NCBI RefSeq assembly: GCF_016919245.1
Contig: NZ_JAFEJA010000003.1
Location: 434,001-498,000, forward strand
DNA length: 64,000 bases
From: Streptomyces zhihengii
GTDB taxonomy: Bacteria > Actinomycetota > Actinomycetes > Streptomycetales > Streptomycetaceae
Reading direction: 5' to 3'
Within the stretch, counting starts at the first letter, position 1; every line of letters begins with the position of its first letter. The notes below the pieces were generated by a model. It ran no database searches. It was not told the origin of the DNA and saw only the letters and a program-made list of their open reading frames with translations. Of the stretch, positions 1-64,000 are shown piece after piece. The position numbers and the translations under genes were made by a program.

Positions 1-3000
1 GACGGGCTGCGCAGCAGTTCCACAGCCGCCCTTACGTCTGCGTCCACATCCTCGTCCAGCTTCCACAGCAGCTCCACGCCGAGCCCGTGGGACGTGCGTA
101 CGGTCCGCAGGGTGTCGTTGAGAGCCGCGACCAGGTTCGCTGCGGTGATGACCTGACCCGAGAGATGGTCGCCGAGCTCGCCGGTCAGAAACCGCTGAAA
201 GACGTCACGTTCCCGCTCGGTGAGCCGGCCCCGTGCCTCTGCGGCCTGGACGGCGATCCGCTCGCCCACGTCCGCGACATCGTGGGATCCGTGGTCGTCG
301 ACCAGGCGACACACCTTGATCCCGTCGCGTTCCGCCAGCTGCGCGTCATAGCCGCCGGCCAGTTGGTCGCGCAGGAGGTTGTGCCGATTGAGTAGCGTGC
401 TGTCCGACACCTCGTGCCGCGGACGGCCGAGAGCCTCTTTCACAGCGTCGGCCAGTGCCTGTAGCGCTCGCAGACGGCTGCGGACGCTTGAGCTGGGATC
501 GTCCACCACGTTCTCGGGCAACAAGGACCGGTCCAGCCCGGCGCCGCGCACCACCTCCGGTCGGCCGAGTGCACCGCGCAGAGTGCCGCCGGTGATGATG
601 ACTGCTGTCTCCTGGCCGGTCAGATCCTCCCGCAAACGCTTCTCCTCCTCTTCCGCGCGCACGCGCAGGTCGTGGAAGCCATTGCGTTCCCGCCGTGCAG
701 CCAGCCGGCCCTGGACTGCCTGCGCGATGCGCTCTCTTGTTTCCTGCTCGCGGGTGAGGATCTCTTCTTCAGTCGCCCCGATGGCCTCCTCGCGGGTGCG
801 CAAGTCCTGCTGCGCGGTGCGCAGCTCGGTGAGGTGGAGCTGGTAACTCTCCTCCGCGGACAGGCGGGTTTTCCGGGCGCGTTCGTAGCCATCGGCATCG
901 GCGCGATGGGTGCCGAGTCGCTCGGCCGTACTGCCGACCGTCCTGCGAAGATGTCCTATGCCGGTGAGCAGGCCAGCCAGCGCGGTGCGTACACGTTCCA
1001 GTTCGGCCGGGTTGCTGGGCAGATCATGGGCGGTGGCGGTAGCGTCCGCTTCGGTGCGAGCCGCTACGGCGAGAGCGCGGGTTTCCTCGGCCAGCCGTGC
1101 CGCGCTGGTCGCCTTGGCGGTCAGGTTCCGCAGAGTCCCCTCGTCCGACTCGACCCTGCTCCAGGCGTCGGCGAGAGCGCGTGCCCGGGGAAAGTCCTGC
1201 TCCGCGAGCCTGAGGGCCCGACGCCGGGCATCGGCCTCGACGAGTTCGTGACGAGCATCGGACAGCCGCTGTCCCGTCTGCGTGAGCTGATCTTCCAGCT
1301 CGGCCAGCATGCGCCGCCGGGTCTCGGCCCGTACCGCGGCCCCCACGTACTCGGCGTCGCTCTTGTGATGCCGTCCAGTAAGAATGCCCAGACGCCAGGT
1401 TCCGTCGTAGTACACCGTGTCATGAGCGGCCGTCTCCTCGGCTGGTGCGAGCGCAACGCCAGCCAGCAGCAGTTCCACTTGCTCGGCGGTGACTCCGCAC
1501 CCCGGTTGAGGTGCCGGGCGTAGGGCAGAGGCGAGAGTCGGCATGCCCGGCAGCGCGGAACCGGCACGCAGCAGAGTGTCCAGAGTGCCGGGATCGACAA
1601 GAGCACCGTCCGTGCCGACCCACGCGTCCAGAATCCCGCTGGCTTCCAGAGCCGCTTCCAGACCGGCCCGATCGGCGGGGCTCAGATCATCCGTGAAGTC
1701 CACCAGCCGGTAGAAAGGCGCCCCGGTGCCCGGCCTCCTTCCGGTGACGCGGTGATAAGGAACCGGCGGCTCGGGGTCGGTCCGCAGCTCACAGTCACGC
1801 CTCTCATCCGTCAGGCGGTCGCATTCTTCCCCGAGTCGGCCGACGCTCAGTGCGAGGGCGTCGCGGCGCTCGGTGAGCTTCTCGCCGTACGGCTCCAGCG
1901 CGGCATGGGCAGCCTGCCACGCCGGCCCGTCGATGTCGGGCGGGAGAGTACGGTCCGCGAACGGGGCGTCGGTGGAGTTCTCACGGCCGACCGTGGCTAG
2001 CACGGTGTCCATCGGCGGGCAGTGGGATCCGACGGCGGCCCGCGTGCCCGTGACCCACTCGGCCACCCGGCGCGCGTACGCACCGCTCTCCTCGGCCACC
2101 TTCCCCCGACCGGCAGCGAGACGACCGCCGGCTTCTTCCGCTTCGCCCTCCAGCCGCTCCCGCTCGATGTCGGCCTGCACCGCCCCGCTTCGGGCCTCCT
2201 CGGCCCGCGCGACAAGACCCCCTACCTCCTGGACCATCCGGGCCCGGTTCTTCACGACCGCCTCAGCAGCCTCCAACTGCTTCTGCCAGGCCATCAGCCC
2301 GTCCTGAACCGCCGCCGTGTCCACGCGGACGGCCGACCGATGCCGCACGATCTGCCTCTCGCCGTCCGGCGAAGTCAGCTCGCTCTCGCCGGCCTGGGAA
2401 CGAGACCTGTGGGGCAGAGCGACTGCCTCACCGAGATGGCCGGTCGGAAGCCCGCCCTTCTCCGCCTGCGTCAGCAGCACCCGATACTCGGTGCCCAGTT
2501 CGGCCAGGCGACGCCCGAGGTGGTCGACACCGTCGGCCAGCCGCTCGGCCGCGCCGTCCTCTGCGTTGTACGCGTTACTCAGGCCGGTGTACGCGGCCCC
2601 GGCAGCTCTGTGCAGCGCCTCCACCGTACTCCGGCGATCCGACAACTCGTGCAGACTGCGGTAAGCCTGACTGGCTTGCAGAGCGACCAGGTCAGTCTGG
2701 GCGGCTTCCTCCTCTTCCTGCAGTGTCTCCAGCCGGGCTTGCGACACCTCCTCCTTCGCCCTCAGCTCACCGGTCCGCTGCGCGGCGTCTCCCGCCGCCC
2801 GGCGTCGCTGCGCAAGGACCTCCAACTCCCCGGTCACTGCCTGCGCAGAAGCAAGCAGGACCCCGGACAGATAGCCGCGGTAGTCGGAGAGGAAGGTGCG
2901 CAGCGCCGTATCGGTGCGCTCCAGGCGGCCGAGCTCAGCGCGGACAGCGTCGAGATCGTGGAGGTTGCGCGCGACGTTGTCGACCACGTCCTCGTCGAGC

Positions 3001-3695
3001 CCCGGCAGCGTCTCGCCCAGCAGGGAGGCGAGTCCACCGTGCTCGATGCGGTCCCCGACCGTGGGCCGCCGCAGCCGGTGGAGGAGCTGCGTGAGGTTGC
3101 GGTAGCGGGTCGCATCGGTGAAGCCGAACAGTTCCCGGGCCACCCGCGAGCGGTGCACGACCGCACGGTCGGTGACATTCTCCGAGCCGACGATTTCCCT
3201 GAGCCGGTCGACCGGCAAGGGCCTTCCGCTCTCGACCAGATGCACGTCCTCACCCACGCGCAGCGGGGTGACGAAGAACGTCGGCAGCGCCTTCTGCGTC
3301 GACTTCGACGCACGGATCGCAGCACCCAACGTCAGGTGGCGGTGTTCCCCGCCCTCGGCTGTGCCCCGGAACTCCACCCACAGGTAGCCGAGACGATTGG
3401 TCTGCTCGAACCCGTCCAACATCAGCCACGCGAGAGTGGTCCGGCCGGTTCCTGTCGCGTCCAACGCTCGTGCATCACCGTCCAGCAGATAGGGAAGCAG
3501 CATTTCCAAGGCTTTGGACTTGCCCGCGCCATTCTTGCCGCGCAGCAGCAGCCGTCCGTCGCCGAAAACGAACTCCTGCTCGTCGTACTGCCAGACATTC
3601 TGGATGCCCGCCCGGTGCAGCCGAAAGCGGGCGCCGGCCACCGTCACGGAGCCGGAACGCGGCAACGGAATGAGGCCACGCGCATCGCTGGTCAC
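1..3695 (-). CDS. jetC: Wadjet JetC-like SMC ATPase (TIGR02680 type), partial
   Basis: The reading frame stays open from a GTG at 3695-3693 to the left edge, about 1,231 codons, so the 3' end lies outside the window. The N-terminus has a Walker A box, GKNGAGKS, at residues 53-60, followed by KALEMLLPYLLDGD. This arrangement is typical of TIGR02680, the large SMC/MukB-like ATPase of type II Wadjet. The middle is rich in Ala, Arg, Glu and Leu, as expected for a long coiled coil. In the family, JetC dimers with JetA and JetB extrude loops on circular plasmids, which JetD then cleaves. The GTG overlaps the stop codon of the preceding jetB gene (GTGA), which supports this start and translational coupling. 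The missing C-terminus should hold the signature and Walker B motifs. Family assignment is from the motif and gene order; it was not searched. Confidence 0.85.
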   Translation of the reverse strand, partial: MTSDARGLIPLPRSGSVTVAGARFRLHRAGIQNVWQYDEQEFVFGDGRLLLRGKNGAGKSKALEMLLPYLLDGDARALDATGTGRTTLAWLMLDGFEQTNRLGYLWVEFRGTAEGGEHRHLTLGAAIRASKSTQKALPTFFVTPLRVGEDVHLVESGRPLPVDRLREIVGSENVTDRAVVHRSRVARELFGFTDATRYRNLTQLLHRLRRPTVGDRIEHGGLASLLGETLPGLDEDVVDNVARNLHDLDAVRAELGRLERTDTALRTFLSDYRGYLSGVLLASAQAVTGELEVLAQRRRAAGDAAQRTGELRAKEEVSQARLETLQEEEEAAQTDLVALQASQAYRSLHELSDRRSTVEALHRAAGAAYTGLSNAYNAEDGAAERLADGVDHLGRRLAELGTEYRVLLTQAEKGGLPTGHLGEAVALPHRSRSQAGESELTSPDGERQIVRHRSAVRVDTAAVQDGLMAWQKQLEAAEAVVKNRARMVQEVGGLVARAEEARSGAVQADIERERLEGEAEEAGGRLAAGRGKVAEESGAYARRVAEWVTGTRAAVGSHCPPMDTVLATVGRENSTDAPFADRTLPPDIDGPAWQAAHAALEPYGEKLTERRDALALSVGRLGEECDRLTDERRDCELRTDPEPPVPYHRVTGRRPGTGAPFYRLVDFTDDLSPADRAGLEAALEASGILDAWVGTDGALVDPGTLDTLLRAGSALPGMPTLASALRPAPQPGCGVTAEQVELLLAGVALAPAEETAAHDTVYYDGTWRLGILTGRHHKSDAEYVGAAVRAETRRRMLAELEDQLTQTGQRLSDARHELVEADARRRALRLAEQDFPRARALADAWSRVESDEGTLRNLTAKATSAARLAEETRALAVAARTEADATATAHDLPSNPAELERVRTALAGLLTGIGHLRRTVGSTAERLGTHRADADGYERARKTRLSAEESYQLHLTELRTAQQDLRTREEAIGATEEEILTREQETRERIAQAVQGRLAARRERNGFHDLRVRAEEEEKRLREDLTGQETAVIITGGTLRGALGRPEVVRGAGLDRSLLPENVVDDPSSSVRSRLRALQALADAVKEALGRPRHEVSDSTLLNRHNLLRDQLAGGYDAQLAERDGIKVCRLVDDHGSHDVADVGERIAVQAAEARGRLTERERDVFQRFLTGELGDHLSGQVITAANLVAALNDTLRTVRTSHGLGVELLWKLDEDVDADVRAAVELLRSP

Positions 3696-5014
3696 AGCGG
3701 CAACTCCTCCTGAACATCAACACCCTTGCCCCTTGAAGCCGGGCGCACCGTCACGTGGGTGGCGTAGCGCGCCGCCGCGGCCAGCAACACCCAGCCGTCA
3801 CCCCCAGGACGTGCACCACGAACATCGGTCACGGTGCGCCCCTCCGGTGCCTCCGGCGCGTACCCCTCCGGCAGCCCGTCTCCCTCGGCACGCAGCCTCC
3901 CGGCCCGGGCCACCAGCCGCATGCGGGCCAGCAGGTCCAGCACAGCCTCCCGCAAGGCGGAGATATCCTCCAGGTAACCACGCTGCCAGCTGCTGCGCTG
4001 CCCATACTCGGCGACCAGATCGGCCAGCAACTCGTCCACCAGGTCATCTGCAACGGCCACACCGACAACGAGAACACCACCGGTCGCCGGGTGCCCAGGA
4101 TCCTGCGGACGCAGCCGCTCCACGAGCCGTTCCACCAGCAGCAGCGCGGCCTGCGCCACCGTCCCCGTGCCCGGCAAATGCAGATCCGTCAGCTCATCCT
4201 CAGGATCCACCAGCGCCACCCCCTCGCCACGAATCTCCATCTCCAGACCCACAAGCTCGGCGAACGCCTGCGCCTCCCGCCGCTGCCGCGTGCGCAACCA
4301 GTCACGCTCCCCGTCAGTCAACTCGTCGAGGTAGACGACCGGCGTCTCGACAAGCATCCGACGCACATAGGTGCGAGCACCACCAAACCCTGGATCCGCT
4401 GCCCGCCGGACCAGGTCGGCACCGTCACGGGCCTGAGAGAGCGGGCCGGCGACAACAACGCGCGCCAGCTCCCGGTCGACCGTGATCAGAGCCTCCCCAC
4501 CCGCGTCCTGCGCGAGCGCGGCCACATGGCCCTCGGTCTCGATGAGGACACCCCACTCGACCAGCAGACGCAGAGCCGCCACCAGGGTCCGTTTCCCGGC
4601 CGCCTTCCCCGTCTCCTCCAATTCGACCTCCGCGTCGGCCGCAGCGGCCTTGATGTCTGCCACCAGCTGCGACAGCAGCAACTGCTCGGGTGCAGTCACC
4701 AGCACCGACAGAGCCAACGCCAGACACGCGTACGTGTGCGGAGTAAAAGGTGTGCCACTGGCGCGCTCCAACCGATGCCCCGCACCAGCCCCCAACCCAG
4801 CCTTGAACAGCCGCGCATAGGAGCTGTCGACCAGCAGGCGGTAGCCGAGCACCTGCTGAAACCGTTTGCCCAGCCAGTCGGCATGCCGGCGAATCAGCGG
4901 GAAGAGATCGCCGTGCGCACCATCCGAAATGACCAACGGATGCGCGAGCAACAGCCGGGCGGCGCTGCGCCGCTCGGCGGCCAGGGCCACGTCGTGCGCC
5001 GAGGGGAGGGTCAT
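3692..5014 (-). CDS. jetB: Wadjet JetB-like protein (DUF2398, TIGR02678 family)
   Basis: This 440-residue protein sits between jetA and jetC, with 4-bp overlaps at both ends (ATGA with jetA, GTGA with jetC), so the three genes form one translationally coupled operon. The N-terminal stretch RRSAARLLLAHPLV and the later blocks TPHTYACLALALSVLV and DELTDGERDWLRTRQRREA look like the DUF2398/TIGR02678 family, whose members are always found beside DUF2397 and the large SMC-like ATPase. In Wadjet the equivalent MukE-like subunit joins the kleisin to the SMC heads. There is no signal peptide or membrane segment, so it should be cytoplasmic. The length fits the family. The role is inferred from family and context; nothing in the sequence shows a catalytic site. 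Confidence 0.82.
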   Translation of the reverse strand: MTLPSAHDVALAAERRSAARLLLAHPLVISDGAHGDLFPLIRRHADWLGKRFQQVLGYRLLVDSSYARLFKAGLGAGAGHRLERASGTPFTPHTYACLALALSVLVTAPEQLLLSQLVADIKAAAADAEVELEETGKAAGKRTLVAALRLLVEWGVLIETEGHVAALAQDAGGEALITVDRELARVVVAGPLSQARDGADLVRRAADPGFGGARTYVRRMLVETPVVYLDELTDGERDWLRTRQRREAQAFAELVGLEMEIRGEGVALVDPEDELTDLHLPGTGTVAQAALLLVERLVERLRPQDPGHPATGGVLVVGVAVADDLVDELLADLVAEYGQRSSWQRGYLEDISALREAVLDLLARMRLVARAGRLRAEGDGLPEGYAPEAPEGRTVTDVRGARPGGDGWVLLAAAARYATHVTVRPASRGKGVDVQEELPL

Positions 5015-6639
5015 GACACGCTCACCTCCGCACCACCATCAGCACTGCCGGAAGAAGTCCGGGCCACGTCCAGCTCCAGATCGTCCAGCAGCAAATCACC
5101 GTCAGCCGAATGCAGGACGCACCGCGCACCAGCGATACGCCGCACCGTGAGCCGAATCCCGAGCTCGGTGTCCTCACTCTGCGCCTGATCGAGGTCGAAA
5201 CCCGTCACACCCTCCCCGCGACGCCTCAACTGCGCATTTCCAAGTGCGGTGGCCAGCAGCTCCAGAAGCAGACCGAGCGCAGCCGAGGTGAGGCGCACCT
5301 CGGCGAACCGGCCCGACGCGCTGCGTAGTTCGTCCGCCGCCGCAGCCCTGGCCGCAGCCCGATCACGAGCAACCTCCCGCAGCCGCTGCTTCTGCGCGGA
5401 ATGGTCCTCCACTGCGGACGTCCGGCCCCGCTGTGCACGACTGCCCCTTTCCCGCAGCGCCACCGGCACCTCGACCACCGGGCCGGCCCACCAACTCGTA
5501 TAGGCGGGTACCACCTCGTCGGCCGCTGGGGGCACACCCAGATGGCGGGCGCCGTACAGTCCGAAAGCAGCGACGGCAATGTCATGAGCGTCCTGCGGCG
5601 CCGCCTCCTCGAACCACCGGGCCAGCCGCAGCAAGTCCTTCCGCCGGGACATCTCCCCAGTGGCCGACCGCAGCATCCGCTTGGCATTGGCGAGCAACGA
5701 CTGCAACGCGCGCAGCGTGGCGCTCCGCAGCTGATCAACCTGACTGCCCATCCCGTCGGCATCGCTGAACCAGCCGCGCAGGCCTTCCCAATCCTTCAAC
5801 TGACGCCCCCGGCTGCGCTGCACCCGCGCCTCCAGCCGACCACCCCCCTGCGGCGACAACCCGGTCAGACCCTGTGCATGGCTGTCCAGCCGGCCCAGCA
5901 GACCCGGGACATGCGGCCACAACACATCCAGCGCCGCCGAGATCCGTGGTGCGCGAAACGCGACATCCTCCGTGATCGCCTCGACATAGTCGAGGAGCAG
6001 CTCCTTAAAGCCCTGATACTCGGCACTGTCCAGATCGTACCGAGCCAGCACCTGACCGAGGTAGGCATAGAACTCCCGGACAGAGTCCGCGAACTCGGTG
6101 AACTGCACGAACAGCGTGCTCACCCGCTCCAGCGCGTCCTGCAACTCGACACCGCCCGGCGCGGTCACGAGCTCGGCCAGCTCCCGCAGCCCCCGCTCGA
6201 CCAGAGCGAGCAACTCGCTGCTCACCTCCCGAGCTGCGTCCGCCTCGGCCAGCACACCATCGGCGTCACGCTGGATCCGCTCACCCAGCTTCGACAGCTG
6301 ATAGCGGGCACGCGACCGCTGGTACTCGCCGATACTGGACGCCTTCACCGTGTGGCTGCTGCGCAACAGGTTGCCCCACTTCACCAGCTGCTCCAGCCGG
6401 ACGGTGAGAGTGTCAGGATCGATCCCGGCCGCGGAGCCCCCAGCCTGGCGCAGCTGCGCCAGGAGGTCCGGCACCGCCAGGTCCGCCAGCAGGGTCCCGC
6501 AGAAGACCCGCATGATCGCCAGGTGATCCAGCCGCTCCGGCGCGCTGAGGTAGGTGAATGCGTCCAGCCGCCGGCGGGCTTCGCTCAGGGCATCCGGCGT
6601 CGCGACTTCTTGCCCTGCGCCGGGTGCGGGTGTCTCCAT
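5011..6639 (-). CDS. jetA: Wadjet JetA-like protein (DUF2397, TIGR02677 family)
   Basis: This 542-residue protein is the first gene of the leftward operon. The start ATG at 6639 is followed by an N-terminal region with RRRLDAFTYLSAPERLDHLAIMRVF, of which the FTYL and IMRVF elements are characteristic of TIGR02677 (DUF2397). In type II Wadjet this is the kleisin-like (MukF-like) subunit. The N-terminal half looks like a winged-helix region; the middle is helical, and the C-terminal part is rich in Ala, Arg and Glu. The stop overlaps the jetB start (ATGA). Upstream, toward 6640-6844, there is no other intact gene, so the operon promoter should lie there. Without jetD, which is expected beyond the left edge, completeness of the system cannot be judged from this window. 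Confidence 0.83.
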   Translation of the reverse strand: METPAPGAGQEVATPDALSEARRRLDAFTYLSAPERLDHLAIMRVFCGTLLADLAVPDLLAQLRQAGGSAAGIDPDTLTVRLEQLVKWGNLLRSSHTVKASSIGEYQRSRARYQLSKLGERIQRDADGVLAEADAAREVSSELLALVERGLRELAELVTAPGGVELQDALERVSTLFVQFTEFADSVREFYAYLGQVLARYDLDSAEYQGFKELLLDYVEAITEDVAFRAPRISAALDVLWPHVPGLLGRLDSHAQGLTGLSPQGGGRLEARVQRSRGRQLKDWEGLRGWFSDADGMGSQVDQLRSATLRALQSLLANAKRMLRSATGEMSRRKDLLRLARWFEEAAPQDAHDIAVAAFGLYGARHLGVPPAADEVVPAYTSWWAGPVVEVPVALRERGSRAQRGRTSAVEDHSAQKQRLREVARDRAAARAAAADELRSASGRFAEVRLTSAALGLLLELLATALGNAQLRRRGEGVTGFDLDQAQSEDTELGIRLTVRRIAGARCVLHSADGDLLLDDLELDVARTSSGSADGGAEVSVS

Positions 6640-6844
6640 GTCTGCGAGGCTATGCGGCGTATGTGGCTGCCACCGTTGGATGGCTAAAAAATGCTGGAGG
6701 AGGGCTGGACGATCGAGTCGAAGAACGGTACCTGACGGAGCATTAACCGATGCGGCCGGTACTCAACCCGCGAGCTCGGCATCCAGCCCGAGACGCACGA
6801 CCCGAAGCTGCACGTCGACTTCACCCCGCTGCGCGACCAGCACC
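6640..6844. other. Intergenic segment upstream of jetA, with a possible protein remnant
   Basis: No intact gene is seen. It should contain the promoter of the jetABC operon, but I cannot point to a convincing -35/-10 pair. On the plus strand one frame around 6755-6850 reads STRELGIQPETHDPKLHVDF, which looks like a piece of a real protein with no start, so it may be a decayed gene fragment. Its family is not recognised. Confidence 0.3.
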
Positions 6845-7146
6845 TCACGACCGTAGGGCTTCCGCCAAGCTGCCTGAACCAGGCAGGGACCGGCCGTGGC
6901 TCACCCCCTGACGGCTCCGATCAGGGTTTGCACGATACGGACCACCCGGCACTGCCGGGGCAGTCGCCAGAAGGCTGGCGAGCAGCATCTCGGTCAGCTC
7001 GACGGTCGTGGACGTCTCGAACCACCACCGGGCGTAGTCACCGACGGCTCGGGCGTGCTCGTGGACTGCGCCCAGCGGCTGGAAGCCGTCCCAGAGCGAG
7101 GCCAGCCGCGCCAGGTAGGTCGTCTTGCCCACATTGTCAGAGCCAC
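6845..7146 (-). pseudogene. dTMP-kinase-like P-loop protein, main fragment, interrupted by IS630
   Basis: The minus-strand frame reads SGSDNVGKTTYLARLASLWD directly left of the IS630 element. GSDNVGKTT is a P-loop of the thymidylate-kinase type (GxxxxGKT). If the IS and one TA copy are removed, this frame joins the short start fragment at 8293-8321 (MAQVPDFVSL) without a shift, rebuilding a kinase N-terminus. The frame then ends at 6845 after only about 110 residues in total, while dTMP kinases are about 200 residues, so the 3' part is also lost or frameshifted. The start codon lies 3 bp after the stop of the NUDIX gene, so the two genes were probably co-transcribed. A second kinase-like remnant is found at 14278-14488. 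Confidence 0.7.
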
Positions 7147-7148
7147 TA

Positions 7149-7173
7149 CTGATCTTTTCGTAAGTTCTGTGGG
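7149..7173 (+). repeat. IS630 left terminal inverted repeat
   Basis: It begins CTGATCTTTTCGTAAG next to the target TA and matches the right end perfectly in inverted orientation over 25 bp. Confidence 0.93.
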
Positions 7174-7202
7174 TTCGACGGCTTCGTTGGTGGGATCCTG
7201 AT

Positions 7203-8293
7203 GTGGTGTCTTTCAAGCCTTCGTCTGTTGTTCCTCCTTTGACACGGCCGCAGCTGTCCGAGGCCCGGCGTGTGCGGGCGGCCGAGTTGTTCGACCAGGA
7301 ACACTCGAACGCCGATATCGCCCGGATGCTCGGGGTCAGTGACGAGAGTGTGCGGCGGTGGAAACGGGTCTGGGAGGAGAACGGCGCCGATGCTCTGCGC
7401 CGACGTCCCGCCACCGGGCGTCCGCCCAAGCTGGACGACGCCCAGGTCGAGCGGGTGCGGACCGCACTGGAACAAGGCGCCCAAGCCCATGGTTTCGAGG
7501 CCGATCTGTGGACCCTGGAACGGGTTGGCCTGGTGGTTGAGCGGGTGACCGGAGTGGTCTTGTCGCGGGCCTCGGTATGGCGGCTGCTGACCGGCCGGCT
7601 GGGGTGGAGTCTGCAGCGGCCCGAGCGTCGGGCGGTCGAGCGCGACGAGTCCGAGATCGCCCGTTGGATCGCGCACGAGTGGCCGCGGATCAAAAAGGGG
7701 CCGTGAACACACGTGCCTGGATCGTGTTCCTCGACGAATCAGGAGTGTCGCTGCTGCCGCAGGTCCGCCGCACCTACGCGCCCCGCGGCCGCACCCCGTT
7801 CCTGCGGCACCGGCTGAACTGGAAGCGGGCCTCGATGGCCGGCGCCCTCGGCTACCACGCCGCGGACCCGGACCGAGGTCCTCGGTTGTGCTTCCACCTC
7901 AAGCCCGGCAGTTACGACACCGCCGCACTCATCGAGGTCCTGGAGCAGATGAAGGTGTTCTACAACGGCGAACGGGTGGTGCTGGTTTGGGACGGGCTGT
8001 CGGCTCACTGGAGCCGGGCGATGCGGGCCTGGGTCGCCGAGCAGGACTGGCTCACCCTCGAGCGATTACCGGCTTACGCACCCGAGCTCAACCCGGTGGA
8101 ACTGCTGTGGTCCTCGCTGAAGAAACGCGAGCTCGCCAACCTTGCCGGCGACCACCTCGCCGATGTCGCCGACGCCACCGAACAAGGCATCCACCGCATC
8201 AACACCAACCCCCAACTGCCCTGGTCCTTCCTCACCCACACCGGCCTTACCCTCCACCCACCAGACCCACAGAACTTACGAAAAGATCAGTAA
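7203..8293 (+). CDS. IS630-family DDE transposase, expressed by -1 frameshifting
   Basis: There are two overlapping frames. The first (7203-7706, GTG start) carries an N-terminal HTH (DIARMLGVSDESVRRWKR). The second (7577-8293) carries the DDE catalytic domain. Catalytic motifs seen are FLDESG (first Asp), VWDGLSAHWS (second Asp) and YAPELNPVELLW (Glu), as in IS630. The shift would occur at AAAAAGGGG (7692-7700), moving from the first frame to the -1 frame and yielding a protein of about 360 residues, the usual family length. Many IS630 members make their transposase in this way. The stop codon TAA at 8291-8293 uses the target TA as its first two bases, so termination depends on the insertion site. 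A plain frameshift mutation is the alternative, but the A-run at the overlap argues for programmed shifting. Confidence 0.87.
7692..7700 (+). promoter_or_regulatory. Probable programmed -1 frameshift site
   Basis: AAAAAGGGG lies where the two transposase frames overlap. The first frame reads ATC AAA AAG GGG and then meets TGA two codons later. The -1 frame reads CAA AAA GGG GCC and continues through the DDE domain. Confidence 0.6.
8266..8290 (-). repeat. IS630 right terminal inverted repeat
   Basis: This is the perfect reverse complement of the left end, followed by the TA target duplication at 8291-8292. Confidence 0.93.
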
Positions 8294-8321
8294 GGCTGAC
8301 GAAGTCCGGAACCTGAGCCAT
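8293..8321 (-). pseudogene. Start fragment of the IS630-interrupted kinase gene
   Basis: The ATG at 8321-8319 starts MAQVPDFVSL and is cut at the IS630 insertion. It joins in frame with the P-loop fragment that ends at 7146 when the element is removed. It starts 3 bp downstream of the NUDIX stop codon, indicating an operon. Confidence 0.68.
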
Positions 8322-8324
8322 CGT

Positions 8325-8888
8325 TCACGCCTCACGAATCGGGGTGTCGAGAACGGAGACGATCGCGTCCGTGCTGGCGGCGATGAAGGCGGCGAGCTGC
8401 GGCGGCATCAGGGTCAGCTCGCGGACTACCTCGACGATTAAAGGCACGTATCCGCCGCGCTCCGGATTGGCGAACCCCGTCCCCGCCCGCGCAGCCAGGT
8501 CCGTCGACTCCGGGCGCGTGGCGAAGATGCGCTGGACGCCGACGCCGTCCTCCAGCTCGTCGGTGATCAGGTCAATGAGCTCGGCGCGCTCCAGCTTGCC
8601 GCCCAGCTCCTCGAACACCTCCCGGCGCAGGGCCGCCTCGATGGTGGCGTCGTCTGCCTCGACCCCTCCGCCGACGGTCACCCAGTACGGCTCCCTGCCC
8701 GGCTTGGTGCGCTTGATGAGGACGAGTTCGTCGCCCCCGAGGGCGTTGCGCTTGACGATGTCGGTCCTGCCGTCTGCTCCTTCTGGTGGTAGTGCAGGAA
8801 GAACGGGCGGAGAGCTGTCTCGTCGCGGCCAGCGCCTCCCCGAACCGATGAACTCACCATGGTGCAGTTCGGTGACGGCGTGTGACAT
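8325..8888 (-). CDS. NUDIX hydrolase
   Basis: This NUDIX-fold pyrophosphohydrolase has about 187 residues. The Nudix box is visible as GGGVEADDATIEAALRREVF followed by EELGG; the core REVFEELG is intact. The first conserved Glu of the GX5E part is occupied by Ala, so metal binding may be altered. The ATG at 8888 was chosen because the sequence from MSHAVTELHH onward looks native; an upstream TTG at 8903 is possible. The gene is followed after 3 bp by the kinase gene broken by IS630, so the pair was an operon. A frameshifted HTH regulator (8960-10103) lies divergently upstream. Its substrate, probably a nucleotide or nucleotide sugar, cannot be read from the sequence. Confidence 0.8.
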   Translation of the reverse strand: MSHAVTELHHGEFIGSGRRWPRRDSSPPVLPALPPEGADGRTDIVKRNALGGDELVLIKRTKPGREPYWVTVGGGVEADDATIEAALRREVFEELGGKLERAELIDLITDELEDGVGVQRIFATRPESTDLAARAGTGFANPERGGYVPLIVEVVRELTLMPPQLAAFIAASTDAIVSVLDTPIREA

Positions 8889-8959
8889 ACACGCGCGCAG
8901 CAATGCCGCACCCCTGCTGAAGGAGGCTGGCTACGCTGGCCGTTTCCGCGTTCCACCAG

Positions 8960-10103
8960 GTGACGGACAGAGGATACGACGATGGTCACGGTGCAGCGAC
9001 GGTCCGGCCGGAACCCCGGCTGTTACGCGACACCCTCCGCGTGAGCCTGCGGGACTTCGCCGCCTACCTGGGCGTGAGCGACCGGATTGTGTCGAACTCG
9101 GAAATCGACGGCGCGAGTTACCAGCCCCGTGGCGAGTCCCAGGCCGTCCTCGACACCGCACTCGACCGCCCGTCGGACGACGTGAAAGCCCGGTTCGCAG
9201 CAGCCTTGGGAACGAACGGCCCCGCTCCACCTGTCGCAGGCCGGATCGGAGTCGACTCCCACAAATTCCTGTCGGTCTTCACCGGCGCCAAGCGCGGCGA
9301 CCGACTCCGCGCCCACATGACGCCGAGCGCGGGCGACCAGTGTCTGGAATCCTCCTCGGCTCGCATCGACCACCCCGAAGCACAGGAGTGGGTCCTGCAC
9401 ATTTTCGCCGGCAGGGCCGCCGTCTTCCACCTCGTCCAACCCCACAAGCCTCCCGCGCTCACCGACCTCGCCGTCTGGCGCTACCGCTCGCCTCCGACCT
9501 GCCCTGGGCACGGGACAATCTCCGCGACCTCCTCGACGAGGACCACGACCGCATCCCCAATCCCGAATAGGTCCTCTCCCTGTACTGGCTCGCCTCCGCG
9601 CCCTGGACCAGCGACGCCCACGACACCGCACTGCGCCTGCTGTCCACACCCTCGGTCCTGGTCGACCGCGGGGCCCCCTGGCGGGCCCGCACCCCGGGAT
9701 CGCTCCTAGCCTCCGGCTTCGACCACCCGGACATCGTGTCCCTCGCCGTAAGGGGAGCTGGTCCCACGTCGCCTACCCCTCTCACTCCCGCGAGCGCAGA
9801 CTCTCCATCGAAGAGCTGGTCACCTGGGAGCTGACCGTCCAGGCCCTGTGGCGCTTCACCCGCCAGGCCCAGCAGATGATCGAGGACGGCCACGACCCCT
9901 CATGCCCGGCCAACCCTCTCCCTGCGCGCGCCCACCACCGGCTCACCACCACCCGCGCCCAGGAGACCGCACAGCACGTCCTGATGCGGGCAATGCGGGA
10001 GGACAACATGAAGACCAGCGGGCTTGCCGAACGGCTGCGCGCCGCACAAGACGCTCCGCGCGAGAGCGTCGGCCGAACACGGGGCAGAGGAGACAGCGGA
10101 TGA
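8960..10103 (+). pseudogene. HTH (XRE-like) regulator with at least three lesions
   Basis: The first frame (8960 to about 9478) encodes RVSLRDFAAYLGVSDRIVSN, a clear helix-turn-helix, followed by a sensor-like region (AVFHLVQPHKPPALTDLAVW). Around 9480 the homology shifts frame (ASDLPWARDNLRDLLDEDHD). A TAG at 9568-9570 interrupts this frame before VLSLYWLASAPW, which looks like the natural continuation. A further shift occurs near 9745, and the C-terminus (SIEELVTWELTVQALWRFT) ends at 10103. Together the pieces make about 380 residues, resembling a Streptomyces regulator found beside NUDIX and kinase genes. Three independent lesions argue for real decay rather than a single sequencing error. 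The stop overlaps the start of the next fragment (ATGA). Confidence 0.68.
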
Positions 10104-10275
10104 ACACCAACAGCGCCGCGCTGGTCGTGATCGACATGCAGAACGGCTTCGTGAACCACCACAGCCGCCACGCCACGCCCGCGGTCTCCGGCCTGGTCGC
10201 CCGGCGGTCCGCCGCGGGCCGACCCGTGATCTCCACCCGGCACTTCAACTATCCGGACAGCCCCTACGAGCGCTT
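10100..10275 (+). pseudogene. Isochorismatase-family hydrolase, N-terminal fragment
   Basis: The ATG at 10100 overlaps the stop of the preceding regulator remnant (ATGA). The first 55-60 residues, including SAALVVIDMQNGFVN and PVISTRHFNYPDSPYERFF, match the start of isochorismatase-like cysteine hydrolases; the conserved Asp of VIDMQ is present. After about 10275 the homology stops and unrelated sequence follows in the same frame, so the central Lys and the nucleophilic Cys are missing. It is an inactive fragment created by deletion or recombination. Confidence 0.65.
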
Positions 10276-10417
10276 CTTCCAGAAGCGCCGGCTCTCCGGG
10301 AGGACCCGAGGACGCGCCGCTTCCGTCGAGGAACCGACGGCGCGGGACCTTCGGACGTACCGTGGACATACGGAGACCTGTCCAGCCCGGCCTTCGACGG
10401 GAAAGGACGGTGCCACC

Positions 10418-10690
10418 TTGAACCGCAACGAGCCGGAGGCAGAAGCCCTGCCGCCGCCGGGGCACGCCGAAGTCCGCATCGTCGCCGCCACCCCGGACGC
10501 CGCCCGGATGGTGGCCGCTGCCCTGCGTCACTGCTTCGCCGGTGGCGAGCAGCGCAGCTACCCCGCCCCAGGCGGGGGTACCCGCCTCCACCTCACCGTC
10601 GATACCGCCCACACCGCCGAACCGGTCAGGTCCTGGCTGGCCACCAGCAGACCCCCGAGCGGCACCCGGCCCCACTCCGAAGAACCCTGA
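10418..10690 (+). CDS. Small hypothetical protein
   Basis: A 90-residue protein is proposed to start at TTG 10418, with GAAAGGA as ribosome binding site 10 bases upstream. The frame continues open upstream through the isochorismatase fragment, so an in-frame fusion is also possible. The sequence has a conserved-looking core (AEVRIVAATPDAARMVAAAL followed by RHCFAG) and resembles small proteins of Streptomyces mobile regions. No domain is recognised, and no membrane segment or signal peptide is seen. Function is unknown. Confidence 0.45.
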   Translation: MNRNEPEAEALPPPGHAEVRIVAATPDAARMVAAALRHCFAGGEQRSYPAPGGGTRLHLTVDTAHTAEPVRSWLATSRPPSGTRPHSEEP

Positions 10691-10827
10691 CCAGCAGTGG
10701 AGCCTGCAGGCAGGCATAGCGGTCCGGGTCACGGCGGAGCATCCTGGAAGTCGCACCGCGATACCGACGTATCGGCCCGCCAGCAACGGACCAGGGCGTC
10801 GCCCCGCCGCCCGCCTGGAGGCCCCGA

Positions 10828-12039
10828 ATGACTGTCGGAGGTTACAACGGTGGGAGTTCCGACCGCTCGGAGAGCTTCGGGGAAATGCTGCTGGGCGACC
10901 TCCTGGACCACGCCCCGCAGCTGCCGCCCGACCGGGTGGGGCCAGCACTCGCCGACGCGGTCGCCCGTGTCGGGGGCCGGGGGGTGCGGATCCTGCTCCA
11001 GGATTACGGACAGCGGAATCTGCTCCCCCTCGCCGGGGACGGGCTGGAGGTCGGCGAGCCCCAGCCCATCGACGGTTCGGCGGCCGGCCAATGCTTCCTC
11101 ACCTCGCTTCCGGTAGAGGTGCCGCTGGCCGACGGAGTGCGAGTGCACGTCCCGATGCTCGACGGCGGTGACCAGGCCGGCGTCCTGGCCATCACATTGG
11201 ACGCGGTCGACGACGACATCCGCCGCATCCTACGCAGGCTCGCCGCCCTGGCAGCCGACACGATGCGGGCCAAGAACGGCTGCACCGACCTCTTCTTCCG
11301 CACCCGCCGCGGCGAAAGAATGAGCGTCGCCGCCGAGATCCAGTGGTCGCTCCTGCCACCCCTGGCCATGACGATGCCCCGTGTCGCCATCGCCGGAGTC
11401 CTGGAACCCGCATACGACGTGGCAGGCGACAGTTTCGACTACGCCCTGAACGGCGACATCCTCCACCTCGCCATGATCGACGCCATGGGCCACGGCCTCG
11501 ACGCGGCAACCATGGCGACCGTCGCCATCGGCGCCTACCGGCACGCCCGACGCGCCAGCATCGAGCTCTGCGAGATCTACCACTTCATGGACCGGGCCAT
11601 CGCCGAGCAATTCGCCCCCGACCACTTCGTCACCGCACAGATGCTGCGGCTCGACACCGGCACCGGCCGCCTCCAGTGGGTCAACGCCGGACACCCGGCC
11701 CCCATGCTGATCCGCGACCACCGCGTCATACACCGCCTGCACAGCCCCACCACCCTCCCCGTCGGCTTCGGCGGAGACCAGCCGCAGGTCAGCCACGTGG
11801 TGCTCGAACCTGGGGACCGGATCCTCTGCTTCACCGACGGCCTGGTCGAAGAACACAAAATCGGACACCAGGAGTTCGGCGAGGACCAGCTGATCAACTG
11901 GGTCCACCGGCTGGACCGGGCCGACCGGAGCGTGCGGGCCGTGGCACGCGACCTGTCCCACACGCTCGGACGGGCCCGCGGCGGGGCCACCACCGACGAC
12001 GCCACCCTCGTCCTCGTCGAGTGGAGCGGACAAAACTGA
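10828..12039 (+). CDS. PP2C-family SpoIIE/RsbU-type serine phosphatase
   Basis: This 403-residue protein has an N-terminal sensor-like region (about residues 1-130) and a C-terminal SpoIIE/PP2C phosphatase domain. Visible motifs are RMSVAAEIQWSLLPP (linker to the domain), VAGDSFDYAL and IDAMGHGLDAA (metal-binding Asp residues), WVNAGHPAPMLI, and DRILCFTDGLVE near the end. Proteins of this class dephosphorylate anti-sigma-factor antagonists (STAS proteins) in partner-switching stress pathways. A STAS-domain remnant exists at 38180-38505, but it is far away and no partner is adjacent here. No transmembrane segment is seen, so a cytoplasmic location is likely. The full domain is present and the gene appears intact. 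Confidence 0.88.
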   Translation: MTVGGYNGGSSDRSESFGEMLLGDLLDHAPQLPPDRVGPALADAVARVGGRGVRILLQDYGQRNLLPLAGDGLEVGEPQPIDGSAAGQCFLTSLPVEVPLADGVRVHVPMLDGGDQAGVLAITLDAVDDDIRRILRRLAALAADTMRAKNGCTDLFFRTRRGERMSVAAEIQWSLLPPLAMTMPRVAIAGVLEPAYDVAGDSFDYALNGDILHLAMIDAMGHGLDAATMATVAIGAYRHARRASIELCEIYHFMDRAIAEQFAPDHFVTAQMLRLDTGTGRLQWVNAGHPAPMLIRDHRVIHRLHSPTTLPVGFGGDQPQVSHVVLEPGDRILCFTDGLVEEHKIGHQEFGEDQLINWVHRLDRADRSVRAVARDLSHTLGRARGGATTDDATLVLVEWSGQN

Positions 12040-12181
12040 CAGGGACCCGGCGCGTCCGGACGAGGAGCGGAGTACGTTGGAACTACCGGGAGCACCTCGT
12101 ACACCCGCCCTCACGCGGACGTCGTTCCCGGCGAACACTAAGCCGGGGTGCCCCAGGCCCCCCGGGGACGGGCCCGGTCTC

Positions 12182-12745
12182 ATGACCAGCAGCACCGCTC
12201 CGACCCGCCAGGCGCGCCTGGCCCTGACCCCTAACACCTCCATGGCCGGCCTGCTGGACGGCGCATGGTGGCCGTACTCCCGCGATCTCACCACGGAGCT
12301 GCCTCCCCTGGTAGAGGCGCTGCGGAACCGCTTCGGACGCGTCACGCGCATCACCGCGAACCCGGCCCCCTGGCCCGCCACTCTGCGCCACGTCCCCGTC
12401 GGCGGCTACGCCGTGCACGTCGGCTGGTTCATCGACCAGGCCCCCGACACGATGATCCTGCTCTCCTACAGCCTCGGCCGCTGCGACCTGCTCGTGATTC
12501 CCCCGAAAACCCCACCCGCCTCCGCCGCGCGCCTGATGGCCGCCGCGTCCGCCCCGGGCAACGTCCACACCACCGACACCCTGATGTCCGATGAACACAA
12601 GACCGGTCGTCTCCTGCGGGAGGCAGGGGCCGGTGAGGACGCCTGGGAGACGGAAGGCGGCGCCTTCCGGCAGCCCCTGACCCGTCGCCCCCGCCCCGTC
12701 GTCGGGGCACGCATGATCTACCTGCCCCAGCGCATACGGAGATGA
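12182..12745 (+). CDS. DUF5994 family protein
   Basis: The ATG at 12182 starts a 187-residue protein with the DUF5994 pattern: NTSMAGLLDGAWWPYSRDLT, then ELPPLVEALRNRFG, and a central VGWFIDQAPDTMILLSYSLG. This family is restricted to actinomycetes, and its function is unknown. An upstream start at 12077 would add 35 low-complexity residues rich in Pro and Thr, so the later start is preferred. It follows the SpoIIE phosphatase by about 140 bp on the same strand. The gene looks intact. Confidence 0.75.
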   Translation: MTSSTAPTRQARLALTPNTSMAGLLDGAWWPYSRDLTTELPPLVEALRNRFGRVTRITANPAPWPATLRHVPVGGYAVHVGWFIDQAPDTMILLSYSLGRCDLLVIPPKTPPASAARLMAAASAPGNVHTTDTLMSDEHKTGRLLREAGAGEDAWETEGGAFRQPLTRRPRPVVGARMIYLPQRIRR

Positions 12746-13869
12746 CGCCTGTCATTCCCGCGATCGCGCCGGTCCCTGGTCCACGAGGACCCACCGCCGC
12801 TGCACCCCTGGCATCGTCGGCCAGTTCGTCCGATACAGATACACCGCTGCTCGCCAGTCGCCTCGCCCGTGCCGATGTGGAGGGCGAGCTGCGAGGCCGG
12901 GGAACCACCGGCACGAGCTCGGCCCGCATATGGACCACGACGGGCGCCGGCACACGGCCCTCGGCGTCGCCGGGGCGCCCGTCGGCGATGAGCGCGTAGA
13001 CGTGGGCGACGTCGGCACGTGACGATGCCCGACAACGCCCCGCAGAGAAGTGCGGTCGTCGTCCTGGCAACGATGTGCTGTGCGGAAGATGGAGCGGCCG
13101 GCCGCCTCGCCGCTGCTGCCGGTCAGGTCGACGTACCGCATACGCCTCGGGCGCGATGGCCACTGCCGCGGGAGTGGAAGTGGAGGAGGGGGCGAGGGAC
13201 AGTGCGGTGGTGGTGCGCGGTCCCGGAACGCTGTCGGCTGATGCATCGGTGGGCTCACTCATGCTGCCCATCCCGTATCCGGATGTTCTGAGGTGCGCGT
13301 GCAGTCAACGCTGATAGGGGCACGGCCGGGCCCACGTTCGATTCCGGGAGGATGCTGCAAGGAAAGGAGGTAAAGGTGGGGTGCACGGCGTCCTCCGTCT
13401 GAGGGTCGGTGTGGCACTGATGCTCTAACCACCCGTGGATCTGGTACGTCACGGCCTGCTCAGAGGGCAGTCTGTGAACGCTAGATCTAGCGCCGGGATT
13501 GGGCCGTGTGAGCTCTGGGGCGTCGTTCAAACTCGCTCGATCAGGTCGGAGCACTCCTTCCGGCGGTTGCGGGCAGCACGAACCAGGGTCACGGCGGACG
13601 ACGGCGGCCTGAGCGGGTGATCGAGGGCTGGAAGGCGGAGCGTGGGGAAGCAGCGGCCGTTGACCTGAAGGGCGAGGAAGTAGGAGCCGGGGGAGGCCTT
13701 CCAGCGTGCCGTCGACGCAGCGGGTGCGCCTTGGCGAGTCGTAGGTCCTGGCCCGACTCGGCGATGACGCGGCGCACGAAGGCCACCTCCTCCCGTGGTC
13801 GGCCGGTCGGCCCCGTGGTCGCGATCACGATCATCACGTGGATGGGGGTGGTGGTCGAAGTGGCGGTGA
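12746..13869. other. Stretch of about 1.1 kb without an intact gene
   Basis: Minus-strand frames between about 12760 and 13200 contain protein-like pieces in three different frames, for example HVYALIADGRPGDAEGRVPA and DWRAAVYLYRTNWPTMPGV. This suggests a short gene destroyed by frameshifts; the family is not recognised. From 13300 to about 13870 I see no convincing coding sequence, RNA gene or repeat. Confidence 0.35.
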
Positions 13870-14281
13870 GAGCGGCGGAGAAGTCGAGGGTGTCGCCCTC
13901 GCGGAGTTCGCTCGGGTACCCGAAGAAGACACGCGAAGAGGCCAAGCAGACCATCCAGCACATCCGGGCCCTGTGGGACCTCTCCGACCGCCTTCCGGGG
14001 ACCTTTCGGCCAGCGTCTTCACCTTCCGGCCCTACCCAGACTCTCCCATCTGGGCCGAACTCGTGCATCGCGGCTACGACCCAGCAGTGATGCAGAGCTA
14101 CAGCGACGTCGACCTCACCGAACACGGCGCGGACGAAGCAATGCGCGGCCGCGACGAATTCAACTTCACCACCGGCCTCCAGTTCGGAGAACTGACCCTC
14201 CCGGAACTCAACAGACACCTCGCAGACCTCTCCCGCGAGCAGTACGAGCGCATCCACAGCGACCAGACACTGACCGCATGA
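13870..14281 (+). pseudogene. C-terminal remnant of a radical-SAM-like protein
   Basis: Two adjoining frames together read GYPKKTREEAKQTIQHIRAL and WDLSDRLPG, then ASVFTFRPYPDSPIWAELV, ending DLSREQYERIHSDQ before the stop at 14281. The pattern YPxxTREEAxxTI plus FRPYPxSPIW resembles the C-terminal half of B12-binding/radical SAM enzymes. The N-terminal half with the CxxxCxxC cluster is missing, and a frameshift lies near 14005. The stop overlaps the next start (ATGA), so it was coupled to the kinase-like gene that follows. The identification comes from pattern memory only. Confidence 0.42.
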
Positions 14282-14488
14282 CCGGCACCCTGATCACCCT
14301 CGACGGGCCCGGCGGCAACCGCTACCTTCCCTCCACGCTTGTTCTGCAGCGAGCCGACGGCCTCGACGCTGACTGGCTCCTGACCCTCAACGTCGGCATC
14401 ACGGTCCCCGACCTGGCCGTCATCCTGACCGCCACCCCCGCAGACGAGGGGACCACTGTCCCCGAGGGCAGCAGCCGGCGCACCTTCC
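14278..14488 (+). pseudogene. dTMP-kinase-like remnant, deleted internally and cut by CRISPR array 1
   Basis: It starts MTGTLITLDGPGG, the beginning of a thymidylate-kinase P-loop, but the GKST part is absent. The frame passes directly to LPSTLVLQRADGLDADWLLT and LNVGITVPDLAVILTA, which correspond to the middle of the kinase. About 90 residues between them are therefore missing. The frame then runs into the degenerate terminal repeat of array 1 at 14489, which removes the C-terminus. The gene was coupled to the radical-SAM-like remnant by an ATGA overlap. It is a different copy from the IS630-split kinase at 6845-8321. Confidence 0.62.
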
Positions 14489-17400
14489 GGGTCCACCCCC
14501 GCCCCGCTGACGCGGGGGACCACCCGTACTCCTCGCCAACGTAGTCACGAGCAGCGGGTCCACCCCCGCAGACGCGGGGACCACAAACCGACCTGGTTGG
14601 TCTCGGCGTAGAGCTAGGGGCCACCCCCGCTTACGCGAGGACCACTCACGATCTGGTCGCGCAGCGCAGCCGGATCGGGTCCACCCCCGACGCGGGGACC
14701 ACGTTGTCGTAGCCGAGGAGGCGGGAGACGTCCGGTCCACCCCCGCAGACGCGGGGACCACCAATGAGCAGCCAGGTACGCCCCGCGTCCGCCGGGTCCA
14801 CCCCCGCAGACGCGGGGACCACCACGGACGCCTGTAGCGGCGCGGCGCCATGACGGGTCCACCCCCGCAGACGCGGGGACCACCGCTTGACAGCCTTGCC
14901 GCCGCCAACCGAGCAGGGTCCACCCCCGCAGACGCGGGGACCACAAGGCCAACGGATCTGGCTTCACGACCGACCGGGGTCCACCCCCGCAGACGCGGGG
15001 ACCACCGGTGGTCGCGGTGGGTCAGCTCGGCGATCGAGGGTCCACCCCCGCAGCCGCGGGGACCACACCCGCCTTGAGGGCCGCGGCACCCGGCACCGGG
15101 GTCCACCCCCGCAGACGCGGGGACCACGAGGGCTGGCCAGGCCGACCGGCCTCACGCACGGGTCTACCCCCGCAGACGCGGGGACCACGAGGGCTGGCCA
15201 GGCCGACCGGCCTCACGCACGGGTCTACCCCCGCAGACGCGGGGACCACCCCCGAAGGGAGGGGCACATCATGGTGCAGCCGGGTCCACCCCCGCAGACG
15301 CGGGGACCACGTACCGGAGCGCGCCGAACGCGATGACTTCCAGGGTCCACCCCCGCAGACGCGGGGACCACACTCAGGAGCCTGCACGCGGCGAGCTCGG
15401 CCGGGGTCCACCCCCGCAGACGCGGGGACCACGCGATCCGCCGGTGCTCCAGCAGCCATTCGTAGGGGCCACCCCCGCAGACGCGGGGACCACCGGATCA
15501 GCTACTGCTGCTGGCGGAGCCAGTAGGGGCCACCCCCGCAGACGCGGGGACCACGAGGGGAGGGCAGCATGGCGGAGCCCACCGTCGGGGCCACCCCCGC
15601 AGACGCGGGGACCACATCCGGCCCAGGTTCACTGCGCCCGTGCCCCAGGGGCCACCCCCGAGGACGCGGGGACCACCGCAGTTCACGGACTGGGAGCGCG
15701 GCTGGACGGGGGCCACCCCCGCAGACGCGGGGACCACTTTGAGAACTTCGCCGCCGACATGGGCGCTACGGGGCCACCCCCGCAGACGCGGGGACCACAC
15801 GGCCGCCACGTCGCCAAGGCATACCGCGCTGGGGCCACCCCCGCAGACGCGGGGACCACGTTGATCCGGGGGAGCGGGGAGTCGATGACGAGGGGCCACC
15901 CCCGCAGACGCGGGGACCACGACAGGTCCGGGGAGAGGGTGACGGCTTCGACGGGGCCACCCCCGCAGACGCGGGGACCACATACTGGGCGTTGCGGTCG
16001 AAGAACGAGCGGAGGGGCCACCCCCGCAGACGCGGGGACCACACGGCCGCCACGTCGCCAAGGCATACCGCGCTGGGGCCACCCCCGCAGACGCGGGGAC
16101 CACGTTGATCCGGGGGAGCGGGGAGTCGATGACGAGGGGCCACCCCCGCAGACGCGGGGACCACGACAGGTCCGGGGAGAGGGTGACGGCTTCGACGGGG
16201 CCACCCCCGCAGACGCGGGGACCACATACTGGGCGTTGCGGTCGAAGAACGAGCGGAGGGGCCACCCCCGCAGACGCGGGGACCACTGCCCTTCAGTCTG
16301 GGCACGAATCCGGGATCCGGGGCCACCCCCGCAGACGCGGGGACCACGGCCGGCCCGAACCCGTCCTGACCGGGGCCCAGGGGCCACCCCCGCAGACGCG
16401 GGGACCACGCGCCGCACGCCGGGCGCGGCGGCCCCGGCGCGGGGCCACCCCCGCAGACGCGGGGACCACTCCTGGGTCTGGAACAAGATCCTCTCCCCGG
16501 TGGGGCCACCCCCGCAGACGCGGGGACCACAGATCAGGGCGCCGCCGGACCCGGCCTTGACCGGGGCCACCCCCGCAGACGCGGGGACCACTCGATTCAG
16601 CTCACGGCGGCGAGCAACACGACGGGGCCACCCCCGCAGACGCGGGGACCACCGGCCAGGGCCCCGCCACGCGCATCCGTGGCGGGGGCCACCCCCGCAG
16701 ACGCGGGGACCACCCCCCGGCATAGTCGGCCATGAGGGGAACGCCGGGGCCACCCCCGCAGACGCGGGGACCACAACGGTGATCATGACAGCGATGGTGA
16801 ACATCAGGGGCCACCCCCGCGTCTGCGGGGACCACCCAGTCCCCCGACTACGCGCCCGGCACGTCGGGGGGCCACCCCCGCAGACGCGGGGACCACACGA
16901 TCCTCGACCTGCCCTTCATCACGTCCGAGGGGCCACCCCCGCAGACGCGGGGACCACAACCTATTGCTGTCGACGCTCGGCGTGGGAATGGGGCCACCCC
17001 CGCAGACGCGGGGACCACAAGATGGCCAGGCAGACGGCTCCGATCTCGACGGGGCCACCCCCGCAGGCGCGGGGACCACGTCGGCAACGACTGGCAGACC
17101 AGTACCCGCGTGGGGCCACCCCCGCAGACGCGGGGACCACATGTACGCGGCCCGCTGCGACGCCGACCAGATGGGGCCACCCCCGCAGACGCGGGGACCA
17201 CTGGACGCTCGACCAGTGGCAGCGCCCGTCGATGGGGCCACCCCCGCAGACGCGGGGACCACACCACGGCGTGGATGAGCCAGCCGTCCAACTGGGGGCC
17301 ACCCCCGCAGACGCGGGGACCACGGCGAGTGGACCGACCTCGACGCGACGACCCGGGCGCCACCCCCGCAGACGCGGGGACCACAGCCGGTGTGCCACCG

Positions 17401-20254
17401 GGTGCCGGGGTCAGCGGGGGCCACCCCCGCAGACGCGGGGACCACATCTCCTCCCACTCGTAGGAGGTCACCGACGTGGGGCCACCCCCGCAGACGCGGG
17501 GACCACCGGCACCACCTGGTCCCACATGCACGGCGAGGTGGGCCACCCCCGCAGACGCGGGGACCACTCGATGGCGGCCTGGGCGTAGGCGCCGAGGTCG
17601 GGGCCACCCCCGCAGACGCGGGGACCACTGGACCTCGGCCTGGGCCTTGTTGACGATCTCGGGGCCACCCCCGCAGACGCGGGGACCACACCACACTCAG
17701 GAGCCTGCACGCGGCGAGCTCGGGGCCACCCCCGCAGACGCGGGGACCACGCCGCACTGTGCCAGGCGGGAGCCGTCGGCCTGGGGCCACCCCCGCAGAC
17801 GCGGGGACCACTCGATGGCGGCCTGGGCGTAGGCGCCGAGGTCGGGGCCACCCCCGCAGACGCGGGGACCACACCACACTCAGGAGCCTGCACGCGGCGA
17901 GCTCGGGGCCACCCCCGCAGACGCGGGGACCACGCCGCACTGTGCCAGGCGGGAGCCGTCGGCCTGGGGCCACCCCCGCAGACGCGGGGACCACACCTGG
18001 GCGCTCTCGCGCAGCACGCAAGCACGGGGGCCACCCCCGCAGACGCGGGGACCACGGTAATTCCGCATTCGAGGCCCTTGCGGACGAGGGGCCACCCCCG
18101 CAGACGCGGGGACCACACAGGAAGGGCGCGTAGAGCGCGCTGTCGGCCTGGGGCCACCCCCGCAGACGCGGGGACCACGCGACTCCGGCGGTGGCCTGGG
18201 TGTGACCGATGGGGGCCACCCCCGCAGACGCGGGGACCACACCCCCGAGCTCATCGCCCGGGTCGCCGAACGGGGGCCACCCCCGCAGACGCGGGGACCA
18301 CACCATCCCGCCGATCGCCGTCGACGCGGCCCGGGGGCCACCCCCGCAGACGCGGGGACCACCTGCCTTACACTCAGCAGCGGACCTGTTTCTGGGGGCC
18401 ACCCCCGCAGACGCGGGGACCACACTGGTTGCGGACACACCCGAACTGACGACAAGGGGCCACCCCCGCAGACGCGGGGACCACGCCGTCGTGCGGCCCT
18501 CGGTCGTCTGGCCGACGGGGCCACCCCCGCAGACGCGGGGACCACCGATCCGCCGAGTTCGCTGATGAGGGTGGAGTAGGGCCACCCCCGCAGACGCGGG
18601 GACCACTTACGCCTGTCGGGTGTTTCCGAGTCGGCCAAGGGGCCACCCCCGCAGACGCGGGGACCACCTCCGCAGCCGGTCCCGGTGCCGGGCCCGCCGG
18701 GGGCCACCCCCGCAGACGCGGGGACCACAACGTCAGCGGGTCGGGGAAATTCGTGTCCCCGGGGCCACCCCCGCAGACGCGGGGACCACGACAAGGCCAA
18801 GTCGCTCATCTTCAACCTGTCGGGGCCACCCCCGCAGACGCGGGGACCACAGCACCTGGGCCACCCTGGCCCAGTTGTCGGGGGGGCCACCCCCGCAGAC
18901 GCGGGGACCACAAATGGGCTGCGACAACGCGAACTGACGGCGAGGGGCCACCCCCGCAGACGCGGGGACCACTTGAGAGTGGAAAGGGCAAGGGCCGGGC
19001 GGGCGGGGCCACCCCCGCAGACGCGGGGACCACTCATGCGGAATGCGGGTTCGGTGTCAGACACGGGGGCCACCCCCGCAGACGCGGGGACCACGGATTG
19101 ATCCGGCGGTGCCTGCGGAGCTTCAGGGGGCCACCCCCGCAGACGCGGGGACCACGGGTCCGCCTGTCCGAGCTGACCGAACGACAGGGGGCCACCCCCG
19201 CAGACGCGGGGACCACCCGATGGCCCCGTTCAACGCGCCCTTGAGCCCGGGGCCACCCCCGCAGACGCGGGGACCACCGGTCCGAGGGCGGCCGTGACGC
19301 GGCAGTCTGGGGGCCACCCCCGCAGACGCGGGGACCACTCGTCATCAATCAGCGGGGCAGGTTCGATGACGGGGCCACCCCCGCAGACGCGGGGGCCACG
19401 CAGCGGCCGGGCCCGGGGTCGGGCCGACCGAGGGGCCACCCCCGCAGACGCGGGGACCACGTTCGCGGCCAGGACACCGGAACGCTTCTGTCGGGGCCAC
19501 CCCCGCAGACGCGGGGACCACATGCCGCCCGCGCGTACCTGGATCGGGCTCACGGGGCCACCCCCGCAGACGCGGGGACCACTCGACAAGGCACTCTCGA
19601 TCGGGTCCGCGATCGGGGCCACCCCCGCAGACGCGGGGACCACGGTTCGCCGAATCACCTGAGCTGTCCTTGCCGGGGGCCACCCCCGCAGACGCGGGGA
19701 CCACCCACCCCTCTACTCCTGGCCGGGCACCGCCGTGGGGCCACCCCCGCAGACGCGGGGACCACCCACGGCCGCGGAGGTCGACGCTGAGGTTCCAGGG
19801 GCCACCCCCGCAGACGCGGGGACCACTTGCCGGTCTCGATCCGGCCGTTCGTGAGCACGGGGCCACCCCCGCAGACGCGGGGACCACGCCCGCATACGAC
19901 GCGATCAGCCGCGCGACCGGGGGCCACCCCCGCAGACGCGGGGACCACTCCACACCGCAGCCGTATGACGAGTCGGCCGTCGGGGCCACCCCCGCAGACG
20001 CGGGGACCACGGCGTCTGCCGCCGGCGGCGGAGCCACTCGTGGGGGCCACCCCCGCAGACGCGGGGACCACAAGGAGGTCAGAGGCGGACTGAAAAGCGG
20101 TGAGGGTCCACCCCCGCAGACGCGGGGACCACGGCAGACAAGGCCGACCCTGACGGGTGCGGTAGGGTCCACCCCCGCAGACGCGGGGACCACATCGACG
20201 GGCACACGCGCCCGCTCGCCGAGACGGGTCCACCCCCGCAGACGCGGGGACCAC
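14489..20254 (-). CRISPR. CRISPR array 1, type I-E, about 95 repeats (system A)
   Basis: The repeat is 29 bp with a near-constant 61-bp period and spacers of 32 bp. In crRNA sense (minus strand) it begins GTGGTCCCCGCG and ends in GGGGGTGGCCCC or GGGGGTGGACCC. The array lies directly downstream of cas2 of system A, with the leader at its right end (20255-20349). I estimate 95 repeats and 94 spacers from positions and period. The leader-distal end is degenerate: a 35-bp expanded repeat (14489-14523), one with several changes (14617) and a 26-bp shortened one (14677). Two spacer blocks are duplicated and one repeat (16807-16835) has an inverted core. The leader-proximal three and distal about 15 repeats carry GGGTCC (plus strand) while the middle carries GGGGCC. 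Confidence 0.97.
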
Positions 20255-20349
20255 AGGAGCTGACCTGCAGAGCTATATCGCCTGGCGATGGATTTTACCC
20301 ACTTTGCCAAACTCCGACTTTTCGGGCATATATTCCTTTCCTTCCCGTT
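20255..20349 (-). promoter_or_regulatory. Leader of CRISPR array 1
   Basis: These 95 bp lie between the cas2 stop and the first repeat and are AT-richer than their surroundings. In array sense they contain TATATG and end with CAGGTCAG at -13 to -6 relative to the first repeat. The same 8-mer occupies the same place in the leaders of arrays 3, 4 and 5. It should hold the array promoter and the Cas1-Cas2 docking sequence. Confidence 0.75.
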
Positions 20350-20724
20350 TCATGCCCCGAACCGTCGTCGTTTCGCTGCTTTGCTCCACCCTTGTTTCGG
20401 TGCTTGTCCCTCTGCCCCTGGCGCACCTGTCAACTTGGTGTGGGGGTCCGGCTGGGTGGGGCGGTGGAGGAGGGTGATGCCCTCGTGGTCGGTGGGGTGC
20501 CAGGCGTGGTCGTGGGTGCGGAAGGTGAAGCCCTGTTCGTTGTCGGTTGTGTGGGTGAGAATGGCACGGCCCTGGCCAGAGTAGGTGCGCACTTCTTCCC
20601 AAAGAATGTCCCGGACTCGGGCGGAAGGGGAGCCGATGAAGACCCCGGGAGAGATCTCCAGCAGCCAACGGGTGAGAAGCCCGCGTAGTCCGGCGGGGCA
20701 GTTGGTAAGGACAAGGACTGTCAC
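20350..20724 (-). CDS. cas2: Cas2e (type I-E), system A
   Basis: This 124-residue protein starts at a GTG overlapping the cas1 stop (GTGA). It begins MTVLVLTNCPAGLRGLLTRW and continues EISPGVFIGSPSARVRDILW, the classic Cas2e signature (TIGR01873). Cas2e forms the core of the Cas1-Cas2 integrase that inserts new spacers next to the leader; it bridges two Cas1 dimers and need not be catalytic. The C-terminal 30 residues are low-complexity, beyond the usual length of about 95. It is the last cas gene before the leader and array 1, as normal for type I-E. Confidence 0.94.
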   Translation of the reverse strand: MTVLVLTNCPAGLRGLLTRWLLEISPGVFIGSPSARVRDILWEEVRTYSGQGRAILTHTTDNEQGFTFRTHDHAWHPTDHEGITLLHRPTQPDPHTKLTGAPGAEGQAPKQGWSKAAKRRRFGA

Positions 20725-21686
20725 CAGATGGGCTCGTCCCCATAGTTACGTCCCGAAGCTAGGAGGCGGCCGTTATCGGTCTGGATGCCCACCCGGTCCG
20801 CGTCCGGGCCTTCGTCCGGCGACGCGCCGTGCTTCCCGGGGCCCTCGTAGCGCAAGAGTATTTTGATGTCGTTGGCGCAACGCGCCAAAAGTCCCTTCTG
20901 GTTGATGTGGTCTCGCAGCGCCCGTCGGGTGCGGGTCGGCACGTCCTCGTCGCCCATCGAGGCCGCGTCGAATGCGGCCGGAATTGCGATCTCCGTCTTG
21001 TAGAGGTCGGCGATATCGAGGACGAACGACCGCTCATGTCCCGAGTGTACGAATCCCAGTCCGGGGGAGCAGCCGAGTGCGGCCACCACGGCGTGAGCTA
21101 CGCCGTACATGCACTGGGCGGCTGCTGTGACTCCCTGGTTGGGGGCGTCTGCGGCAGCGAAGTCGCCGTGGTGGTATTCGCGCCGGACCCAGCGGACGCC
21201 GGTACGTTCGGATTCTCGCCGGTAGCACTCCTTGACCTGTCGGCCTTCCATCCGCAGTAGGTCGTCTCGGGTGCACCCGGCGGTGTCCTCGCCGGGGAAG
21301 CGCATGCGGTACATCTCCCGGGCTACTTCCACGCGGGTACGCCGGTTGGCCCAGGCTTTGGCCTGCGCCTCCAACAAGCCGGACGAGCGGGTGAGCCCCC
21401 GGCCGCCAGCGTAGAAGCGCACGCCGTGCTCTCCGACCCAAATCACGGCGGCGCCGCTTTCTCCGAGTAGTGCCATCGCCTGATGGGTGACGCGCGTGCC
21501 GGGGCCCAGCAGAAGCGTGCCGATGGTCGCCGAGGGTATGTGGGTCACCCCGTCAGCATCGGTGGCGGTGACGGCGTTGTCGTCCCGGTGGACGGTGCAG
21601 CGCTCCAGGTAGAGGAAGGAGGTGCGGTCGCTCACCCGGGTGAGTTCGCGCGGGGAGGACAGGGCGCGTTTGCTTACAGTGCTCAT
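20721..21686 (-). CDS. cas1: Cas1e (type I-E), system A
   Basis: This is a 321-residue Cas1 integrase. Metal-binding catalytic residues are visible: Glu147 (LLRMEGRQVK), His214 (GFVHSGH) and Asp224/Asp227 (FVLDIADLYK). The N-terminus has RTSFLYLERC and the typical GTLLLGPGTRVTHQA block. The enzyme integrates prespacers at the leader-repeat junction with Cas2e. It overlaps cas2 (GTGA) and starts 9 bp after cas6. Sequence identity to Cas1 of system B (54957-55967) is moderate by eye, so the two adaptation modules are separate lineages rather than a recent copy. Confidence 0.96.
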   Translation of the reverse strand: MSTVSKRALSSPRELTRVSDRTSFLYLERCTVHRDDNAVTATDADGVTHIPSATIGTLLLGPGTRVTHQAMALLGESGAAVIWVGEHGVRFYAGGRGLTRSSGLLEAQAKAWANRRTRVEVAREMYRMRFPGEDTAGCTRDDLLRMEGRQVKECYRRESERTGVRWVRREYHHGDFAAADAPNQGVTAAAQCMYGVAHAVVAALGCSPGLGFVHSGHERSFVLDIADLYKTEIAIPAAFDAASMGDEDVPTRTRRALRDHINQKGLLARCANDIKILLRYEGPGKHGASPDEGPDADRVGIQTDNGRLLASGRNYGDEPIW

Positions 21687-21695
21687 GACGTTGCC

Positions 21696-22472
21696 CTACC
21701 GCACCGGTGCGAGGGTCATGAGGCCGCACCCGTAGGCCTTTGACTTTCCCATTCCGTGGGTCAGTGTGCGGCGGAAGGCGGCGAGGTCGGTGATGCGCAG
21801 TTGGCCGTCGAAGGTGGCTCGGGTGAAGCGCACGTCTGCGCCCGGGCTGGAGCTGGTTTCGCGGCGGCTCTTTGAGCGCTCCGCGCGTTGTGGGAAGCGT
21901 ACTGGTGTGCGTTCGTGGACGACGAGTTGGTAGCGCCACTGCATCGGAGGCTCTTCGGCTCCCGCGTCGGCCTTCGTGTCGTTGTCGGTGGGGGCCTGTT
22001 CGTTGGGGAGGACTTCGAATCCGGCTCGTTCCTGGTGTTTGATCAGCCAGCCGATCTGGTGTCCTACTGTCATGTGGGGTGCCCGCTTGGTGGGGGAGCC
22101 GGGCGGGTCCTGTTCGCGACGGATGTAATGCAGGGGGTTGGCGGTGAGCCGGAATGCCCACTCGCCGCCCGCTGCGAGCTTGTTCAGAAACTCCCCGTAG
22201 GCGAAGGTGGTCCATCCTTCGGTGCCCAAGGTGGGCCAGCCGGCTTGCTCGGCGAGGTGGGTGAGGTCGGGGCGGTCGGGGCTTGAAATGAGCAGGTTGA
22301 TGCGGTTGGTCGGGGCCTGGTCGAGGCGCCACAGCACCCGGGGTCCGTTGCCGTCGCGGGGCGGGGGCTTGGGGAACGCCATGTCGACGGCTCCGTGCAG
22401 GCGCTGAGGCGAGGCGAGGAGTGCACGGGCGCTGGAGCGGGATGTGTTGATGCGGAAGCGGGTCAGGTACAT
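21696..22472 (-). CDS. cas6e: Cas6e (CasE) crRNA endoribonuclease, system A
   Basis: This 258-residue protein starts MYLTRFRINTSRSSARALL, a form diagnostic for Cas6e (MYLT/F...N..R..AR..L), followed by ASPQRLHGAVDMAFP; the catalytic His is expected at LHGAV. The C-terminus has the glycine-rich loop GMGKSKAYGCGLMTLAPV shared by the RAMP superfamily. It cuts the array 1 transcript within each repeat and stays bound to the 3' hairpin as part of Cascade. It sits between cas5 (9-bp gap) and cas1 (9-bp gap) in the leftward operon. Slightly longer than system B Cas6e, with an extra segment around residues 160-200. Confidence 0.95.
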   Translation of the reverse strand: MYLTRFRINTSRSSARALLASPQRLHGAVDMAFPKPPPRDGNGPRVLWRLDQAPTNRINLLISSPDRPDLTHLAEQAGWPTLGTEGWTTFAYGEFLNKLAAGGEWAFRLTANPLHYIRREQDPPGSPTKRAPHMTVGHQIGWLIKHQERAGFEVLPNEQAPTDNDTKADAGAEEPPMQWRYQLVVHERTPVRFPQRAERSKSRRETSSSPGADVRFTRATFDGQLRITDLAAFRRTLTHGMGKSKAYGCGLMTLAPVR

Positions 22473-22481
22473 CGGCGGGTC

Positions 22482-23237
22482 CTAGAAGTCGTCCGTGGCG
22501 AGGGGCGGAGCAGGCGAGTCGTGCCGCGCGGTCGGGGCCGGCCGCAGGTGGGCTGTCGGATCGTGGACAGGAGCCGAGGCTGTTGCGTGCCTGGCCTGTA
22601 TGCCGCGCATCGCGTAGCGGCGGTGGCTCGGGTTGTAGCTGAGGGGGGTGTCGCGGAGTTGGATGTCGGGGGTGTCCTGCGGCGGGCAGTCCAGAAGCAT
22701 GTTCAGTTCCGCGGGTGGCTGTTCGCGCGGTGGCCGGTGGCTGAGCGGGCCCCGGCCTCCCTGCCAGGGGGTGTTGCGGAGTGCATCCTCGAGCGGAAGG
22801 CTGCTGAGGGAGGCGTTGTCCTGCAGGAGCAGTGGGTGCGACGGCGGGCACGAGCGGCGTCCCAGGTAGGGAAGGAACCGCGGCGCATCGACGGCGGTGT
22901 ACAGGCGCCTGATGAACGTGTCCTCGCCTTCGACGCCGGCGAGGAAGACCGCGTCGGCAAGGTAGTACCGGTCCGACAGGGGCAGGGCGCGTCCGGTGTC
23001 TCTGTTCTCCGCCGTGTGGAAGTCACGGATGCGGGAGCCGGGCCGGTCGATGCGGACACCGAAGCGCAGGGCTGCTAGATCGGACAGGTCGGCGTCGCGG
23101 GGGCGGCCCTCGGCGCCGGCGAGCAGGCCGAGTACGCCGCTCTTGGTTGGGGCGTTCTCCGTGGTGCGCTGTACGAACCGGGCGGAAGCGCCCCATGACT
23201 GGAGGGGGCCGGCCAACCGCAGCAGCAGGGTGGTCAT
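22482..23237 (-). CDS. cas5e: Cas5e (CasD), system A
   Basis: This is a 251-residue Cascade subunit. The ATG at 23237 overlaps the cas7 stop (ATGA). The N-terminus MTTLLLRLAGPLQSWG is the standard Cas5e signature, followed by TKSGVLGLLAGAEGR. Cas5e caps the 5' handle of the crRNA in Cascade. A longer upstream frame exists but lies inside cas7, so it is not the start. The C-terminal 60 residues are rich in Pro, Ala and His and look disordered. Confidence 0.95.
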   Translation of the reverse strand: MTTLLLRLAGPLQSWGASARFVQRTTENAPTKSGVLGLLAGAEGRPRDADLSDLAALRFGVRIDRPGSRIRDFHTAENRDTGRALPLSDRYYLADAVFLAGVEGEDTFIRRLYTAVDAPRFLPYLGRRSCPPSHPLLLQDNASLSSLPLEDALRNTPWQGGRGPLSHRPPREQPPAELNMLLDCPPQDTPDIQLRDTPLSYNPSHRRYAMRGIQARHATASAPVHDPTAHLRPAPTARHDSPAPPLATDDF

Positions 23238-24430
23238 GCGCCGGACTCCAGGCGTTCCGACACCGCCGAGCCGACCTGTTGAAGCAGCGTTTCGAGTGTG
23301 AGCGTGCTGCCCAAGTCGGCCAGGCCCTTGGTTTCCTCGCCCACCCGGAACACCCAGGTGGGGTCGGAGTCGAGCCCGTACGCCTGCTCCATCTCCGTGA
23401 TGTGTGCAGCGAGGCGGTCGCAGCTTTCGCGGAGGAAGCCGCCAGCTGAGGTTTTCGGGATCGGTGTCTCGAAGGCGCCCACGAAGTTCAGGGGCCATCG
23501 GTCGCGGAGCTTGACGATGACGACTGAGGGCAGTGTGTGGTGGGCGAAGGTGTTGATCTTTCCGGTTGGGAGGGAGGTGATGAACGCTTCCAGGAAGGAT
23601 GTGAGTGCCTTTGTCGCGGGGGTGCTCGGGGGTTGTTCCGGTGCGAGACCGGATCCGAGGTTGCGATGGAGTTCGTTCACGTCGACGGCTGCGTACCGGT
23701 AGAGGGTTGCGGAGTTGAAGTCGACGGTTCCGATCATTCCGGCGCCGGACTCGGAGTCGCCGCTCTGGTCGTCCACGGCGGTGTAGTAGTCCGACTCCAC
23801 CTCGGACCGGTGCACGCTGAGGGCGTGCGCGACCTGTGCTGCGGCCTCCACGTTGAGGCCGGCGGCGTCGGCCACCATCCGGCCGAAGAGGGCGATGTCG
23901 ACGGAGTGCCGGCTGTCGACAGCGGCCCTGGCCTGGGCCTTGTTCTTCTTGTCCTTCAGTTCTGCCTTCAGTGTTGCGGGGTCTCCCCCTCCGCTTGAAC
24001 CGATGGCGATGTCGGCGAGAGCGTCCAGTTGCCGCCGGCTGAGGAACATCAGGTACTTCGACTCGGGAAGCGTGTCGCTGCCTTGGTCGCCTTCCTTTGT
24101 CTTGCGCTTGGGCGTCTCCAGCGTGGATCCGGTAGCGGCCGTCAGCACCTCCTCTGCCAGCTTCACCGCGTTGTCTGCAACGGTTGCGTCCCGCTTCACG
24201 ATGTGTTCCGCCAGGACTTCCACCACCCGCTTCGTCCGCACACCGAGTTCTTCGGGCGGAAGCAGCTGCTTGAACTGCTCCCTGGTGGCGCGCTTCCAGG
24301 CCTGGCTGGAGACCCTCGCCCTGCGTTCCCCCCCGTAGTAAGCGGACTTGGGGGTTCCGGTATCGTCGCGGTTGATGTTGCTGGGCGGCACATTCTGCAG
24401 AATGTGAATGTCAATAATGCTGCGTCGCAT
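23234..24430 (-). CDS. cas7e: Cas7e (CasC) Cascade backbone, system A
   Basis: This 398-residue protein begins with DIHILQNVPPSNINRDDTGT followed by PKSAYYGGERRARVSSQAWK, the conserved start of Cas7e (TIGR01869). Six copies should form the crRNA-binding backbone of Cascade. FLSRRQLDALADIAIG and SVDIALFGRMVADAAGLNVE are also typical. The stop overlaps the cas5 start. A 109-bp gap separates it from cse2, the largest gap in this operon, so an internal ribosome site or promoter may lie there. Confidence 0.96.
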   Translation of the reverse strand: MRRSIIDIHILQNVPPSNINRDDTGTPKSAYYGGERRARVSSQAWKRATREQFKQLLPPEELGVRTKRVVEVLAEHIVKRDATVADNAVKLAEEVLTAATGSTLETPKRKTKEGDQGSDTLPESKYLMFLSRRQLDALADIAIGSSGGGDPATLKAELKDKKNKAQARAAVDSRHSVDIALFGRMVADAAGLNVEAAAQVAHALSVHRSEVESDYYTAVDDQSGDSESGAGMIGTVDFNSATLYRYAAVDVNELHRNLGSGLAPEQPPSTPATKALTSFLEAFITSLPTGKINTFAHHTLPSVVIVKLRDRWPLNFVGAFETPIPKTSAGGFLRESCDRLAAHITEMEQAYGLDSDPTWVFRVGEETKGLADLGSTLTLETLLQQVGSAVSERLESGA

Positions 24431-24539
24431 AACAGTTCAACTCTCGTGTCAGTGTTCTTGCTGGAGCTGAGAGGCGTCCGGGGCCGGGCCCGAGTAGGTA
24501 AAGAGCGCCCGGCGGGTTGCAGGCCGCCGTCACCTCTGG

Positions 24540-25472
24540 TCAGGCGTCCGCGCCCCACGCGTCCCCGGATTCGTCGCCCATGCCGGCGGTCCTGCCGTCC
24601 CCGGGCCCGCCCGTCTCCTCGGAGCCTTCCATCTCTGGACCCCAGTACTGGCGGTGCAATTCGACACCCCAGGCACGGGTGACGGAGTCCCGCGCGGTCG
24701 GCTGCTGCCAGCGGTACACCTGGTCGGCGAGGCGCACGTAGTCCAGCGGGATGCGGGCCCCGCGCAGCATCAGCACCAGTTCGCGCAAACGAGTGGCCAG
24801 GACCATGATGTCCGTGGACGTGCCGACCCGAACGTACCGTTTGCGGACCGTCTCGTTCAGCGCCCCGGCCTCCGAGGGACGCGCGCTGCCCGATTTCGCA
24901 TCAGTGGGCTCCGCTTCACTGGCCCGGCGTGCAGCATCGGCACCGTCAGCATCGCTCTTGCCCCCGCCCTCCGCGCCCTTCGCCCCGCTCTGGCGTCCGG
25001 TCCCCGTCTCCCCGAGGGCCAGCCGCCGCACCGAGCGGCCGAGGGCCCACCCGGGCAGGTGCATGCGCTCATCCCGCATCGACTGCTGATGCAGCGCCCA
25101 GAGCGTCACCGCGAGGTGAACGGCGTTGTCCTCTCTCCGCTCCTGCCCCTCACGCGCGGTGTAGCCGCGTGAAGAGAGCAGGGCCGGGTCCACACTGCCC
25201 GCTGCTCGCGCCTCCCGCTGGGCGTTGACGCGTTCCAGGCGGAGCGTGCCCAGCGCCTCCAGATGCCCCAGCCCCCATGCCGTGGGCGACTCGTGGGCCT
25301 GCCGTCCGGCCTCGCGGCGCAGGCGGGCCACGTCGGCGACCGCCCAAGAAACGTCCTGCCGGTATCCGCCCTGCAGCGCCGGGAGGATGCGGGCGACGGC
25401 CATCCCGGGCAGTGGCCGCAGGTAGCTGCCCGGACCCGGTAGGTGCGGTGAATCATCGGTCTTCGGTGCCAT
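24540..25472 (-). CDS. cse2: Cse2 (CasB) Cascade small subunit, system A, with low-complexity insert
   Basis: This 310-residue protein is longer than the usual 160-230 for Cse2. It contains the family features: an N-terminal helical part (QGGYRQDVSWAVADVARLRR), EDNAVHLAVTLWALHQQS, HLPGWALGRSVRRL and a C-terminal LDYVRLADQVYRWQQPTARD. Residues about 160-210 form a Gly/Ala/Ser/Asp-rich insert that separates the two halves, and another disordered tail lies after residue 280. Cse2 forms a dimer in Cascade that stabilises crRNA and target DNA. It lies 51 bp after the cas3-cse1 fusion gene. Confidence 0.9.
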   Translation of the reverse strand: MAPKTDDSPHLPGPGSYLRPLPGMAVARILPALQGGYRQDVSWAVADVARLRREAGRQAHESPTAWGLGHLEALGTLRLERVNAQREARAAGSVDPALLSSRGYTAREGQERREDNAVHLAVTLWALHQQSMRDERMHLPGWALGRSVRRLALGETGTGRQSGAKGAEGGGKSDADGADAARRASEAEPTDAKSGSARPSEAGALNETVRKRYVRVGTSTDIMVLATRLRELVLMLRGARIPLDYVRLADQVYRWQQPTARDSVTRAWGVELHRQYWGPEMEGSEETGGPGDGRTAGMGDESGDAWGADA

Positions 25473-25523
25473 CGATAGCTCTCCATAAAGGGAGTCCCGG
25501 ACCCCGGGCCCGGGAAAGTGATG

Positions 25524-28500
25524 TCAGTACAGGTCGGCAGGCGGCGCGGAATCAGCGACCCCCTCGGTCCGGCGCGGCGCCGTGCCGAGGACTCTCTCCA
25601 ACTTGCCGCGGAACCAGAGATCCGCCCGCCCAGCGTCCAGCAGGGTGGCGCCGCGCCCGGGAAGGTCGACCATCCGCCCCTCGACCGCAGGCCGGCCGGC
25701 TGAGCGGATTTCCTGGCGGGCCAGCTGGTTCACCTGCCGTCGGACGGTCTCGCGCCACTGCTGCTGTGCCTCCGGCAGATCAGGCTGCTCGGCCAGTTCA
25801 CGCAGCCACGCGCGATACGGGCCGTCCAAGGCGCCGAAGGCCCGGTCCCGTACGGTGTCCATGGCCGCGTCGGTGTGTTCCCCCCCGGCCGCGCGCACGA
25901 GGTTGGCAGCCAATTGGGCGAGCGCCCCCACCGCCTGGTCGGCGTCACTGACGGCGTCGACCGCCGCCGCCCCGTAAACCTCGTTCCCGGCATGGAGCGT
26001 GATCACCGGCAGGACCACGGCGTCGTCGACGATCTCGTCGATAACCGACTGCTGCGTGCCGTACTCGACTCCCACCGTCCGCAACCGCACCAGCTTCGAC
26101 AACGGCAGGAGTTCCTCGTCGGCCAGTTCCGTGGCCAGCAGACCCAGCCACTTGGTGACCCGCGGCCGGAGCCGCTGGGCGGCTTCACCTGGCTTTCCGG
26201 TCAGCTCCTCACCGGCCCGCAGGTGCAGGAGACTCGCCAGCCCGCGCCAGGCCGCCCTGCGCGGCTGGTGCCGCAGCGGGGTGTAGTACGGCACCCGCTT
26301 GCGCTTCTTCTCCTGCACCTGACTGCGCCGCCAGGCGGTCATCGGTTCCAGCACCCACGGCGACTCCTGAGCGGGCGGGTCGCCGTACCCCAAGACCACG
26401 CCGCTCACCGCGTCCGCGTCGGCCACAAGCCGGATACGGCGGGTCTGCCAGGTATACAGGTCACGCAGACCGGCAGGCTCAAGGCCACCTTCCTGGGCCC
26501 CGCGCGGGCCTGGCCCGTACGGCTCGTCACAGCACCAGACGGGGCGGTCCATTTCGGTGCGCTCCTCGAAACCGGAGCCGCCGTACGCCTCCTCGAACGG
26601 AACGAGGTTGAGCAGCAGCGTCTCCCGCAGTGTCTCGCCCTCCGCGAAGACGCCGCCGAGCACGCCGAGTGAACCCTCACCCAACGGGTAGACCTTGCCC
26701 GCCTTGGCCCGGGTGTCCTGCCGCATGGCGGACTTGATGCCCGACACGTCGAACGCGTGCGCGTGCACCAGCCACCGAGCGGCCTCCGCGAACGGGATGC
26801 GCTCGACCCCCGGCCAGCGCATCGAGAACAATGCCCCGCCGGACGACGCATCGGCCACGATCCGGCTCAGCGGCCCGACCTCGTCCTTAGCCGTCCGCAG
26901 CCCGGCCGATTGGAAGAAGGGCCGTTCCTCATCGAAGAGTTCGAAGCGGTCCGCCATCGTGTCGAGGTAGCTGCACGTGACCTGGCAGAAGCTGTCGTCG
27001 GCGTCCGGTTCCCAGAGCTGCAGCCACGCGTCGAGATCCGCGGGCCCCTGGTGGGCGTCGTACAACACCGCCAGCGTCAGCCGTAGCAGAGCAATCTCCT
27101 GCGTCGGCACATCACCCACGAACCGGCGGAACTCACCTGCGCGAGCGAACAGTTCTCTAAGCGAAACCTCCTCCACCGCCCCATCGGAGATCCGCTGCAC
27201 CGGCAGCCAGGCGTTCCGCACCAGATTGAACGCGGGCGGCCGAGCCGACGCGGGACTCACCGCCTCTGCCCGCCCCGCCGCAGAGCCGCCGCCGTCACCG
27301 CCAGGCTGCTCCCGCCTCTGCCCGATAGTGGAGGCGTCCCCCTCCGTTCTAACTCCCCCGCCCTGATCCCCCTGCGCGGCATCATTCCGCTCGTCTCCCT
27401 TGCTGCGTTTCGCTGCGTCGCCGTGCCCACCAGGCGACTGCTCGCCGGGCATGGCAAAGCTGAGCCCCTCCTGCGGGCTGTAATGCACCTCAAAGCCTGA
27501 CAGACGGGTCTGACAACGCTCGTCCAGAACGAGAATCAGCTGGCCCGCCAGCCACGGACTCTCCTTCACCTGCCAGGCGGGGACGAGGAACTGTTCCAGT
27601 TCGGCAATGGTGCGGTCGATGATCCCCGGGTGGCAGAAACGTCCCGGCAGCGTGAGCGCGCTCGCGGCGACCGCCTCCGCCGCCCGCCTGGACGGAGGGA
27701 AATCCACGGGAAGATCGAGGCCGGCCCGCCCGCCGTCCAGCCAGGGCACCGTCGTGATCCTGCCGTCGTCCCACCGCATCACGACCAGCACGTCGAGGCT
27801 CTCGTCCGAGTCCCGCACCTGGGCCCGCCCGCTCAGACTGTCGTCCGCATCACCCGCGTGCGCCTCCAGCCACCCATACAGCGGCCGGCCAGGGCGCCCC
27901 ACATGGCCGAGCAGGAAACCATCCGCCCGACGCCGCTTCGCCTCAAGCAGCGCGGCGTGACGCTCGTGCGCCCGCTCTGCCGCCTCCGCCCACTCCCCGG
28001 GACCGATCGCCTCGTCGCTGTAAGCACGTTGCACCAGCAGACTGATGTCGTCGGGCAGCCGCACCGGCACCCCGTCCAAGTGCGGTGCGAGTGCCGCCGA
28101 CGCCCGCAGAAGCGTCCAATCGCCCCGGTACACCGCCCGCGACGCCTTCACCGGCACCGGCGGCGAGGCCTTCCAATCCACCACACCAGTGATGAGGCAC
28201 TTCGGCGCAACCAGCCGAACCGGACGACCCGGCGCGGGATGCCGGTGCAACCGACCCATCCGCTGCAGCACGAGATCAACAGGGGCCAGATCCGTCACCA
28301 ACAGGTCGAAACTGACATCGAGCGACTGCTCCACCACCTGGCTGGCCACCACCACATGACGACCCGGACGGTCACCGCCGGGCCCGTACCGCTCCACCAG
28401 TCGCACGTCGTTGACCGCCCGGTCCGCCGCCAAGAACCGCGAATGCGCCACCGTCACCTGACCCTCACCGAACCGCTCACGCAGCACCCGCGCCGCCTCC

Positions 28501-30335
28501 AGCACACGGGCCACCGTGTTTCGCACAACAAGCGCGCAGCCCCCGTCCGCCAGTTCGGCCTCCAACCGGTCGGCCAGCACAGCGACGTCGTCATCCAACC
28601 GCTCCACCACGACCTCCGCACACCGCCCGGAAGCCGCCGCAGGACGCGCGGTGATCGCCTCCCGCCCCCGCGCCACCGCAGTCACCAACGGATACGCGCC
28701 CGCAGCCGTCACCACCGCCCGCGCCGCCTCAGCCCCGCCATAGGCCGCAGCCAATTCCTTGCGGCGCGCGGCAGGCAGCGTCGCCGACAGCAGGACGACC
28801 GGCACCCCGTACGCAGCCAGCCACTCCAGAGCCCGGTCCAGATACCGACCCATGTACGCGTCATAGGCATGAACCTCGTCGATCACCACGACCTTGCCGG
28901 CGACCGCCAAGTGGCGCAGCGCCAGGTGCCGACTCTTCAGACCAGCGAATAGCACCTGATCCACCGTCCCGACAGCGAACGACGCCAGCAACTGCTTCTT
29001 ACGCCCCCGAAGCCACTGGTGCGCATGCAACCCGGACGGCTGCCATCGCCCCCGTCCGCCCCCGAACGCGTCACCGTCCGGGTCGACCGCCGAAATCGCC
29101 CGGCTTCCCTCCCGCAACAGCCCCGCCCAATCACTCTGCAAAGCTGCCTTGGCATGGGCGAGCACGACCGACCAGATACCGCCCCCGTCTCCTGCCGGCA
29201 GCGCATCCAGCCAAGACCGCAGCCGCCTGAACATCGCGTCCGACGTCGCTCGGGTCGGCAGCGCCAGCAGCAGCCCACCGGCGCCTGACCGCGCGGCCAG
29301 AACCTCCGCCGCCGCAAGCGCCGCCTCCGTCTTCCCCTCACCCATCGGCGCCTCGACGATCAGCAGACCGCTTGTTGCCATCTCCCGCGCCAGACGAACC
29401 GCTTCAGCCTGCACCGGGCGCACACCCGCTCCCGCCAACCGCGGAAAGCGCGCGCCGAACAACTCCTCGACAGAGCCTGCAGGCTCCGCGGGGTGCCACG
29501 GAGCGGGCAGCTCCAATCCCTCCCAAGCGGCCCGCAGCCGACGAGACTCGCCCCCCTCCAACCACGACTCGGGCGCGTAGGGAAACAGCTCCGGCGCGCT
29601 GGCGATCCAGTCGGAGACGATCACCATCGCCGTCAACAGCACCTGGGCGGGCTGCGACAGCCGAACGTCCGCAAGCCTCCCCAGCACCGCCGTGGCATCG
29701 CACAGTTCTGCACACCAGTCCAGCAGCTCGAACTGCGTGCGACGCCATACCTCTTCGCTCGCACCCGGATGTCGCAGCAACTGCGGACGCAACCGGACAT
29801 CGTGAATCTGCCCACTCTCCGGCGGCACCCCGTGGTGCCCGCCGACCACTACGGCGAACTGCCCCGATATCCGGGCACCGAGCGCGTGGCGCTCCCGCAG
29901 CCACTCCTGTAGCAGTAACTGCCCCGCCAGCCCATGGGGAGCCAGCCTCCGTGCTTGCCCGTATTCCTTCGCGGTCGGCATGTCCAGCCCGCGGTCCCGC
30001 ATCGGCCCAGCCAACTCCTCGACCTGACATGCGAATGCGGGCGAGCATTTGCCAATATCATGCGAAGCGGCGAGAAACCGGACAAGCCGCTCCGCTTCCT
30101 CCTCGCCCCCCGGTAGACCCTCCCGCACCACCCGCTTCACCGACTCCGGAAGCCACCGCTCCCACAACAACCCCGCCACAGCGCCGCTATCGGCGAGGTG
30201 CCGCCATAGCGGGAGCCAACCTTCGTCCCCTCGTGCATGCTTTGCCCAGACAGACCTGGCCGCGTCGGACAAGCCAACGGGCAGAGACTGTGCTGCCGAC
30301 GAGGCGGACGTGCCCTCTTCGGAGTGTGTGGCCAT
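25524..30335 (-). CDS. cas3-cse1: Cas3-Cse1 fusion (type I-E), system A
   Basis: A single frame of 1,603 residues joins two proteins normally separate. Residues about 1-230 are the HD nuclease (SHDIGK at 91-96). The superfamily 2 helicase follows, with Walker A MGEGKTEAAL near 331-340, DEVH near 486-489, SATLP, and VASQVVEQSLD plus QRMGR. A disordered Gly/Asp/Glu-rich linker spans roughly 950-1030. Cse1/Cas8e begins near 1035 (AFNLVRNAWLPVQ) and contains DERPFFQSAG and DVSGIKSAM. The fusion would tether the degrading nuclease to the PAM-recognising Cascade subunit. Such fusions are known in some Streptomyces and other actinobacteria. ATG 30335 is preferred to the ATG at 30356 because GGAAGG lies 8 bp upstream of it. 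It is the first gene of the operon. Confidence 0.96.
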   Translation of the reverse strand: MATHSEEGTSASSAAQSLPVGLSDAARSVWAKHARGDEGWLPLWRHLADSGAVAGLLWERWLPESVKRVVREGLPGGEEEAERLVRFLAASHDIGKCSPAFACQVEELAGPMRDRGLDMPTAKEYGQARRLAPHGLAGQLLLQEWLRERHALGARISGQFAVVVGGHHGVPPESGQIHDVRLRPQLLRHPGASEEVWRRTQFELLDWCAELCDATAVLGRLADVRLSQPAQVLLTAMVIVSDWIASAPELFPYAPESWLEGGESRRLRAAWEGLELPAPWHPAEPAGSVEELFGARFPRLAGAGVRPVQAEAVRLAREMATSGLLIVEAPMGEGKTEAALAAAEVLAARSGAGGLLLALPTRATSDAMFRRLRSWLDALPAGDGGGIWSVVLAHAKAALQSDWAGLLREGSRAISAVDPDGDAFGGGRGRWQPSGLHAHQWLRGRKKQLLASFAVGTVDQVLFAGLKSRHLALRHLAVAGKVVVIDEVHAYDAYMGRYLDRALEWLAAYGVPVVLLSATLPAARRKELAAAYGGAEAARAVVTAAGAYPLVTAVARGREAITARPAAASGRCAEVVVERLDDDVAVLADRLEAELADGGCALVVRNTVARVLEAARVLRERFGEGQVTVAHSRFLAADRAVNDVRLVERYGPGGDRPGRHVVVASQVVEQSLDVSFDLLVTDLAPVDLVLQRMGRLHRHPAPGRPVRLVAPKCLITGVVDWKASPPVPVKASRAVYRGDWTLLRASAALAPHLDGVPVRLPDDISLLVQRAYSDEAIGPGEWAEAAERAHERHAALLEAKRRRADGFLLGHVGRPGRPLYGWLEAHAGDADDSLSGRAQVRDSDESLDVLVVMRWDDGRITTVPWLDGGRAGLDLPVDFPPSRRAAEAVAASALTLPGRFCHPGIIDRTIAELEQFLVPAWQVKESPWLAGQLILVLDERCQTRLSGFEVHYSPQEGLSFAMPGEQSPGGHGDAAKRSKGDERNDAAQGDQGGGVRTEGDASTIGQRREQPGGDGGGSAAGRAEAVSPASARPPAFNLVRNAWLPVQRISDGAVEEVSLRELFARAGEFRRFVGDVPTQEIALLRLTLAVLYDAHQGPADLDAWLQLWEPDADDSFCQVTCSYLDTMADRFELFDEERPFFQSAGLRTAKDEVGPLSRIVADASSGGALFSMRWPGVERIPFAEAARWLVHAHAFDVSGIKSAMRQDTRAKAGKVYPLGEGSLGVLGGVFAEGETLRETLLLNLVPFEEAYGGSGFEERTEMDRPVWCCDEPYGPGPRGAQEGGLEPAGLRDLYTWQTRRIRLVADADAVSGVVLGYGDPPAQESPWVLEPMTAWRRSQVQEKKRKRVPYYTPLRHQPRRAAWRGLASLLHLRAGEELTGKPGEAAQRLRPRVTKWLGLLATELADEELLPLSKLVRLRTVGVEYGTQQSVIDEIVDDAVVLPVITLHAGNEVYGAAAVDAVSDADQAVGALAQLAANLVRAAGGEHTDAAMDTVRDRAFGALDGPYRAWLRELAEQPDLPEAQQQWRETVRRQVNQLARQEIRSAGRPAVEGRMVDLPGRGATLLDAGRADLWFRGKLERVLGTAPRRTEGVADSAPPADLY

Positions 30336-30852
30336 GCTCTGCCTTCCGTAGCGCACCTGCGGACAGCTGTCGTGTGGAGCCGGGGCGGCCGCCTACGACC
30401 GGCGGCCGTACCCCGCCGCCTGTCAGCGCCTGAGCCAGAGCGAAAGTGCAGTTCCGATTGCGACCAGGCTCACCCAGACGAGAGGTCGATTCGGCGAGCC
30501 GGAGATCATCGCGCAGATGACAAGCCAGTGGTGGTCGCTGAAATCGGATGAGGTTAAGGCACGCATATAATCTTCCTTGTCTCTGGTTCTCGCTGGATCG
30601 GTGACAGGAACGGGACTTGTGCGCTTAGGTACGTCGCCCTACGACGCACCAGCACAAGTCCCGTTCCACTTGCAGGCAATGAGGCCCGGAAGACTCACGC
30701 TAGCGCAGCGCCCAGCCTCAATGTGGGCCTTCCAATTAACTGTTGATCGAGCAGTGGACGCACACGAACCCCTCAGTTGCATGGGTCTGGACGGCAAGCA
30801 CTTCCGCGCAACTACGAGGGCTGAGCCTCGACCAACTGGATGGGTCAACGGT
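30336..30852. other. Region upstream of cas3-cse1 without an intact gene
   Basis: These 0.5 kb should hold the promoter of the system A operon. The only structure I see is a perfect 16-bp inverted repeat (30607-30622 and 30652-30667). I find no coding frame I trust on either strand. Confidence 0.5.
30607..30667. repeat. Perfect 16-bp inverted repeat with 29-bp centre
   Basis: The arms read GGAACGGGACTTGTGC and its exact reverse complement. The centre itself can pair (CGTCG with CGACG). It could be a bidirectional transcription terminator, a regulator site or the end of a lost mobile element. Confidence 0.6.
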
Positions 30853-30943
30853 GCGTCACCCCCGCATACGCAGGGACCAAGACTTCGCGCTCGCTCGCAC
30901 GCGGACCCCTCAGGGGTCACCCCCGCCGCACACGCGGGGAAAC
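30853..30943 (-). CRISPR. Two-repeat CRISPR relic of a further repeat family
   Basis: Two diverged I-E-like repeats start at 30853 (GCGTCACCCCCGC) and 30914 (GGGTCACCCCCGCC), exactly 61 bp apart. The second ends CGCGGGGAAACC on the plus strand. In minus sense this gives GGTTTCCCCGCG with a 5' handle GGGTGACCC, unlike any other array in the window. No leader or cas genes go with it. Confidence 0.6.
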
Positions 30944-31017
30944 CAGAGCATGCATGGGGTCGACCCACCACCAGCGGCGACCATCCCTGAACGCGAGAGC
31001 AACGCTACAGCGACTTC

Positions 31018-31234
31018 CGCCGACCGCGGCTACGACTACGACAAGTACCGTCGGCTACTCCGGGCTCGCGGCATCACAGCGAAATTCGCACGGGTCGTGG
31101 AACAGGCCATCGCCTGGCCTCACCAGTTCAAGCGACTCCGGATCCGCTACGAGAGGCGCGCCGACCTCTACCTCGGACTGCTTCGACTCGCCTGCAGCAT
31201 AGTCTGCTTGATACGACTTCGAACCTCAGGCTGA
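31018..31234 (+). pseudogene. IS5-family transposase, C-terminal remnant
   Basis: The frame reads DRGYDYDKYRRLLRARGI and then FKRLRIRYERRADLYLGLL before ACSIVCLIRLRTSG and a stop. These are the last ~75 residues of an IS5-type DDE transposase, a family common in Streptomyces (DRGYD...; HQFKRLRIRYERRADLHLGLL). About 15 residues of the conserved GSGLGRxRWVVE section are missing, and nothing upstream belongs to the gene. No inverted repeat is recognised. It marks an old insertion next to the glycosyltransferase remnant. Confidence 0.7.
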
Positions 31235-31245
31235 AACGATCAGTA

Positions 31246-31476
31246 GGTGCCTGTGGGAACGAGCAGGCCCACAACGCGCTGCACCTGCAAGAGGCCGGGG
31301 CCGCCGTCGCGCTCGTCGACGACGTGTCCCCGGCCGCGTTGCAGTCGGCGCTGCATGGGCTGCTCATGTACCCGGAGCGGCGTGCAGCCGTAGCCAGGCG
31401 GGCCCGGGAGCAGGGCCGGCCGGATGCCGCGGAGCGCCTGGCCGACGTGGTGCTGGCTGCGGCCGATCGCCGCTGA
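31246..31476 (+). pseudogene. MurG-like glycosyltransferase, C-terminal remnant
   Basis: The frame reads NEQAHNALHLQEAGAAVALV and DDVSPAALQSALHGLL, then PERRAAVARRAREQ, ending at TGA 31474-31476. The NEQ...NA..L...GAA motif and terminal helices match the end of GT28/MurG-type glycosyltransferases, where the Glu-Gln pair contacts the UDP-sugar. Only about 75 residues remain; the N-terminal domain was lost at the junction with the transposase remnant. It is convergent with the formyltransferase, which ends 17 bp further right. Confidence 0.55.
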
Positions 31477-31493
31477 GGGACCAGTCGGCTGGG

Positions 31494-32132
31494 CTACGTG
31501 GCGGAGGCGGCCCGGGTCCAGTCGGCTCTTGCGCCGAGCAGAGCGGTCTCGCGGAGGTGGTGCGTGACCGCCAGGGCCTCGTCCTGGGGTCGTGGCGGTA
31601 TGTGCCGCAGCCGGGGCAGGACGTCGCTGATGAGCAGGCGCCCGTGCCGCATGGTCCGCTCCCAGACGTCGCGCACCTCGTCGATGTCCGGCCAGATCGA
31701 GAACAGTGCCTCGCCGACGATGGGCCCCGTGTCGATGCCCGCGTCGATGTGATGGACGGTGATCCCGTGAAGTTCCTCGCCGTTGCTTAGCGCCCAGTTC
31801 ACCGGCCGGGCGCCGCGATACTGCGGCAGCCGGCCGGGGTGACAGTTGATGATGGTGTCCGTCGCCTCGATCAGATGGGGTCCGATGATCCGGTCGTAGA
31901 GGACGCTGAAGACGAGATCGCAGCGGCCCGGGTCCAGCTCCCGCCAGTCCCCGGAGGGCACGATCCGCACGTGCGGCCACCGAGATGCCGCTACCTCGGA
32001 CAGGCGCACGTCCCAGGAGGGCTCGTCGGCGTTGGGCACCACCGTGTCCAGGACGGTATCGGGCAGGCTGGCGATCACGTCGCAGGCGTGGACAGCGAGC
32101 GCCCCTTTGCCCAGGACTGCGGCCCGCCTCAC
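31494..32132 (-). CDS. Formyltransferase-fold enzyme, probably sugar N-formyltransferase
   Basis: This 212-residue protein starts at GTG 32132, overlapping the stop of the DegT gene (GTGA). The catalytic triad of the formyltransferase fold is visible as Asn96 and His98 (INCHPGRLPQYRGARPVNWA) and Asp134 (HIDAGIDTGPIV). The family uses N10-formyltetrahydrofolate to formylate an amino group. Coupling to a DegT sugar aminotransferase and a dTDP-glucose 4,6-dehydratase fragment suggests formylation of a dTDP-amino-deoxysugar, as in lipopolysaccharide or natural-product sugars. Length is shorter than Met-tRNA formyltransferase (about 310), which argues against that role. With rmlB broken, the pathway is probably not complete here. 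Confidence 0.8.
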   Translation of the reverse strand: MRRAAVLGKGALAVHACDVIASLPDTVLDTVVPNADEPSWDVRLSEVAASRWPHVRIVPSGDWRELDPGRCDLVFSVLYDRIIGPHLIEATDTIINCHPGRLPQYRGARPVNWALSNGEELHGITVHHIDAGIDTGPIVGEALFSIWPDIDEVRDVWERTMRHGRLLISDVLPRLRHIPPRPQDEALAVTHHLRETALLGARADWTRAASAT

Positions 32133-33250
32133 TCCAGGGCCCCTTCCAGCCCCGCGACGACCACGCCCACGTCCGCACTGGTCATGTGCTGGTGGAACGG
32201 CAGCGTGAGGATCTCCGCTCCGATCATCTCCGTGACCGGCAGCGGCCGGTGCCACTCGACGAATGCCGGCTGCGTGTGATTGGGCGGGTAGTGCGCGCCG
32301 ACGCCGATGCCCTTGCCCCGCATGATCTCGAACACCCGGTCCCGGTCCGGTACGCGCACAGCGCACAGGGACGGCACGGACCGCTCCGGGTCGACGTCTA
32401 CGAGCTGGACCCGGTCGACGTCCGCCAGGGCGGCCGCGTAGGTCCGCCATAGCTTGCGCCGTTCGCTGCGCGCCCGGTCGAAGTGCGGCAGTTGCGCCAG
32501 GCCGATGGCGGCGTTGAGCTGCGACATGTGGCCGCGGATTCCGACTCGCTCGACCCGGTAGGTGGTGGAGCGGGCTCGTTCCGTGGGGGATTCAACCATG
32601 CCGAGGAGCCGCATCTGGCGGGCGGCGGTGGCCTCTTCGCGGGTGCGAGGGACGATCGCACCGCCCTGCCCACAGGTCAGGTTCTTGATCGGGCCGAAGC
32701 TGAAGCAGGTCAGCCCGGTCCCCGAGGCTCCGACACGGCGCCGACCGGACATCGATCCGAAGGCGTGCGCGGCGTCCTCCACCACCGTGATGCCACGCTG
32801 GTCGAGCTCGGCCTGGACGTCGGTCAGGTCGACCGCGCGGCCGCCGTACAGGACGGGCACTACAGCCCGGGTGGCCGGGGTGAGGGCATCCATCACGTCG
32901 GCACCGGTCAGGCACAGGGTGGCAGGGTCGACCTCGGTGAAGCGGGGCGTGGCGCCGGCCGCGAGGATCGCCTGCACGGTGGCGCAGAACGTCATGGACG
33001 GGACCAGGACCTCGTCGCCGGGCTGGATGCCGGTCACGGCCAAGGCGTTGTGAAGGGCGTCCGTTCCGGTGGAGACCGCCACGACGTCGGGGACGCCGAG
33101 GAGGTCAGCGACGGAGCGCTCGAACTCCTCGGTGACGGACCCGTGCCCGAACTGGCCAGTGCCCAGAACTTCGTCCACGTGCTTCAACTCCTGGCCGTAA
33201 AGGCTGGGGCGCGCGTTCTGTGCGTACCCGGGGGGCGTCTGCTCAGGCAT
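32129..33250 (-). CDS. DegT/DnrJ/EryC1/StrS sugar aminotransferase
   Basis: This is a 373-residue PLP enzyme. The PLP lysine is Lys189 in FSFGPIKNLTCGQGGAI, and Asp159 in TVVEDAAHAFGSMSGRR contacts the pyridine ring. The N-terminus (GTGQFGHGSVTEEFERSVAD) and the segment VSTGTDALHNAL are typical. Members convert a keto-deoxysugar nucleotide to the amino sugar. The ATG at 33250 overlaps the rmlB stop by 8 bp; the end overlaps the formyltransferase start by 4 bp, so the three are one operon. The gene seems intact even though rmlB upstream is truncated by an array, so it may have lost its own promoter. Confidence 0.88.
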   Translation of the reverse strand: MPEQTPPGYAQNARPSLYGQELKHVDEVLGTGQFGHGSVTEEFERSVADLLGVPDVVAVSTGTDALHNALAVTGIQPGDEVLVPSMTFCATVQAILAAGATPRFTEVDPATLCLTGADVMDALTPATRAVVPVLYGGRAVDLTDVQAELDQRGITVVEDAAHAFGSMSGRRRVGASGTGLTCFSFGPIKNLTCGQGGAIVPRTREEATAARQMRLLGMVESPTERARSTTYRVERVGIRGHMSQLNAAIGLAQLPHFDRARSERRKLWRTYAAALADVDRVQLVDVDPERSVPSLCAVRVPDRDRVFEIMRGKGIGVGAHYPPNHTQPAFVEWHRPLPVTEMIGAEILTLPFHQHMTSADVGVVVAGLEGALE

Positions 33251-33771
33251 GTGAGGGCGTCCTCTCGACGGCGGCGGTGCCGAGCAGCGGAGCCCAGCGG
33301 TGCGGGTTGTGGCGGTACCAGTCGACGGTCTCGGCCAGTCCATCGACGAGGTCGCGGGACGGCGCATAGCCCAGAGCACGGGCTTTCGCGCAGTCCATGG
33401 CGTAGCGGCGGTCATTCGCCGTACGGTCGGTGATGTAGCGGACGGAGCTCGAGTCGGCACCGCACAGGCTCAGCAGGAAGCCGGTCAGCTCCTCGTTGGT
33501 GAGGTCGGTGCCGTCCCCGAGGTTGTAGGCCTCGCCGGGCTGCCCGTGCCGCAGGACCAGCTCGACGCCCTGGCAGTTGTCCTCCACGTGGAGCCAGTTG
33601 CGTACGTGCTTGCCGTCCCCGTGGAGTGTGACGGGCAGGCCCTTGAGCAGGCGGGTGATGAACAGCGGGATGATCTTCTCGGGGTGCTGGTTGGGTCCGT
33701 AGTTGTTCGACGACCGGGTGATGCACACCGGCACGCCGTAGGTGATCCAGTACGAGAGTGCCCGAGGACGT
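33243..33771 (-). pseudogene. rmlB: dTDP-glucose 4,6-dehydratase (RmlB), C-terminal fragment cut by a CRISPR array
   Basis: About 170 C-terminal residues remain: GVPVCITRSSNNYGPNQHPE, KIIPLFITRLLKG, HVRNWLHVEDNC and YNLGDGTDLTNEELT are all classic RmlB/short-chain dehydrogenase features. The N-terminal half with the NAD-binding GGxGFIG and the YxxxK active site is absent. Homology stops about 30 bp before the first repeat of the four-repeat array at 33772. The open frame continues through the repeats only by chance. The fragment cannot be active. It leads an operon with DegT and the formyltransferase, which suggests that a deletion or recombination involving the array removed the promoter-proximal half. 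Confidence 0.85.
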
Positions 33772-33983
33772 GTCCTCCCCGCCGACGCGGGGGTGCTCCG
33801 CACTCCGACCCCGACACCGAGGTCTACGCCGAGTCCTCCCCGCCGACGCGGGGGTGCTCCGGCTCCGTTCACGGAGTCCTGGCGGGCGCCGGGGTCCTCC
33901 CCGCCGACGCGGGGGTGCTCCGGAGAACAAGTCCTACCCGCACCTGATCCGGCTGTCCTCCCCGCCGACGCGGGGGTGTGCCG
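33772..33983 (+). CRISPR. Four-repeat CRISPR array inside the rmlB operon
   Basis: Four 29-bp repeats at 33772, 33833, 33894 and 33955 have three 32-bp spacers and an exact 61-bp period. They read GTCCTCCCCGCCGACGCGG at the start. The first three end GGGTGCTCCG as in array 3, and the last ends GGGTGTGCCG as in array 4. No leader and no cas genes are adjacent. The upstream side is the broken rmlB gene. Confidence 0.93.
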
Positions 33984-34160
33984 GACGAGGGCGTTCACAT
34001 GTCGGGCTGGACCGGTAGAGGCACCGCTGTGCACCGGGCGCGGATATCGGTGAAGTGCCCCCGCTGGGCGGGCGGTCCTGGCAGGCGGACAGCCCAACTG
34101 CCAGGTGCCCGGCGGGGGCCGTCACTCTCCCCGCGGGCGCCTGGTGTCCCTCCCTGCCCG
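33984..34160. other. Short gap between the array and the graspetide cluster
   Basis: No gene is recognised. GCCCGCC/GGCGGGC-like runs occur near 34060-34140 and could serve as a terminator for the methyltransferase gene, but no single clear stem is seen. Confidence 0.35.
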
Positions 34161-35360
34161 TCAGGGCTTCGGTAGCGGCAGACCGGGCAACTGCGGGTGC
34201 CGCAGGTGCTGCCCGCCGTCGTGGACTTGCAGGGTGAACGTCTCCGGCCCCGGCCGGCCCGCCTCGTCGTACGAGGACAGCACACGCTCGATCCGTTCCC
34301 ACAGCGGCACTGGGCCGCCCTCGCGGACCTCCCAGCGCCCGTCTACCGGAGTGAGGGTGGCGGCCGAGCCGGTGACGACGTCGACCAGGTGCACCACCTC
34401 GCCGACGGTCGTCATCTGCGCGTCCGGCACGGCACACTGAGCGAGGAACCGCAGGTGAAAGGCCTCTTCGGTCCCGGCAGTGATCCGCTCTGGGCTGTGC
34501 CGGGCCGCCCGGCCCGTCTCCGGGAGGCCCGCTGCCCAGTGGGCGGGGTTGCCGAACGCCGGCGCCGCGTGAACGCGGGCGGACATGAAGGAGACGGTGC
34601 TGCCCAGCAGGCGGCCCTCGGCGGTGCCGTCGCCGTTCACCGTCAGCAGGACACGGGCGTACCCGTAGAGCCAGCCCGAGAGGGGGAGCAGGATCTTCCC
34701 GCCCGGCCGGGCCTGCGCGAGCAGTGCCGGGGGAACAGCCCGAAACGAGCAGGCGGCCACGATCCGGTCGAACTTGGCCTCGGGCCAGTAGCCGTACAGG
34801 CCGTCCGCCACCGCCAGGGTGGGCGTGTACCCGCAGCCGTACAGGGTGCTGGCCGCCTGATCCAGCCGGTGCGGATCGACCTCGATGGAGGTCACGCCGG
34901 TCGAGCCGAGGCGTTCGCAGGCGAGCGCGGTGGAGTAGCCGGTGCCGGTGCCGATCTCTAGCACCGTGTGGCCCTCGCGCACGTCCGCGTCGGCCCACAT
35001 ACGTACGACGAGCGAGGGCAGCGTGGACGACGAAGTCGGGGCCCCGCCGTGTCGCACGACGGGCTGCTTCCAGTCGGGTTCGTCGCTGTCGAACTGCGTG
35101 ATCAGCGTCGTGTCGGAGTACGCGGTGGCCAGCCAGCGGCCATAGGCGAGTTCGGCGGTGACCGGCTCCCACGCCGTTAGGCCCTGCCCGTCGCGCTCGT
35201 CGGCGGGCAGGTAGAAGCCCGGCACGAACCGGTGCCGAGGCACCCGCTCGACCGCGACCCGCCAGCCGGGATCGGCAAGGACGCCGTCGCTGGCGAGGGC
35301 CGTCACCATCGCCTCGCGCAGACGGGCGGCATCGGTCTCGAGGTTGGCGGGCATCGTCAT
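34161..35360 (-). CDS. PIMT-like methyltransferase of a graspetide cluster
   Basis: This 399-residue protein starts at ATG 35360, overlapping the ATP-grasp stop (ATGA). The SAM-binding motif I is EIGTGTGYSTALAC (about 135-148), preceded by SSSTLPSLVVRMW, the region where protein-L-isoaspartate methyltransferases hold the substrate carboxylate. Residues 230-399 form an extra C-terminal domain. The combination matches the ATP-grasp peptide maturase system methyltransferase (TIGR04188). In fuscimiditide-type graspetides such enzymes methylate an Asp that then collapses to aspartimide. The context, downstream of a grasp ligase and precursor, supports the same role here. Whether the product holds an aspartimide is inference. 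Confidence 0.86.
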   Translation of the reverse strand: MTMPANLETDAARLREAMVTALASDGVLADPGWRVAVERVPRHRFVPGFYLPADERDGQGLTAWEPVTAELAYGRWLATAYSDTTLITQFDSDEPDWKQPVVRHGGAPTSSSTLPSLVVRMWADADVREGHTVLEIGTGTGYSTALACERLGSTGVTSIEVDPHRLDQAASTLYGCGYTPTLAVADGLYGYWPEAKFDRIVAACSFRAVPPALLAQARPGGKILLPLSGWLYGYARVLLTVNGDGTAEGRLLGSTVSFMSARVHAAPAFGNPAHWAAGLPETGRAARHSPERITAGTEEAFHLRFLAQCAVPDAQMTTVGEVVHLVDVVTGSAATLTPVDGRWEVREGGPVPLWERIERVLSSYDEAGRPGPETFTLQVHDGGQHLRHPQLPGLPLPKP

Positions 35361-36343
35361 CGCGCCCCGCCTCCTTCCGTGCTCGTACTCAGGATGTCGG
35401 CGAACGCCGACGTAATGTCGTCGGCGTCGGGCAGCCAGCCCCACTGGCCGTTCGGATTGCACTCGATGAACACCCAGTCGCCGGGCTCGTGGCCGTCGCC
35501 GGTCAGGGCGAAGTCGAAGCAACCGAAGACCAGGCCGAACGCCGACAGGTAGCTGTGCAGCGCTGCCTCGATAGGCGTCGGCACGGCGATCGGGGCGTGC
35601 AGCAGGGCGTCCCAGTCGCCGCGACGCCAGTCCAGCGCCCCGTCCGGGGCGGCGATCTGCTGGGCGAACACCCGCCGGCCGACCACGGTCACGCGCACAT
35701 CGCAGGTCTTGGGGATCTCCGCCTGGAACAGGTGCGCAGTTACCGCGAGCGAGTCGTCGAAGGTGTCGGCATCGACGCGCTGGGCCCAGATCGCTCCGGT
35801 GTGCCCGTCCTCGTCGCGGGGCAGGCCCCGGAACGTCTTGTAGATCACGCGTGCGTGGTCGGCGGCGAACTTGCGTGCCTGCTTAACGTCATTGGTGACC
35901 AGCGTCGGCGGGATCGTGAGGCCGAGCTGGGCGGCGGTCTGGAGCTGGGCGGGCTTGAAGTCGGCGGCCGTGACCGTGCCGGGGTGGTTCACGTAGAAGG
36001 CGCCGTGCAAGTGGTTCAGCACCCCGCCGAGCCCGTGCCGGGCCTCCGCAGCGGCGAAGTCGCGCTGCTGGGCCGGCAGGTGCTCGAACCGGGCGGCGTA
36101 GGGGGTGGGACGGCGGTAATACACCGCCGCCACCTCCCCCAGCTCCACCTCCCGGCTGCCGGTGACCAGCCGCCCGGCCCAGGCCGGCGCCCCCGCGCCG
36201 ATGCGGGCGCCGAAAGCCAGGGAGGGGCCGATGTCGGCCGGGTCGACCCGTACGACGGGCACCTCACGCGCGTTCAGCGCGGCGATGACCCAGTCCGCGG
36301 TGACGTCCTCCAGCGCGGTGACGACCAGAACGGTGGAGGCCAT
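35357..36343 (-). CDS. ATP-grasp ribosomal peptide maturase (graspetide ligase)
   Basis: This 328-residue enzyme starts MASTVLVVTALEDVTADWVI and has VYYRRPTPYAARF, a signature of the actinobacterial grasp peptide maturases (TIGR04187). The nucleotide-binding Lys is probably in VIYKTFRGLPRDEDG, and the metal-binding end motif is FIECNPNGQWGWL with Glu near 294 and two Asn. It is expected to activate Asp/Glu side chains of the precursor as acyl phosphates and close ester or amide macrocycles with Thr, Ser or Lys. It starts 3 bp after the precursor stop and overlaps the methyltransferase by 4 bp, so the three form one operon. Confidence 0.9.
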   Translation of the reverse strand: MASTVLVVTALEDVTADWVIAALNAREVPVVRVDPADIGPSLAFGARIGAGAPAWAGRLVTGSREVELGEVAAVYYRRPTPYAARFEHLPAQQRDFAAAEARHGLGGVLNHLHGAFYVNHPGTVTAADFKPAQLQTAAQLGLTIPPTLVTNDVKQARKFAADHARVIYKTFRGLPRDEDGHTGAIWAQRVDADTFDDSLAVTAHLFQAEIPKTCDVRVTVVGRRVFAQQIAAPDGALDWRRGDWDALLHAPIAVPTPIEAALHSYLSAFGLVFGCFDFALTGDGHEPGDWVFIECNPNGQWGWLPDADDITSAFADILSTSTEGGGAR

Positions 36344-36346
36344 CGG

Positions 36347-36619
36347 TCAGTCCGACGAGTAGTCGGTGGTGTTGTCGTCCTGCGTCTGCGGCTGCGGGGT
36401 CTGCCCGTCGCCGCCCCCGGACATCGACGCCGTGCCGGTGGTCTTGGAAGTGCCGTGCTTGCCCATCTCCACCACCCGACCGGCGGCGTCGGTGTAGCGG
36501 GCGGTCTGCGTGGCCGCGTCGAGCGTCACCGCGGCGTACGACGGCGGGCCGACCGGAAGCCGGTCGGTGACCAGCCGCATCGCCCACGGAACCTGAGCTG
36601 GGGGTGCAAGCGTCGCCAT
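36347..36619 (-). CDS. Graspetide precursor peptide (putative ATP-grasp target RiPP)
   Basis: This 90-residue precursor starts at ATG 36619 with GGAAGGA as ribosome site. The leader includes PWAMRLVTDRLP, a recurrent motif of the putative ATP-grasp target family (TIGR04186), and a middle block YTDAAGRVVEMGKHGTSKTT. The C-terminal ~40 residues are rich in Thr, Ser, Lys, Asp and Gln and end DDNTTDYSSD, giving nucleophiles and acidic residues for macrocyclisation. It lies directly before the ligase and methyltransferase. No protease or dedicated exporter gene is adjacent, so processing may use host enzymes. The exact core cannot be defined from the sequence. Confidence 0.87.
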   Translation of the reverse strand: MATLAPPAQVPWAMRLVTDRLPVGPPSYAAVTLDAATQTARYTDAAGRVVEMGKHGTSKTTGTASMSGGGDGQTPQPQTQDDNTTDYSSD

Positions 36620-36654
36620 GCGGTTGTCCTTCCCCTTGCCTCATGCGGATAGCC

Positions 36655-36671
36655 CCTGCGGCTACCGCAGG
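36655..36671. promoter_or_regulatory. Stem-loop/palindrome in the divergent promoter region of the graspetide cluster
   Basis: CCTGCGG-CTA-CCGCAGG is a perfect 7-bp palindrome in the 78-bp gap between the precursor (leftward) and the HTH gene (rightward). It could be an operator for the divergent regulator. No binding data are available. Confidence 0.4.
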
Positions 36672-36697
36672 AGCAGAATGGACCTCCCGCACCAGCC

Positions 36698-37141
36698 GTG
36701 ACCAGTACCCTTGAGGCCGCGAACCGTGGCGAAAATGCCACGCTCCGTGACAGTGGAGTCGGGGAGGGTGAGACGGCGATCAGCGGCAGAACCAGCAACC
36801 CACACCTTGCGCTATGGATCGCGGCCACCGGCCTGTCCCACGGCGAGATCGCCCGCCGGATCGCCGTCGAAGCGATTCGCCAAGGTCACCGGCAGATCGC
36901 CCCGGACGCCACCCGCGTACGCCTCTGGGTCGACGGTGAACGGCCCCGCCCGCCGGTGCCCGCGCTGCTGGCGGCGGTGATCTCGGATGGGGTCAGCCAG
37001 TGGCTCACACCGGGTGATCTCGGGCTGACGGCCGCCGGGCCCACGCTGGATACCGTCCAGCTCCCGCTGCTAACCGAGGCAGCCGCCCAGACCCTGGCCG
37101 GATGGTGGTGGAGATTGTCACCCGCATGTCCCACCAGATGA
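36698..37141 (+). pseudogene. HTH regulator N-terminal part, frameshifted or truncated
   Basis: The 147-residue frame has an HTH-like segment (ALWIAATGLSHGEIARRIAV) with RVRLWVDGERPRPPVP, as in actinobacterial regulators encoded beside grasp peptide clusters. The last residues (WWWRLSPACPTR) are out of frame with what follows: the C-terminal TPR part continues in another frame from 37102. Full-length relatives are about 400 residues, with a central region of about 200 residues that is absent here. A deletion plus frameshift is the simplest reading. The gene is divergent to the precursor and would have controlled it. Confidence 0.5.
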
Positions 37142-37725
37142 TCTACCTGGGGCACCCCGATGACGCCCTCGGTCTGCTGGAGGTGGCCGCGGCGAAGGCG
37201 AACCTGCCCGCAACCAGGGCGCTGGTCGCCTCCCAGACCGGGCGGGTGCACGCCGCCCTCGGCAACGAGCGTGATGCCGAGCGGCACCTCGGCGCCGCCG
37301 ACGAATTGGTGGCCGATGGTCTGGGTGACGACGTGCCGGAGTGGGTGGCGTACTTCGACGCGGCTGAGCACGCCGGTGCCCGCGCGGTCTCCGCCCGCGA
37401 CCTCACCAGCATCGGCCGGCCTCGCCGTGCCAGTGATCACTTCACGGACGCGCTAGCCCTGCGCAGGCCCGGCTTCAACCGGGTGAAGGTCATGGACCGC
37501 ATCGGGCTGGCCGCCGCGTTGTTCACAGAGAACGAGCCGGAGCAGGGCGCCGCCGCGGCCCACCAGGTCCTGGAAGACGCCGCCCGCGTCGACTCCACGC
37601 TGGTCGCTTCCCGCCTCAACACGCTGCTGTACGCCGCCCGGCCGTACCGGACCGCTGCGATGGACGAGGTCCGCACGCGTGCGGCGGATCTCGCCGCGGC
37701 CCGGCCGACCGCCGTCGCGGCCTGA
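37102..37725 (+). CDS. TPR-like C-terminal half of the cluster regulator
   Basis: This 207-residue frame starts at ATG 37102 inside the end of the preceding frame. It contains helical repeats: HQMIYLGHPDDALGLLEVAA, GRVHAALGNERDAERHLGAA and FNRVKVMDRIGLAAALFTEN, in the style of the TPR arrays of Streptomyces XRE regulators. It may be translated on its own, but more likely it is the 3' part of a regulator that lost its middle. There is no catalytic motif. Loss of the regulator may leave the graspetide operon constitutive or silent. Confidence 0.5.
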   Translation: MVVEIVTRMSHQMIYLGHPDDALGLLEVAAAKANLPATRALVASQTGRVHAALGNERDAERHLGAADELVADGLGDDVPEWVAYFDAAEHAGARAVSARDLTSIGRPRRASDHFTDALALRRPGFNRVKVMDRIGLAAALFTENEPEQGAAAAHQVLEDAARVDSTLVASRLNTLLYAARPYRTAAMDEVRTRAADLAAARPTAVAA

Positions 37726-37738
37726 GACCATCAAACCT

Positions 37739-38032
37739 ATGGGCAAGCACTCCCGACCCGGACCGCCGAACCAACCGTCCCGCGCGATCCCGCGCGTCGA
37801 CGCGGGCGACCCGCTGGCCGCATACGAGAAGCGGCGCCGGGCGCCCATGAACGTTCACCGTCGGCACCGCCCGCTCCATGGCGGTGGAGGACACCTCCGC
37901 CCGGACGAGCCGCGGGCTCTGGAGGAGTGGAACGGCTTCTCATACGAGCCCGCAGGCACCGCTGCGAACCTCCGGGAAGCCCTGCTATGGGTGAACGGGA
38001 TCGACCCGGGTACCGAGGCCGCGAGCAAGTAA
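37739..38032 (+). CDS. DUF6087 family protein
   Basis: This 97-residue protein starts at ATG 37739 (MGKHSRPGPPNQPSR). The segments DPLAAYEKRRRAPM, RRHRPLHGGGGHLRPDEPRA and LEEWNGFSYEP match the small DUF6087 proteins of Streptomyces. Function is unknown. It is 13 bp downstream of the TPR gene, so may be co-transcribed. It is basic at the N-terminus and has no membrane segment. The gene seems intact. Confidence 0.65.
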   Translation: MGKHSRPGPPNQPSRAIPRVDAGDPLAAYEKRRRAPMNVHRRHRPLHGGGGHLRPDEPRALEEWNGFSYEPAGTAANLREALLWVNGIDPGTEAASK

Positions 38033-38179
38033 GTGAGACTGAGCGCCGCCCCGGCGGCCGGGATGAAGCGTCCGGCCGATGCTGCCGCCGCCTGGCCCCT
38101 TCCTACGGGTGTGGACATGGCCGCTGGTCGAGGGTTCTCCTGGATAGTCACCCCGTCCGCTTCGCTGACCGGAGGCGCC

Positions 38180-38505
38180 GTGTACGACACGGTCCACGTC
38201 GCAGTGCACCCGACTCGGCCGCTGCCGGGTGACCGTGGCCGGGGACCTCGACGCGGTCAGCGCCCCCCGATGTCCAGGAAGCCCTCCGGGCCGCCGTGGC
38301 GTCCCACGACCGGGTCGACGTCGACTGCGGCGGGCTGACGTTCCGCGACTGCACCGGCCTGTCCGCGCTACTGGCCGCCGCCCGCGCGGCGAGAACCGCT
38401 GGCAGCGGGCTGCGTCTGTGTGCGGTCCAGCACAGGTTGGCGAGGCTGCTGCGGCTGGCCCACGTCGGCAGCGTCTTCACCATCGAGCAACCCGGCGCAC
38501 GGTGA
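38180..38505 (+). pseudogene. STAS-domain anti-sigma antagonist, frameshifted
   Basis: A good ribosome site (GGAGG, 38171-38175) precedes GTG 38180. The pieces VYDTVHVAVHPTRPLPG, VTVAGDLDAVSAP and ASHDRVDVDCGGLTFRDCTG (followed by LSALLAAARAAR) together make one STAS domain, with the loop FRDCTGLSAL in the place of the phosphorylated Ser/Thr region; here it holds Cys-Thr. They lie in three frames. One shift falls near 38229 and one in a run of six C at 38263-38268. Homopolymer shifts can be sequencing errors, so the gene may be intact in reality. Family role: partner switching with an anti-sigma kinase. Confidence 0.62.
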
Positions 38506-38699
38506 AGCGATGGCTGGGCGGGCGCGACGGTGCGTGTACCCACTGCCGGAGAGTGCCCGCAGCGACAAGGCGGTTCTGTGACCGCGCGTGCAGGGCGGCG
38601 AATCGCATATGGCGCCGCCACCAGGCCGAAGAGGCCGCTGTCCTGGAGGAGGCCGCCCGCATCGGCGTCCCGTGCGCCCCGGCGCTCGCTCCTGCCTGA
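38502..38699 (+). CDS. Small Cys-rich (zinc-ribbon-like) protein
   Basis: This 65-residue protein starts at GTG 38502, overlapping the STAS stop (GTGA). It contains CTHCRRVPAATRRFCDRACR, a C-x2-C-x10-C-x3-C arrangement that could bind one zinc ion. The rest is Ala/Glu-rich helix. Function is unknown. Coupling to the STAS gene suggests a shared transcript. Confidence 0.5.
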   Translation: MKRWLGGRDGACTHCRRVPAATRRFCDRACRAANRIWRRHQAEEAAVLEEAARIGVPCAPALAPA

Positions 38700-39393
38700 A
38701 GCGTCCATCGAAGCCGCATACGCCGTGCAGCGTCTGCACATGGAAGGCGGGATCAGCGCCGGACGGCGGCAACCTCACCCGCCGTGCAGCGGCAGCTCGG
38801 CGCGGACCAGCCGGGCTTCGGCGCGCTGTTCGTTGACATGCCGGTGCCCGAGGGACGGCTGATCACCCCCGGCCGACTCTTCCAGCCGAAGGCCGAGGCC
38901 GAGGTCGCCCCGGTCCTCGGCACGGACCTGCCGCATCGCGACCCGACCGTCGCCGACCTGCTGCGCACCACGGCGTTCGCGCTGCCCGCGCTGGAGATCG
39001 TCGACAGCCGCATCGCCGAGTAGGACATCACCATCGTCGACACCGTCGCAGACAACGCCTCCTGCGGCCTGTACGTCCTGGGCGGCACCCCCGTCCCCCC
39101 CGGACCGCGTCGATCTGCGGGCCGTGACGATGACCCTCACCAAGAACGGCAAGACGGTCTCCGAGGGCACCGGCGCCGACTGCCTCGGCAGCCCACTCAC
39201 CGCCGCCCTCTGGCTCGCCTCCACCCTCGCCGGGCTCGGCGAACCGCTGCGGGCCGGCGAAATCGTCCTGACCGGTGCCCTCGGGCCGATGGCAGTCGCT
39301 GCCGCGGGAGACCAGTTCACCGCGCACATCGAAGGGCTCGGCACGGTCACGACCACGTTCGCGTCCACCGCCACGGAGGGAGCCGCAGCATGA
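38700..39393 (+). pseudogene. 2-keto-4-pentenoate hydratase with nonsense and frameshift lesions
   Basis: Successive pieces [59 protein letters not shown] and [14 protein letters not shown] match 2-keto-4-pentenoate hydratase (MhpD/DmpE type). TAG at 39021-39023 replaces the conserved Trp of the E-W-D segment; [12 protein letters not shown] follows in frame. A run of seven C (39095-39101) then shifts the frame, and the C-terminus resumes [19 protein letters not shown] to the stop at 39393. The N-terminal 35-40 residues are also missing. These lesions show real decay. The stop overlaps the acetaldehyde dehydrogenase start, so this was a meta-cleavage pathway operon. Confidence 0.75.
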
Positions 39394-39572
39394 GCACGAA
39401 GGTCGCCGTCATCGGATCGGATATCGGCACCGATCTGATGATCAAGATCCTGCGGCTCTCCGACTCCCTGGAGATCGCCGCCATGGTCGGGATCGATCCC
39501 GAATCCGACGGCTTGCCCCGCGCCCGCCGCCTCAGGGGCGCCACCACCCACGAGGGCGTCGACGATGGTGGG
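39390..39572 (+). pseudogene. mhpF: Acetaldehyde dehydrogenase (acetylating), N-terminal fragment cut by a CRISPR array
   Basis: The ATG at 39390 overlaps the hydratase stop (ATGA). The first 57 residues ([20 protein letters not shown], then [23 protein letters not shown]) are those of the acylating acetaldehyde dehydrogenase MhpF/DmpF/BphJ; the Rossmann glycine loop GSGNIG has lost a residue. Homology ends at the first repeat of the degenerate array (39573), and the remaining ~250 residues with the catalytic Cys are gone. It is non-functional. Like rmlB, the gene is broken at an array edge. Confidence 0.8.
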
Positions 39573-40062
39573 GTCCGCTCTGCCCGTGCGGGGCTGAACT
39601 ACCGGAGCGCTCTGCCTCCATCCTCGTAGATGTCCGCCTCGCCTGCGCGGGGCTGAACCGGTCGGCACCCGGCCCGGGGTTGCCGCCTCCCTGTCCGCTC
39701 CGCCCGCGCGGGGCTGAACCGTCCGCAGCACTGATATTTCTGTCCTACCCTGGGTCCGCTCCGCCTGCGCAGGGCTGAACCGGTCGGGCCCGGCTACGTC
39801 GACATCGTTCAGACGTCCGCTCCGCCTCCGCGGGGTTGAACCGCTCGACCTGTCCGAGCGCACCGTGCAGTACCAGTCCGCTCCGCCCGCGCGGGGCTGA
39901 ACCGGAACACCCTAAGTCACCGAAGAAGATCGACGCGTCCGCGCTCCGCCCGCGCGGGGCTGAACCGGAACACCCTAAGTCACCGAAGAAGATCGACGCG
40001 TCCGCGCTCCGCCCGCGCGGGGCTGAACCGCCCCTCACCAACCCCAACGACCTGATCGCCCA
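39573..40062 (+). CRISPR. Eight-repeat degenerate CRISPR array with a different repeat
   Basis: Repeats begin near 39573, 39632, 39693, 39754, 39815, 39876, 39937 and 40000. The consensus starts GTCCGCTCCGCCCGCG and ends CGGGGCTGAACCG, like a type I-E handle. Spacing is about 61 bp with 30-32-bp spacers. The last two repeats are 31 bp because of a GC insertion, and the spacer before them is repeated exactly. A truncated ninth repeat (GTCCGCTTCC) begins at 40063. No cas genes or leader are adjacent. Repeats vary at several positions, as expected for an inactive array. Confidence 0.9.
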
Positions 40063-40265
40063 GTCCGCTTCCGGGGAGGGATCAGAGGAGGAGGGCGGCG
40101 GGCAGCGTCTCGAAGGCCCGCAAGGTCGCCGCCCGGCCTCGGACGCCGTATCCGGCGGCCAGCTGGGCCGGGTGGTCGTGCAGGGCCGCGACCAGGGCGC
40201 GCAGGCCGGCCTCAAAAGCGGGTCTGCCCCCTTCTGAGACTTGCATTCTACGAAAATCCGGACCC
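40063..40265. other. Segment after the degenerate array, possible gene remnant
   Basis: On the minus strand one frame reads GRPAFEAGLRALVAALHDHP and AAGYGVRGRAATLRAFETLP, which looks like the end of a real protein. It has no convincing start, and the family is not recognised. Confidence 0.3.
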
Positions 40266-40420
40266 ATGGCGGCTTTTCAGACCTCTGCCGCCTCCGACCG
40301 GTCGGATGCCAACGACGTGGAACAGCAAGCCTGTCCGAAGTGTGACGCACAGCCCGGCTCGGCGTGCCCCTCACGCGGAGGTGGTCCGCGCTGCACCACG
40401 GCGAGCACGGCGGCGATGCT
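40266..40420 (+). pseudogene. Zinc-ribbon N-terminal fragment, possibly of a serine recombinase
   Basis: The frame reads DANDVEQQACPKCDAQPGSA followed by CPSRGG. The CPKCxAxPGxxC arrangement resembles the N-terminal zinc ribbon found on some Streptomyces serine recombinases and related proteins. Homology stops near the first repeat of the two-repeat relic at 40421. Only about 40-50 residues remain, so identification is weak and the protein cannot be active. Confidence 0.38.
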
Positions 40421-40510
40421 GTCGACCCCGCGCCCGCTGGGATGCTCCGGACGCTTCGGCGTCTGCAACACGCCACACCGCGTCGACCCCGCTCGCGCGG
40501 TGCTGATCCG
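40421..40510 (+). CRISPR. Two-repeat CRISPR relic
   Basis: Two diverged repeats, 40421-40449 (GTCGACCCCGCGCCCGCTGG, ending GATGCTCCG) and 40482-40510 (GTCGACCCCGCTCGCGCGG, ending CTGATCCG), are exactly 61 bp apart with a 32-bp spacer. Orientation is plus, as in the neighbouring degenerate array, but the repeat is a further variant. No cas genes are adjacent. Confidence 0.62.
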
Positions 40511-40625
40511 ACTGGTGTCCGGGCTCCGGTCGCTACTCCACTTGTCTCGGGCTCCGTCATCCGTCCGCACAGAGCGTTGGCCCAGGTCGGCGGGGATGCT
40601 CAGGTCAAGTGCCAGAGGTGTATAG

Positions 40626-41089
40626 CGTTTAGCTCGGGCCGGCGGTGAGTGAGTCCTACAAGGGCCGCGGGGGAGGTCGACCTCGCCGCCTGCGGGGATA
40701 CTTCGGCGGCCGTGATCCGGGAGTGGGGCGTGGCGACGTCGGCTTGGCGCGTGGGAGAGTGCTCGCCGAAATGGGGCCTGGGTCCGGGCGTTTGTGGATG
40801 GTGCTTTCCGTACGTTTAGGAGACCAGGCCCTTGTGGCAGGGCCTGTCTCATATTCCGGGCGATGTCGGTGTCTTGCGGCCCGTCCCCGCTTCAGAGAGC
40901 GGGCCTCCCATATCGCTGCTCACTGCAGTTCTCATCATGCGGGCAGTTGCCCGGCTTACAGGTGCCGCGGCCAGTGTGCGCACATCGAGAGCGCCTCCGG
41001 GTGACGGCGAGTGGCTAGTCGAGCCCTCTGCCAGTGGCTTGGCCGGGTGCGCTCTCTCACTCGCCCGCGTCCTGCACTGGAGCTGCCCT
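40626..41089. other. Gap of about 460 bp without a gene
   Basis: Nothing coding is recognised. It ends at the start of the 421-residue protein and should contain its promoter. No repeat or RNA gene is seen. Confidence 0.4.
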
Positions 41090-42355
41090 ATGTCCTCTTC
41101 TTCCTCGTTCCGTCCGACGAAGCCTTCTGGCTGGCTGGCGCCGCCCCCTCTGCGGGTCCTGGACTGGCAGCGCCGCCAGGAAGCGTTCACTCGCTCCAAC
41201 TTGTGCCATCTCATGCTGCGCACTGCCCTGGAGAACGGGCACTGGACCTTGCTGCCTCTGCCGGGCGAGATTGCCGCTTTGCCTCCTGCTGCCATCAACG
41301 CTGAGTTCGCTGCACTGACGCTGATGATGGGGGAAGCGGACCGGCTGCGTTCGGCGCGCAGTTACAGCGTTGGGGCCAACGCCACCGGGCTGGCTGTCGC
41401 GGCGACTGCTGGGTCGTCGCCGGGGGAGGCGATCAGTCTTGACCGGGCGCCGAGTCCGCATGGCTTGATGCTGTTTGCCGATCCGATCGGGTCCGATGTG
41501 GCGATGTATGACACGCCGGCCGGGCCGGTGGAGATACACACTCCGATCGTGGCTGTGTCGTGGTCGGTGTGGGATGGGACCCGTCATGAGGTCGGTGGCC
41601 GCCCGGTGACGTGGATGCACCACAATCCTGACGGCGCCCCTTCGCTGCTGGATCCGTCGATGCGGGGCGTATGGATGACGTTCTACGCTCCTCGGGTCCA
41701 GGACACAGTGGGTATCGATCCCGACCAGCCTGTGGCTGTCGACCAGGATGGCAGTCCGGTCACGGCGGCGCAGTCGGTGACTGCTGACATGTCCTTCCAG
41801 CGCCGTGACCCTCACTTGTTCGGGCCCTTGGCGTGGAATAACGAACTCGTTCTGCCTGAAGGCGACGTGTTTGGCGACATCCGTCCGCACACCGCTCAGG
41901 AGTGGGCTGCGACCGTCTATACCACGTGGCAGATCATGCAGCAGAGTGGGCGATCGCTGCTCACCGAGGAGCGGCGGCATACGCTGCCGCCTGCGGCGCG
42001 GAAGAAGGCTGCTGCCAAGGCCCGTACCACCGGGGCCGCGCAGAAGATCGGTGATGGTGCTGTGCGTGTTGTCGATCTTGCTGCCCCGGCCCGCCCGCCG
42101 CAGCAGGCTGCGGACCGGGACAAGGCTGCGTCCGACGGCCGCCGTACTGTCAACTGGTCTTGCCGCTGGCCCGTTCCGCCCTACCGGCGCAGCACCTGCA
42201 CGAACCCGTACCTTCATCACAAGCTGAACGACACGCTTCATGAGCATCATGAACACCGGGAGGAGATCATGCCTCTGCGGATCAAGGGCCCTGCGGACAA
42301 GCCGTTGCGCATGCCGTCGGGTACCACGTTCACGTTCGACACCCCCTCCTCGTAG
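41090..42355 (+). CDS. Uncharacterised 421-residue protein
   Basis: The ATG at 41090 was chosen because the sequence before it is low-complexity and the coding pattern becomes strong here. Residues about 1-300 form a domain I do not recognise, with WLAPPPLRVLDWQRRQEAF, SWSVWDGTRHEVGGRPVTWM and RGVWMTFYAPRVQ. A basic Ala/Lys linker (PAARKKAAAKARTTGAAQK) follows. The C-terminal ~70 residues (WSCRWPVPPYRRS, then HHEHREEIMPLRIKGPADKP) resemble the ending of proteins common on Streptomyces plasmids and integrative elements. No signal peptide or membrane segment is seen. It lies upstream of another unknown gene and of the system B cas3, on the opposite strand to cas3. Function is unknown. Confidence 0.7.
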   Translation: MSSSSSFRPTKPSGWLAPPPLRVLDWQRRQEAFTRSNLCHLMLRTALENGHWTLLPLPGEIAALPPAAINAEFAALTLMMGEADRLRSARSYSVGANATGLAVAATAGSSPGEAISLDRAPSPHGLMLFADPIGSDVAMYDTPAGPVEIHTPIVAVSWSVWDGTRHEVGGRPVTWMHHNPDGAPSLLDPSMRGVWMTFYAPRVQDTVGIDPDQPVAVDQDGSPVTAAQSVTADMSFQRRDPHLFGPLAWNNELVLPEGDVFGDIRPHTAQEWAATVYTTWQIMQQSGRSLLTEERRHTLPPAARKKAAAKARTTGAAQKIGDGAVRVVDLAAPARPPQQAADRDKAASDGRRTVNWSCRWPVPPYRRSTCTNPYLHHKLNDTLHEHHEHREEIMPLRIKGPADKPLRMPSGTTFTFDTPSS

Positions 42356-42785
42356 GGTCCCAGCCCGTGGGTCGGCCAGAGCGGGGCGTGTCGGTGCCCC
42401 GGTCTGCCGTCCCTGAGGGGCGTGTACGTCTTCTGTGCTGCGGCGGTGTGAGGGGTGGGCAGGTCGAGCGAACTGCCCGCGGCCGCCGTCCCGCATGCGG
42501 CGACATGGACGGTGCGGGCATCGTGCTGGCTGGACATGCGCAGTCGTCCGCTGATGACTGGCCCGCATGGGTTCCGGGTTCGGGGCTGGCCGTGTACGCG
42601 CCGCCCGGAGTGTGGCGGCGCTGCGGTACACGGGTTGTGCGACTTGGTGGCCTCCGAGGCAGTGTCCGGGGCATCGAGAGCGAGGTTCCCGCCCCCCGGT
42701 CGTGAGGCCGGTGGTGGTCGAGCCCGGCCCGGCGGATGCCCGGCCGCCTGTTCTCGACTCCTGTCGCCCCTGCCCTGGAGTTGCC
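42356..42785. other. Gap of about 430 bp between two unknown genes
   Basis: No coding sequence, RNA gene or repeat is recognised. It may hold the promoter of the downstream 188-residue protein. Confidence 0.4.
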
Positions 42786-43352
42786 ATGCCCGCGCCTGCC
42801 CGCTCAACGGTCACTGCCTCTCGCACCGCCCCGGCAGCATCGGCCCACCCGGTTGTCTACGACGGTCCCCGCGTCCCCGCTGCCCCGTTCCTCCTTTGTG
42901 CCCGCGCTGGCAGGGCACATGCAGTCCTGCCGTCCTTCCGTGACGGCGACAGCGTCAGTTGTCCGCGAGGCACTGAGTGGATGCGCTACGAGGGTCGGTG
43001 GATCCTCCCGGGGCAGCCGCAGGGCCTGACCCTGGCCGACGGAACAGTCGCTGCCTGGTGGCAGGCCCGGCACGAGCCCGACGGCAGGTTCGCACTGGTC
43101 CACCGGCTGGATCCTGCGGAGACCTGCCTGATCTCCGGTTGGCACTACACCAGCGCGACACTCATCCGGAACGTGCCGGTTCGACAGCCGATCCCCGGCC
43201 CGCAGCTGCGTCACCTGGCCCGGCAGGCCGCACGGATGCGGACCGTGAGCGTTCACCTGGAACTACCCACAGGCATTGTCACCTTCCATTCCCCGTACGG
43301 CGACGTCTTCTTCCGCCCCACCACCGCAGACGCACCGGCCCGGTGCGCCTGA
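42786..43352 (+). CDS. Uncharacterised 188-residue protein
   Basis: The ATG at 42786 begins MPAPARSTVTASRTAPAASA, a Pro/Ala/Ser/Thr-rich start. A folded part follows: FRDGDSVSCPRGTEWMRYEG, LADGTVAAWWQARHEPDGRF and SVHLELPTGIVTFHSPYGDV. No family is recognised and no membrane segment is seen. It lies downstream of the 421-residue unknown protein on the same strand, and the two may belong to the same plasmid-like module. A strong stem-loop follows at 43384. Confidence 0.65.
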   Translation: MPAPARSTVTASRTAPAASAHPVVYDGPRVPAAPFLLCARAGRAHAVLPSFRDGDSVSCPRGTEWMRYEGRWILPGQPQGLTLADGTVAAWWQARHEPDGRFALVHRLDPAETCLISGWHYTSATLIRNVPVRQPIPGPQLRHLARQAARMRTVSVHLELPTGIVTFHSPYGDVFFRPTTADAPARCA

Positions 43353-43383
43353 CACCCACACCTTGATAGTGCAGCGACGCCCT

Positions 43384-43407
43384 CGTCCCCGGGCCACCCC
43401 GGGGACG
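43384..43407 (+). terminator. Strong stem-loop after the 188-residue gene
   Basis: CGTCCCCGGG-CCAC-CCCGGGGACG forms a perfect 10-bp stem with a 4-base loop, 31 bp after the stop codon. It lacks a T-run, as is common for Streptomyces terminators. The region from here to 43722 holds no recognised gene. Confidence 0.6.
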
Positions 43408-43722
43408 GGGAAGCGCCCCAGTCCCCTCGCCTGTAAGGGACTATCCTTCCGGCACCGCATGACACGGACTTCGTGACCTCACCGTCGTGCGGCGCCCTGA
43501 CAGCGCCCCGGGCGACCCGTACGACGTTCGCTGCCCGCCACCCGGAGGATCGGTCCCCGGGGACGCCGCCACGCGCATTGCACTGGCATCGGCCACTTCT
43601 CGCAGAACCCGCTGCGACTCCCGGCGGCGGTACGGTGCTGCGCGTGGCGGATGGTGTGATGATGCACGGGTGCCGCACCGCGTGCCCGGCAGCCGGATAC
43701 GACAGGACACGGGAGCGTAGGG

Positions 43723-44103
43723 ATGGGGGAGGGGAGCGGCGTGGATGGGGAGGTGCAACTGGTCCGTGTGGACGCGGATGTTCCGCGACTGGTCTGGGAG
43801 TTGCACACGCCCCTGGAGCGCGTCGGCTTCCTCGACGCTCTGGACCGCGGAGCGGTCTGGGTGACCCACATCGGAGTTGATCCACGCTACCGGGGCCGCG
43901 GCCACGCCACCCGTCTGCTGAGCGCACTGCTGACACACGCCGCGGGTCTGCCGGTCGGACTCGCAGCAGCACCGTTCCCCTCCTGGCGTCAGAGGGGCCT
44001 TCAGCACGATGCCCTGCGCGCCTGGTATGCACGCCACGGTTTCCACCCGGACCCCGTGCCCGGCGACCCTTACCGCATGCTTCGTCCGGCCGCAGCGCCC
44101 TGA
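43723..44103 (+). CDS. GNAT family N-acetyltransferase
   Basis: This is a 126-residue protein. The acetyl-CoA-binding motif A is VTHIGVDPRYRGRGHATRLL followed by SALLTHAAG, with the Q/RxxGxG/A loop as RGRGHA. The C-terminal DALRAWYARHGFHPDPVPGD is the usual motif B (YxxxGF). It is shorter than typical GNATs (about 150), mostly at the N-terminus. The substrate cannot be predicted. Its end overlaps the end of the convergent cas3 gene by 34 bp. Confidence 0.82.
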   Translation: MGEGSGVDGEVQLVRVDADVPRLVWELHTPLERVGFLDALDRGAVWVTHIGVDPRYRGRGHATRLLSALLTHAAGLPVGLAAAPFPSWRQRGLQHDALRAWYARHGFHPDPVPGDPYRMLRPAAAP

Positions 44104-47042
44104 CGTCGCGTGTCACGCTCGTTGCGAACCAGGCCCAGGTCTGCGTCGAGTCGGAGGGTGTGGTCGCGGAACGCGACGGCTTGCGGGATGCCGGCGTGGA
44201 GGGGGTGGCGAAGGACTCGGAGGTCGCCGAGGAGGGGGTGGTCTGCCCAGGCTCCGGGCGGCGCCATGTTTGCGGCGTCTCCTCCGGTAAGCCAGTCTGC
44301 CCGGACGGGGAGGGTACGGCGCATGACCGCCCGTACAAGGGCGGTGGGCAGCTTCCCCTGCCCGTCTGCGACCTCGGGCAACGGGTGTGCACCCTCCGGG
44401 TCGAGCGTGATGCGGCCGTCTGGGTGGGCGTACATGCACAGCACACGCGCAGAGTCGGCGCCGAGACGGGTGGACAGTTCCCATTCGTCCTCCTCACCGG
44501 GCAAGTGGTGCAGGTTGCGAAGTTCCGCGACGACACTGGGCCGCGGCACGGCCCGCAGGCCAGCCATGCTGCGCTCGGCCGTCTCCTTGCCCTTGTGCGC
44601 GGTCCAGGCTTTCTCCTCGCGGCTGCCGGGTGTTTCCCATTGGAACTCTGCACTGTCGGCGTGCACCGCCTCGACGAGTTCCTGCACCTGCCCGGGGATG
44701 GCGATAGTGCCGCTCGTGAGGCTGCTCAACGTACGGGAGGTAGTGGAAAGGAGGTGCTCGGAATACACCTCTCCCCACTGGACGGGCACCCGCCCAGTGC
44801 CGGCGATGGGGTCGAGGACGACCAGACGCGGCGCGTCCGCCCAAGCGGGCCGGCCCCGGCCGTCCGGGTAGCCGTTGCGGGTCCAGTGCTGTTGATGCCG
44901 CCAGCAGCGGCCGGCCCGCTGCAGCAGCAGCGACATAGGGGCCAGGTCGCTGATCACGATATCGGCGTCGAGGTCGAGAGACTGCTCGACCACCTGGGTC
45001 GCTACGACAATCCGCCGCACCGGACGCGGTCCACTACGGCCGAGACCTGCAGTCACATCAAGGGTGCGAGCTTCGCGAACATCCGCGGGGAAGCGGGCAT
45101 GCAGCAACTGCACAGTCCCGCCCTCGTGATGGGCGCGCCGATCGAACCGGTCGCGCAGCCGCAGGTACGTGGCCTGCGCGTCAGCCACGGTGTTGCACAC
45201 CACCAGCGCGGTGCCGCCCTCACCGCTGCCCACCGGCTCCAGCAGCTGCTCGATGACATCCTGCCGCTGTCGGACCCTCACGCCTGCCTCCCGGGACACC
45301 GGTTCGACCTGGACAGCGAGCTCCATGCTCCGCGCGGACGCCTGCTCGTCCCGCCGCTGCTCGGAGATCGCAGTGGACCGGGCGCTGGCGCCGTCGACGT
45401 ACAGCCACCCCGGATAGGGAACAGGGAAGGTCCGCCCGGACAGCGTCGGCTCTGCGCTCCTGGCACCCTTCCGGTTGCGCATCTTGTGCCCGCAACCCTG
45501 CAGATACTCCTTGACCAGCCGGTCGCTCACCCACCCGGGCAGCGTTGCCGACAACAACACAACCGGCACCCCGTACGCGCCGAGCCAAGTCAGCAGCCGC
45601 CCCAACAGCGTCTGCATGTACGGGTCGTAGGCATGAGCCTCATCGACGATGAACGTCTTGCCCGACAGGGCCAGCATGCGCAGCGCATTGTGCCGCACCG
45701 GCAGCACGGCCATCAGCGCCTGGTCGATCGTGCCGACCGCGAACTGCGCCAGCAGCGGCCGCTTCGCGCCTCGCAACCACCGCTGCGGCCGCATATCCGC
45801 CTCCACCCGACCACGACCTCGCACCAGCTCGTCACCGTCACACGTCAGCACCGGCTGCGCCTCCAGGCCCTCGTCGGCATAGGCGCTGTTCAACCACGCC
45901 ATGCTGTGGACCAGAGTCAAGCCCCCGCCCCGACCGGCCTGACGCGACAGCGTCCCTGCGATCCGACTGTGCATCTGGTCGCTGGTCGCCATCGTCGGCA
46001 GCAAAAACGCGTACCCCTGAGTACCGAACACCTCGGACAGGACACGCTCCGCCTCCAGAGCCGTCTCGCTCTTCCCGTCCCCCGGCGCCGCCGTCACCAC
46101 CAGGATTCCGCCCCGCAGCCCCTCACCGACCGCACCCCGCAGCTCGCCCATCACAGACCGCTGCAACGGATTCGGCTCACCAGCAATCCCGTAAGCCTCG
46201 CCGAACCCCTTGCGCCCCAGCCGCACCCGCGCCAGACCCGCACCCTCCAACAGCCCCGCAGCATCCTGCCGTGACCGCTCGAAGTGCCCCGCCAACGACG
46301 GCTCCAGCGCCCGCTGCCGCCCGCGCAGATAGTCCTCCTGGCTCACCAGCCAGTCCGCCAGAATCACCACCCCGCACACCAGCACTGCCGCCGCAGCGCT
46401 GAACACCTCCGGCACATGAGGCCGGCCCAGCGCCGCATGCACCACGCCGGCATGCGCAGCCCGCTGCCCCGCCCACACCTCGTCACCCAGGAAGGTCGAG
46501 AAACCATCCTCCACGCGGTGGAAGCGGCCGTGATGACCACCGATCACCTCCGCCATCCGCGTCGCCGCCCGCACCTCCCCACCCGCGACCAGACCCAGCG
46601 CCTTGAGCACCTCCTGCGTCACCTGCAGCCCCGCCACGTCATGCCCGAACCGCTCGCCGGTCAGGCGAACCCGATCCTTGGCCAGGCCCTGACTCAGGCC
46701 ACTGGCGCCGTGTCGCGAACAGAACTGAAACCCTGACACCTTTCCGATGTCATGCAACCCTGCACACAGGCCCACCACAGCGCGCGCACGCTCGCTCTCA
46801 CCCGCAAACCCCATACCCTCCGCGATCCGCAAGCGCTGATTCTCGGACAGAAACGCATCCCACAGATGCAACGCCATAGCCGAGGCGTCTAACAGATGCC
46901 GCACCAGAGGATAGGGAGCCAACCCCGGATCAAGCCCCCGGGACTTACCCCACACCGACTCGTCCGGCAAACCCCACGCCTCAGACACCACTACCTCCAC
47001 CCAACAACGCCAGTCCTTCTCTGAGAACCGGCATTCAACCAC
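44070..47042 (-). CDS. cas3: Cas3 nuclease-helicase (type I-E), system B
   Basis: This 990-residue stand-alone Cas3 starts at GTG 47042. The HD nuclease has HLLDASAMALHLWD and LHDIGK (His97-Asp98); a second metal site is GGHHGRFH near 168-175. The helicase has Walker A APGDGKSETAL (about 319-329), DEAH at 467-470, SATLP, VATQVVEQSLDLDAD and QRAGR. It degrades Cascade-bound DNA in the 3'-5' direction. Unlike system A, it is not fused to Cse1. It is divergent from array 3 and separated from the other system B cas genes by array 3 plus about 1 kb. The ribosome site is poor: GGGGA lies too close to GTG, so an alternative start within the first 20 codons is possible. Confidence 0.95.
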   Translation of the reverse strand: MVECRFSEKDWRCWVEVVVSEAWGLPDESVWGKSRGLDPGLAPYPLVRHLLDASAMALHLWDAFLSENQRLRIAEGMGFAGESERARAVVGLCAGLHDIGKVSGFQFCSRHGASGLSQGLAKDRVRLTGERFGHDVAGLQVTQEVLKALGLVAGGEVRAATRMAEVIGGHHGRFHRVEDGFSTFLGDEVWAGQRAAHAGVVHAALGRPHVPEVFSAAAAVLVCGVVILADWLVSQEDYLRGRQRALEPSLAGHFERSRQDAAGLLEGAGLARVRLGRKGFGEAYGIAGEPNPLQRSVMGELRGAVGEGLRGGILVVTAAPGDGKSETALEAERVLSEVFGTQGYAFLLPTMATSDQMHSRIAGTLSRQAGRGGGLTLVHSMAWLNSAYADEGLEAQPVLTCDGDELVRGRGRVEADMRPQRWLRGAKRPLLAQFAVGTIDQALMAVLPVRHNALRMLALSGKTFIVDEAHAYDPYMQTLLGRLLTWLGAYGVPVVLLSATLPGWVSDRLVKEYLQGCGHKMRNRKGARSAEPTLSGRTFPVPYPGWLYVDGASARSTAISEQRRDEQASARSMELAVQVEPVSREAGVRVRQRQDVIEQLLEPVGSGEGGTALVVCNTVADAQATYLRLRDRFDRRAHHEGGTVQLLHARFPADVREARTLDVTAGLGRSGPRPVRRIVVATQVVEQSLDLDADIVISDLAPMSLLLQRAGRCWRHQQHWTRNGYPDGRGRPAWADAPRLVVLDPIAGTGRVPVQWGEVYSEHLLSTTSRTLSSLTSGTIAIPGQVQELVEAVHADSAEFQWETPGSREEKAWTAHKGKETAERSMAGLRAVPRPSVVAELRNLHHLPGEEDEWELSTRLGADSARVLCMYAHPDGRITLDPEGAHPLPEVADGQGKLPTALVRAVMRRTLPVRADWLTGGDAANMAPPGAWADHPLLGDLRVLRHPLHAGIPQAVAFRDHTLRLDADLGLVRNERDTRRQGAAAGRSMR

Positions 47043-47166
47043 TCCCCGCCGACAACGCCCCTGGCCTCAACCAGTCCCGCTACAGTGACCCCGTGCAACA
47101 CCAACCCTCCTCTCAGCAGCAGGCAAAGAAAAAGCAAAGCCACTGCTAAGGCCCAGGTCAGGAAGC
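47043..47166 (+). promoter_or_regulatory. Leader of CRISPR array 3, with a fossil repeat piece
   Basis: It begins with CCCCGCCGACAACGCCCCTGG, part of which (CCCCGCCGAC) is a relic of an array-4-type repeat. It carries GGCAAAG, then GCAAAGCC, TAAGG, and ends CAGGTCAGGAAGC directly before the first repeat; the CAGGTCAG lies at -13 to -6. Nearly the same block of about 120 bp forms the leader of array 5 (59897-60024). The region also separates cas3 (leftward) from the array, so it must contain divergent promoters. Confidence 0.78.
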
Positions 47167-48599
47167 GTCCTCCCCGCTGGCGTGGGGGTGCTCCGGGTGC
47201 TGCTGATGGCGGCCGCGTCGCGGTGCAGTCCTCCCCGCTGGCGTGGGGGTGCTCCGATCAAGCAGGACGCTCTCCAGGCCGCGAGCAGGTCCTCCCCGCT
47301 GGCGTGGGGGTGCTCCGCTGGTACTGCTGATTGAGCACGTCCTCGGGGCGTCCTCCCCGCTGGCGTGGGGGTGCTCCGACGGCAGCGCCGAAGGAGCCGG
47401 AGCAGCAGCCGTCCTCCCCGCTGGCGTGGGGGTGCTCCGATCCGCTTCACGGCGTACCGGGCGTGCGGGGCGTCCTCCCCGCTGGCGTGGGGGTGCTCCG
47501 CTCACCGGCGGCTCGTCGACCACCTGGGGAACGTCCTCCCCGCTGGCGTGGGGGTGCTCCGCGACAACCGGGGGTTGTCGCTCCAACTCGCCAAGTCCTC
47601 CCCGCTGGCGTGGGGGTGCTCCGCAGGTGCTCGGGCCCATCACCGGATTGCAGCTGTCCTCCCCGCTGGCGTGGGGGTGCTCCGTAGGCGATGCTGACGC
47701 CGAACCAGCGCGCCAGGTCCTCCCCGCTGGCGTGGGGGTGCTCCGCTGGCCGGCGGGCGAGGCCACATGATCTCCCCGTCCTCCCCGCTGGCGTGGGGGT
47801 GCTCCGGGTGCTGCTGATGGCGGCCGCGTCGCGGTGCAGTCCTCCCCGCTGGCGTGGGGGTGCTCCGATCAAGCAGGACGCTCTCCAGGCCGCGAGCAGG
47901 TCCTCCCCGCTGGCGTGGGGGTGCTCCGCCCGCAGGGGGAACGCCTTGCAGGATCTGCGGGTCCTCCCCGCTGGCGTGGGGGTGCTCCGCGAACACCGGG
48001 CACGGCGGCCGCACCGCCACCGTCCTCCCCGCTGGCGTGGGGGTGCTCCGTCCCCGCGCGACTCTTCGTCGGTGGTGGCCGCGTCCTCCCCGCTGGCGTG
48101 GGGGTGCTCCGAACTGCGCCGCCGCGGCGTCCTGCACGGTGCGGTCCTCCCCGCTGGCGTGGGGGTGCTCCGACGGGCACCTACGGCGGTCTCGGGCAGA
48201 CCGAGTCCTCCGCGCTGGCGTGGGGGTGCTCCGCGACGGGGTGCGGCCGATGGCCTTCCCAGAACGTCCTCCCCGCTGGCGTGGGGGTGCTCCGGCGCCG
48301 AAGGACGATAAGAAGCGCATGCTTGGGTCCTCCCCGCTGGCGTGGGGGTGCTCCGAACGGCGACCTCACCGGACACCGGCTGGGCAAGTCCTCCCCGCCG
48401 GCGTGGGGGTGCTCCGACTCCCGCCGCGAACGGTTCGCCGCCGCGATCGTCTTCCCCGCTGGCGTGGGGGTGCTCCGCGGACGGGCTGCGGGCGCGGGTC
48501 GTCGAGCTGGTCCTCCCCGCTTGAGTGGGGGGTGCTCCGCTCGGGCATGAAAACCCCCCGGAATAGTCGGGTCCTTCCCGCTGGCGTGGGGGTGCTCCT
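47167..48599 (+). CRISPR. CRISPR array 3, type I-E, 24 repeats (system B)
   Basis: There are 24 repeats of 29 bp with 23 spacers of 32 bp, period 61. The repeat reads GTCCTCCCCGCTGGCGTGG and ends GGGGTGCTCCG. The leader is at the left. The first two spacers (47196 and 47257) recur as spacers 11 and 12 (47806 and 47867), an offset of 610 bp. The last three repeats are degenerate, including GCTTGAGTGG in the 22nd or 23rd. Confidence 0.97.
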
Positions 48600-48759
48600 C
48601 GTGGCGTCGCGCGGAGATGCGTACGCCATGGCCGCTGTGGTGTCGCGTCCTGGCAGTCGGGAAGTGTGTGGGCCAGGGGCGAGGTCTGGGAGTGGGATCC
48701 CGCGGACCCTGATGCTGGATTGACCCTGCATACACAGAGATCATTTACCGGACATGTGG
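48600..48759. other. Short gap after array 3
   Basis: No gene, RNA or repeat is recognised between the last repeat of array 3 and the HTH remnant. Confidence 0.4.
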
Positions 48760-48996
48760 CTCCTTGTGCCACGCGTCATCCTGCCCGATCCCGACCTGCT
48801 GCGCCCCCGCCGTCGGATCGCCCGGCAGATCCTTGGCCGCGCGCGAGGAGGCCCGGTTGACGCAGCAGGCGGTCGCCGAGCGGACCGGTCGTCGTACCAG
48901 GACATCGAGTACGGCAACGTGGCGCCGATGCTCGACTCGTTGCTGCGGATCGCGGACGCGATCGGCGTCCCACTTTCTGAACTGGTGAGGGAGTGA
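48760..48996 (+). pseudogene. XRE-family HTH protein, frameshifted
   Basis: Pieces in neighbouring frames, RPRRRIARQIL, AREEARLTQQAVAERTG and SYQDIEYGNVAPMLDSLLRI (ending ADAIGVPLSELVRE), together form one XRE-type HTH domain of about 75 residues. At least two shifts are needed, one near 48850 and one near 48890. The stop is at 48996. It sits in the 1-kb interval that separates array 3 from the two-repeat relic at 49650. Its role, if any, is unknown. Confidence 0.6.
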
Positions 48997-49007
48997 AGGC
49001 CGGGTGA

Positions 49008-49583
49008 CTACGGCCGACTGCTGGCGAACTCGGCTGCAGTCAGCATCCGCTGAGGGGTCGCTCCGCCGGTGGCATCGCAGGTGACGATGACGTGGCCCCC
49101 TATGAGCACAGCCATCGTTTGGGTACCGCGGCACTCCCGGCACGGCGTCCGGTCGTACTCCCGGCCGATCCGCAAGTAAGCGACTTGGACCTGCACCGCG
49201 GTCCTCATCCTGTGCCGCCTGCCCACGTGCTCAAGGTGCCGAGTGTCCTCGGCTGTCCACTCTCCGCGTACGCCGGGGCTGGCCACTGCCGCACAGATCA
49301 GGTGTGCGAGGACCGGCCAGCAAAGCGACCCCCGCCTCCGGCGCATGGCCGGGACGGGGGCAACGCCATGGGTACTGCCTGCGGGTCGGGTCGAGCCCAA
49401 GCGCCGACGGTGGCCCGGTCGGGCTCGGGTCCGGGGCCGGCGCGCTGCTGCAGCGGCAGACCAGGGAGTCGGGGGCCAGCGGTGACGTCTGGAGGGTGTA
49501 CCCGTCCGGATAGGTCTGCCCGTCGCGGCCAGCGGTGCCGTTCCGCCCGTCTGCACCCGCGGGTCCGGCCGGGACTGCGGCAA
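49008..49583 (-). CDS. Hypothetical protein with a Cys-rich C-terminal segment
   Basis: The frame gives up to 191 residues; only the C-terminal ~70 look conserved (VAYLRIGREYDRTPCRECRG, TQTMAVLIGGHVIVTCDATGG, TPQRMLTAAEF), with CxxC and a later Cys suggesting a zinc ribbon. The N-terminal half is Arg/Pro/Thr-rich and may not be translated; an internal start is likely. The family is not recognised. It lies on the opposite strand to system B genes, in the interval that splits array 3 from its relic. Confidence 0.45.
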   Translation of the reverse strand: MPQSRPDPRVQTGGTAPLAATGRPIRTGTPSRRHRWPPTPWSAAAAARRPRTRARPGHRRRLGSTRPAGSTHGVAPVPAMRRRRGSLCWPVLAHLICAAVASPGVRGEWTAEDTRHLEHVGRRHRMRTAVQVQVAYLRIGREYDRTPCRECRGTQTMAVLIGGHVIVTCDATGGATPQRMLTAAEFASSRP

Positions 49584-49649
49584 CGTCCGCCCCGGCCGGG
49601 CCAGGTGAGTTGACGGCGTCGGCCCCGGCGAACCCAGGGCTATCAGTAG

Positions 49650-49738
49650 GTCCTCCTCGCTGGCGTGGGGGTGCTCCGGGCGACGGACGAGTCCCGCGGT
49701 AGGCGCCGGTGTCCTCCCCGCTGGCGTGGGGGTCCGTG
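49650..49738 (+). CRISPR. Two-repeat relic of an array-3-type CRISPR
   Basis: Repeats at 49650 (GTCCTCCTCGCTGGCGTGG...) and 49711 (GTCCTCCCCGCTGGCGTGG, truncated after GGGGTCCGTG) are 61 bp apart with a 32-bp spacer. The repeat family is that of array 3, which ends about 1 kb to the left, suggesting that the intervening DNA was inserted or that the end of the array was displaced. Confidence 0.85.
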
Positions 49739-49964
49739 CCGCCCCTGCCCTTCAGCCCCCCAGGATCGTTGCGCAGGGGGTGGGGAGTGCTCGGCTTGTT
49801 TGGCGCGCCGTGGCGGGCCCTTAGCAGGGGTGGCGGTGAGGGCCGTGAATTTTGTCAGGTCGGTGCGGATTGTCGGTGCTGGGTGTTTGAATGCGGTCAC
49901 GCTGCAGTAACTGGCTGTAGGCGGCTGTGTCGTGTCTGTATGTCAGGCGCGGCGGGGGAGAGGG
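49739..49964 (+). promoter_or_regulatory. Presumed promoter region of the system B cascade operon
   Basis: This 226-bp non-coding stretch lies between the repeat relic and the cse1 start. It includes a somewhat AT-richer part (GTGAATTTTGTCAGG near 49846), but no confident -35/-10 pair is seen. GGGGGAGAGG just before GTG 49965 is the probable ribosome site of cse1. Confidence 0.4.
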
Positions 49965-51566
49965 GTGTCTGTGGGCGGGGGCTTTGATCTGCGGCTTGAG
50001 CCGTGGATCCCGGTGCGGTTAGGGACCGGGGAGACGGTGCGGCTGGGGTTACGTGCACTGTTCACGCGAGCGCATGAGATCGAGGACCTTCAGGTGCCGG
50101 TGCCGCCGGCCGCATCTGGTCTGATGAGGATCCTCGCGTCGCTTACGGGGCGGATGGCAGCGGACGGCGACGAGTTTCTGGATGACGCGGGCATCGGCGA
50201 GAACATCGACGAGTGGCACGACTTGCGGGACAGGATCCTGAAGGCGGGCCGGTTCGACCCGGAAGCGGTGAACGCCTATTTCGCCCGGGAGGATCTGGAG
50301 GGCCGATTCGACCTCTTCCATCCCGAACGGCCGTTCCTGCAGGACCCGCGGCTGCGCACCGAGTGTGTGGACGCGAAGGGTGCACCGAATGCGTCCGGTG
50401 TGAACAAGCTGGTGATGGGTCGGCCGACAGGTATCAACGGCGCTGTTCTGTTCGGGCACTTCACGGACACCGCTCCGGTACCGGTGCCGGCGGCAGAGGC
50501 TGCGTGGCATCTGATCGCACAGCTGTATTACGGCCCGTCGGGTCAGTGCACGCCCCGCAGGATCACCGGCGAGCGGACGGGCAGCACGGATGCGGCCCCG
50601 TTGCGCAAGTCGGTCTCCTACTTTCCCTGGGGCCCTGACCTGTTTACCACGCTCGTACTGGCGGTGCCGAGCCCGCAGACGGAAGCCGACTGGGAGACAG
50701 ACGATGCCTGCCCGTGGGAAGCCGAAACCCTGATAGATCCGTTGGGGCCGGTGCCGGCGGTGACGTGGCCCGGCGGGATGCTGACCGGACGGTCCCGGCA
50801 CGCAGCACTGCTCGTTCCCTCCCCGGACGGCCGCACCGTGTGCGACGCCTATCTGACGTGGGCGACCCACGAGAAGCCTCAGCAGGTCCGCGACCCCTAC
50901 CAGGTTCTTGACCCGCGCCGCGACGGCGAGTTCCAGCCGAGGGAGGCGGACGGGGCGCGGGCGCTGTGGCGAGACCTCGACTCGCTGCTGCTGAAGGACA
51001 GCCGTGACAGCAGTCGGCGTCCGCCCGCTCTGGAGCATCTGCCGCGGTGGCTCCTGCCCCAGCTGCGGGTGCGTGCCTACGGCTTCGACCAGGACGGACA
51101 GCAAAAGGACAGCGTCTGGTACCAGGCGACGACTCCGCCCGTGCTGCGATGGCAGGAAGAGAACGACACCGCCATGGCGCACCACATCAAGCGCTGCCAC
51201 GCCCTGGCCGAACAGACCGGCGACCGGCTCGACTACGCCGCGCGGATCGCGTGGAAGGTCGCCACCGACGCGAATACGGACCTGTCGCCGACAGCGAAGG
51301 TCAAAATCGATGCGCGCAAGCCCGGGCCCTGGGCGGCCGCCGCGATGACCCGGTACTGGCCGGCAGCGGAGACCGCGTTCTGGCAGCTCACCAGGACCGG
51401 CCAGGCCACCGAACAGGTCGCCCGCCCGTTCGTGGACGCCGCTCTGGCCGCACTCGACGACGCTCTGGGCCAGGTCAACCGGGCGGACATCCGCGTCGCC
51501 CGCGCCCGCCAGCGCGCCCGCGGCCTGCTGCTGGCGCTGTTGCGCCCGGCGCCGGCCAACGCCTGA
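49965..51566 (+). CDS. cse1: Cse1 (Cas8e/CasA), system B
   Basis: This protein of about 533 residues starts at GTG 49965 (VSVGGGFDLRLEPWIPVRL); FDLRLEPWIPV is the usual Cse1 start, and a purine-rich site lies just upstream. Further family features: LFTRAHEIEDLQVPVPPA, FDLFHPERPFLQDPRL, NKLVMGRPTGINGAVLFGH, AWHLIAQLYYGPSGQCTPRR and PRWLLPQLRVRAYG. Cse1 is the large Cascade subunit that recognises the PAM and recruits Cas3. Its counterpart in system A is fused to Cas3. It is the first gene of the rightward operon; cse2 follows after 76 bp. Confidence 0.95.
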   Translation: MSVGGGFDLRLEPWIPVRLGTGETVRLGLRALFTRAHEIEDLQVPVPPAASGLMRILASLTGRMAADGDEFLDDAGIGENIDEWHDLRDRILKAGRFDPEAVNAYFAREDLEGRFDLFHPERPFLQDPRLRTECVDAKGAPNASGVNKLVMGRPTGINGAVLFGHFTDTAPVPVPAAEAAWHLIAQLYYGPSGQCTPRRITGERTGSTDAAPLRKSVSYFPWGPDLFTTLVLAVPSPQTEADWETDDACPWEAETLIDPLGPVPAVTWPGGMLTGRSRHAALLVPSPDGRTVCDAYLTWATHEKPQQVRDPYQVLDPRRDGEFQPREADGARALWRDLDSLLLKDSRDSSRRPPALEHLPRWLLPQLRVRAYGFDQDGQQKDSVWYQATTPPVLRWQEENDTAMAHHIKRCHALAEQTGDRLDYAARIAWKVATDANTDLSPTAKVKIDARKPGPWAAAAMTRYWPAAETAFWQLTRTGQATEQVARPFVDAALAALDDALGQVNRADIRVARARQRARGLLLALLRPAPANA

Positions 51567-51642
51567 CCCTGCCGCTGACAGCCGTGCCAGTGCGCAGGCA
51601 CGGCGCGGCATCACATCCACACCCTCGTCCAAGGGACGCCTC

Positions 51643-52326
51643 ATGACCACTTCTGTGCCGGCGGCATCGGTGCCGCCGCCATCTGATCCGCCGACCACAG
51701 CTCCGCCGCGCTCTGAGACGCGCTGTTCGGACCGGTTCGTCGCCCACGTGCACCATCTGTGCCAGTCGAACGAGGCCCGCGCCGCGCTGCGCCGGGGTCT
51801 GGGACTGCCGGTGGAGCGGTGCAACACCATGCACCGCTACCTGGTGCCCTGGCTGCGTGACCACGACGACCCGTACCACGCCGATGTCCGCCGGGCGTAC
51901 TACGCGGTCGCGTCGCTGATTGCCGCGCGTCCCCGTGCGGCCCGGGACACGGTACCGGCCCATGCCGGGATCTCCTGGTTTCAGCGGCCGAGCCTCGGAG
52001 CCAGCCTCGGCCGGGGTGTTGCGGCTGGCGTGATGAAGGGCAACTCCGCCGAGAGCAGCCTGCACCTGATGACCCGGCAGAGCACTGATGCGATCCACCC
52101 GTCCTTGCCCGCCCTGATCCGGCAGCTCCAGGGCGGCGGGATCACGGTCGACTGGGCCGTCCTGCTGGAGCACCTTGCCTGGTTCAACCGCAAGCGTGAC
52201 CGCATCGCCACCCGCTGGCTCGAGGACTACTTCCGCACCTCCACCCGCACCACCGATTACGGCACCGGCATCCCCGCCGGTGCCGACCCTGCCCATGCCA
52301 ACCTTGCCGAGGAGAACGACCGATGA
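51643..52326 (+). CDS. cse2: Cse2 (CasB), system B
   Basis: This 227-residue small subunit of Cascade has RFVAHVHHLCQSNEARAALR, TMHRYLVPWLRDHDDPYHAD, ADVRRAYYAVASLIAARPR and VDWAVLLEHLAWFNRKRDRI, ending WLEDYFRT, all typical of Cse2. The Pro/Ser/Thr-rich first 25 residues are probably disordered. It lacks the large insert of the system A version. The stop overlaps the cas7 start by 4 bp (ATGA). A dimer is expected in Cascade. Confidence 0.94.
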   Translation: MTTSVPAASVPPPSDPPTTAPPRSETRCSDRFVAHVHHLCQSNEARAALRRGLGLPVERCNTMHRYLVPWLRDHDDPYHADVRRAYYAVASLIAARPRAARDTVPAHAGISWFQRPSLGASLGRGVAAGVMKGNSAESSLHLMTRQSTDAIHPSLPALIRQLQGGGITVDWAVLLEHLAWFNRKRDRIATRWLEDYFRTSTRTTDYGTGIPAGADPAHANLAEENDR

Positions 52327-53450
52327 CTGTCTACCTGGACCTGAGCGCCCTGCAGTCGGTGCCCGCCGCGAATCTGAACCGTGACGACCTCGGCTCTCCG
52401 AAGCAGGTCCGCTACGGCAACGCCTCCCGGATCCGGGTCTCCAGCCAGTCCTGGAAGCGGGCGATCCGCCATGGCGTCGAGCAGGACCTCGGGGAGAAGG
52501 CCGCCCGCACCCGCCAGGTCCCGGTGAAGGTGCGCCAGGCCCTCCAGAAGGCGGGCTGGCCCGAGGAACTGGCCGCCTTCGCGGGCGCGCAGGTCGCCGC
52601 CAGCGCCGGGAGGAAGGGTATCGGCACCGAAGCTGCCGGCCACACCTCGGTCCTGCTGTTCCTCCCGGAGGCAGCGATCGACGAACTCGCCGCCGTCTGC
52701 ACCGAGCACCGCCCCGCCCTCGAAGCCGCCGTGGGCAAGAAGAAGCCCGGCCAGGTCCTGCCCACCCAGGCCATCGAAGCGATCCTCAAGCGGCGCACCG
52801 CCTCCATCAGCCTGCTGGGCCGCATGCTCGCCGAACTCCCGGACGCCAACGTCGACGGCGCCGCCCAGGTCGCCCACGCCTTCACTACCCACGCCGCCGA
52901 ACCGCAGCGCGACTACTTCACCGCAGTCGACGACTGGCTCGGCGAAGCCGACACCGGCAGCGGCCACCTCGACACCGCCGAGTTCAGCGCCGGCGTCTTC
53001 TACCGCTACGCGACCGTCAACGTCGCCGATCTGCTGAAGAACCTCGAAGGCGACACCAAGGCCGCCCGCACCGTCCTCGGGTCCTTCGCCGAACACTTCC
53101 TCCTGTCCCTCCCGCAGGCCAAGAAGAACAGCACCGCCCCGCACACCGTCCCCGACCTCGCCTACCTCGCCGTGCGCGAACACCGCCCCCTCTCTCTGGC
53201 CGCCGCTTTCGAAACCCCCGTCACCGCCGACCAGCAGGGCGGCTTCTCCCACCCCTCCCGCACCGCCCTCGACTCCTACGCCGTCAACCTCAACCGCCTC
53301 ACCGGCCAGCGCAACCGCCGCTTCCACGGCCACACCGTGATCGACCCCGAAGCCAAGCACGCCGGACTCGGCATCGCGCACGACTCCTTCGACCAGCTCA
53401 TCGACGCCGCCATCACCACCGCCCTGCCCACCGCGGAGAACGAGCAGTGA
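52323..53450 (+). CDS. cas7e: Cas7e (CasC), system B
   Basis: This 375-residue backbone subunit starts MTVYLDLSALQSVPAANLNR with DDLGSPKQVRYGNASRIRVS following, the Cas7e signature. Also seen are SISLLGRMLAELPDANVDGA and VFYRYATVNVADLLKNL. It is coupled to cse2 and cas5 by 4-bp overlaps. It coats the crRNA in six copies. Identity with the system A copy is moderate by eye, so the two Cascades are distinct lineages. Confidence 0.96.
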   Translation: MTVYLDLSALQSVPAANLNRDDLGSPKQVRYGNASRIRVSSQSWKRAIRHGVEQDLGEKAARTRQVPVKVRQALQKAGWPEELAAFAGAQVAASAGRKGIGTEAAGHTSVLLFLPEAAIDELAAVCTEHRPALEAAVGKKKPGQVLPTQAIEAILKRRTASISLLGRMLAELPDANVDGAAQVAHAFTTHAAEPQRDYFTAVDDWLGEADTGSGHLDTAEFSAGVFYRYATVNVADLLKNLEGDTKAARTVLGSFAEHFLLSLPQAKKNSTAPHTVPDLAYLAVREHRPLSLAAAFETPVTADQQGGFSHPSRTALDSYAVNLNRLTGQRNRRFHGHTVIDPEAKHAGLGIAHDSFDQLIDAAITTALPTAENEQ

Positions 53451-54313
53451 GCGGCTTCCTGCTGCGCCTGGCCGGACCCCTGCAGTCCTGGGGAGAACGC
53501 TCCGCGTTCGCCCCCGTCCGCGACACCGCCCCCTTCCCGACCCGCTCCGCCCTCATCGGCATGTTCGCCGCCGCCGAAGGCATCGGCCGCCACGACGGCG
53601 GCCTCGACCGCTACCAGGACCTCCACCTCACCGTCCGCGTCGACCGCCCCGGCGTCCGGCTCATCGACTACCACACCGCCGGCGGCGGCTTCCCCAAAGA
53701 ACGCACCCCCGCCACCAGCGCCGGCAGCAACAAGGGCGCAGCCGTCATCACCCGCCGCCACTACCTGTCCGACGCCGTGTTCGTCGTCGCCGTCACCACA
53801 CCCGACCCAATCCTCGAACCCCTCACCACCGCCCTATGCCGCCCCCACTGGGCCCCCTACCTCGGCCGCCGCTCCTGCGTACCCGACGAGCCATTCCTCC
53901 TGCGCCGCCACGTCGACAACCCCGAAGAAGAACTCCGCACCCGCGTGCCCCTCAGCCGCCCCGCACCACGGGACCAGCACGGCCGCACAAAAGAACACGC
54001 CACAATTCAAGTCGAGTTCCTCCGAGAACAGCAGACTTCGACCCACCCGGCACCCCACCGCGACCATGCGAGAGAGCCCCTCACCACCAACACACCCGGC
54101 AGCACCGGCCCCGGCAGCCCAGGAGGCGCCCACAACATCGCCGACATCATCCAAGTCAACGACGTCCCCATCAGCTTCGCCCCACACCAGCGCGCCCACA
54201 CCTCACGCCACATCCACCGCACCCTCGAACCGCTGCCCAGCCACCTCGCCGGCCCCCAACACACCCTCATACAGCGCCTGATCGACTACGCCCACCTCGA
54301 GGACAGCGCATGA
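53447..54313 (+). CDS. cas5e: Cas5e (CasD), system B
   Basis: This 288-residue protein begins SGFLLRLAGPLQSWGERSAF and TRSALIGMFAAAEGIGRHD, the Cas5e start. RPGVRLIDYHTAGGG and YLGRRSCVPDEPFLLRR are further family blocks. It binds the crRNA 5' handle, which for this system ends GTGTGCCG, GTGCTCCG or GTGTTCCG depending on the array. The Pro/Thr-rich stretch at about 180-230 is probably a disordered insert. It is coupled to cas7 (GTGA) and cas6 (ATGA). Confidence 0.95.
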   Translation: MSGFLLRLAGPLQSWGERSAFAPVRDTAPFPTRSALIGMFAAAEGIGRHDGGLDRYQDLHLTVRVDRPGVRLIDYHTAGGGFPKERTPATSAGSNKGAAVITRRHYLSDAVFVVAVTTPDPILEPLTTALCRPHWAPYLGRRSCVPDEPFLLRRHVDNPEEELRTRVPLSRPAPRDQHGRTKEHATIQVEFLREQQTSTHPAPHRDHAREPLTTNTPGSTGPGSPGGAHNIADIIQVNDVPISFAPHQRAHTSRHIHRTLEPLPSHLAGPQHTLIQRLIDYAHLEDSA

Positions 54314-54960
54314 ACGACCACCCGGTACTCGCACGCATCCACCTCAACCCCCACAGCCGCGACGTACAACGAGACCTCCAAGACGCCACCCAGATGCACC
54401 GCACCGTCATGCGGATGGTCCCCGACCACCTCGGCGACTCCCCCCGCCTCCAAGCCGGCCTGCTCTACCGCCTCGACGAAACCGACACCGCCAGCACCCT
54501 CCTCGTCCAAGCCACCCAACTCAACCCACAGCGCCTGCCCACCGGCTACGGCACCGCAGACCTCAAAAGCCTCGGCCCGATGTTCACCGCACTCCGCACA
54601 GGACTCGCCGTCCGCTACCGCATCGTCGTCAACCCCGCCAAACGCGAACGGCTCCCTACCCAGCACAAAGGCCAACGCGGACGCATCGTGCCCCTGACCG
54701 GCCCCGACGCCGACCAATGGTGGCACCGCCGCTCCACCGAAGCAGGCATCACCCTCCACACCCTCACCCCCACCAGCACCGAACCCGTCCGCCCCCGCAC
54801 CCCCAGCACATCCCGCATGCGGCACAGCCTCCTGCGCTACGACGGCACCGCCACCGTCACCGACCCCGACGCACTACGCAACGCCATCCTGCACGGCATC
54901 GGCCGCGCCAAGCCCTACGGCGCCGGCCTCCTCAGCCTCGCCCCGGCCACCACCGCATGA
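54310..54960 (+). CDS. cas6e: Cas6e (CasE) crRNA endoribonuclease, system B
   Basis: The ATG at 54310 overlaps the cas5 stop (ATGA). The 216-residue protein starts with VLARIHLNPHSRDVQRDLQD and ATQMHRTVMRMVPDHLG, with the His expected to cleave the repeat at MHRTVM. The C-terminal glycine-rich loop is ILHGIGRAKPYGAGLLSLAP. It processes array transcripts at the hairpin base. Arrays 3, 4 and 5 have the same 5' half and similar hairpins, so this one enzyme could process all three. It is coupled to cas1 by ATGA. Confidence 0.95.
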   Translation: MNDHPVLARIHLNPHSRDVQRDLQDATQMHRTVMRMVPDHLGDSPRLQAGLLYRLDETDTASTLLVQATQLNPQRLPTGYGTADLKSLGPMFTALRTGLAVRYRIVVNPAKRERLPTQHKGQRGRIVPLTGPDADQWWHRRSTEAGITLHTLTPTSTEPVRPRTPSTSRMRHSLLRYDGTATVTDPDALRNAILHGIGRAKPYGAGLLSLAPATTA

Positions 54961-55967
54961 GCGCACCACGACGGGGCGGCGACGCCCGCCGACGACTCGC
55001 CGCCCCGACCCTCGCCATGCTCCCCCGCATCGCCGACTCCCTGTCCTTCCTCTACCTGGACATGGTCCGCGTCGTCCAAGACGACACCGGCGTCTGCGCC
55101 CAAATCCAAGTCGACGACAGCCGCACCGACACCGTCTACCTCCCCACCGCCGCCCTCTCCTGCCTCCTCCTCGGCCCAGGCGTCTCCATCACCACCCCCG
55201 CCCTGACCACCCTCGCCCGCCACGGCACCAGCGTCGTATGCACCGGCTCCGGCGGCGTCCGCGCCTACGCCGGCATCCTCCCCGACTCCCTCACCACCCA
55301 CTGGCTCGAACAGCAAGTCTCCTCCTGGAGCGACCCCGACCGCCGCCTCGACATCGCCATCCGCATGTACCAAATGCGGTTCAAAGACGCCGACCTGCCC
55401 ACCACCGTCACCCTCGACCAACTGCGCGGCATGGAAGGCCAGCGCATGAAAGCCCTCTACAAAATCCTCGCCGACCAACACGGCATCGGCCGCTTCCGCC
55501 GCAACTACCGCCCCGACCAATGGCACACACAAGACCCCGTCAACCTCGCCCTATCCGCCGCCAACACCTGCCTCTACGGCATCATCCACGCCGCCCTGCT
55601 CGCCCTCGGCCTCTCCCCAGCCCTCGGCTTCGTCCACGCCGGCACCCAGCACGCCTTCGTCTACGACATCGCCGACCTCTACAAAGCCGAGACCACGCTG
55701 CCCCTCGCCTTCGCCCTCCACGACTCCACCAACCCCGAACAAGAAGCCCGCCGCCGCTTCCGCGACAACCTGCGACTCCTACGCCTACTACCGCGCATCG
55801 TCCGCGACACCCAAACCCTCCTCACCACCACTCCACCCGACACCCTCCAGAACGACGACACCGACGAAGACCCAGCAGAGCGCCGCGACGTCCACATGGT
55901 CCACCTCTGGGACCCCAAAACCGGCGCCCTACCCGCCGGCGTCAACTACGCCGCAGGAAACGACTGA
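54957..55967 (+). CDS. cas1: Cas1e, system B
   Basis: This is a 336-residue integrase. Active-site residues are Glu160 ([10 protein letters not shown]), His227 (GFVHAGT) and Asp237/Asp240 ([10 protein letters not shown]). [20 protein letters not shown] and [15 protein letters not shown] match the Cas1e N-terminal domain. The C-terminal 40 residues are acidic and probably disordered. The ATG at 54957 overlaps the cas6 stop; cas2 overlaps by one base (TGATG). With Cas2e it should adapt arrays 3, 4 and 5, whose leaders share their last 13 bases almost exactly. Confidence 0.96.
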
Positions 55968-56284
55968 TGCCCTCCATGGTGGTCATCGCCACCACCGCCG
56001 TCCCCGACCACCTACGCGGCGCCCTCAGCCGCTGGACCAGCGAAGTCGTCCCCGGCATCTTCGTCGGCAGCATCTCAGCCCGCGTCCGCGACGAACTGTG
56101 GCGCGCCGTCACCGACACCGTCGGCAACGGCGCCGCCGTCCTCGTCCACCCCGCCGCCACCGAACAGGGCTACACCATCCGCACCGCCGGCACCCGACGC
56201 CGACTACCCGTCGACTTCGACGGACTCACCCTCATACGCATGACCGCCGCAGCCAAGGCAAAGGAAACGCAAAGCCCTTCTTAA
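55967..56284 (+). CDS. cas2: Cas2e, system B
   Basis: This 105-residue protein starts [20 protein letters not shown], with [20 protein letters not shown] as the Cas2e signature. The start ATG shares its A with the cas1 stop (TGATG); an ATG three codons later is equally possible. The last 10-15 codons ([12 protein letters not shown]) are encoded by what aligns with the conserved leader elements of arrays 3 and 5, and the stop lies only 17 bp before the first repeat of array 4. The gene end and the leader therefore overlap. Confidence 0.93.
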
Positions 56285-56301
56285 GGTGCAGGTCAGGAAG
56301 T
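56249..56301 (+). promoter_or_regulatory. Leader of CRISPR array 4, overlapping the cas2 end
   Basis: The elements AAGGCAAAG, GCAAAGCCC, TAAGG and CAGGTCAGGAAGT align with those of leaders 3 and 5; CAGGTCAG lies at -13 to -6. Because cas2 stops at 56284, most of the leader is inside the coding region. Confidence 0.72.
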
Positions 56302-59300
56302 GTCCTCCCCGCCGACGCGGGGGTGTGCCGATCACGGGAGCCGTTCGTGAACAGCATGTCAGGTCCTCCCCGCCGACGCGGGGGTGTGCCGATGGCGCCC
56401 AGCAGGTTGAGGTCATCGAACGCGTCCTCCCCGCCGACGCGGGGGTGTGCCATCCGGTCCCGGCACCTCGCCCCGCACTCCGCAGTCCTCCCCGCCGACG
56501 CGGGGGTGTGCCGCCCTCTCCCTGAGTTTCCGGGAGGGGGCTTCAGTCCTCCCCGCCGACGCGGGGGTGTGCCGCGTCAGATCCAGTACCGCACCGGCCA
56601 CGATGCGTCCTCCCCGCCGACGCGGGGGTGTGCCGTCGGTCGCGGGTCTCGCCACGATCGCAACGCGGTCCTCCCCGCCGACGCAGGGGTGTGCCGGGGG
56701 TCGCCCTCGCGCGGGGCCGGCACGGCGGGTCCTCCCCGCCGACGCGGGGGTGTGCCGTCCGTCATCACCCGGACCATGGCGTCTCAGATGTCCTCCCCGC
56801 CGACGCGGGGGTGTGCCCTGCGGCCCGAGGCCGATCAGGGGCGCGGACTCGTCCTCCCCGCCGACGCGGGGGTGTGCCGGCGTACGCGGCCATGATGCCG
56901 CCGCACTCCTGGTCCTCCCCGCCGACGCGGGGGTGTGCCGCTGTTGGAGGAGATGTGCGAGCACGGGTACTGGTCCTCCCCGCCGACGCGGGGGTGTGCC
57001 GCATTCCGACGCCCCGGCCCTCCAATCCGACATGTCCTCCCCGCCGACGCGGGGGTGTGCCGGTGGACGCGTCGTCCTGGGCGCGCAGGTCGATGTCCTC
57101 CCCGCCGACGCGGGGGTGTGCCGCGGGCGCTGGCCGCGCTGGGGGCGTGGATGTCGTCCTCCCCGCCGACGCGGGGGTGTGCCGTCGGAGACCTGGGGCT
57201 GCCGACCGACGGCACCGTCCTCCCCGCCGACGCGGGGGTGTGCCGACGCCGCCGAACCTCCGCCGGGCCCTGCACCAGTCCTCCCCGCCGACGCGGGGGT
57301 GTGCCGGTCCACTGGGAGGGAACTCCCGTCCCTGCCAGGTCCTCCCCGCCGACGCGGGGGTGTGCCGGTAGTGCGCCCGCTCCACCCCGGAGTGCTCCCG
57401 TCCTCCCCGCCGACGCGGGGGTGTGCCTTCCCCGAGGGGAGCCGGACCGCCGTTGCGGGTGTCCTCCCCGCCGACGCGGGGGTGTGCCGCTGGTGGACTC
57501 CCTGACGAAGGGCACGACCAGGTCCTCCCCGCCGACGCGGGGGTGTGCCGCCCCCGCCGACTTCAGGCGGGGGCTCTGTCTGGTCCTCCCCGCCGACGCG
57601 GGGGTGTGCCGATCGCTGCCACGTACAGCAGGGCGATCATCCAGTCCTCCCCGCCGACGCGGGGGTGTGCCGCACACCGTGCGCTCCCGGCACCCGCTGT
57701 ACGTGTCCTCCCCGCCGACGCGGGGGTGTGCCGCTGGAGCTCGAGCTCGTCGGCCTGGCGGCGCGGTCCTCCCCGCCGACGCGGGGGTGTGCCGCCCCAC
57801 ACGGTTGGTGTGGGGCTTCTGTGTCTGTCCTCCCCGCCGACGCGGGGGTGTGCCGCCGAGCCCGGCGCCGGCGGTCGACCGGTCGGCGTCCTCCCCGCCG
57901 ACGCGGGGGTGTGCCGCGCGTGGTGCAGACCATCAAGGCGCTGCCGAAGTCCTCCCCGCCGACGCGGGGGTGTGCCGCCCGCATACGACGCGATCAGCCG
58001 CGCGACCGGGTCCTCCCCGCCGACGCGGGGGTGTGCCGGCGGCGGGCGGCCAAGCGGGCGGCAGGCATCAGTCCTCCCCGCCGACGCGGGGGTGTGCCGT
58101 GTGGGCGCGGTCATGTCCGCAAGGATCACCGGTCCTCCCCGCCGACGCGGGGGTGTGCCGCCATCGGCGGCGACGACGAGGCACTGCGGGCCGTCCTCCC
58201 CGCCGACGCGGGGGTGTGCCGACCAGCATCACCGCCGGCCTCGCCGCGGTCGCGTCCTCCCCGCCGACGCGGGGGTGTGCCGCCGGCTGGACGGTCCCAA
58301 CTGCCGTTGGTGTGGTCCTCCCCGCCGACGCGGGGGTGTGCCGCTCATCCGCAAAGAGAATGCGCGGCTCTTCGGGTCCTCCCCGCCGACGCGGGGGTGT
58401 GCCGCGGGCGTACGGCTTGTGGCTGCCGGGGCACGGGTCCTCCCCGCCGACGCGGGGGTGTGCCGGTGCGGGTCACGATCGCCGAGGTCGCGCAGGAGTC
58501 CTCCCCGCCGACGCGGGGGTGTGCCGGCAGCCGCCGCCGCCGGGGTCGGCCGGTCGTCCTCCCCGCCGACGCGGGGGTGTGCCGCGCTCAGGGCCGCCGT
58601 GAAGGGCCTGGGAGTCGTCCTCCCCGCCGACGCGGGGGTGTGCCGCAGGAGGAGTACCGTAAAGCACTCGCGAAGCTGTCCTCCCCGCCGACGCGGGGGT
58701 GTGCCCCTTCCACGACCGCCCGGCCGGCCCCTGGACGGGTCCTCCCCGCCGACGCGGGGGTGTGCCGCCGGCGGCACCCCGCCCGGCCGCCGCTGCGACG
58801 TCCTCCCCGCCGACGCGGAGGTGTGCCGATCCGGACTGAGGGTCACCAGCGCGGCAGTAAGTCCTCCCCGCCGACGCGGGGGTGTGCCGAACTGTGGACG
58901 CAAAGACCGCCGGCGCGGCCCGTCCTCCCCGCCGACGCGGGGGTGTGCCGGCACGGCCCCATGACGGTATGGGCGGTAATCGGTCCTCCCCGCCGACGCG
59001 GGGGTGTGCCGACCGGGAAATCCTCGTGTGGGTGGATGAGGCCGTCCTCCCCGCCGACGCGGGGGTGTGCCGCGGGCCCTCGATGTCGGACGCGGGCAGG
59101 CTGGGTCCTCCCCGCCGACGCGGGGGTGTGCCGGCGTCCTGGCAGACCGTATGGAGCGCCCCGCAGTCCTCCCCGCCGACGCGGGGGTGTGCCGCTGGGC
59201 CAGGTCGAAATCTGGGAGTACGACGGCGTCCTCCCCGCCGACGCGGGGGTGTGCCGACTCCGCTCATCCCTGCGCAGCGACGGACTGTGTCCTCCCCGCC

Positions 59301-59896
59301 GACGCGGGGGTGTGCCGAACTCGGCCGGCCTCACCGACTCGGCGGGCACGTCCTCCCCGCCGACGCGGGGGTGTGCCGTGGGGGTGACCGTGCCGACAGG
59401 TGCAAGATCAGTCCTCCCCGCCGACGCGGGGGTGTGCCGCGGGCCCTCGATGTCGGACGCGGGCAGGCTGGGTCCTCCCCGCCGACGCGGGGGTGTGCCG
59501 TCGTGGGCGTGGCGCGGGGGCTGGACGTTGATGTCCTCCCCGCCGACGCGGGGGTGTGCCGCAGTCGGCAGGCTTCCGTCCACGGCCCGTTCTGTCCTCC
59601 CCGCCGACGCGGGGGTGTGCCGGAGAACGCCGCATGAACCGCACCTGCCACATCGTCCTCCCCGCCGACGCGGAGGTGTGTCGGTGCGCACGCAGGTCCG
59701 CGAGGGCAGGTACCAGTCGTCCCGCCGACGCGGGGGTGTGGCGCCACATTCGGCGGCCCAGGAAACCGGCGAACGGTCGTCCCCGCCAAGGCGGGGGTGT
59801 GCCGGCGATTCCGGTCATCAACTCCTACCGGAACTCGTCGTCCCCGCTGTCGCGGGGTGTGCCGCCCTGATCCCGTACGGCTCCGCGCTGCTCCTC
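56302..59896 (+). CRISPR. CRISPR array 4, type I-E, about 59 repeats (system B)
   Basis: Repeats of 29 bp begin GTCCTCCCCGCCGACGCGG and end GGGGTGTGCCG, with 32-bp spacers and a 61-bp period. From start positions I count about 59 repeats and 58 spacers. The last four to five (from about 59655) are degenerate: GTCGTCCCG, GTCGTCCCCGCCAAGG and GTCGTCCCCGCTGTCG. A half-repeat relic follows near 59897. One spacer occurs twice (59073 and 59439). Another (57978) matches a spacer of array 1. Confidence 0.97.
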
Positions 59897-60024
59897 ATCG
59901 TCCCCGCCGACAACGCCCTTGGCCTCAACCGGTCCCGCTACAGTGACCCCGTGCACCACCAACCCTCCCCTCAGCAGCAGGCAAAGAGGGAGCAAAGCCA
60001 CTGCTAAGCCCCAGGTCAGGAAGT
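59897..60024 (+). promoter_or_regulatory. Leader of CRISPR array 5, duplicate of leader 3
   Basis: This about 125-bp block nearly matches the one before array 3, including the fossil CCCCGCCGACAACGCCC, GGCCTCAACC, CCGCTACAGTGACCCCGTGC, CAGCAGCAGGCAAAG, GCAAAGCCACTGCTAAG and CAGGTCAGGAAG. It starts at the degenerate end of array 4, which suggests the ancestral block was an array end plus a leader. Confidence 0.78.
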
Positions 60025-61761
60025 GTCCTCCCCGCTGGGGTGGGGGTGTTCCGTCGCTGTCTGCCCTGCTGATCCAGGGGAGCAAGTCCTCCCCGCTGGG
60101 GTGGGGGTGTTCCGCATGTCAGACACCCGGACCGGTGGGGCAATCCGTCCTCCCCGCTGGGGTGGGGGTGTTCCGTGCCGACGCGGACCGTGCCCTGGCC
60201 GACGCCCGTCCTCCCCGCTGGGGTGGGGGTGTTCCGCCCCGGCCCGGTGGGCGAGGTGTTCGGATACGGTCCTCCCCGCTGGGGTGGGGGTGTTCCGTCA
60301 CCCGGGCGGAACTCGCGGGCCGCCACGTCGTCCTCCCCGCTGGGGTGGGGGTGTTCCGACACTCCTGATAGCTACGGCTTCACCGGCAAGGTCCTCCCCG
60401 CTGGGGTGGGGGTGTTCCGAGCTCAGCCAGCGAATGGTCGGCGGCGACGATGTCCTCCCCGCTGGGGTGGGGGTGTTCCGATTTCCAGCAGCTGGACTTC
60501 AGCAACGTGCAGGTCCTCCCCGCTGGGGTGGGGGTGTTCCGCGTGGCCTGCCGTTCGGCAGGCCACGCCCCGTGTCCTCCCCGCTGGGGTGGGGGTGTTC
60601 CGGTCAACGACGCGAACATCTACCACCTGCACGAGTCCTCCCCGCTGGGGTGGGGGTGTTCCAAGCACTACCAGTCCCGCCACGGTGTGGCCGTCGTCCT
60701 CCCCGCTGGGGTGGGGGTGTTCCGTTGTCCCCGTCGGGGTTGCTCGAACGGTAACTGTCCTCCCCGCTGGCGTGGGGGTGTTCCGCGGCGCTTCGCCTCG
60801 TCGGCGGTGGCGGCCGGGTCCTCCCCGCTGGCGTGGGGGTGTTCCGGTCTCAACAGGCCCCGCAAGCACAGAGAAGGGGTCCTCCCCGCTGGCGTGGGGG
60901 TGTTCCGACCAACCCTGACAGGCCACGGCCCCCGTCACCGTCCTCCCCGCTGGCGTGGGGGTGTTCCGCACGGGGCCGCGCCCCGGCGGTGTGGTGTGGC
61001 GTCCTCCCCGCTGGCGTGGGGGTGTTCCGACGTGCACCAGGCCGAGGATGGCCCCGCCGACGTCCTCCCCGCTGGCGTGGGGGTGTTCCGCCGAAGTTGC
61101 CGGAGGTGTTGGCGCCGGTGACGTCCTCCCCGCTGGCGTGGGGGTGTTCCGGCGGACCGGACGTCGCGCATGGTGTCGGTCCAGTCCTCCCCGCTGGCGT
61201 GGGGGTGTTCCGCCCATCGCTCCAGGGCCTGCGTCCTCGAGGCGGTCCTCCCCGCTGGCGTGGGGGTGTTCCGAACAAGGCCACCTGCGCCTGGCAGGCC
61301 AACCGGTCCTCCCCGCTGGCGTGGGGGTGTTCCGCGAGCTGCAGCCGCCGTAGCCGCCTCCACGGCGTCCTCCCCGCTGGCGTGGGGGTGTTCCGCGGAT
61401 CATCCCGGCGCACCGCCGGGTCTACGGGTCCTCCCCGCTGGCGTGGGGGTGTTCCGCCGATGCCGGCGAGGATGAGGGCGCAGGCGACGTTCTCCCCGCT
61501 GGCGTGGGGGTGTTCCTCTATGGCGACGGTGAGGGCCCCGACTGCTTCGGTCCTCCCCGCTGGCGTGGGGGTGTTCCGACGACGTTCGTGGGCGAGACCT
61601 GGGAGGAAATGTCCTCCCCGCTGGCGTGGGGGTGTTCCGCCCCCGCTCAGCCTGGAGGTGCGCGTGACGCTGTCCTCCCCGCTGGCGTGGGGGTGTTCCG
61701 TGTACGGGAACGGGACAAGCGCGAGACGTCGCGTCCTCCCCGCCGACGCGGGGGTGTGCCG
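60025..61761 (+). CRISPR. CRISPR array 5, type I-E, 29 repeats with mosaic repeat types (system B)
   Basis: There are 29 repeats and 28 spacers with an exact 61-bp period. Repeats 1-12 read GTCCTCCCCGCTGGGGTGG, and repeats 13-28 (from 60757) read GTCCTCCCCGCTGGCGTGG; both end GGGGTGTTCCG. The last repeat (61733) is GTCCTCCCCGCCGACGCGG ending GTGTGCCG, the array 4 type. The end lies next to a broken MFS transporter gene. Confidence 0.97.
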
Positions 61762-62190
61762 GCCACCAGCGGCGCGCAGCCGGCGGGATTCCGGGCGGGT
61801 TCGGCGGTCTGGATGCGGGCGGTGCACACGGCGCTGATCAGGTAGGAGGCGACGTCGCCGAGCAGCGCTCGGGCGGGGCCGAGCAGCGCGGTCAGCGCGG
61901 CGCCGAGGTGGCTTCCGGCGGTCGCGGAAATCGCGAAAAGGGCGCCCACGCGGCTGTTGCCCCGCTGGATCAACGACCGCTCCACGAGGCTGGGCAACAG
62001 GCTGATGGCTGCCGCGTCGTGGAGGACACCGGCCGCTCCCTGCACCGCGGCGACGATCATGAGCTGGGTCAGGGTCAGGGCGCCCAGCGCGGCTGCCACC
62101 GGCACGGTGGCGAGGGCGGTCGCGCTGACCAGATCGCCGGTGATCATCTGCCAGCGCTTGGAGTGCCTTCTCTGCACTAAGTCAAGCGAG
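61762..62190 (-). pseudogene. MFS transporter fragment at the end of array 5
   Basis: A minus-strand frame reads KRWQMITGDLVSATALATVP, VAAALGALTLTQLMIVAAVQ, AISLLPSLVERSLIQRGNSR and ALLGDVASYLISAVCTARIQ. These correspond to transmembrane helices 3-6 of an MFS exporter of the enterobactin-exporter type. The N-terminal part stops near the end of the recombinase gene at 62204, and the C-terminal part stops at the last repeat of array 5. About 140 of 400 residues remain, so the gene is dead, and both breaks coincide with element boundaries. Confidence 0.7.
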
Positions 62191-62203
62191 TCGATCCTTG
62201 TTG

Positions 62204-64000
62204 TCAGCCTGACTGGGGCCGGACGGTCGGGATGCCGAGTGGGACGGTCGACCGTTGTGCGAGTCGAGCCGCATCGGCTTGCTTGGTGCGGACAAAGGTC
62301 AAGGTCATGTCGATGCCTTCGATCTCGCCGAGCCATTGTTCCTCCTGTGCGCGCTTGCGGCGGAGGACCAGGTCCTCCTCGATCTCGGCCAGCCTCGGCA
62401 GCATCTTGGGGTTGACCTGCAGCATTGGGCATCGGATGCATGCGTGCTCGTGCTGGCAGGGGGATCCGTAGGGGCGAGCGCAGTTACCGAGTTCGACCTT
62501 GCGTTTGTCGAAGTGCTCTTCGAACTCGTCCCACTCCTCGCGGTTGACGTCGACGTACTCGTCCTCGGGACGCAGGGTTCGGCGGTGGTTGAGGAACTCC
62601 TGGTAGTGCTTGACGATGTCCTCGGCGAAGACCGCGACGTAGCCCTGAGTGGTCTGGAGATTCAGATGTCCGAGTAGGGCTGCGCCGATGTGGATCGGCA
62701 GGCCGCCGTTGACGATGTCGGTGGCGAAGAGCCTGCGGAAGTCGTGCGGTGTGAACTTGGTGCCGGCGAAGGCGGGGTTCGTTTCGGCGATCTCTTCGCA
62801 GCTGCGGCGGATCATGAGCTGAACTGTTGTCGGCGATACGACATCGTGGCGGGTTCCCAGTTGCCGTTGGAAGAGGAACGGCATGGGTTCTGACCAGGTC
62901 TTCTCGTGTCCGTCGTAGCGGCTCAAGAGGGGAATCGAGTGGCCTCTGCGGGTGTGGCGGCGGACGATCTGCGCGACGGCGTGGAAGAGCTCGGCGGACA
63001 TCGGGATGACACGCTCGCGCTCGGTCTTCGAGGGGGCCACGACCAGGAGGGCGATGACCTCACCACCGGGCCGCTCGTATTGGCGAATGCTGAGGTGGGT
63101 GAGCTCAACCAGTTCCTCGACGCGGATACCGCTGTGACGCAGGATCTCAACGGCGACCCACTCCCAGAACGCGGAGTCCTCGGCCATCGACACGTGGATC
63201 AGCTCGCCGGTCTCGTGGTCGGTAACCCTCACGGCCGGCTCGGCCAAGACCTTCGCCCGGCGGCGATCCTCGCGGGAGTTGGTGCGGCTGTAGCGGCGGC
63301 CCTTGTGCTCGAACTGTTCACCCAGTGGAATCGGCCGGGCAGCTTCCAACAGGCCGGCCAGGTGCTCGTAGCGCTCCTCGACGTGCCGGACGAGAACCGG
63401 CAAAAGGGGCTGGCGAACGCGGGTGCGGTCGGCCATCCGCCGGGTGACCTCACGGCGCCGCTTGCCGAAGCCCTTCACGTCCCGGGGCAGAATCGGGCAG
63501 GGCGTCACCCACTGGGCCCACCGTTCCGGTTCACCGATGGCCCAGCTGTGGAGATCGAGGTAGAGGCCGCGGACGGCCAGCAGGACGGATTCCGCGTCCT
63601 TGCGGAGGCGGGTGCGGTCGGTTTTGCCGTCCCTCCGCCAGTACTGGATTTCAGCCCGCCACTGGTCATAGAGCTCCTGGCTGAGGTTCAGGTCGCGCTG
63701 ATCGGGGTTGAGCTCTTCGATGACGGCCCAGAACAGGCTGGCCAGCTGGCGGGCCAATGCCTGAAGGGTGACGTAGTCCGTGTCCGCTCGGCGGCGAGCC
63801 AGGTAGTCGATCAGGAGCTGCCGGATCTCGACGTTCTTGATGCCGTAGGCGTCGACAAGTTCCTCGACGCTTCGCTGACCGGCGTAGGTGAAGGCCCGCA
63901 GGGTCGGGCTCGTCTCAGGCGGAAAGTGCCCCATCCTGTGCAGGATCTCCCAGGTGCCCAGGGCCGCGAACCGAGTCGTGTCCCCGTTGGCTCCATGGGT
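62204..64000 (-). CDS. Tyrosine recombinase/integrase, partial at the right edge
   Basis: The frame is open to the right edge (about 598 codons visible); the sequence before the first internal ATG (63934) still looks native (TTRFAALGTWEILHRMGHFP), so the true start is outside. The phage-integrase catalytic residues are present: Arg in HSGIRVEELVEL, Lys in VVAPSKTERERVIP, HxxR in TPHDFRRLFATD and a final His in LLGHLNLQTTQGYV with Tyr. After the catalytic domain lies a Cys-containing tail (CQHEHACIRCPMLQ) of a type seen in large actinobacterial recombinases. It may belong to a mobile element whose insertion cut the MFS gene. No att site is recognised. Confidence 0.85.
   Translation of the reverse strand, partial: THGANGDTTRFAALGTWEILHRMGHFPPETSPTLRAFTYAGQRSVEELVDAYGIKNVEIRQLLIDYLARRRADTDYVTLQALARQLASLFWAVIEELNPDQRDLNLSQELYDQWRAEIQYWRRDGKTDRTRLRKDAESVLLAVRGLYLDLHSWAIGEPERWAQWVTPCPILPRDVKGFGKRRREVTRRMADRTRVRQPLLPVLVRHVEERYEHLAGLLEAARPIPLGEQFEHKGRRYSRTNSREDRRRAKVLAEPAVRVTDHETGELIHVSMAEDSAFWEWVAVEILRHSGIRVEELVELTHLSIRQYERPGGEVIALLVVAPSKTERERVIPMSAELFHAVAQIVRRHTRRGHSIPLLSRYDGHEKTWSEPMPFLFQRQLGTRHDVVSPTTVQLMIRRSCEEIAETNPAFAGTKFTPHDFRRLFATDIVNGGLPIHIGAALLGHLNLQTTQGYVAVFAEDIVKHYQEFLNHRRTLRPEDEYVDVNREEWDEFEEHFDKRKVELGNCARPYGSPCQHEHACIRCPMLQVNPKMLPRLAEIEEDLVLRRKRAQEEQWLGEIEGIDMTLTFVRTKQADAARLAQRSTVPLGIPTVRPQSG

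Follow-up and report, generated by a model that had tools for sequence, protein, structure and literature searches.

Two different neighbouring type I-E CRISPR-Cas systems in Streptomyces zhihengii probably take spacers next to different motifs

Type I-E CRISPR-Cas systems with a Cas3-Cse1 fusion are known from Streptomyces griseus. The system described in Streptomyces avermitilis comprises eight cas genes and two flanking arrays whose 29-bp repeats differ, has an AAG acquisition motif (PMC4762764), and is cited as accepting AAN in the available text of a review (PMC12231136) that also describes five I-E systems in the actinomycete Actinoalloteichus hoggarensis and, citing Shmakov et al. 2018, minimal I-E variants without cas1, cas2, and cas3. 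The I-E motif entries in the accessible part of Vink et al. 2021 include AAC (Bifidobacterium) and AAG (Geobacter), and in the AAG systems the -1 repeat base matches the motif (PMC8482600). Here we analyzed a 64,000-nucleotide stretch of Streptomyces zhihengii (the window; contig NZ_JAFEJA010000003.1, positions 434,001 to 498,000), which holds two complete type I-E cas sets: system A, with fused Cas3-Cse1, and system B, with separate genes. System A resembles the fusion-type I-E systems in its gene order (fused Cas3-Cse1, then cse2-cas7-cas5-cas6-cas1-cas2, with the array after cas2), and is unlike them in having a complete second I-E system 14 kb away. System B resembles that of S. avermitilis in its eight cas genes, flanking arrays, and AAG motif; the accessible portion of that account describes one cas cluster with AAG only, and neither a second I-E system nor AAC/GAC was found in it (PMC4762764). 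As in A. hoggarensis, several I-E systems share one actinomycete, but we found no comparison of motifs or targets, as made here, in the available text on that organism (PMC12231136). Similarly, the accessible part of Vink et al. 2021 yielded no genome with two I-E motifs (PMC8482600), nor did a limited literature search, drawing on partial texts, return a genome reported to hold two I-E systems that differ in motif.

The models matched for both cas sets (Table 1), in agreement with the earlier note on this DNA, which had described two complete systems that each have a Cas1-Cas2 of their own; the whole genome contains two I-E cas1 matches, those of A and B. The system A genes occupy 20350-30356 on the minus strand, and all are open frames with their motifs present. 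The A proteins score above the cut-offs of type I-E models except for the Cas3 half of the fusion, which is above the cut-offs of general Cas3 HD and helicase models and below that of the E. coli Cas3 model (277 vs 569 bits). System B runs from cse1 to cas2 on the plus strand (49932-56284), with cas3 on the minus strand; its Cas6 narrowly misses the NCBIfam cut-off (44.6 vs 45.2 bits) and scores 144.5 against a Pfam cut-off of 25. Cas3 and Cas1 motifs are present in both sets. PADLOC, run on ten frames around the systems, returned a partial mad2 match and a Wadjet JetA match.

Table 1 Features of the two type I-E systems and associated repeat loci, in window coordinates.
Feature	Coordinates	Strand	Remarks
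CRISPR array A	14428..20254	-	95 repeats GTGGTCCCCGCGTCTGCGGGGGTGGCCCC; newest end 20254
spacer A_34	18179..18211	-	matches polyketide synthase ketosynthase motif; one mismatch to own-genome site
spacer A_6	19888..19919	-	reverse complement of B2_28, 31/32 nt shared
A leader	20255..20349	-	ends GCAGGTCAG + 5 nt ahead of first repeat
cas2 of A	20350..20724	-	TIGR01873
cas1 of A	20721..21686	-	TIGR03638; catalytic-site motifs present
cas6/cse3 of A	21696..22472	-	model matches
cas5 of A	22482..23243	-	start inferred from domain; open frame extends to 23498
cas7/cse4 of A	23234..24430	-	model matches
cse2 of A	24540..25472	-	model matches
cas3-cse1 fusion of A	25524..30356	-	1610 aa; HD, Walker A, DEVH, QRMGR motifs present
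degenerate repeat (1-2 repeats)	30852..30880	-	nearest to A type, 6 mismatches
mini-array, four repeats	33772..33983	+	3 repeats identical to clade-B survey locus L082; last B2-type
relic array, about 8 repeats	39573..40030	+	nearest survey repeat from deep clade-B locus L116, 4 mismatches
two-repeat relic	40421..40510	+	nearest to clade-D repeats, 2 and 5 mismatches
cas3 of B	44070..47042	-	helicase and HD motifs present; above cut-off of general Cas3 models only
B1 leader	47044..47166	+	114/123 bases identical to B3 leader
CRISPR array B1	47167..48599	+	24 repeats GTCCTCCCCGCTGGCGTGGGGGTGCTCCG
two-repeat remnant, B1-type	49650..49739	+	repeat comparison
cse1 of B	49932..51566	+	model matches
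cse2 of B	51643..52326	+	model matches
cas7 of B	52323..53450	+	model matches
cas5 of B	53447..54313	+	model matches
cas6 of B	54286..54960	+	start inferred
cas1 of B	54972..55967	+	start inferred
cas2 of B	55964..56284	+	start inferred; 3' end overlaps B2 leader
CRISPR array B2	56302..59804	+	58 repeats GTCCTCCCCGCCGACGCGGGGGTGTGCCG
spacer B2_28	57978..58009	+	mirror of A_6
B3 leader	59902..60024	+	near copy of B1 leader
CRISPR array B3	60025..61761	+	29 repeats

Nine repeat loci were called in the window, as previously proposed, and they carry 213 spacers (201 unique), close to the figure of about 210 given before. The earlier repeat counts held for arrays A (about 95), B1 (24), and B3 (29), but B2 has 58 repeats, not about 59, and array A extends some 60 bases further than had been thought, to 14428 instead of 14489. 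Most spacers are 32 nt long (88/93 in A, 22/23 in B1, 54/57 in B2, and 28/28 in B3), and 107 of the B spacers are unique. A few repeats at the old end of array A are degenerate; in B3, the repeat loop changes from TGGC in older repeats to TGGG in newer ones, and the final repeat is of B2 type. The three B arrays are not unrelated loci, since their leaders end alike and those of B1 and B3 are nearly the same, and a wrong-strand reading of array A is ruled out by its leader motif and by the lack of an evident 3' motif. The four small or relic loci and the piece at 49650 are present as the earlier note had listed them; however, the repeats at 39573 and 40421 are nearest to other I-E lineages, which rules out that all relic loci are worn copies of A or B. 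Genome-wide, the repeat core pattern gave 291 matches, compared with 16 for the reversed pattern used as a chance control. A search of Rfam returned nothing at Rfam cut-offs.

Pairwise protein identity between A and B is low (Cas7 35%, Cas1 39%, Cas3 34%, and Cas2 45%), and a Cas7 tree of 98 rows places them in separate deep clades, A in clade AC and B in clade B, which together rule out a recent duplication. The claim that the two systems are different thus stands: the tree, run for Cas7, rejects recent identical copies, and the pairwise identity of the other proteins agrees. Their closest survey relatives lie in different genomes (A 84% in G147, B 89% in G130), so the two probably came together from different sources, and A and B appear to be distantly related, independently inherited type I-E systems. 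The fusion occurs in 22 of the loci of the best 80 named relatives of the AC Cas7 profile. Two full I-E systems per genome are uncommon, as had been suggested, and not unique: 12 of 199 genus genomes hold at least two, counted as at least two Cas7e outside the clade without cas3 hits. The same contig also carries a third I-E Cascade (C), a reduced one, 85-90 kb upstream and outside the window. It is without cas1, cas2, and cas3, like the minimal I-E variants of Shmakov et al. 2018 as cited in the available text of PMC12231136, but unlike them it is placed inside clade AC of the Cas7 tree, not in clade E, and it is not in the clade without cas3 hits; no STAND gene was seen among the few neighbors scanned. 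Cascade C looks like a decayed full system.

We identified acquisition motifs from protospacers with at most 4 mismatches over the full spacer in all DNA searched, which yielded 12 usable protospacers for A (of 83 unique spacers) and 12 for B (of 107); A_9, A_33, A_40, B2_3, and B2_26 (5 mismatches), B2_14 and B3_20 (6 mismatches), and anything weaker were dropped. AAC or GAC precedes 7/12 A protospacers (p 1.8e-8; GAC for A_20 and A_43), and AAG, the motif of the S. avermitilis type of I-E system, precedes 0/12. In system B, which does fit that type, AAG precedes 5/12 (p 2.0e-8) and AAC/GAC 0/12. Where a spacer had several targets, the motif-bearing one was taken first; with ties counted against, AAG precedes 3/12 B protospacers (p 9.5e-5), so that it is enriched either way. 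B3_10 matches six targets, four at 3 mismatches (AAG in one, CTG in three) and two at 4 mismatches (ATG in both), B2_36 has two at 3 mismatches each (AAG in one, AAA in phage SF3), and for A_28 a further target, with GCA, is a weaker match. Off-motif matches as called amount to 5/12 for A and 7/12 for B, with A_34 scored as a misfit (CAA as called, AAC in the 32-nt register); some are probably chance matches in GC-rich DNA and some escape. By eye, no 3' motif is evident beside the protospacers. Match counts are lower bounds, as two candidate stretches were scored per genome among the matches listed. Genome searches covered 78/83 unique A spacers (39 in a set of 199 genomes and 39 in a set of 392) and 82/107 unique B spacers (31 in the first set, 51 in the second), and arrays A, B2, and B3 were run whole against phages and plasmids; the plasmid matches, among those listed, seem to be mainly other CRISPR arrays.

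The repeats themselves differ in their last base, which is C in 90/94 A repeats and G in 102/109 B repeats. In system A, the base at -1 is identical to the one that ends the corresponding repeat in 8/12 cases (exceptions A_26, A_34 as called, A_83, and A_90), and repeat 28, which ends in T, has a spacer whose best protospacer carries T at -1. A Fisher test of C vs G at -1 between the systems gives only p 0.010. Among arrays beside the best 80 named relatives of the AC Cas7 profile, whose clade was not placed by tree and of which at least three are survey genomes again, 57/65 end in C.

Both systems have sampled the same phages, because A_6 mirrors B2_28 and because spacers from both match a resident prophage (8 matches with ≤6 mismatches, compared with none in any of 3 shuffles). 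A_6 is the exact reverse complement of G plus B2_28, minus one base assigned to the repeat; a single 33-bp prespacer is stored by both A and B. Neither viral contigs, searched with exact patterns only, nor the 199 genus genomes (≤3 mismatches) yielded its source. Taken together, it is likely that two independently inherited neighboring I-E systems take spacers next to different motifs and are complementary on the same phages.

Alternatively, prespacers trimmed by one Cas1-Cas2 could enter the other system's array, sometimes flipped, in which case A_6 would be the 33-bp prespacer of B2_28 inserted in flipped orientation. The exactness of this mirror pair would fit such crosstalk, as would the flipped 33-bp insertions reported in the accessible part of the S. 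avermitilis account (PMC4762764), the leader anchor CAGGTCA found in both A and B, and a leader motif common to clades AC, B, and D. However, this is one case among 201 unique spacers, a site flanked by an A motif on one side and a B motif on the opposite side accounts for it equally well, and the difference in acquisition motifs and in repeat ends speaks for separation. Nor was any spacer shared between systems in 9 usable pairs of the 12 dual-system genomes listed, a comparison that used arrays inside the fetched stretches, excluded matches repeated more than 3 times at one position as repeat remnants, left out G163, and had two genomes without spacers on one side. We regard crosstalk as quite unlikely. 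Plain redundancy, meaning two ordinary I-E systems gained by horizontal transfer whose motifs differ in acquisition only while both Cascades accept AAN, is a possible reading that we tend to doubt. Several I-E systems per actinomycete genome are known from the available text of PMC12231136, and both the dual systems in the genus and the separate genomes of the closest relatives are in keeping with it. Moreover, as an acquisition motif is not an interference motif, the AAN acceptance cited for S. avermitilis in that text suggests that the A and B Cascades may overlap (PMC12231136). Against this, A also uses GAC, which is not AAN, and the repeat ends track clade.

One could also propose that a single system works, in which case A would be inhibited or silent and its array would document activity in the past. 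A_34 matches the host genome at C2:1340574 with AAC in the 32-nt register and a single mismatch. With A active, such a match should be deleterious, and this likely self-target hints that A may be silent. Several relic arrays in the region point the same way, and according to the accessible part of the review, experimental activity is described for few actinomycete systems, and none was detected for an I-E system on a linear plasmid (PMC12231136). Yet every A gene is open with motifs present, the newest 48 repeats are all ≤1 base from the consensus (69/95 are identical to it), and 85 of the 93 A spacers are unique. We therefore regard a silent A as conceivable rather than probable.

Under the reading we prefer, a partition by acquisition motif, system A (fused Cas3-Cse1, clade AC, repeats ending in C) would take protospacers after AAC/GAC, and system B (separate genes, clade B, repeats ending in G) would take them after AAG. 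With different motifs, the two would sample different and in part interleaved sites on the phages they share, and a phage that evades one system by mutating the motif would still be visible to the other. Judged from sequence, the pair probably complements rather than duplicates; both systems would be, or have been, active, each Cascade would use only its own crRNAs, and complementary coverage would be why both were kept. More tentatively, and with somewhat less than even confidence, we suggest two memories split by motif and kept together because of the interleaved sites they read on shared phages, with one 33-bp prespacer usable from opposite ends and motif class predicting co-residence. Same-clade pairs make up 2/14 in dual genomes vs 4.9 expected (P 0.077), or 1/12 without the reduced copy C (P 0.038), a scarcity that is weak.

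A and B differ in the property that decides where memories are taken, a property that in clades AC and B seems readable from a single repeat base. If the suggestion is true, one could predict from motif class, as given by the base that ends the repeat, whether two I-E systems are able to coexist in a cell: those of different classes should be compatible, and the same-clade third system, C, seems to have decayed here. This bears on the question of why a cell should retain two immune systems of a single subtype. It is also unsafe to assume AAG for all Streptomyces I-E systems, a caution that matters for target prediction and for the use of native systems as genome-editing tools.

Systems A and B, the two type I-E CRISPR-Cas loci of the window, lie on one contig (618 kb) of a genome that totals 9.73 Mb in 7 contigs; the best named relatives make Streptomyces the most likely genus. 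The cas content (Table) bears out the earlier note's claim of two full I-E sets, A with a Cas3-Cse1 fusion and B with separate genes, and Cas3 and Cas1 motifs were found in both. By sequence, the closest solved structures are 3wvo (Cse1) and 4q2c (Cas3) for A, and 5u07 (Cse1) and 6c66/4qqw (Cas3) for B; we take 3wvo and 5u07 both to be from Thermobifida fusca, which would make this species another carrier of both lineages.

Table. Location and content of the systems and associated features (C1 to C3, host contigs; L, survey loci).
Feature	Location	Strand	Content
System A		minus	Cas3-Cse1 fusion (1610 aa), cse2, cas7, cas5, cas6, cas1, cas2, then array of 95 repeats
System B		cas3 minus; cse1 to cas2 plus	B1 array divergent from cas3; cse1 to cas2, then B2 and B3
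Cascade C	C3:343816-348987 (L004/L005), 85-90 kb upstream of window		cse1-cse2 as one 824-aa frame, cas7, cas5, cas6
Resident prophage	within C1:4766794-4803961 (L264-L266)		terminase, portal, protease, scaffold, major head protein
Spacer A_34	window 18179-18211
Host match of A_34	C2:1340574-1340606
Resemblance to A_40	L090 6707-6738, another genome		clade-B cas7
Samy hairpins	OR263580.1; L019 1405-1480		two hairpins, 50 bases apart
Further relic array	C3:431664-432111, just left of window		degenerate A-type repeats
Wadjet genes	window 3692-6639		JetB and JetA; window's left end is part of a defence region

A and B share only 35% identity in Cas7, 39% in Cas1, 45% in Cas2 and 34% in Cas3. We searched 199 genomes of the genus with Cas7 of A, fetched the loci and classified their cas genes by tblastn; 81 genomes gave a match. 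The 98 rows of the Cas7 tree split into clade AC (33 rows, with fused A-type and unfused C-type loci), clade D (18), clade B (38) and a remote fourth clade, E (9), which lacks cas3 hits and where long branches meet. A and B fall in separate clades, which upholds the view that they are not recent identical copies. The survey row nearest to A comes from a genome that has no B-clade row, and the one nearest to B from a genome that has no A-type row; among named relatives, one is closer to A (86%). The remote Cas7e loci that gave no cas3 hits (L118, L120, L121, L123-L127 and, with uncertainty, L122; eight or nine genomes of the genus) might correspond to the minimal or Tn7-like I-E variants known from Streptomyces.

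Two I-E systems in one genome are indeed uncommon, as had been proposed: at least two Cas7e were found in 12 of the 76 genomes with rows, clade E excluded, among 199 searched. By tblastn classification, six of these 12, the present genome included, carry all eight genes at both loci; contig ends truncate loci of G130 and G147, and for G163, whose two Cas7 genes share a contig and are separated by 12 kb, the classification covers one locus. Apparent terminal-repeat duplicates (G068, G091) were each counted once. Pairs from the same clade numbered 2/14 against 4.9 expected (P 0.077), 1/12 against 4.2 without the reduced Cascade C (P 0.038) and 2/19 against 5.7 with clade E included (P 0.043), and are not convincingly rarer than expected.

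Cascade C, the third I-E system of the genome and of clade AC, has mostly full systems as nearest tree neighbours. Across the 20 kb examined, no cas3, cas1 or cas2 match and no I-E array was found; the genome as a whole has just two I-E cas1 matches and a few stray C-like repeats. C could be a product of decay, or an orphan Cascade borrowing crRNAs.

Part of the spacer set was searched against phages, plasmids and genus genomes, and in these sequences 12 spacers of A and 12 of B had a protospacer at ≤4 mismatches. For A, seven of the 12 are directly preceded by AAC (A_21, A_52, A_64, A_65, A_86) or GAC (A_20, A_43), together RAC (p 1.8e-8); for B, AAG precedes five of the 12 (B2_6, B2_25, B2_36, B2_39, B3_10; p 2.0e-8), or three (p 9.5e-5) if tied targets are counted against the motif. 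Background frequencies from the fetched loci were 0.79% (AAC), 2.28% (GAC) and 0.77% (AAG). Neither motif crossed over (AAG in 0/12 for A, RAC in 0/12 for B). The other motifs were CGT (A_26), AGT (A_28, A_90), CAA as called (A_34) and GTG (A_83) for A, and GAG (B1_1), GTC (B2_7), CAA (B2_24), GGA (B2_29), GGT (B3_3), GCG (B3_5) and TAA (B3_18) for B. In B2_24 and B3_18, AA precedes the protospacer and the spacer itself begins with C, which amounts to AAC shifted by one; these two are possibly A-type prespacers inside B arrays.

The last repeat base follows the same division. Among repeats within four mismatches of consensus, 90/94 end in C in A, and 22/23 (B1), 53/57 (B2) and 27/29 (B3) end in G. 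For 8/12 A spacers, the -1 base of the protospacer is the one that closes the preceding repeat: the seven RAC spacers, plus A_28, where the preceding repeat's final base and position -1 of the best protospacer are both T. The exceptions are A_26, A_34 (as called), A_83 and A_90. In the survey, where many arrays are uncalled and some calls are wrong-strand or shifted, clade AC arrays mostly end in C, clade B in G, and clade D is mixed. Beside the best 80 of at least 573 named relatives matching the AC Cas7 profile, repeats end in C in 57/65 called arrays, G in 7 and T in 1, with clade assigned by profile rather than tree, three contigs apparently recurring from the survey and a few calls shifted; the G-ending arrays lie beside relatives about 50% identical. 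Vink et al. (PMC8482600) include AAC and AAG in the I-E motifs that they list for other genera and report that, for AAG, the last repeat base matches the motif.

All three B arrays share the leader end CAGGTCAGGAAG. With 114/123 bases identical, the leaders of B1 and B3 are copies, one derived from the other; that of B2 overlaps the cas2 3' end. In B3 a loop change separates newer repeats from older, and the final repeat is exactly of B2 type. Duplicated spacers occur in A, B1 and B2. Terminator-like hairpins are possible in B2 spacers 4, 21 and 25 (B2_25 judged by eye) and B3 spacer 9, and might halt array transcription. We rejected derivation of all relic arrays from A or B: repeats of relic locus 40421 are 2 and 5 mismatches from clade-D repeats, and relic locus 39573 is 4 mismatches away from a locus deep in clade B. 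When the first repeat of 40421, the one repeat controlled, was shuffled, the products had at least 9 mismatches to every survey repeat. Degenerate A-type repeats also adjoin the window (Table).

Spacer A_34 has one mismatch to the host chromosome, with AAC before the site in the 32-nt register. The mismatch is at position 6 of that register, which E. coli Cascade tolerates. A_34 represents a conserved ketosynthase motif and elsewhere matches type I polyketide synthase genes. The host site is thus a likely self-target of A, judging from sequence, and makes the activity of A the main doubt.

Both systems also have spacers against the resident prophage: eight match at ≤6 mismatches (B2_24, B1_1, B2_25, A_86, A_52, A_90, B2_3, B3_20), and no spacer matched three shuffled controls at ≤7. 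The perfect match (B2_24) and the one-mismatch match (B1_1) stand beside poor motifs, CAA and GAG; the three matches that do follow AAC or AAG carry 3-4 mismatches, those of B2_25 (AAG) being three adjacent ones in a hairpin loop. Such a pattern would fit evasion of both systems by the phage; the prophage may have escaped, or may carry an anti-CRISPR. In phage Samy, two intergenic hairpins that differ only slightly from the B-type repeat core adjoin the phage tRNA genes; they may mimic repeats, as RNA anti-CRISPRs do, or simply be terminators.

Over 31/32 bases, A_6 is the reverse complement of B2_28; given their offset, the two make up a single 33-bp duplex whose A end is C and whose B end is G. 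This would be expected of a site flanked by an A motif and, at its opposite end, a B motif, or of a single prespacer that both systems used. Their source was not found in viral contigs (exact patterns) or the 199 genus genomes (≤3 mismatches). A leader anchor common to clades AC, B and D makes array-level crosstalk between A and B possible; this shared prespacer is its sole sign, and none of nine other usable dual genomes showed spacers shared between its paired systems within the fetched stretches. The resemblance of A_40 to a clade-B cas7 (5 mismatches) is too weak to count, and at most hints at a possible encounter of A with a B-type cas locus borne by a mobile element.

Taken as a whole, A and B are full I-E systems of different descent that probably acquire spacers by different motifs and target the same phages. 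In clade D, arrays L066, L067, L068, L072, L078 and L079 show a mixture of G, C and T as the final repeat base, from which a relaxed last motif base is predicted for that clade.
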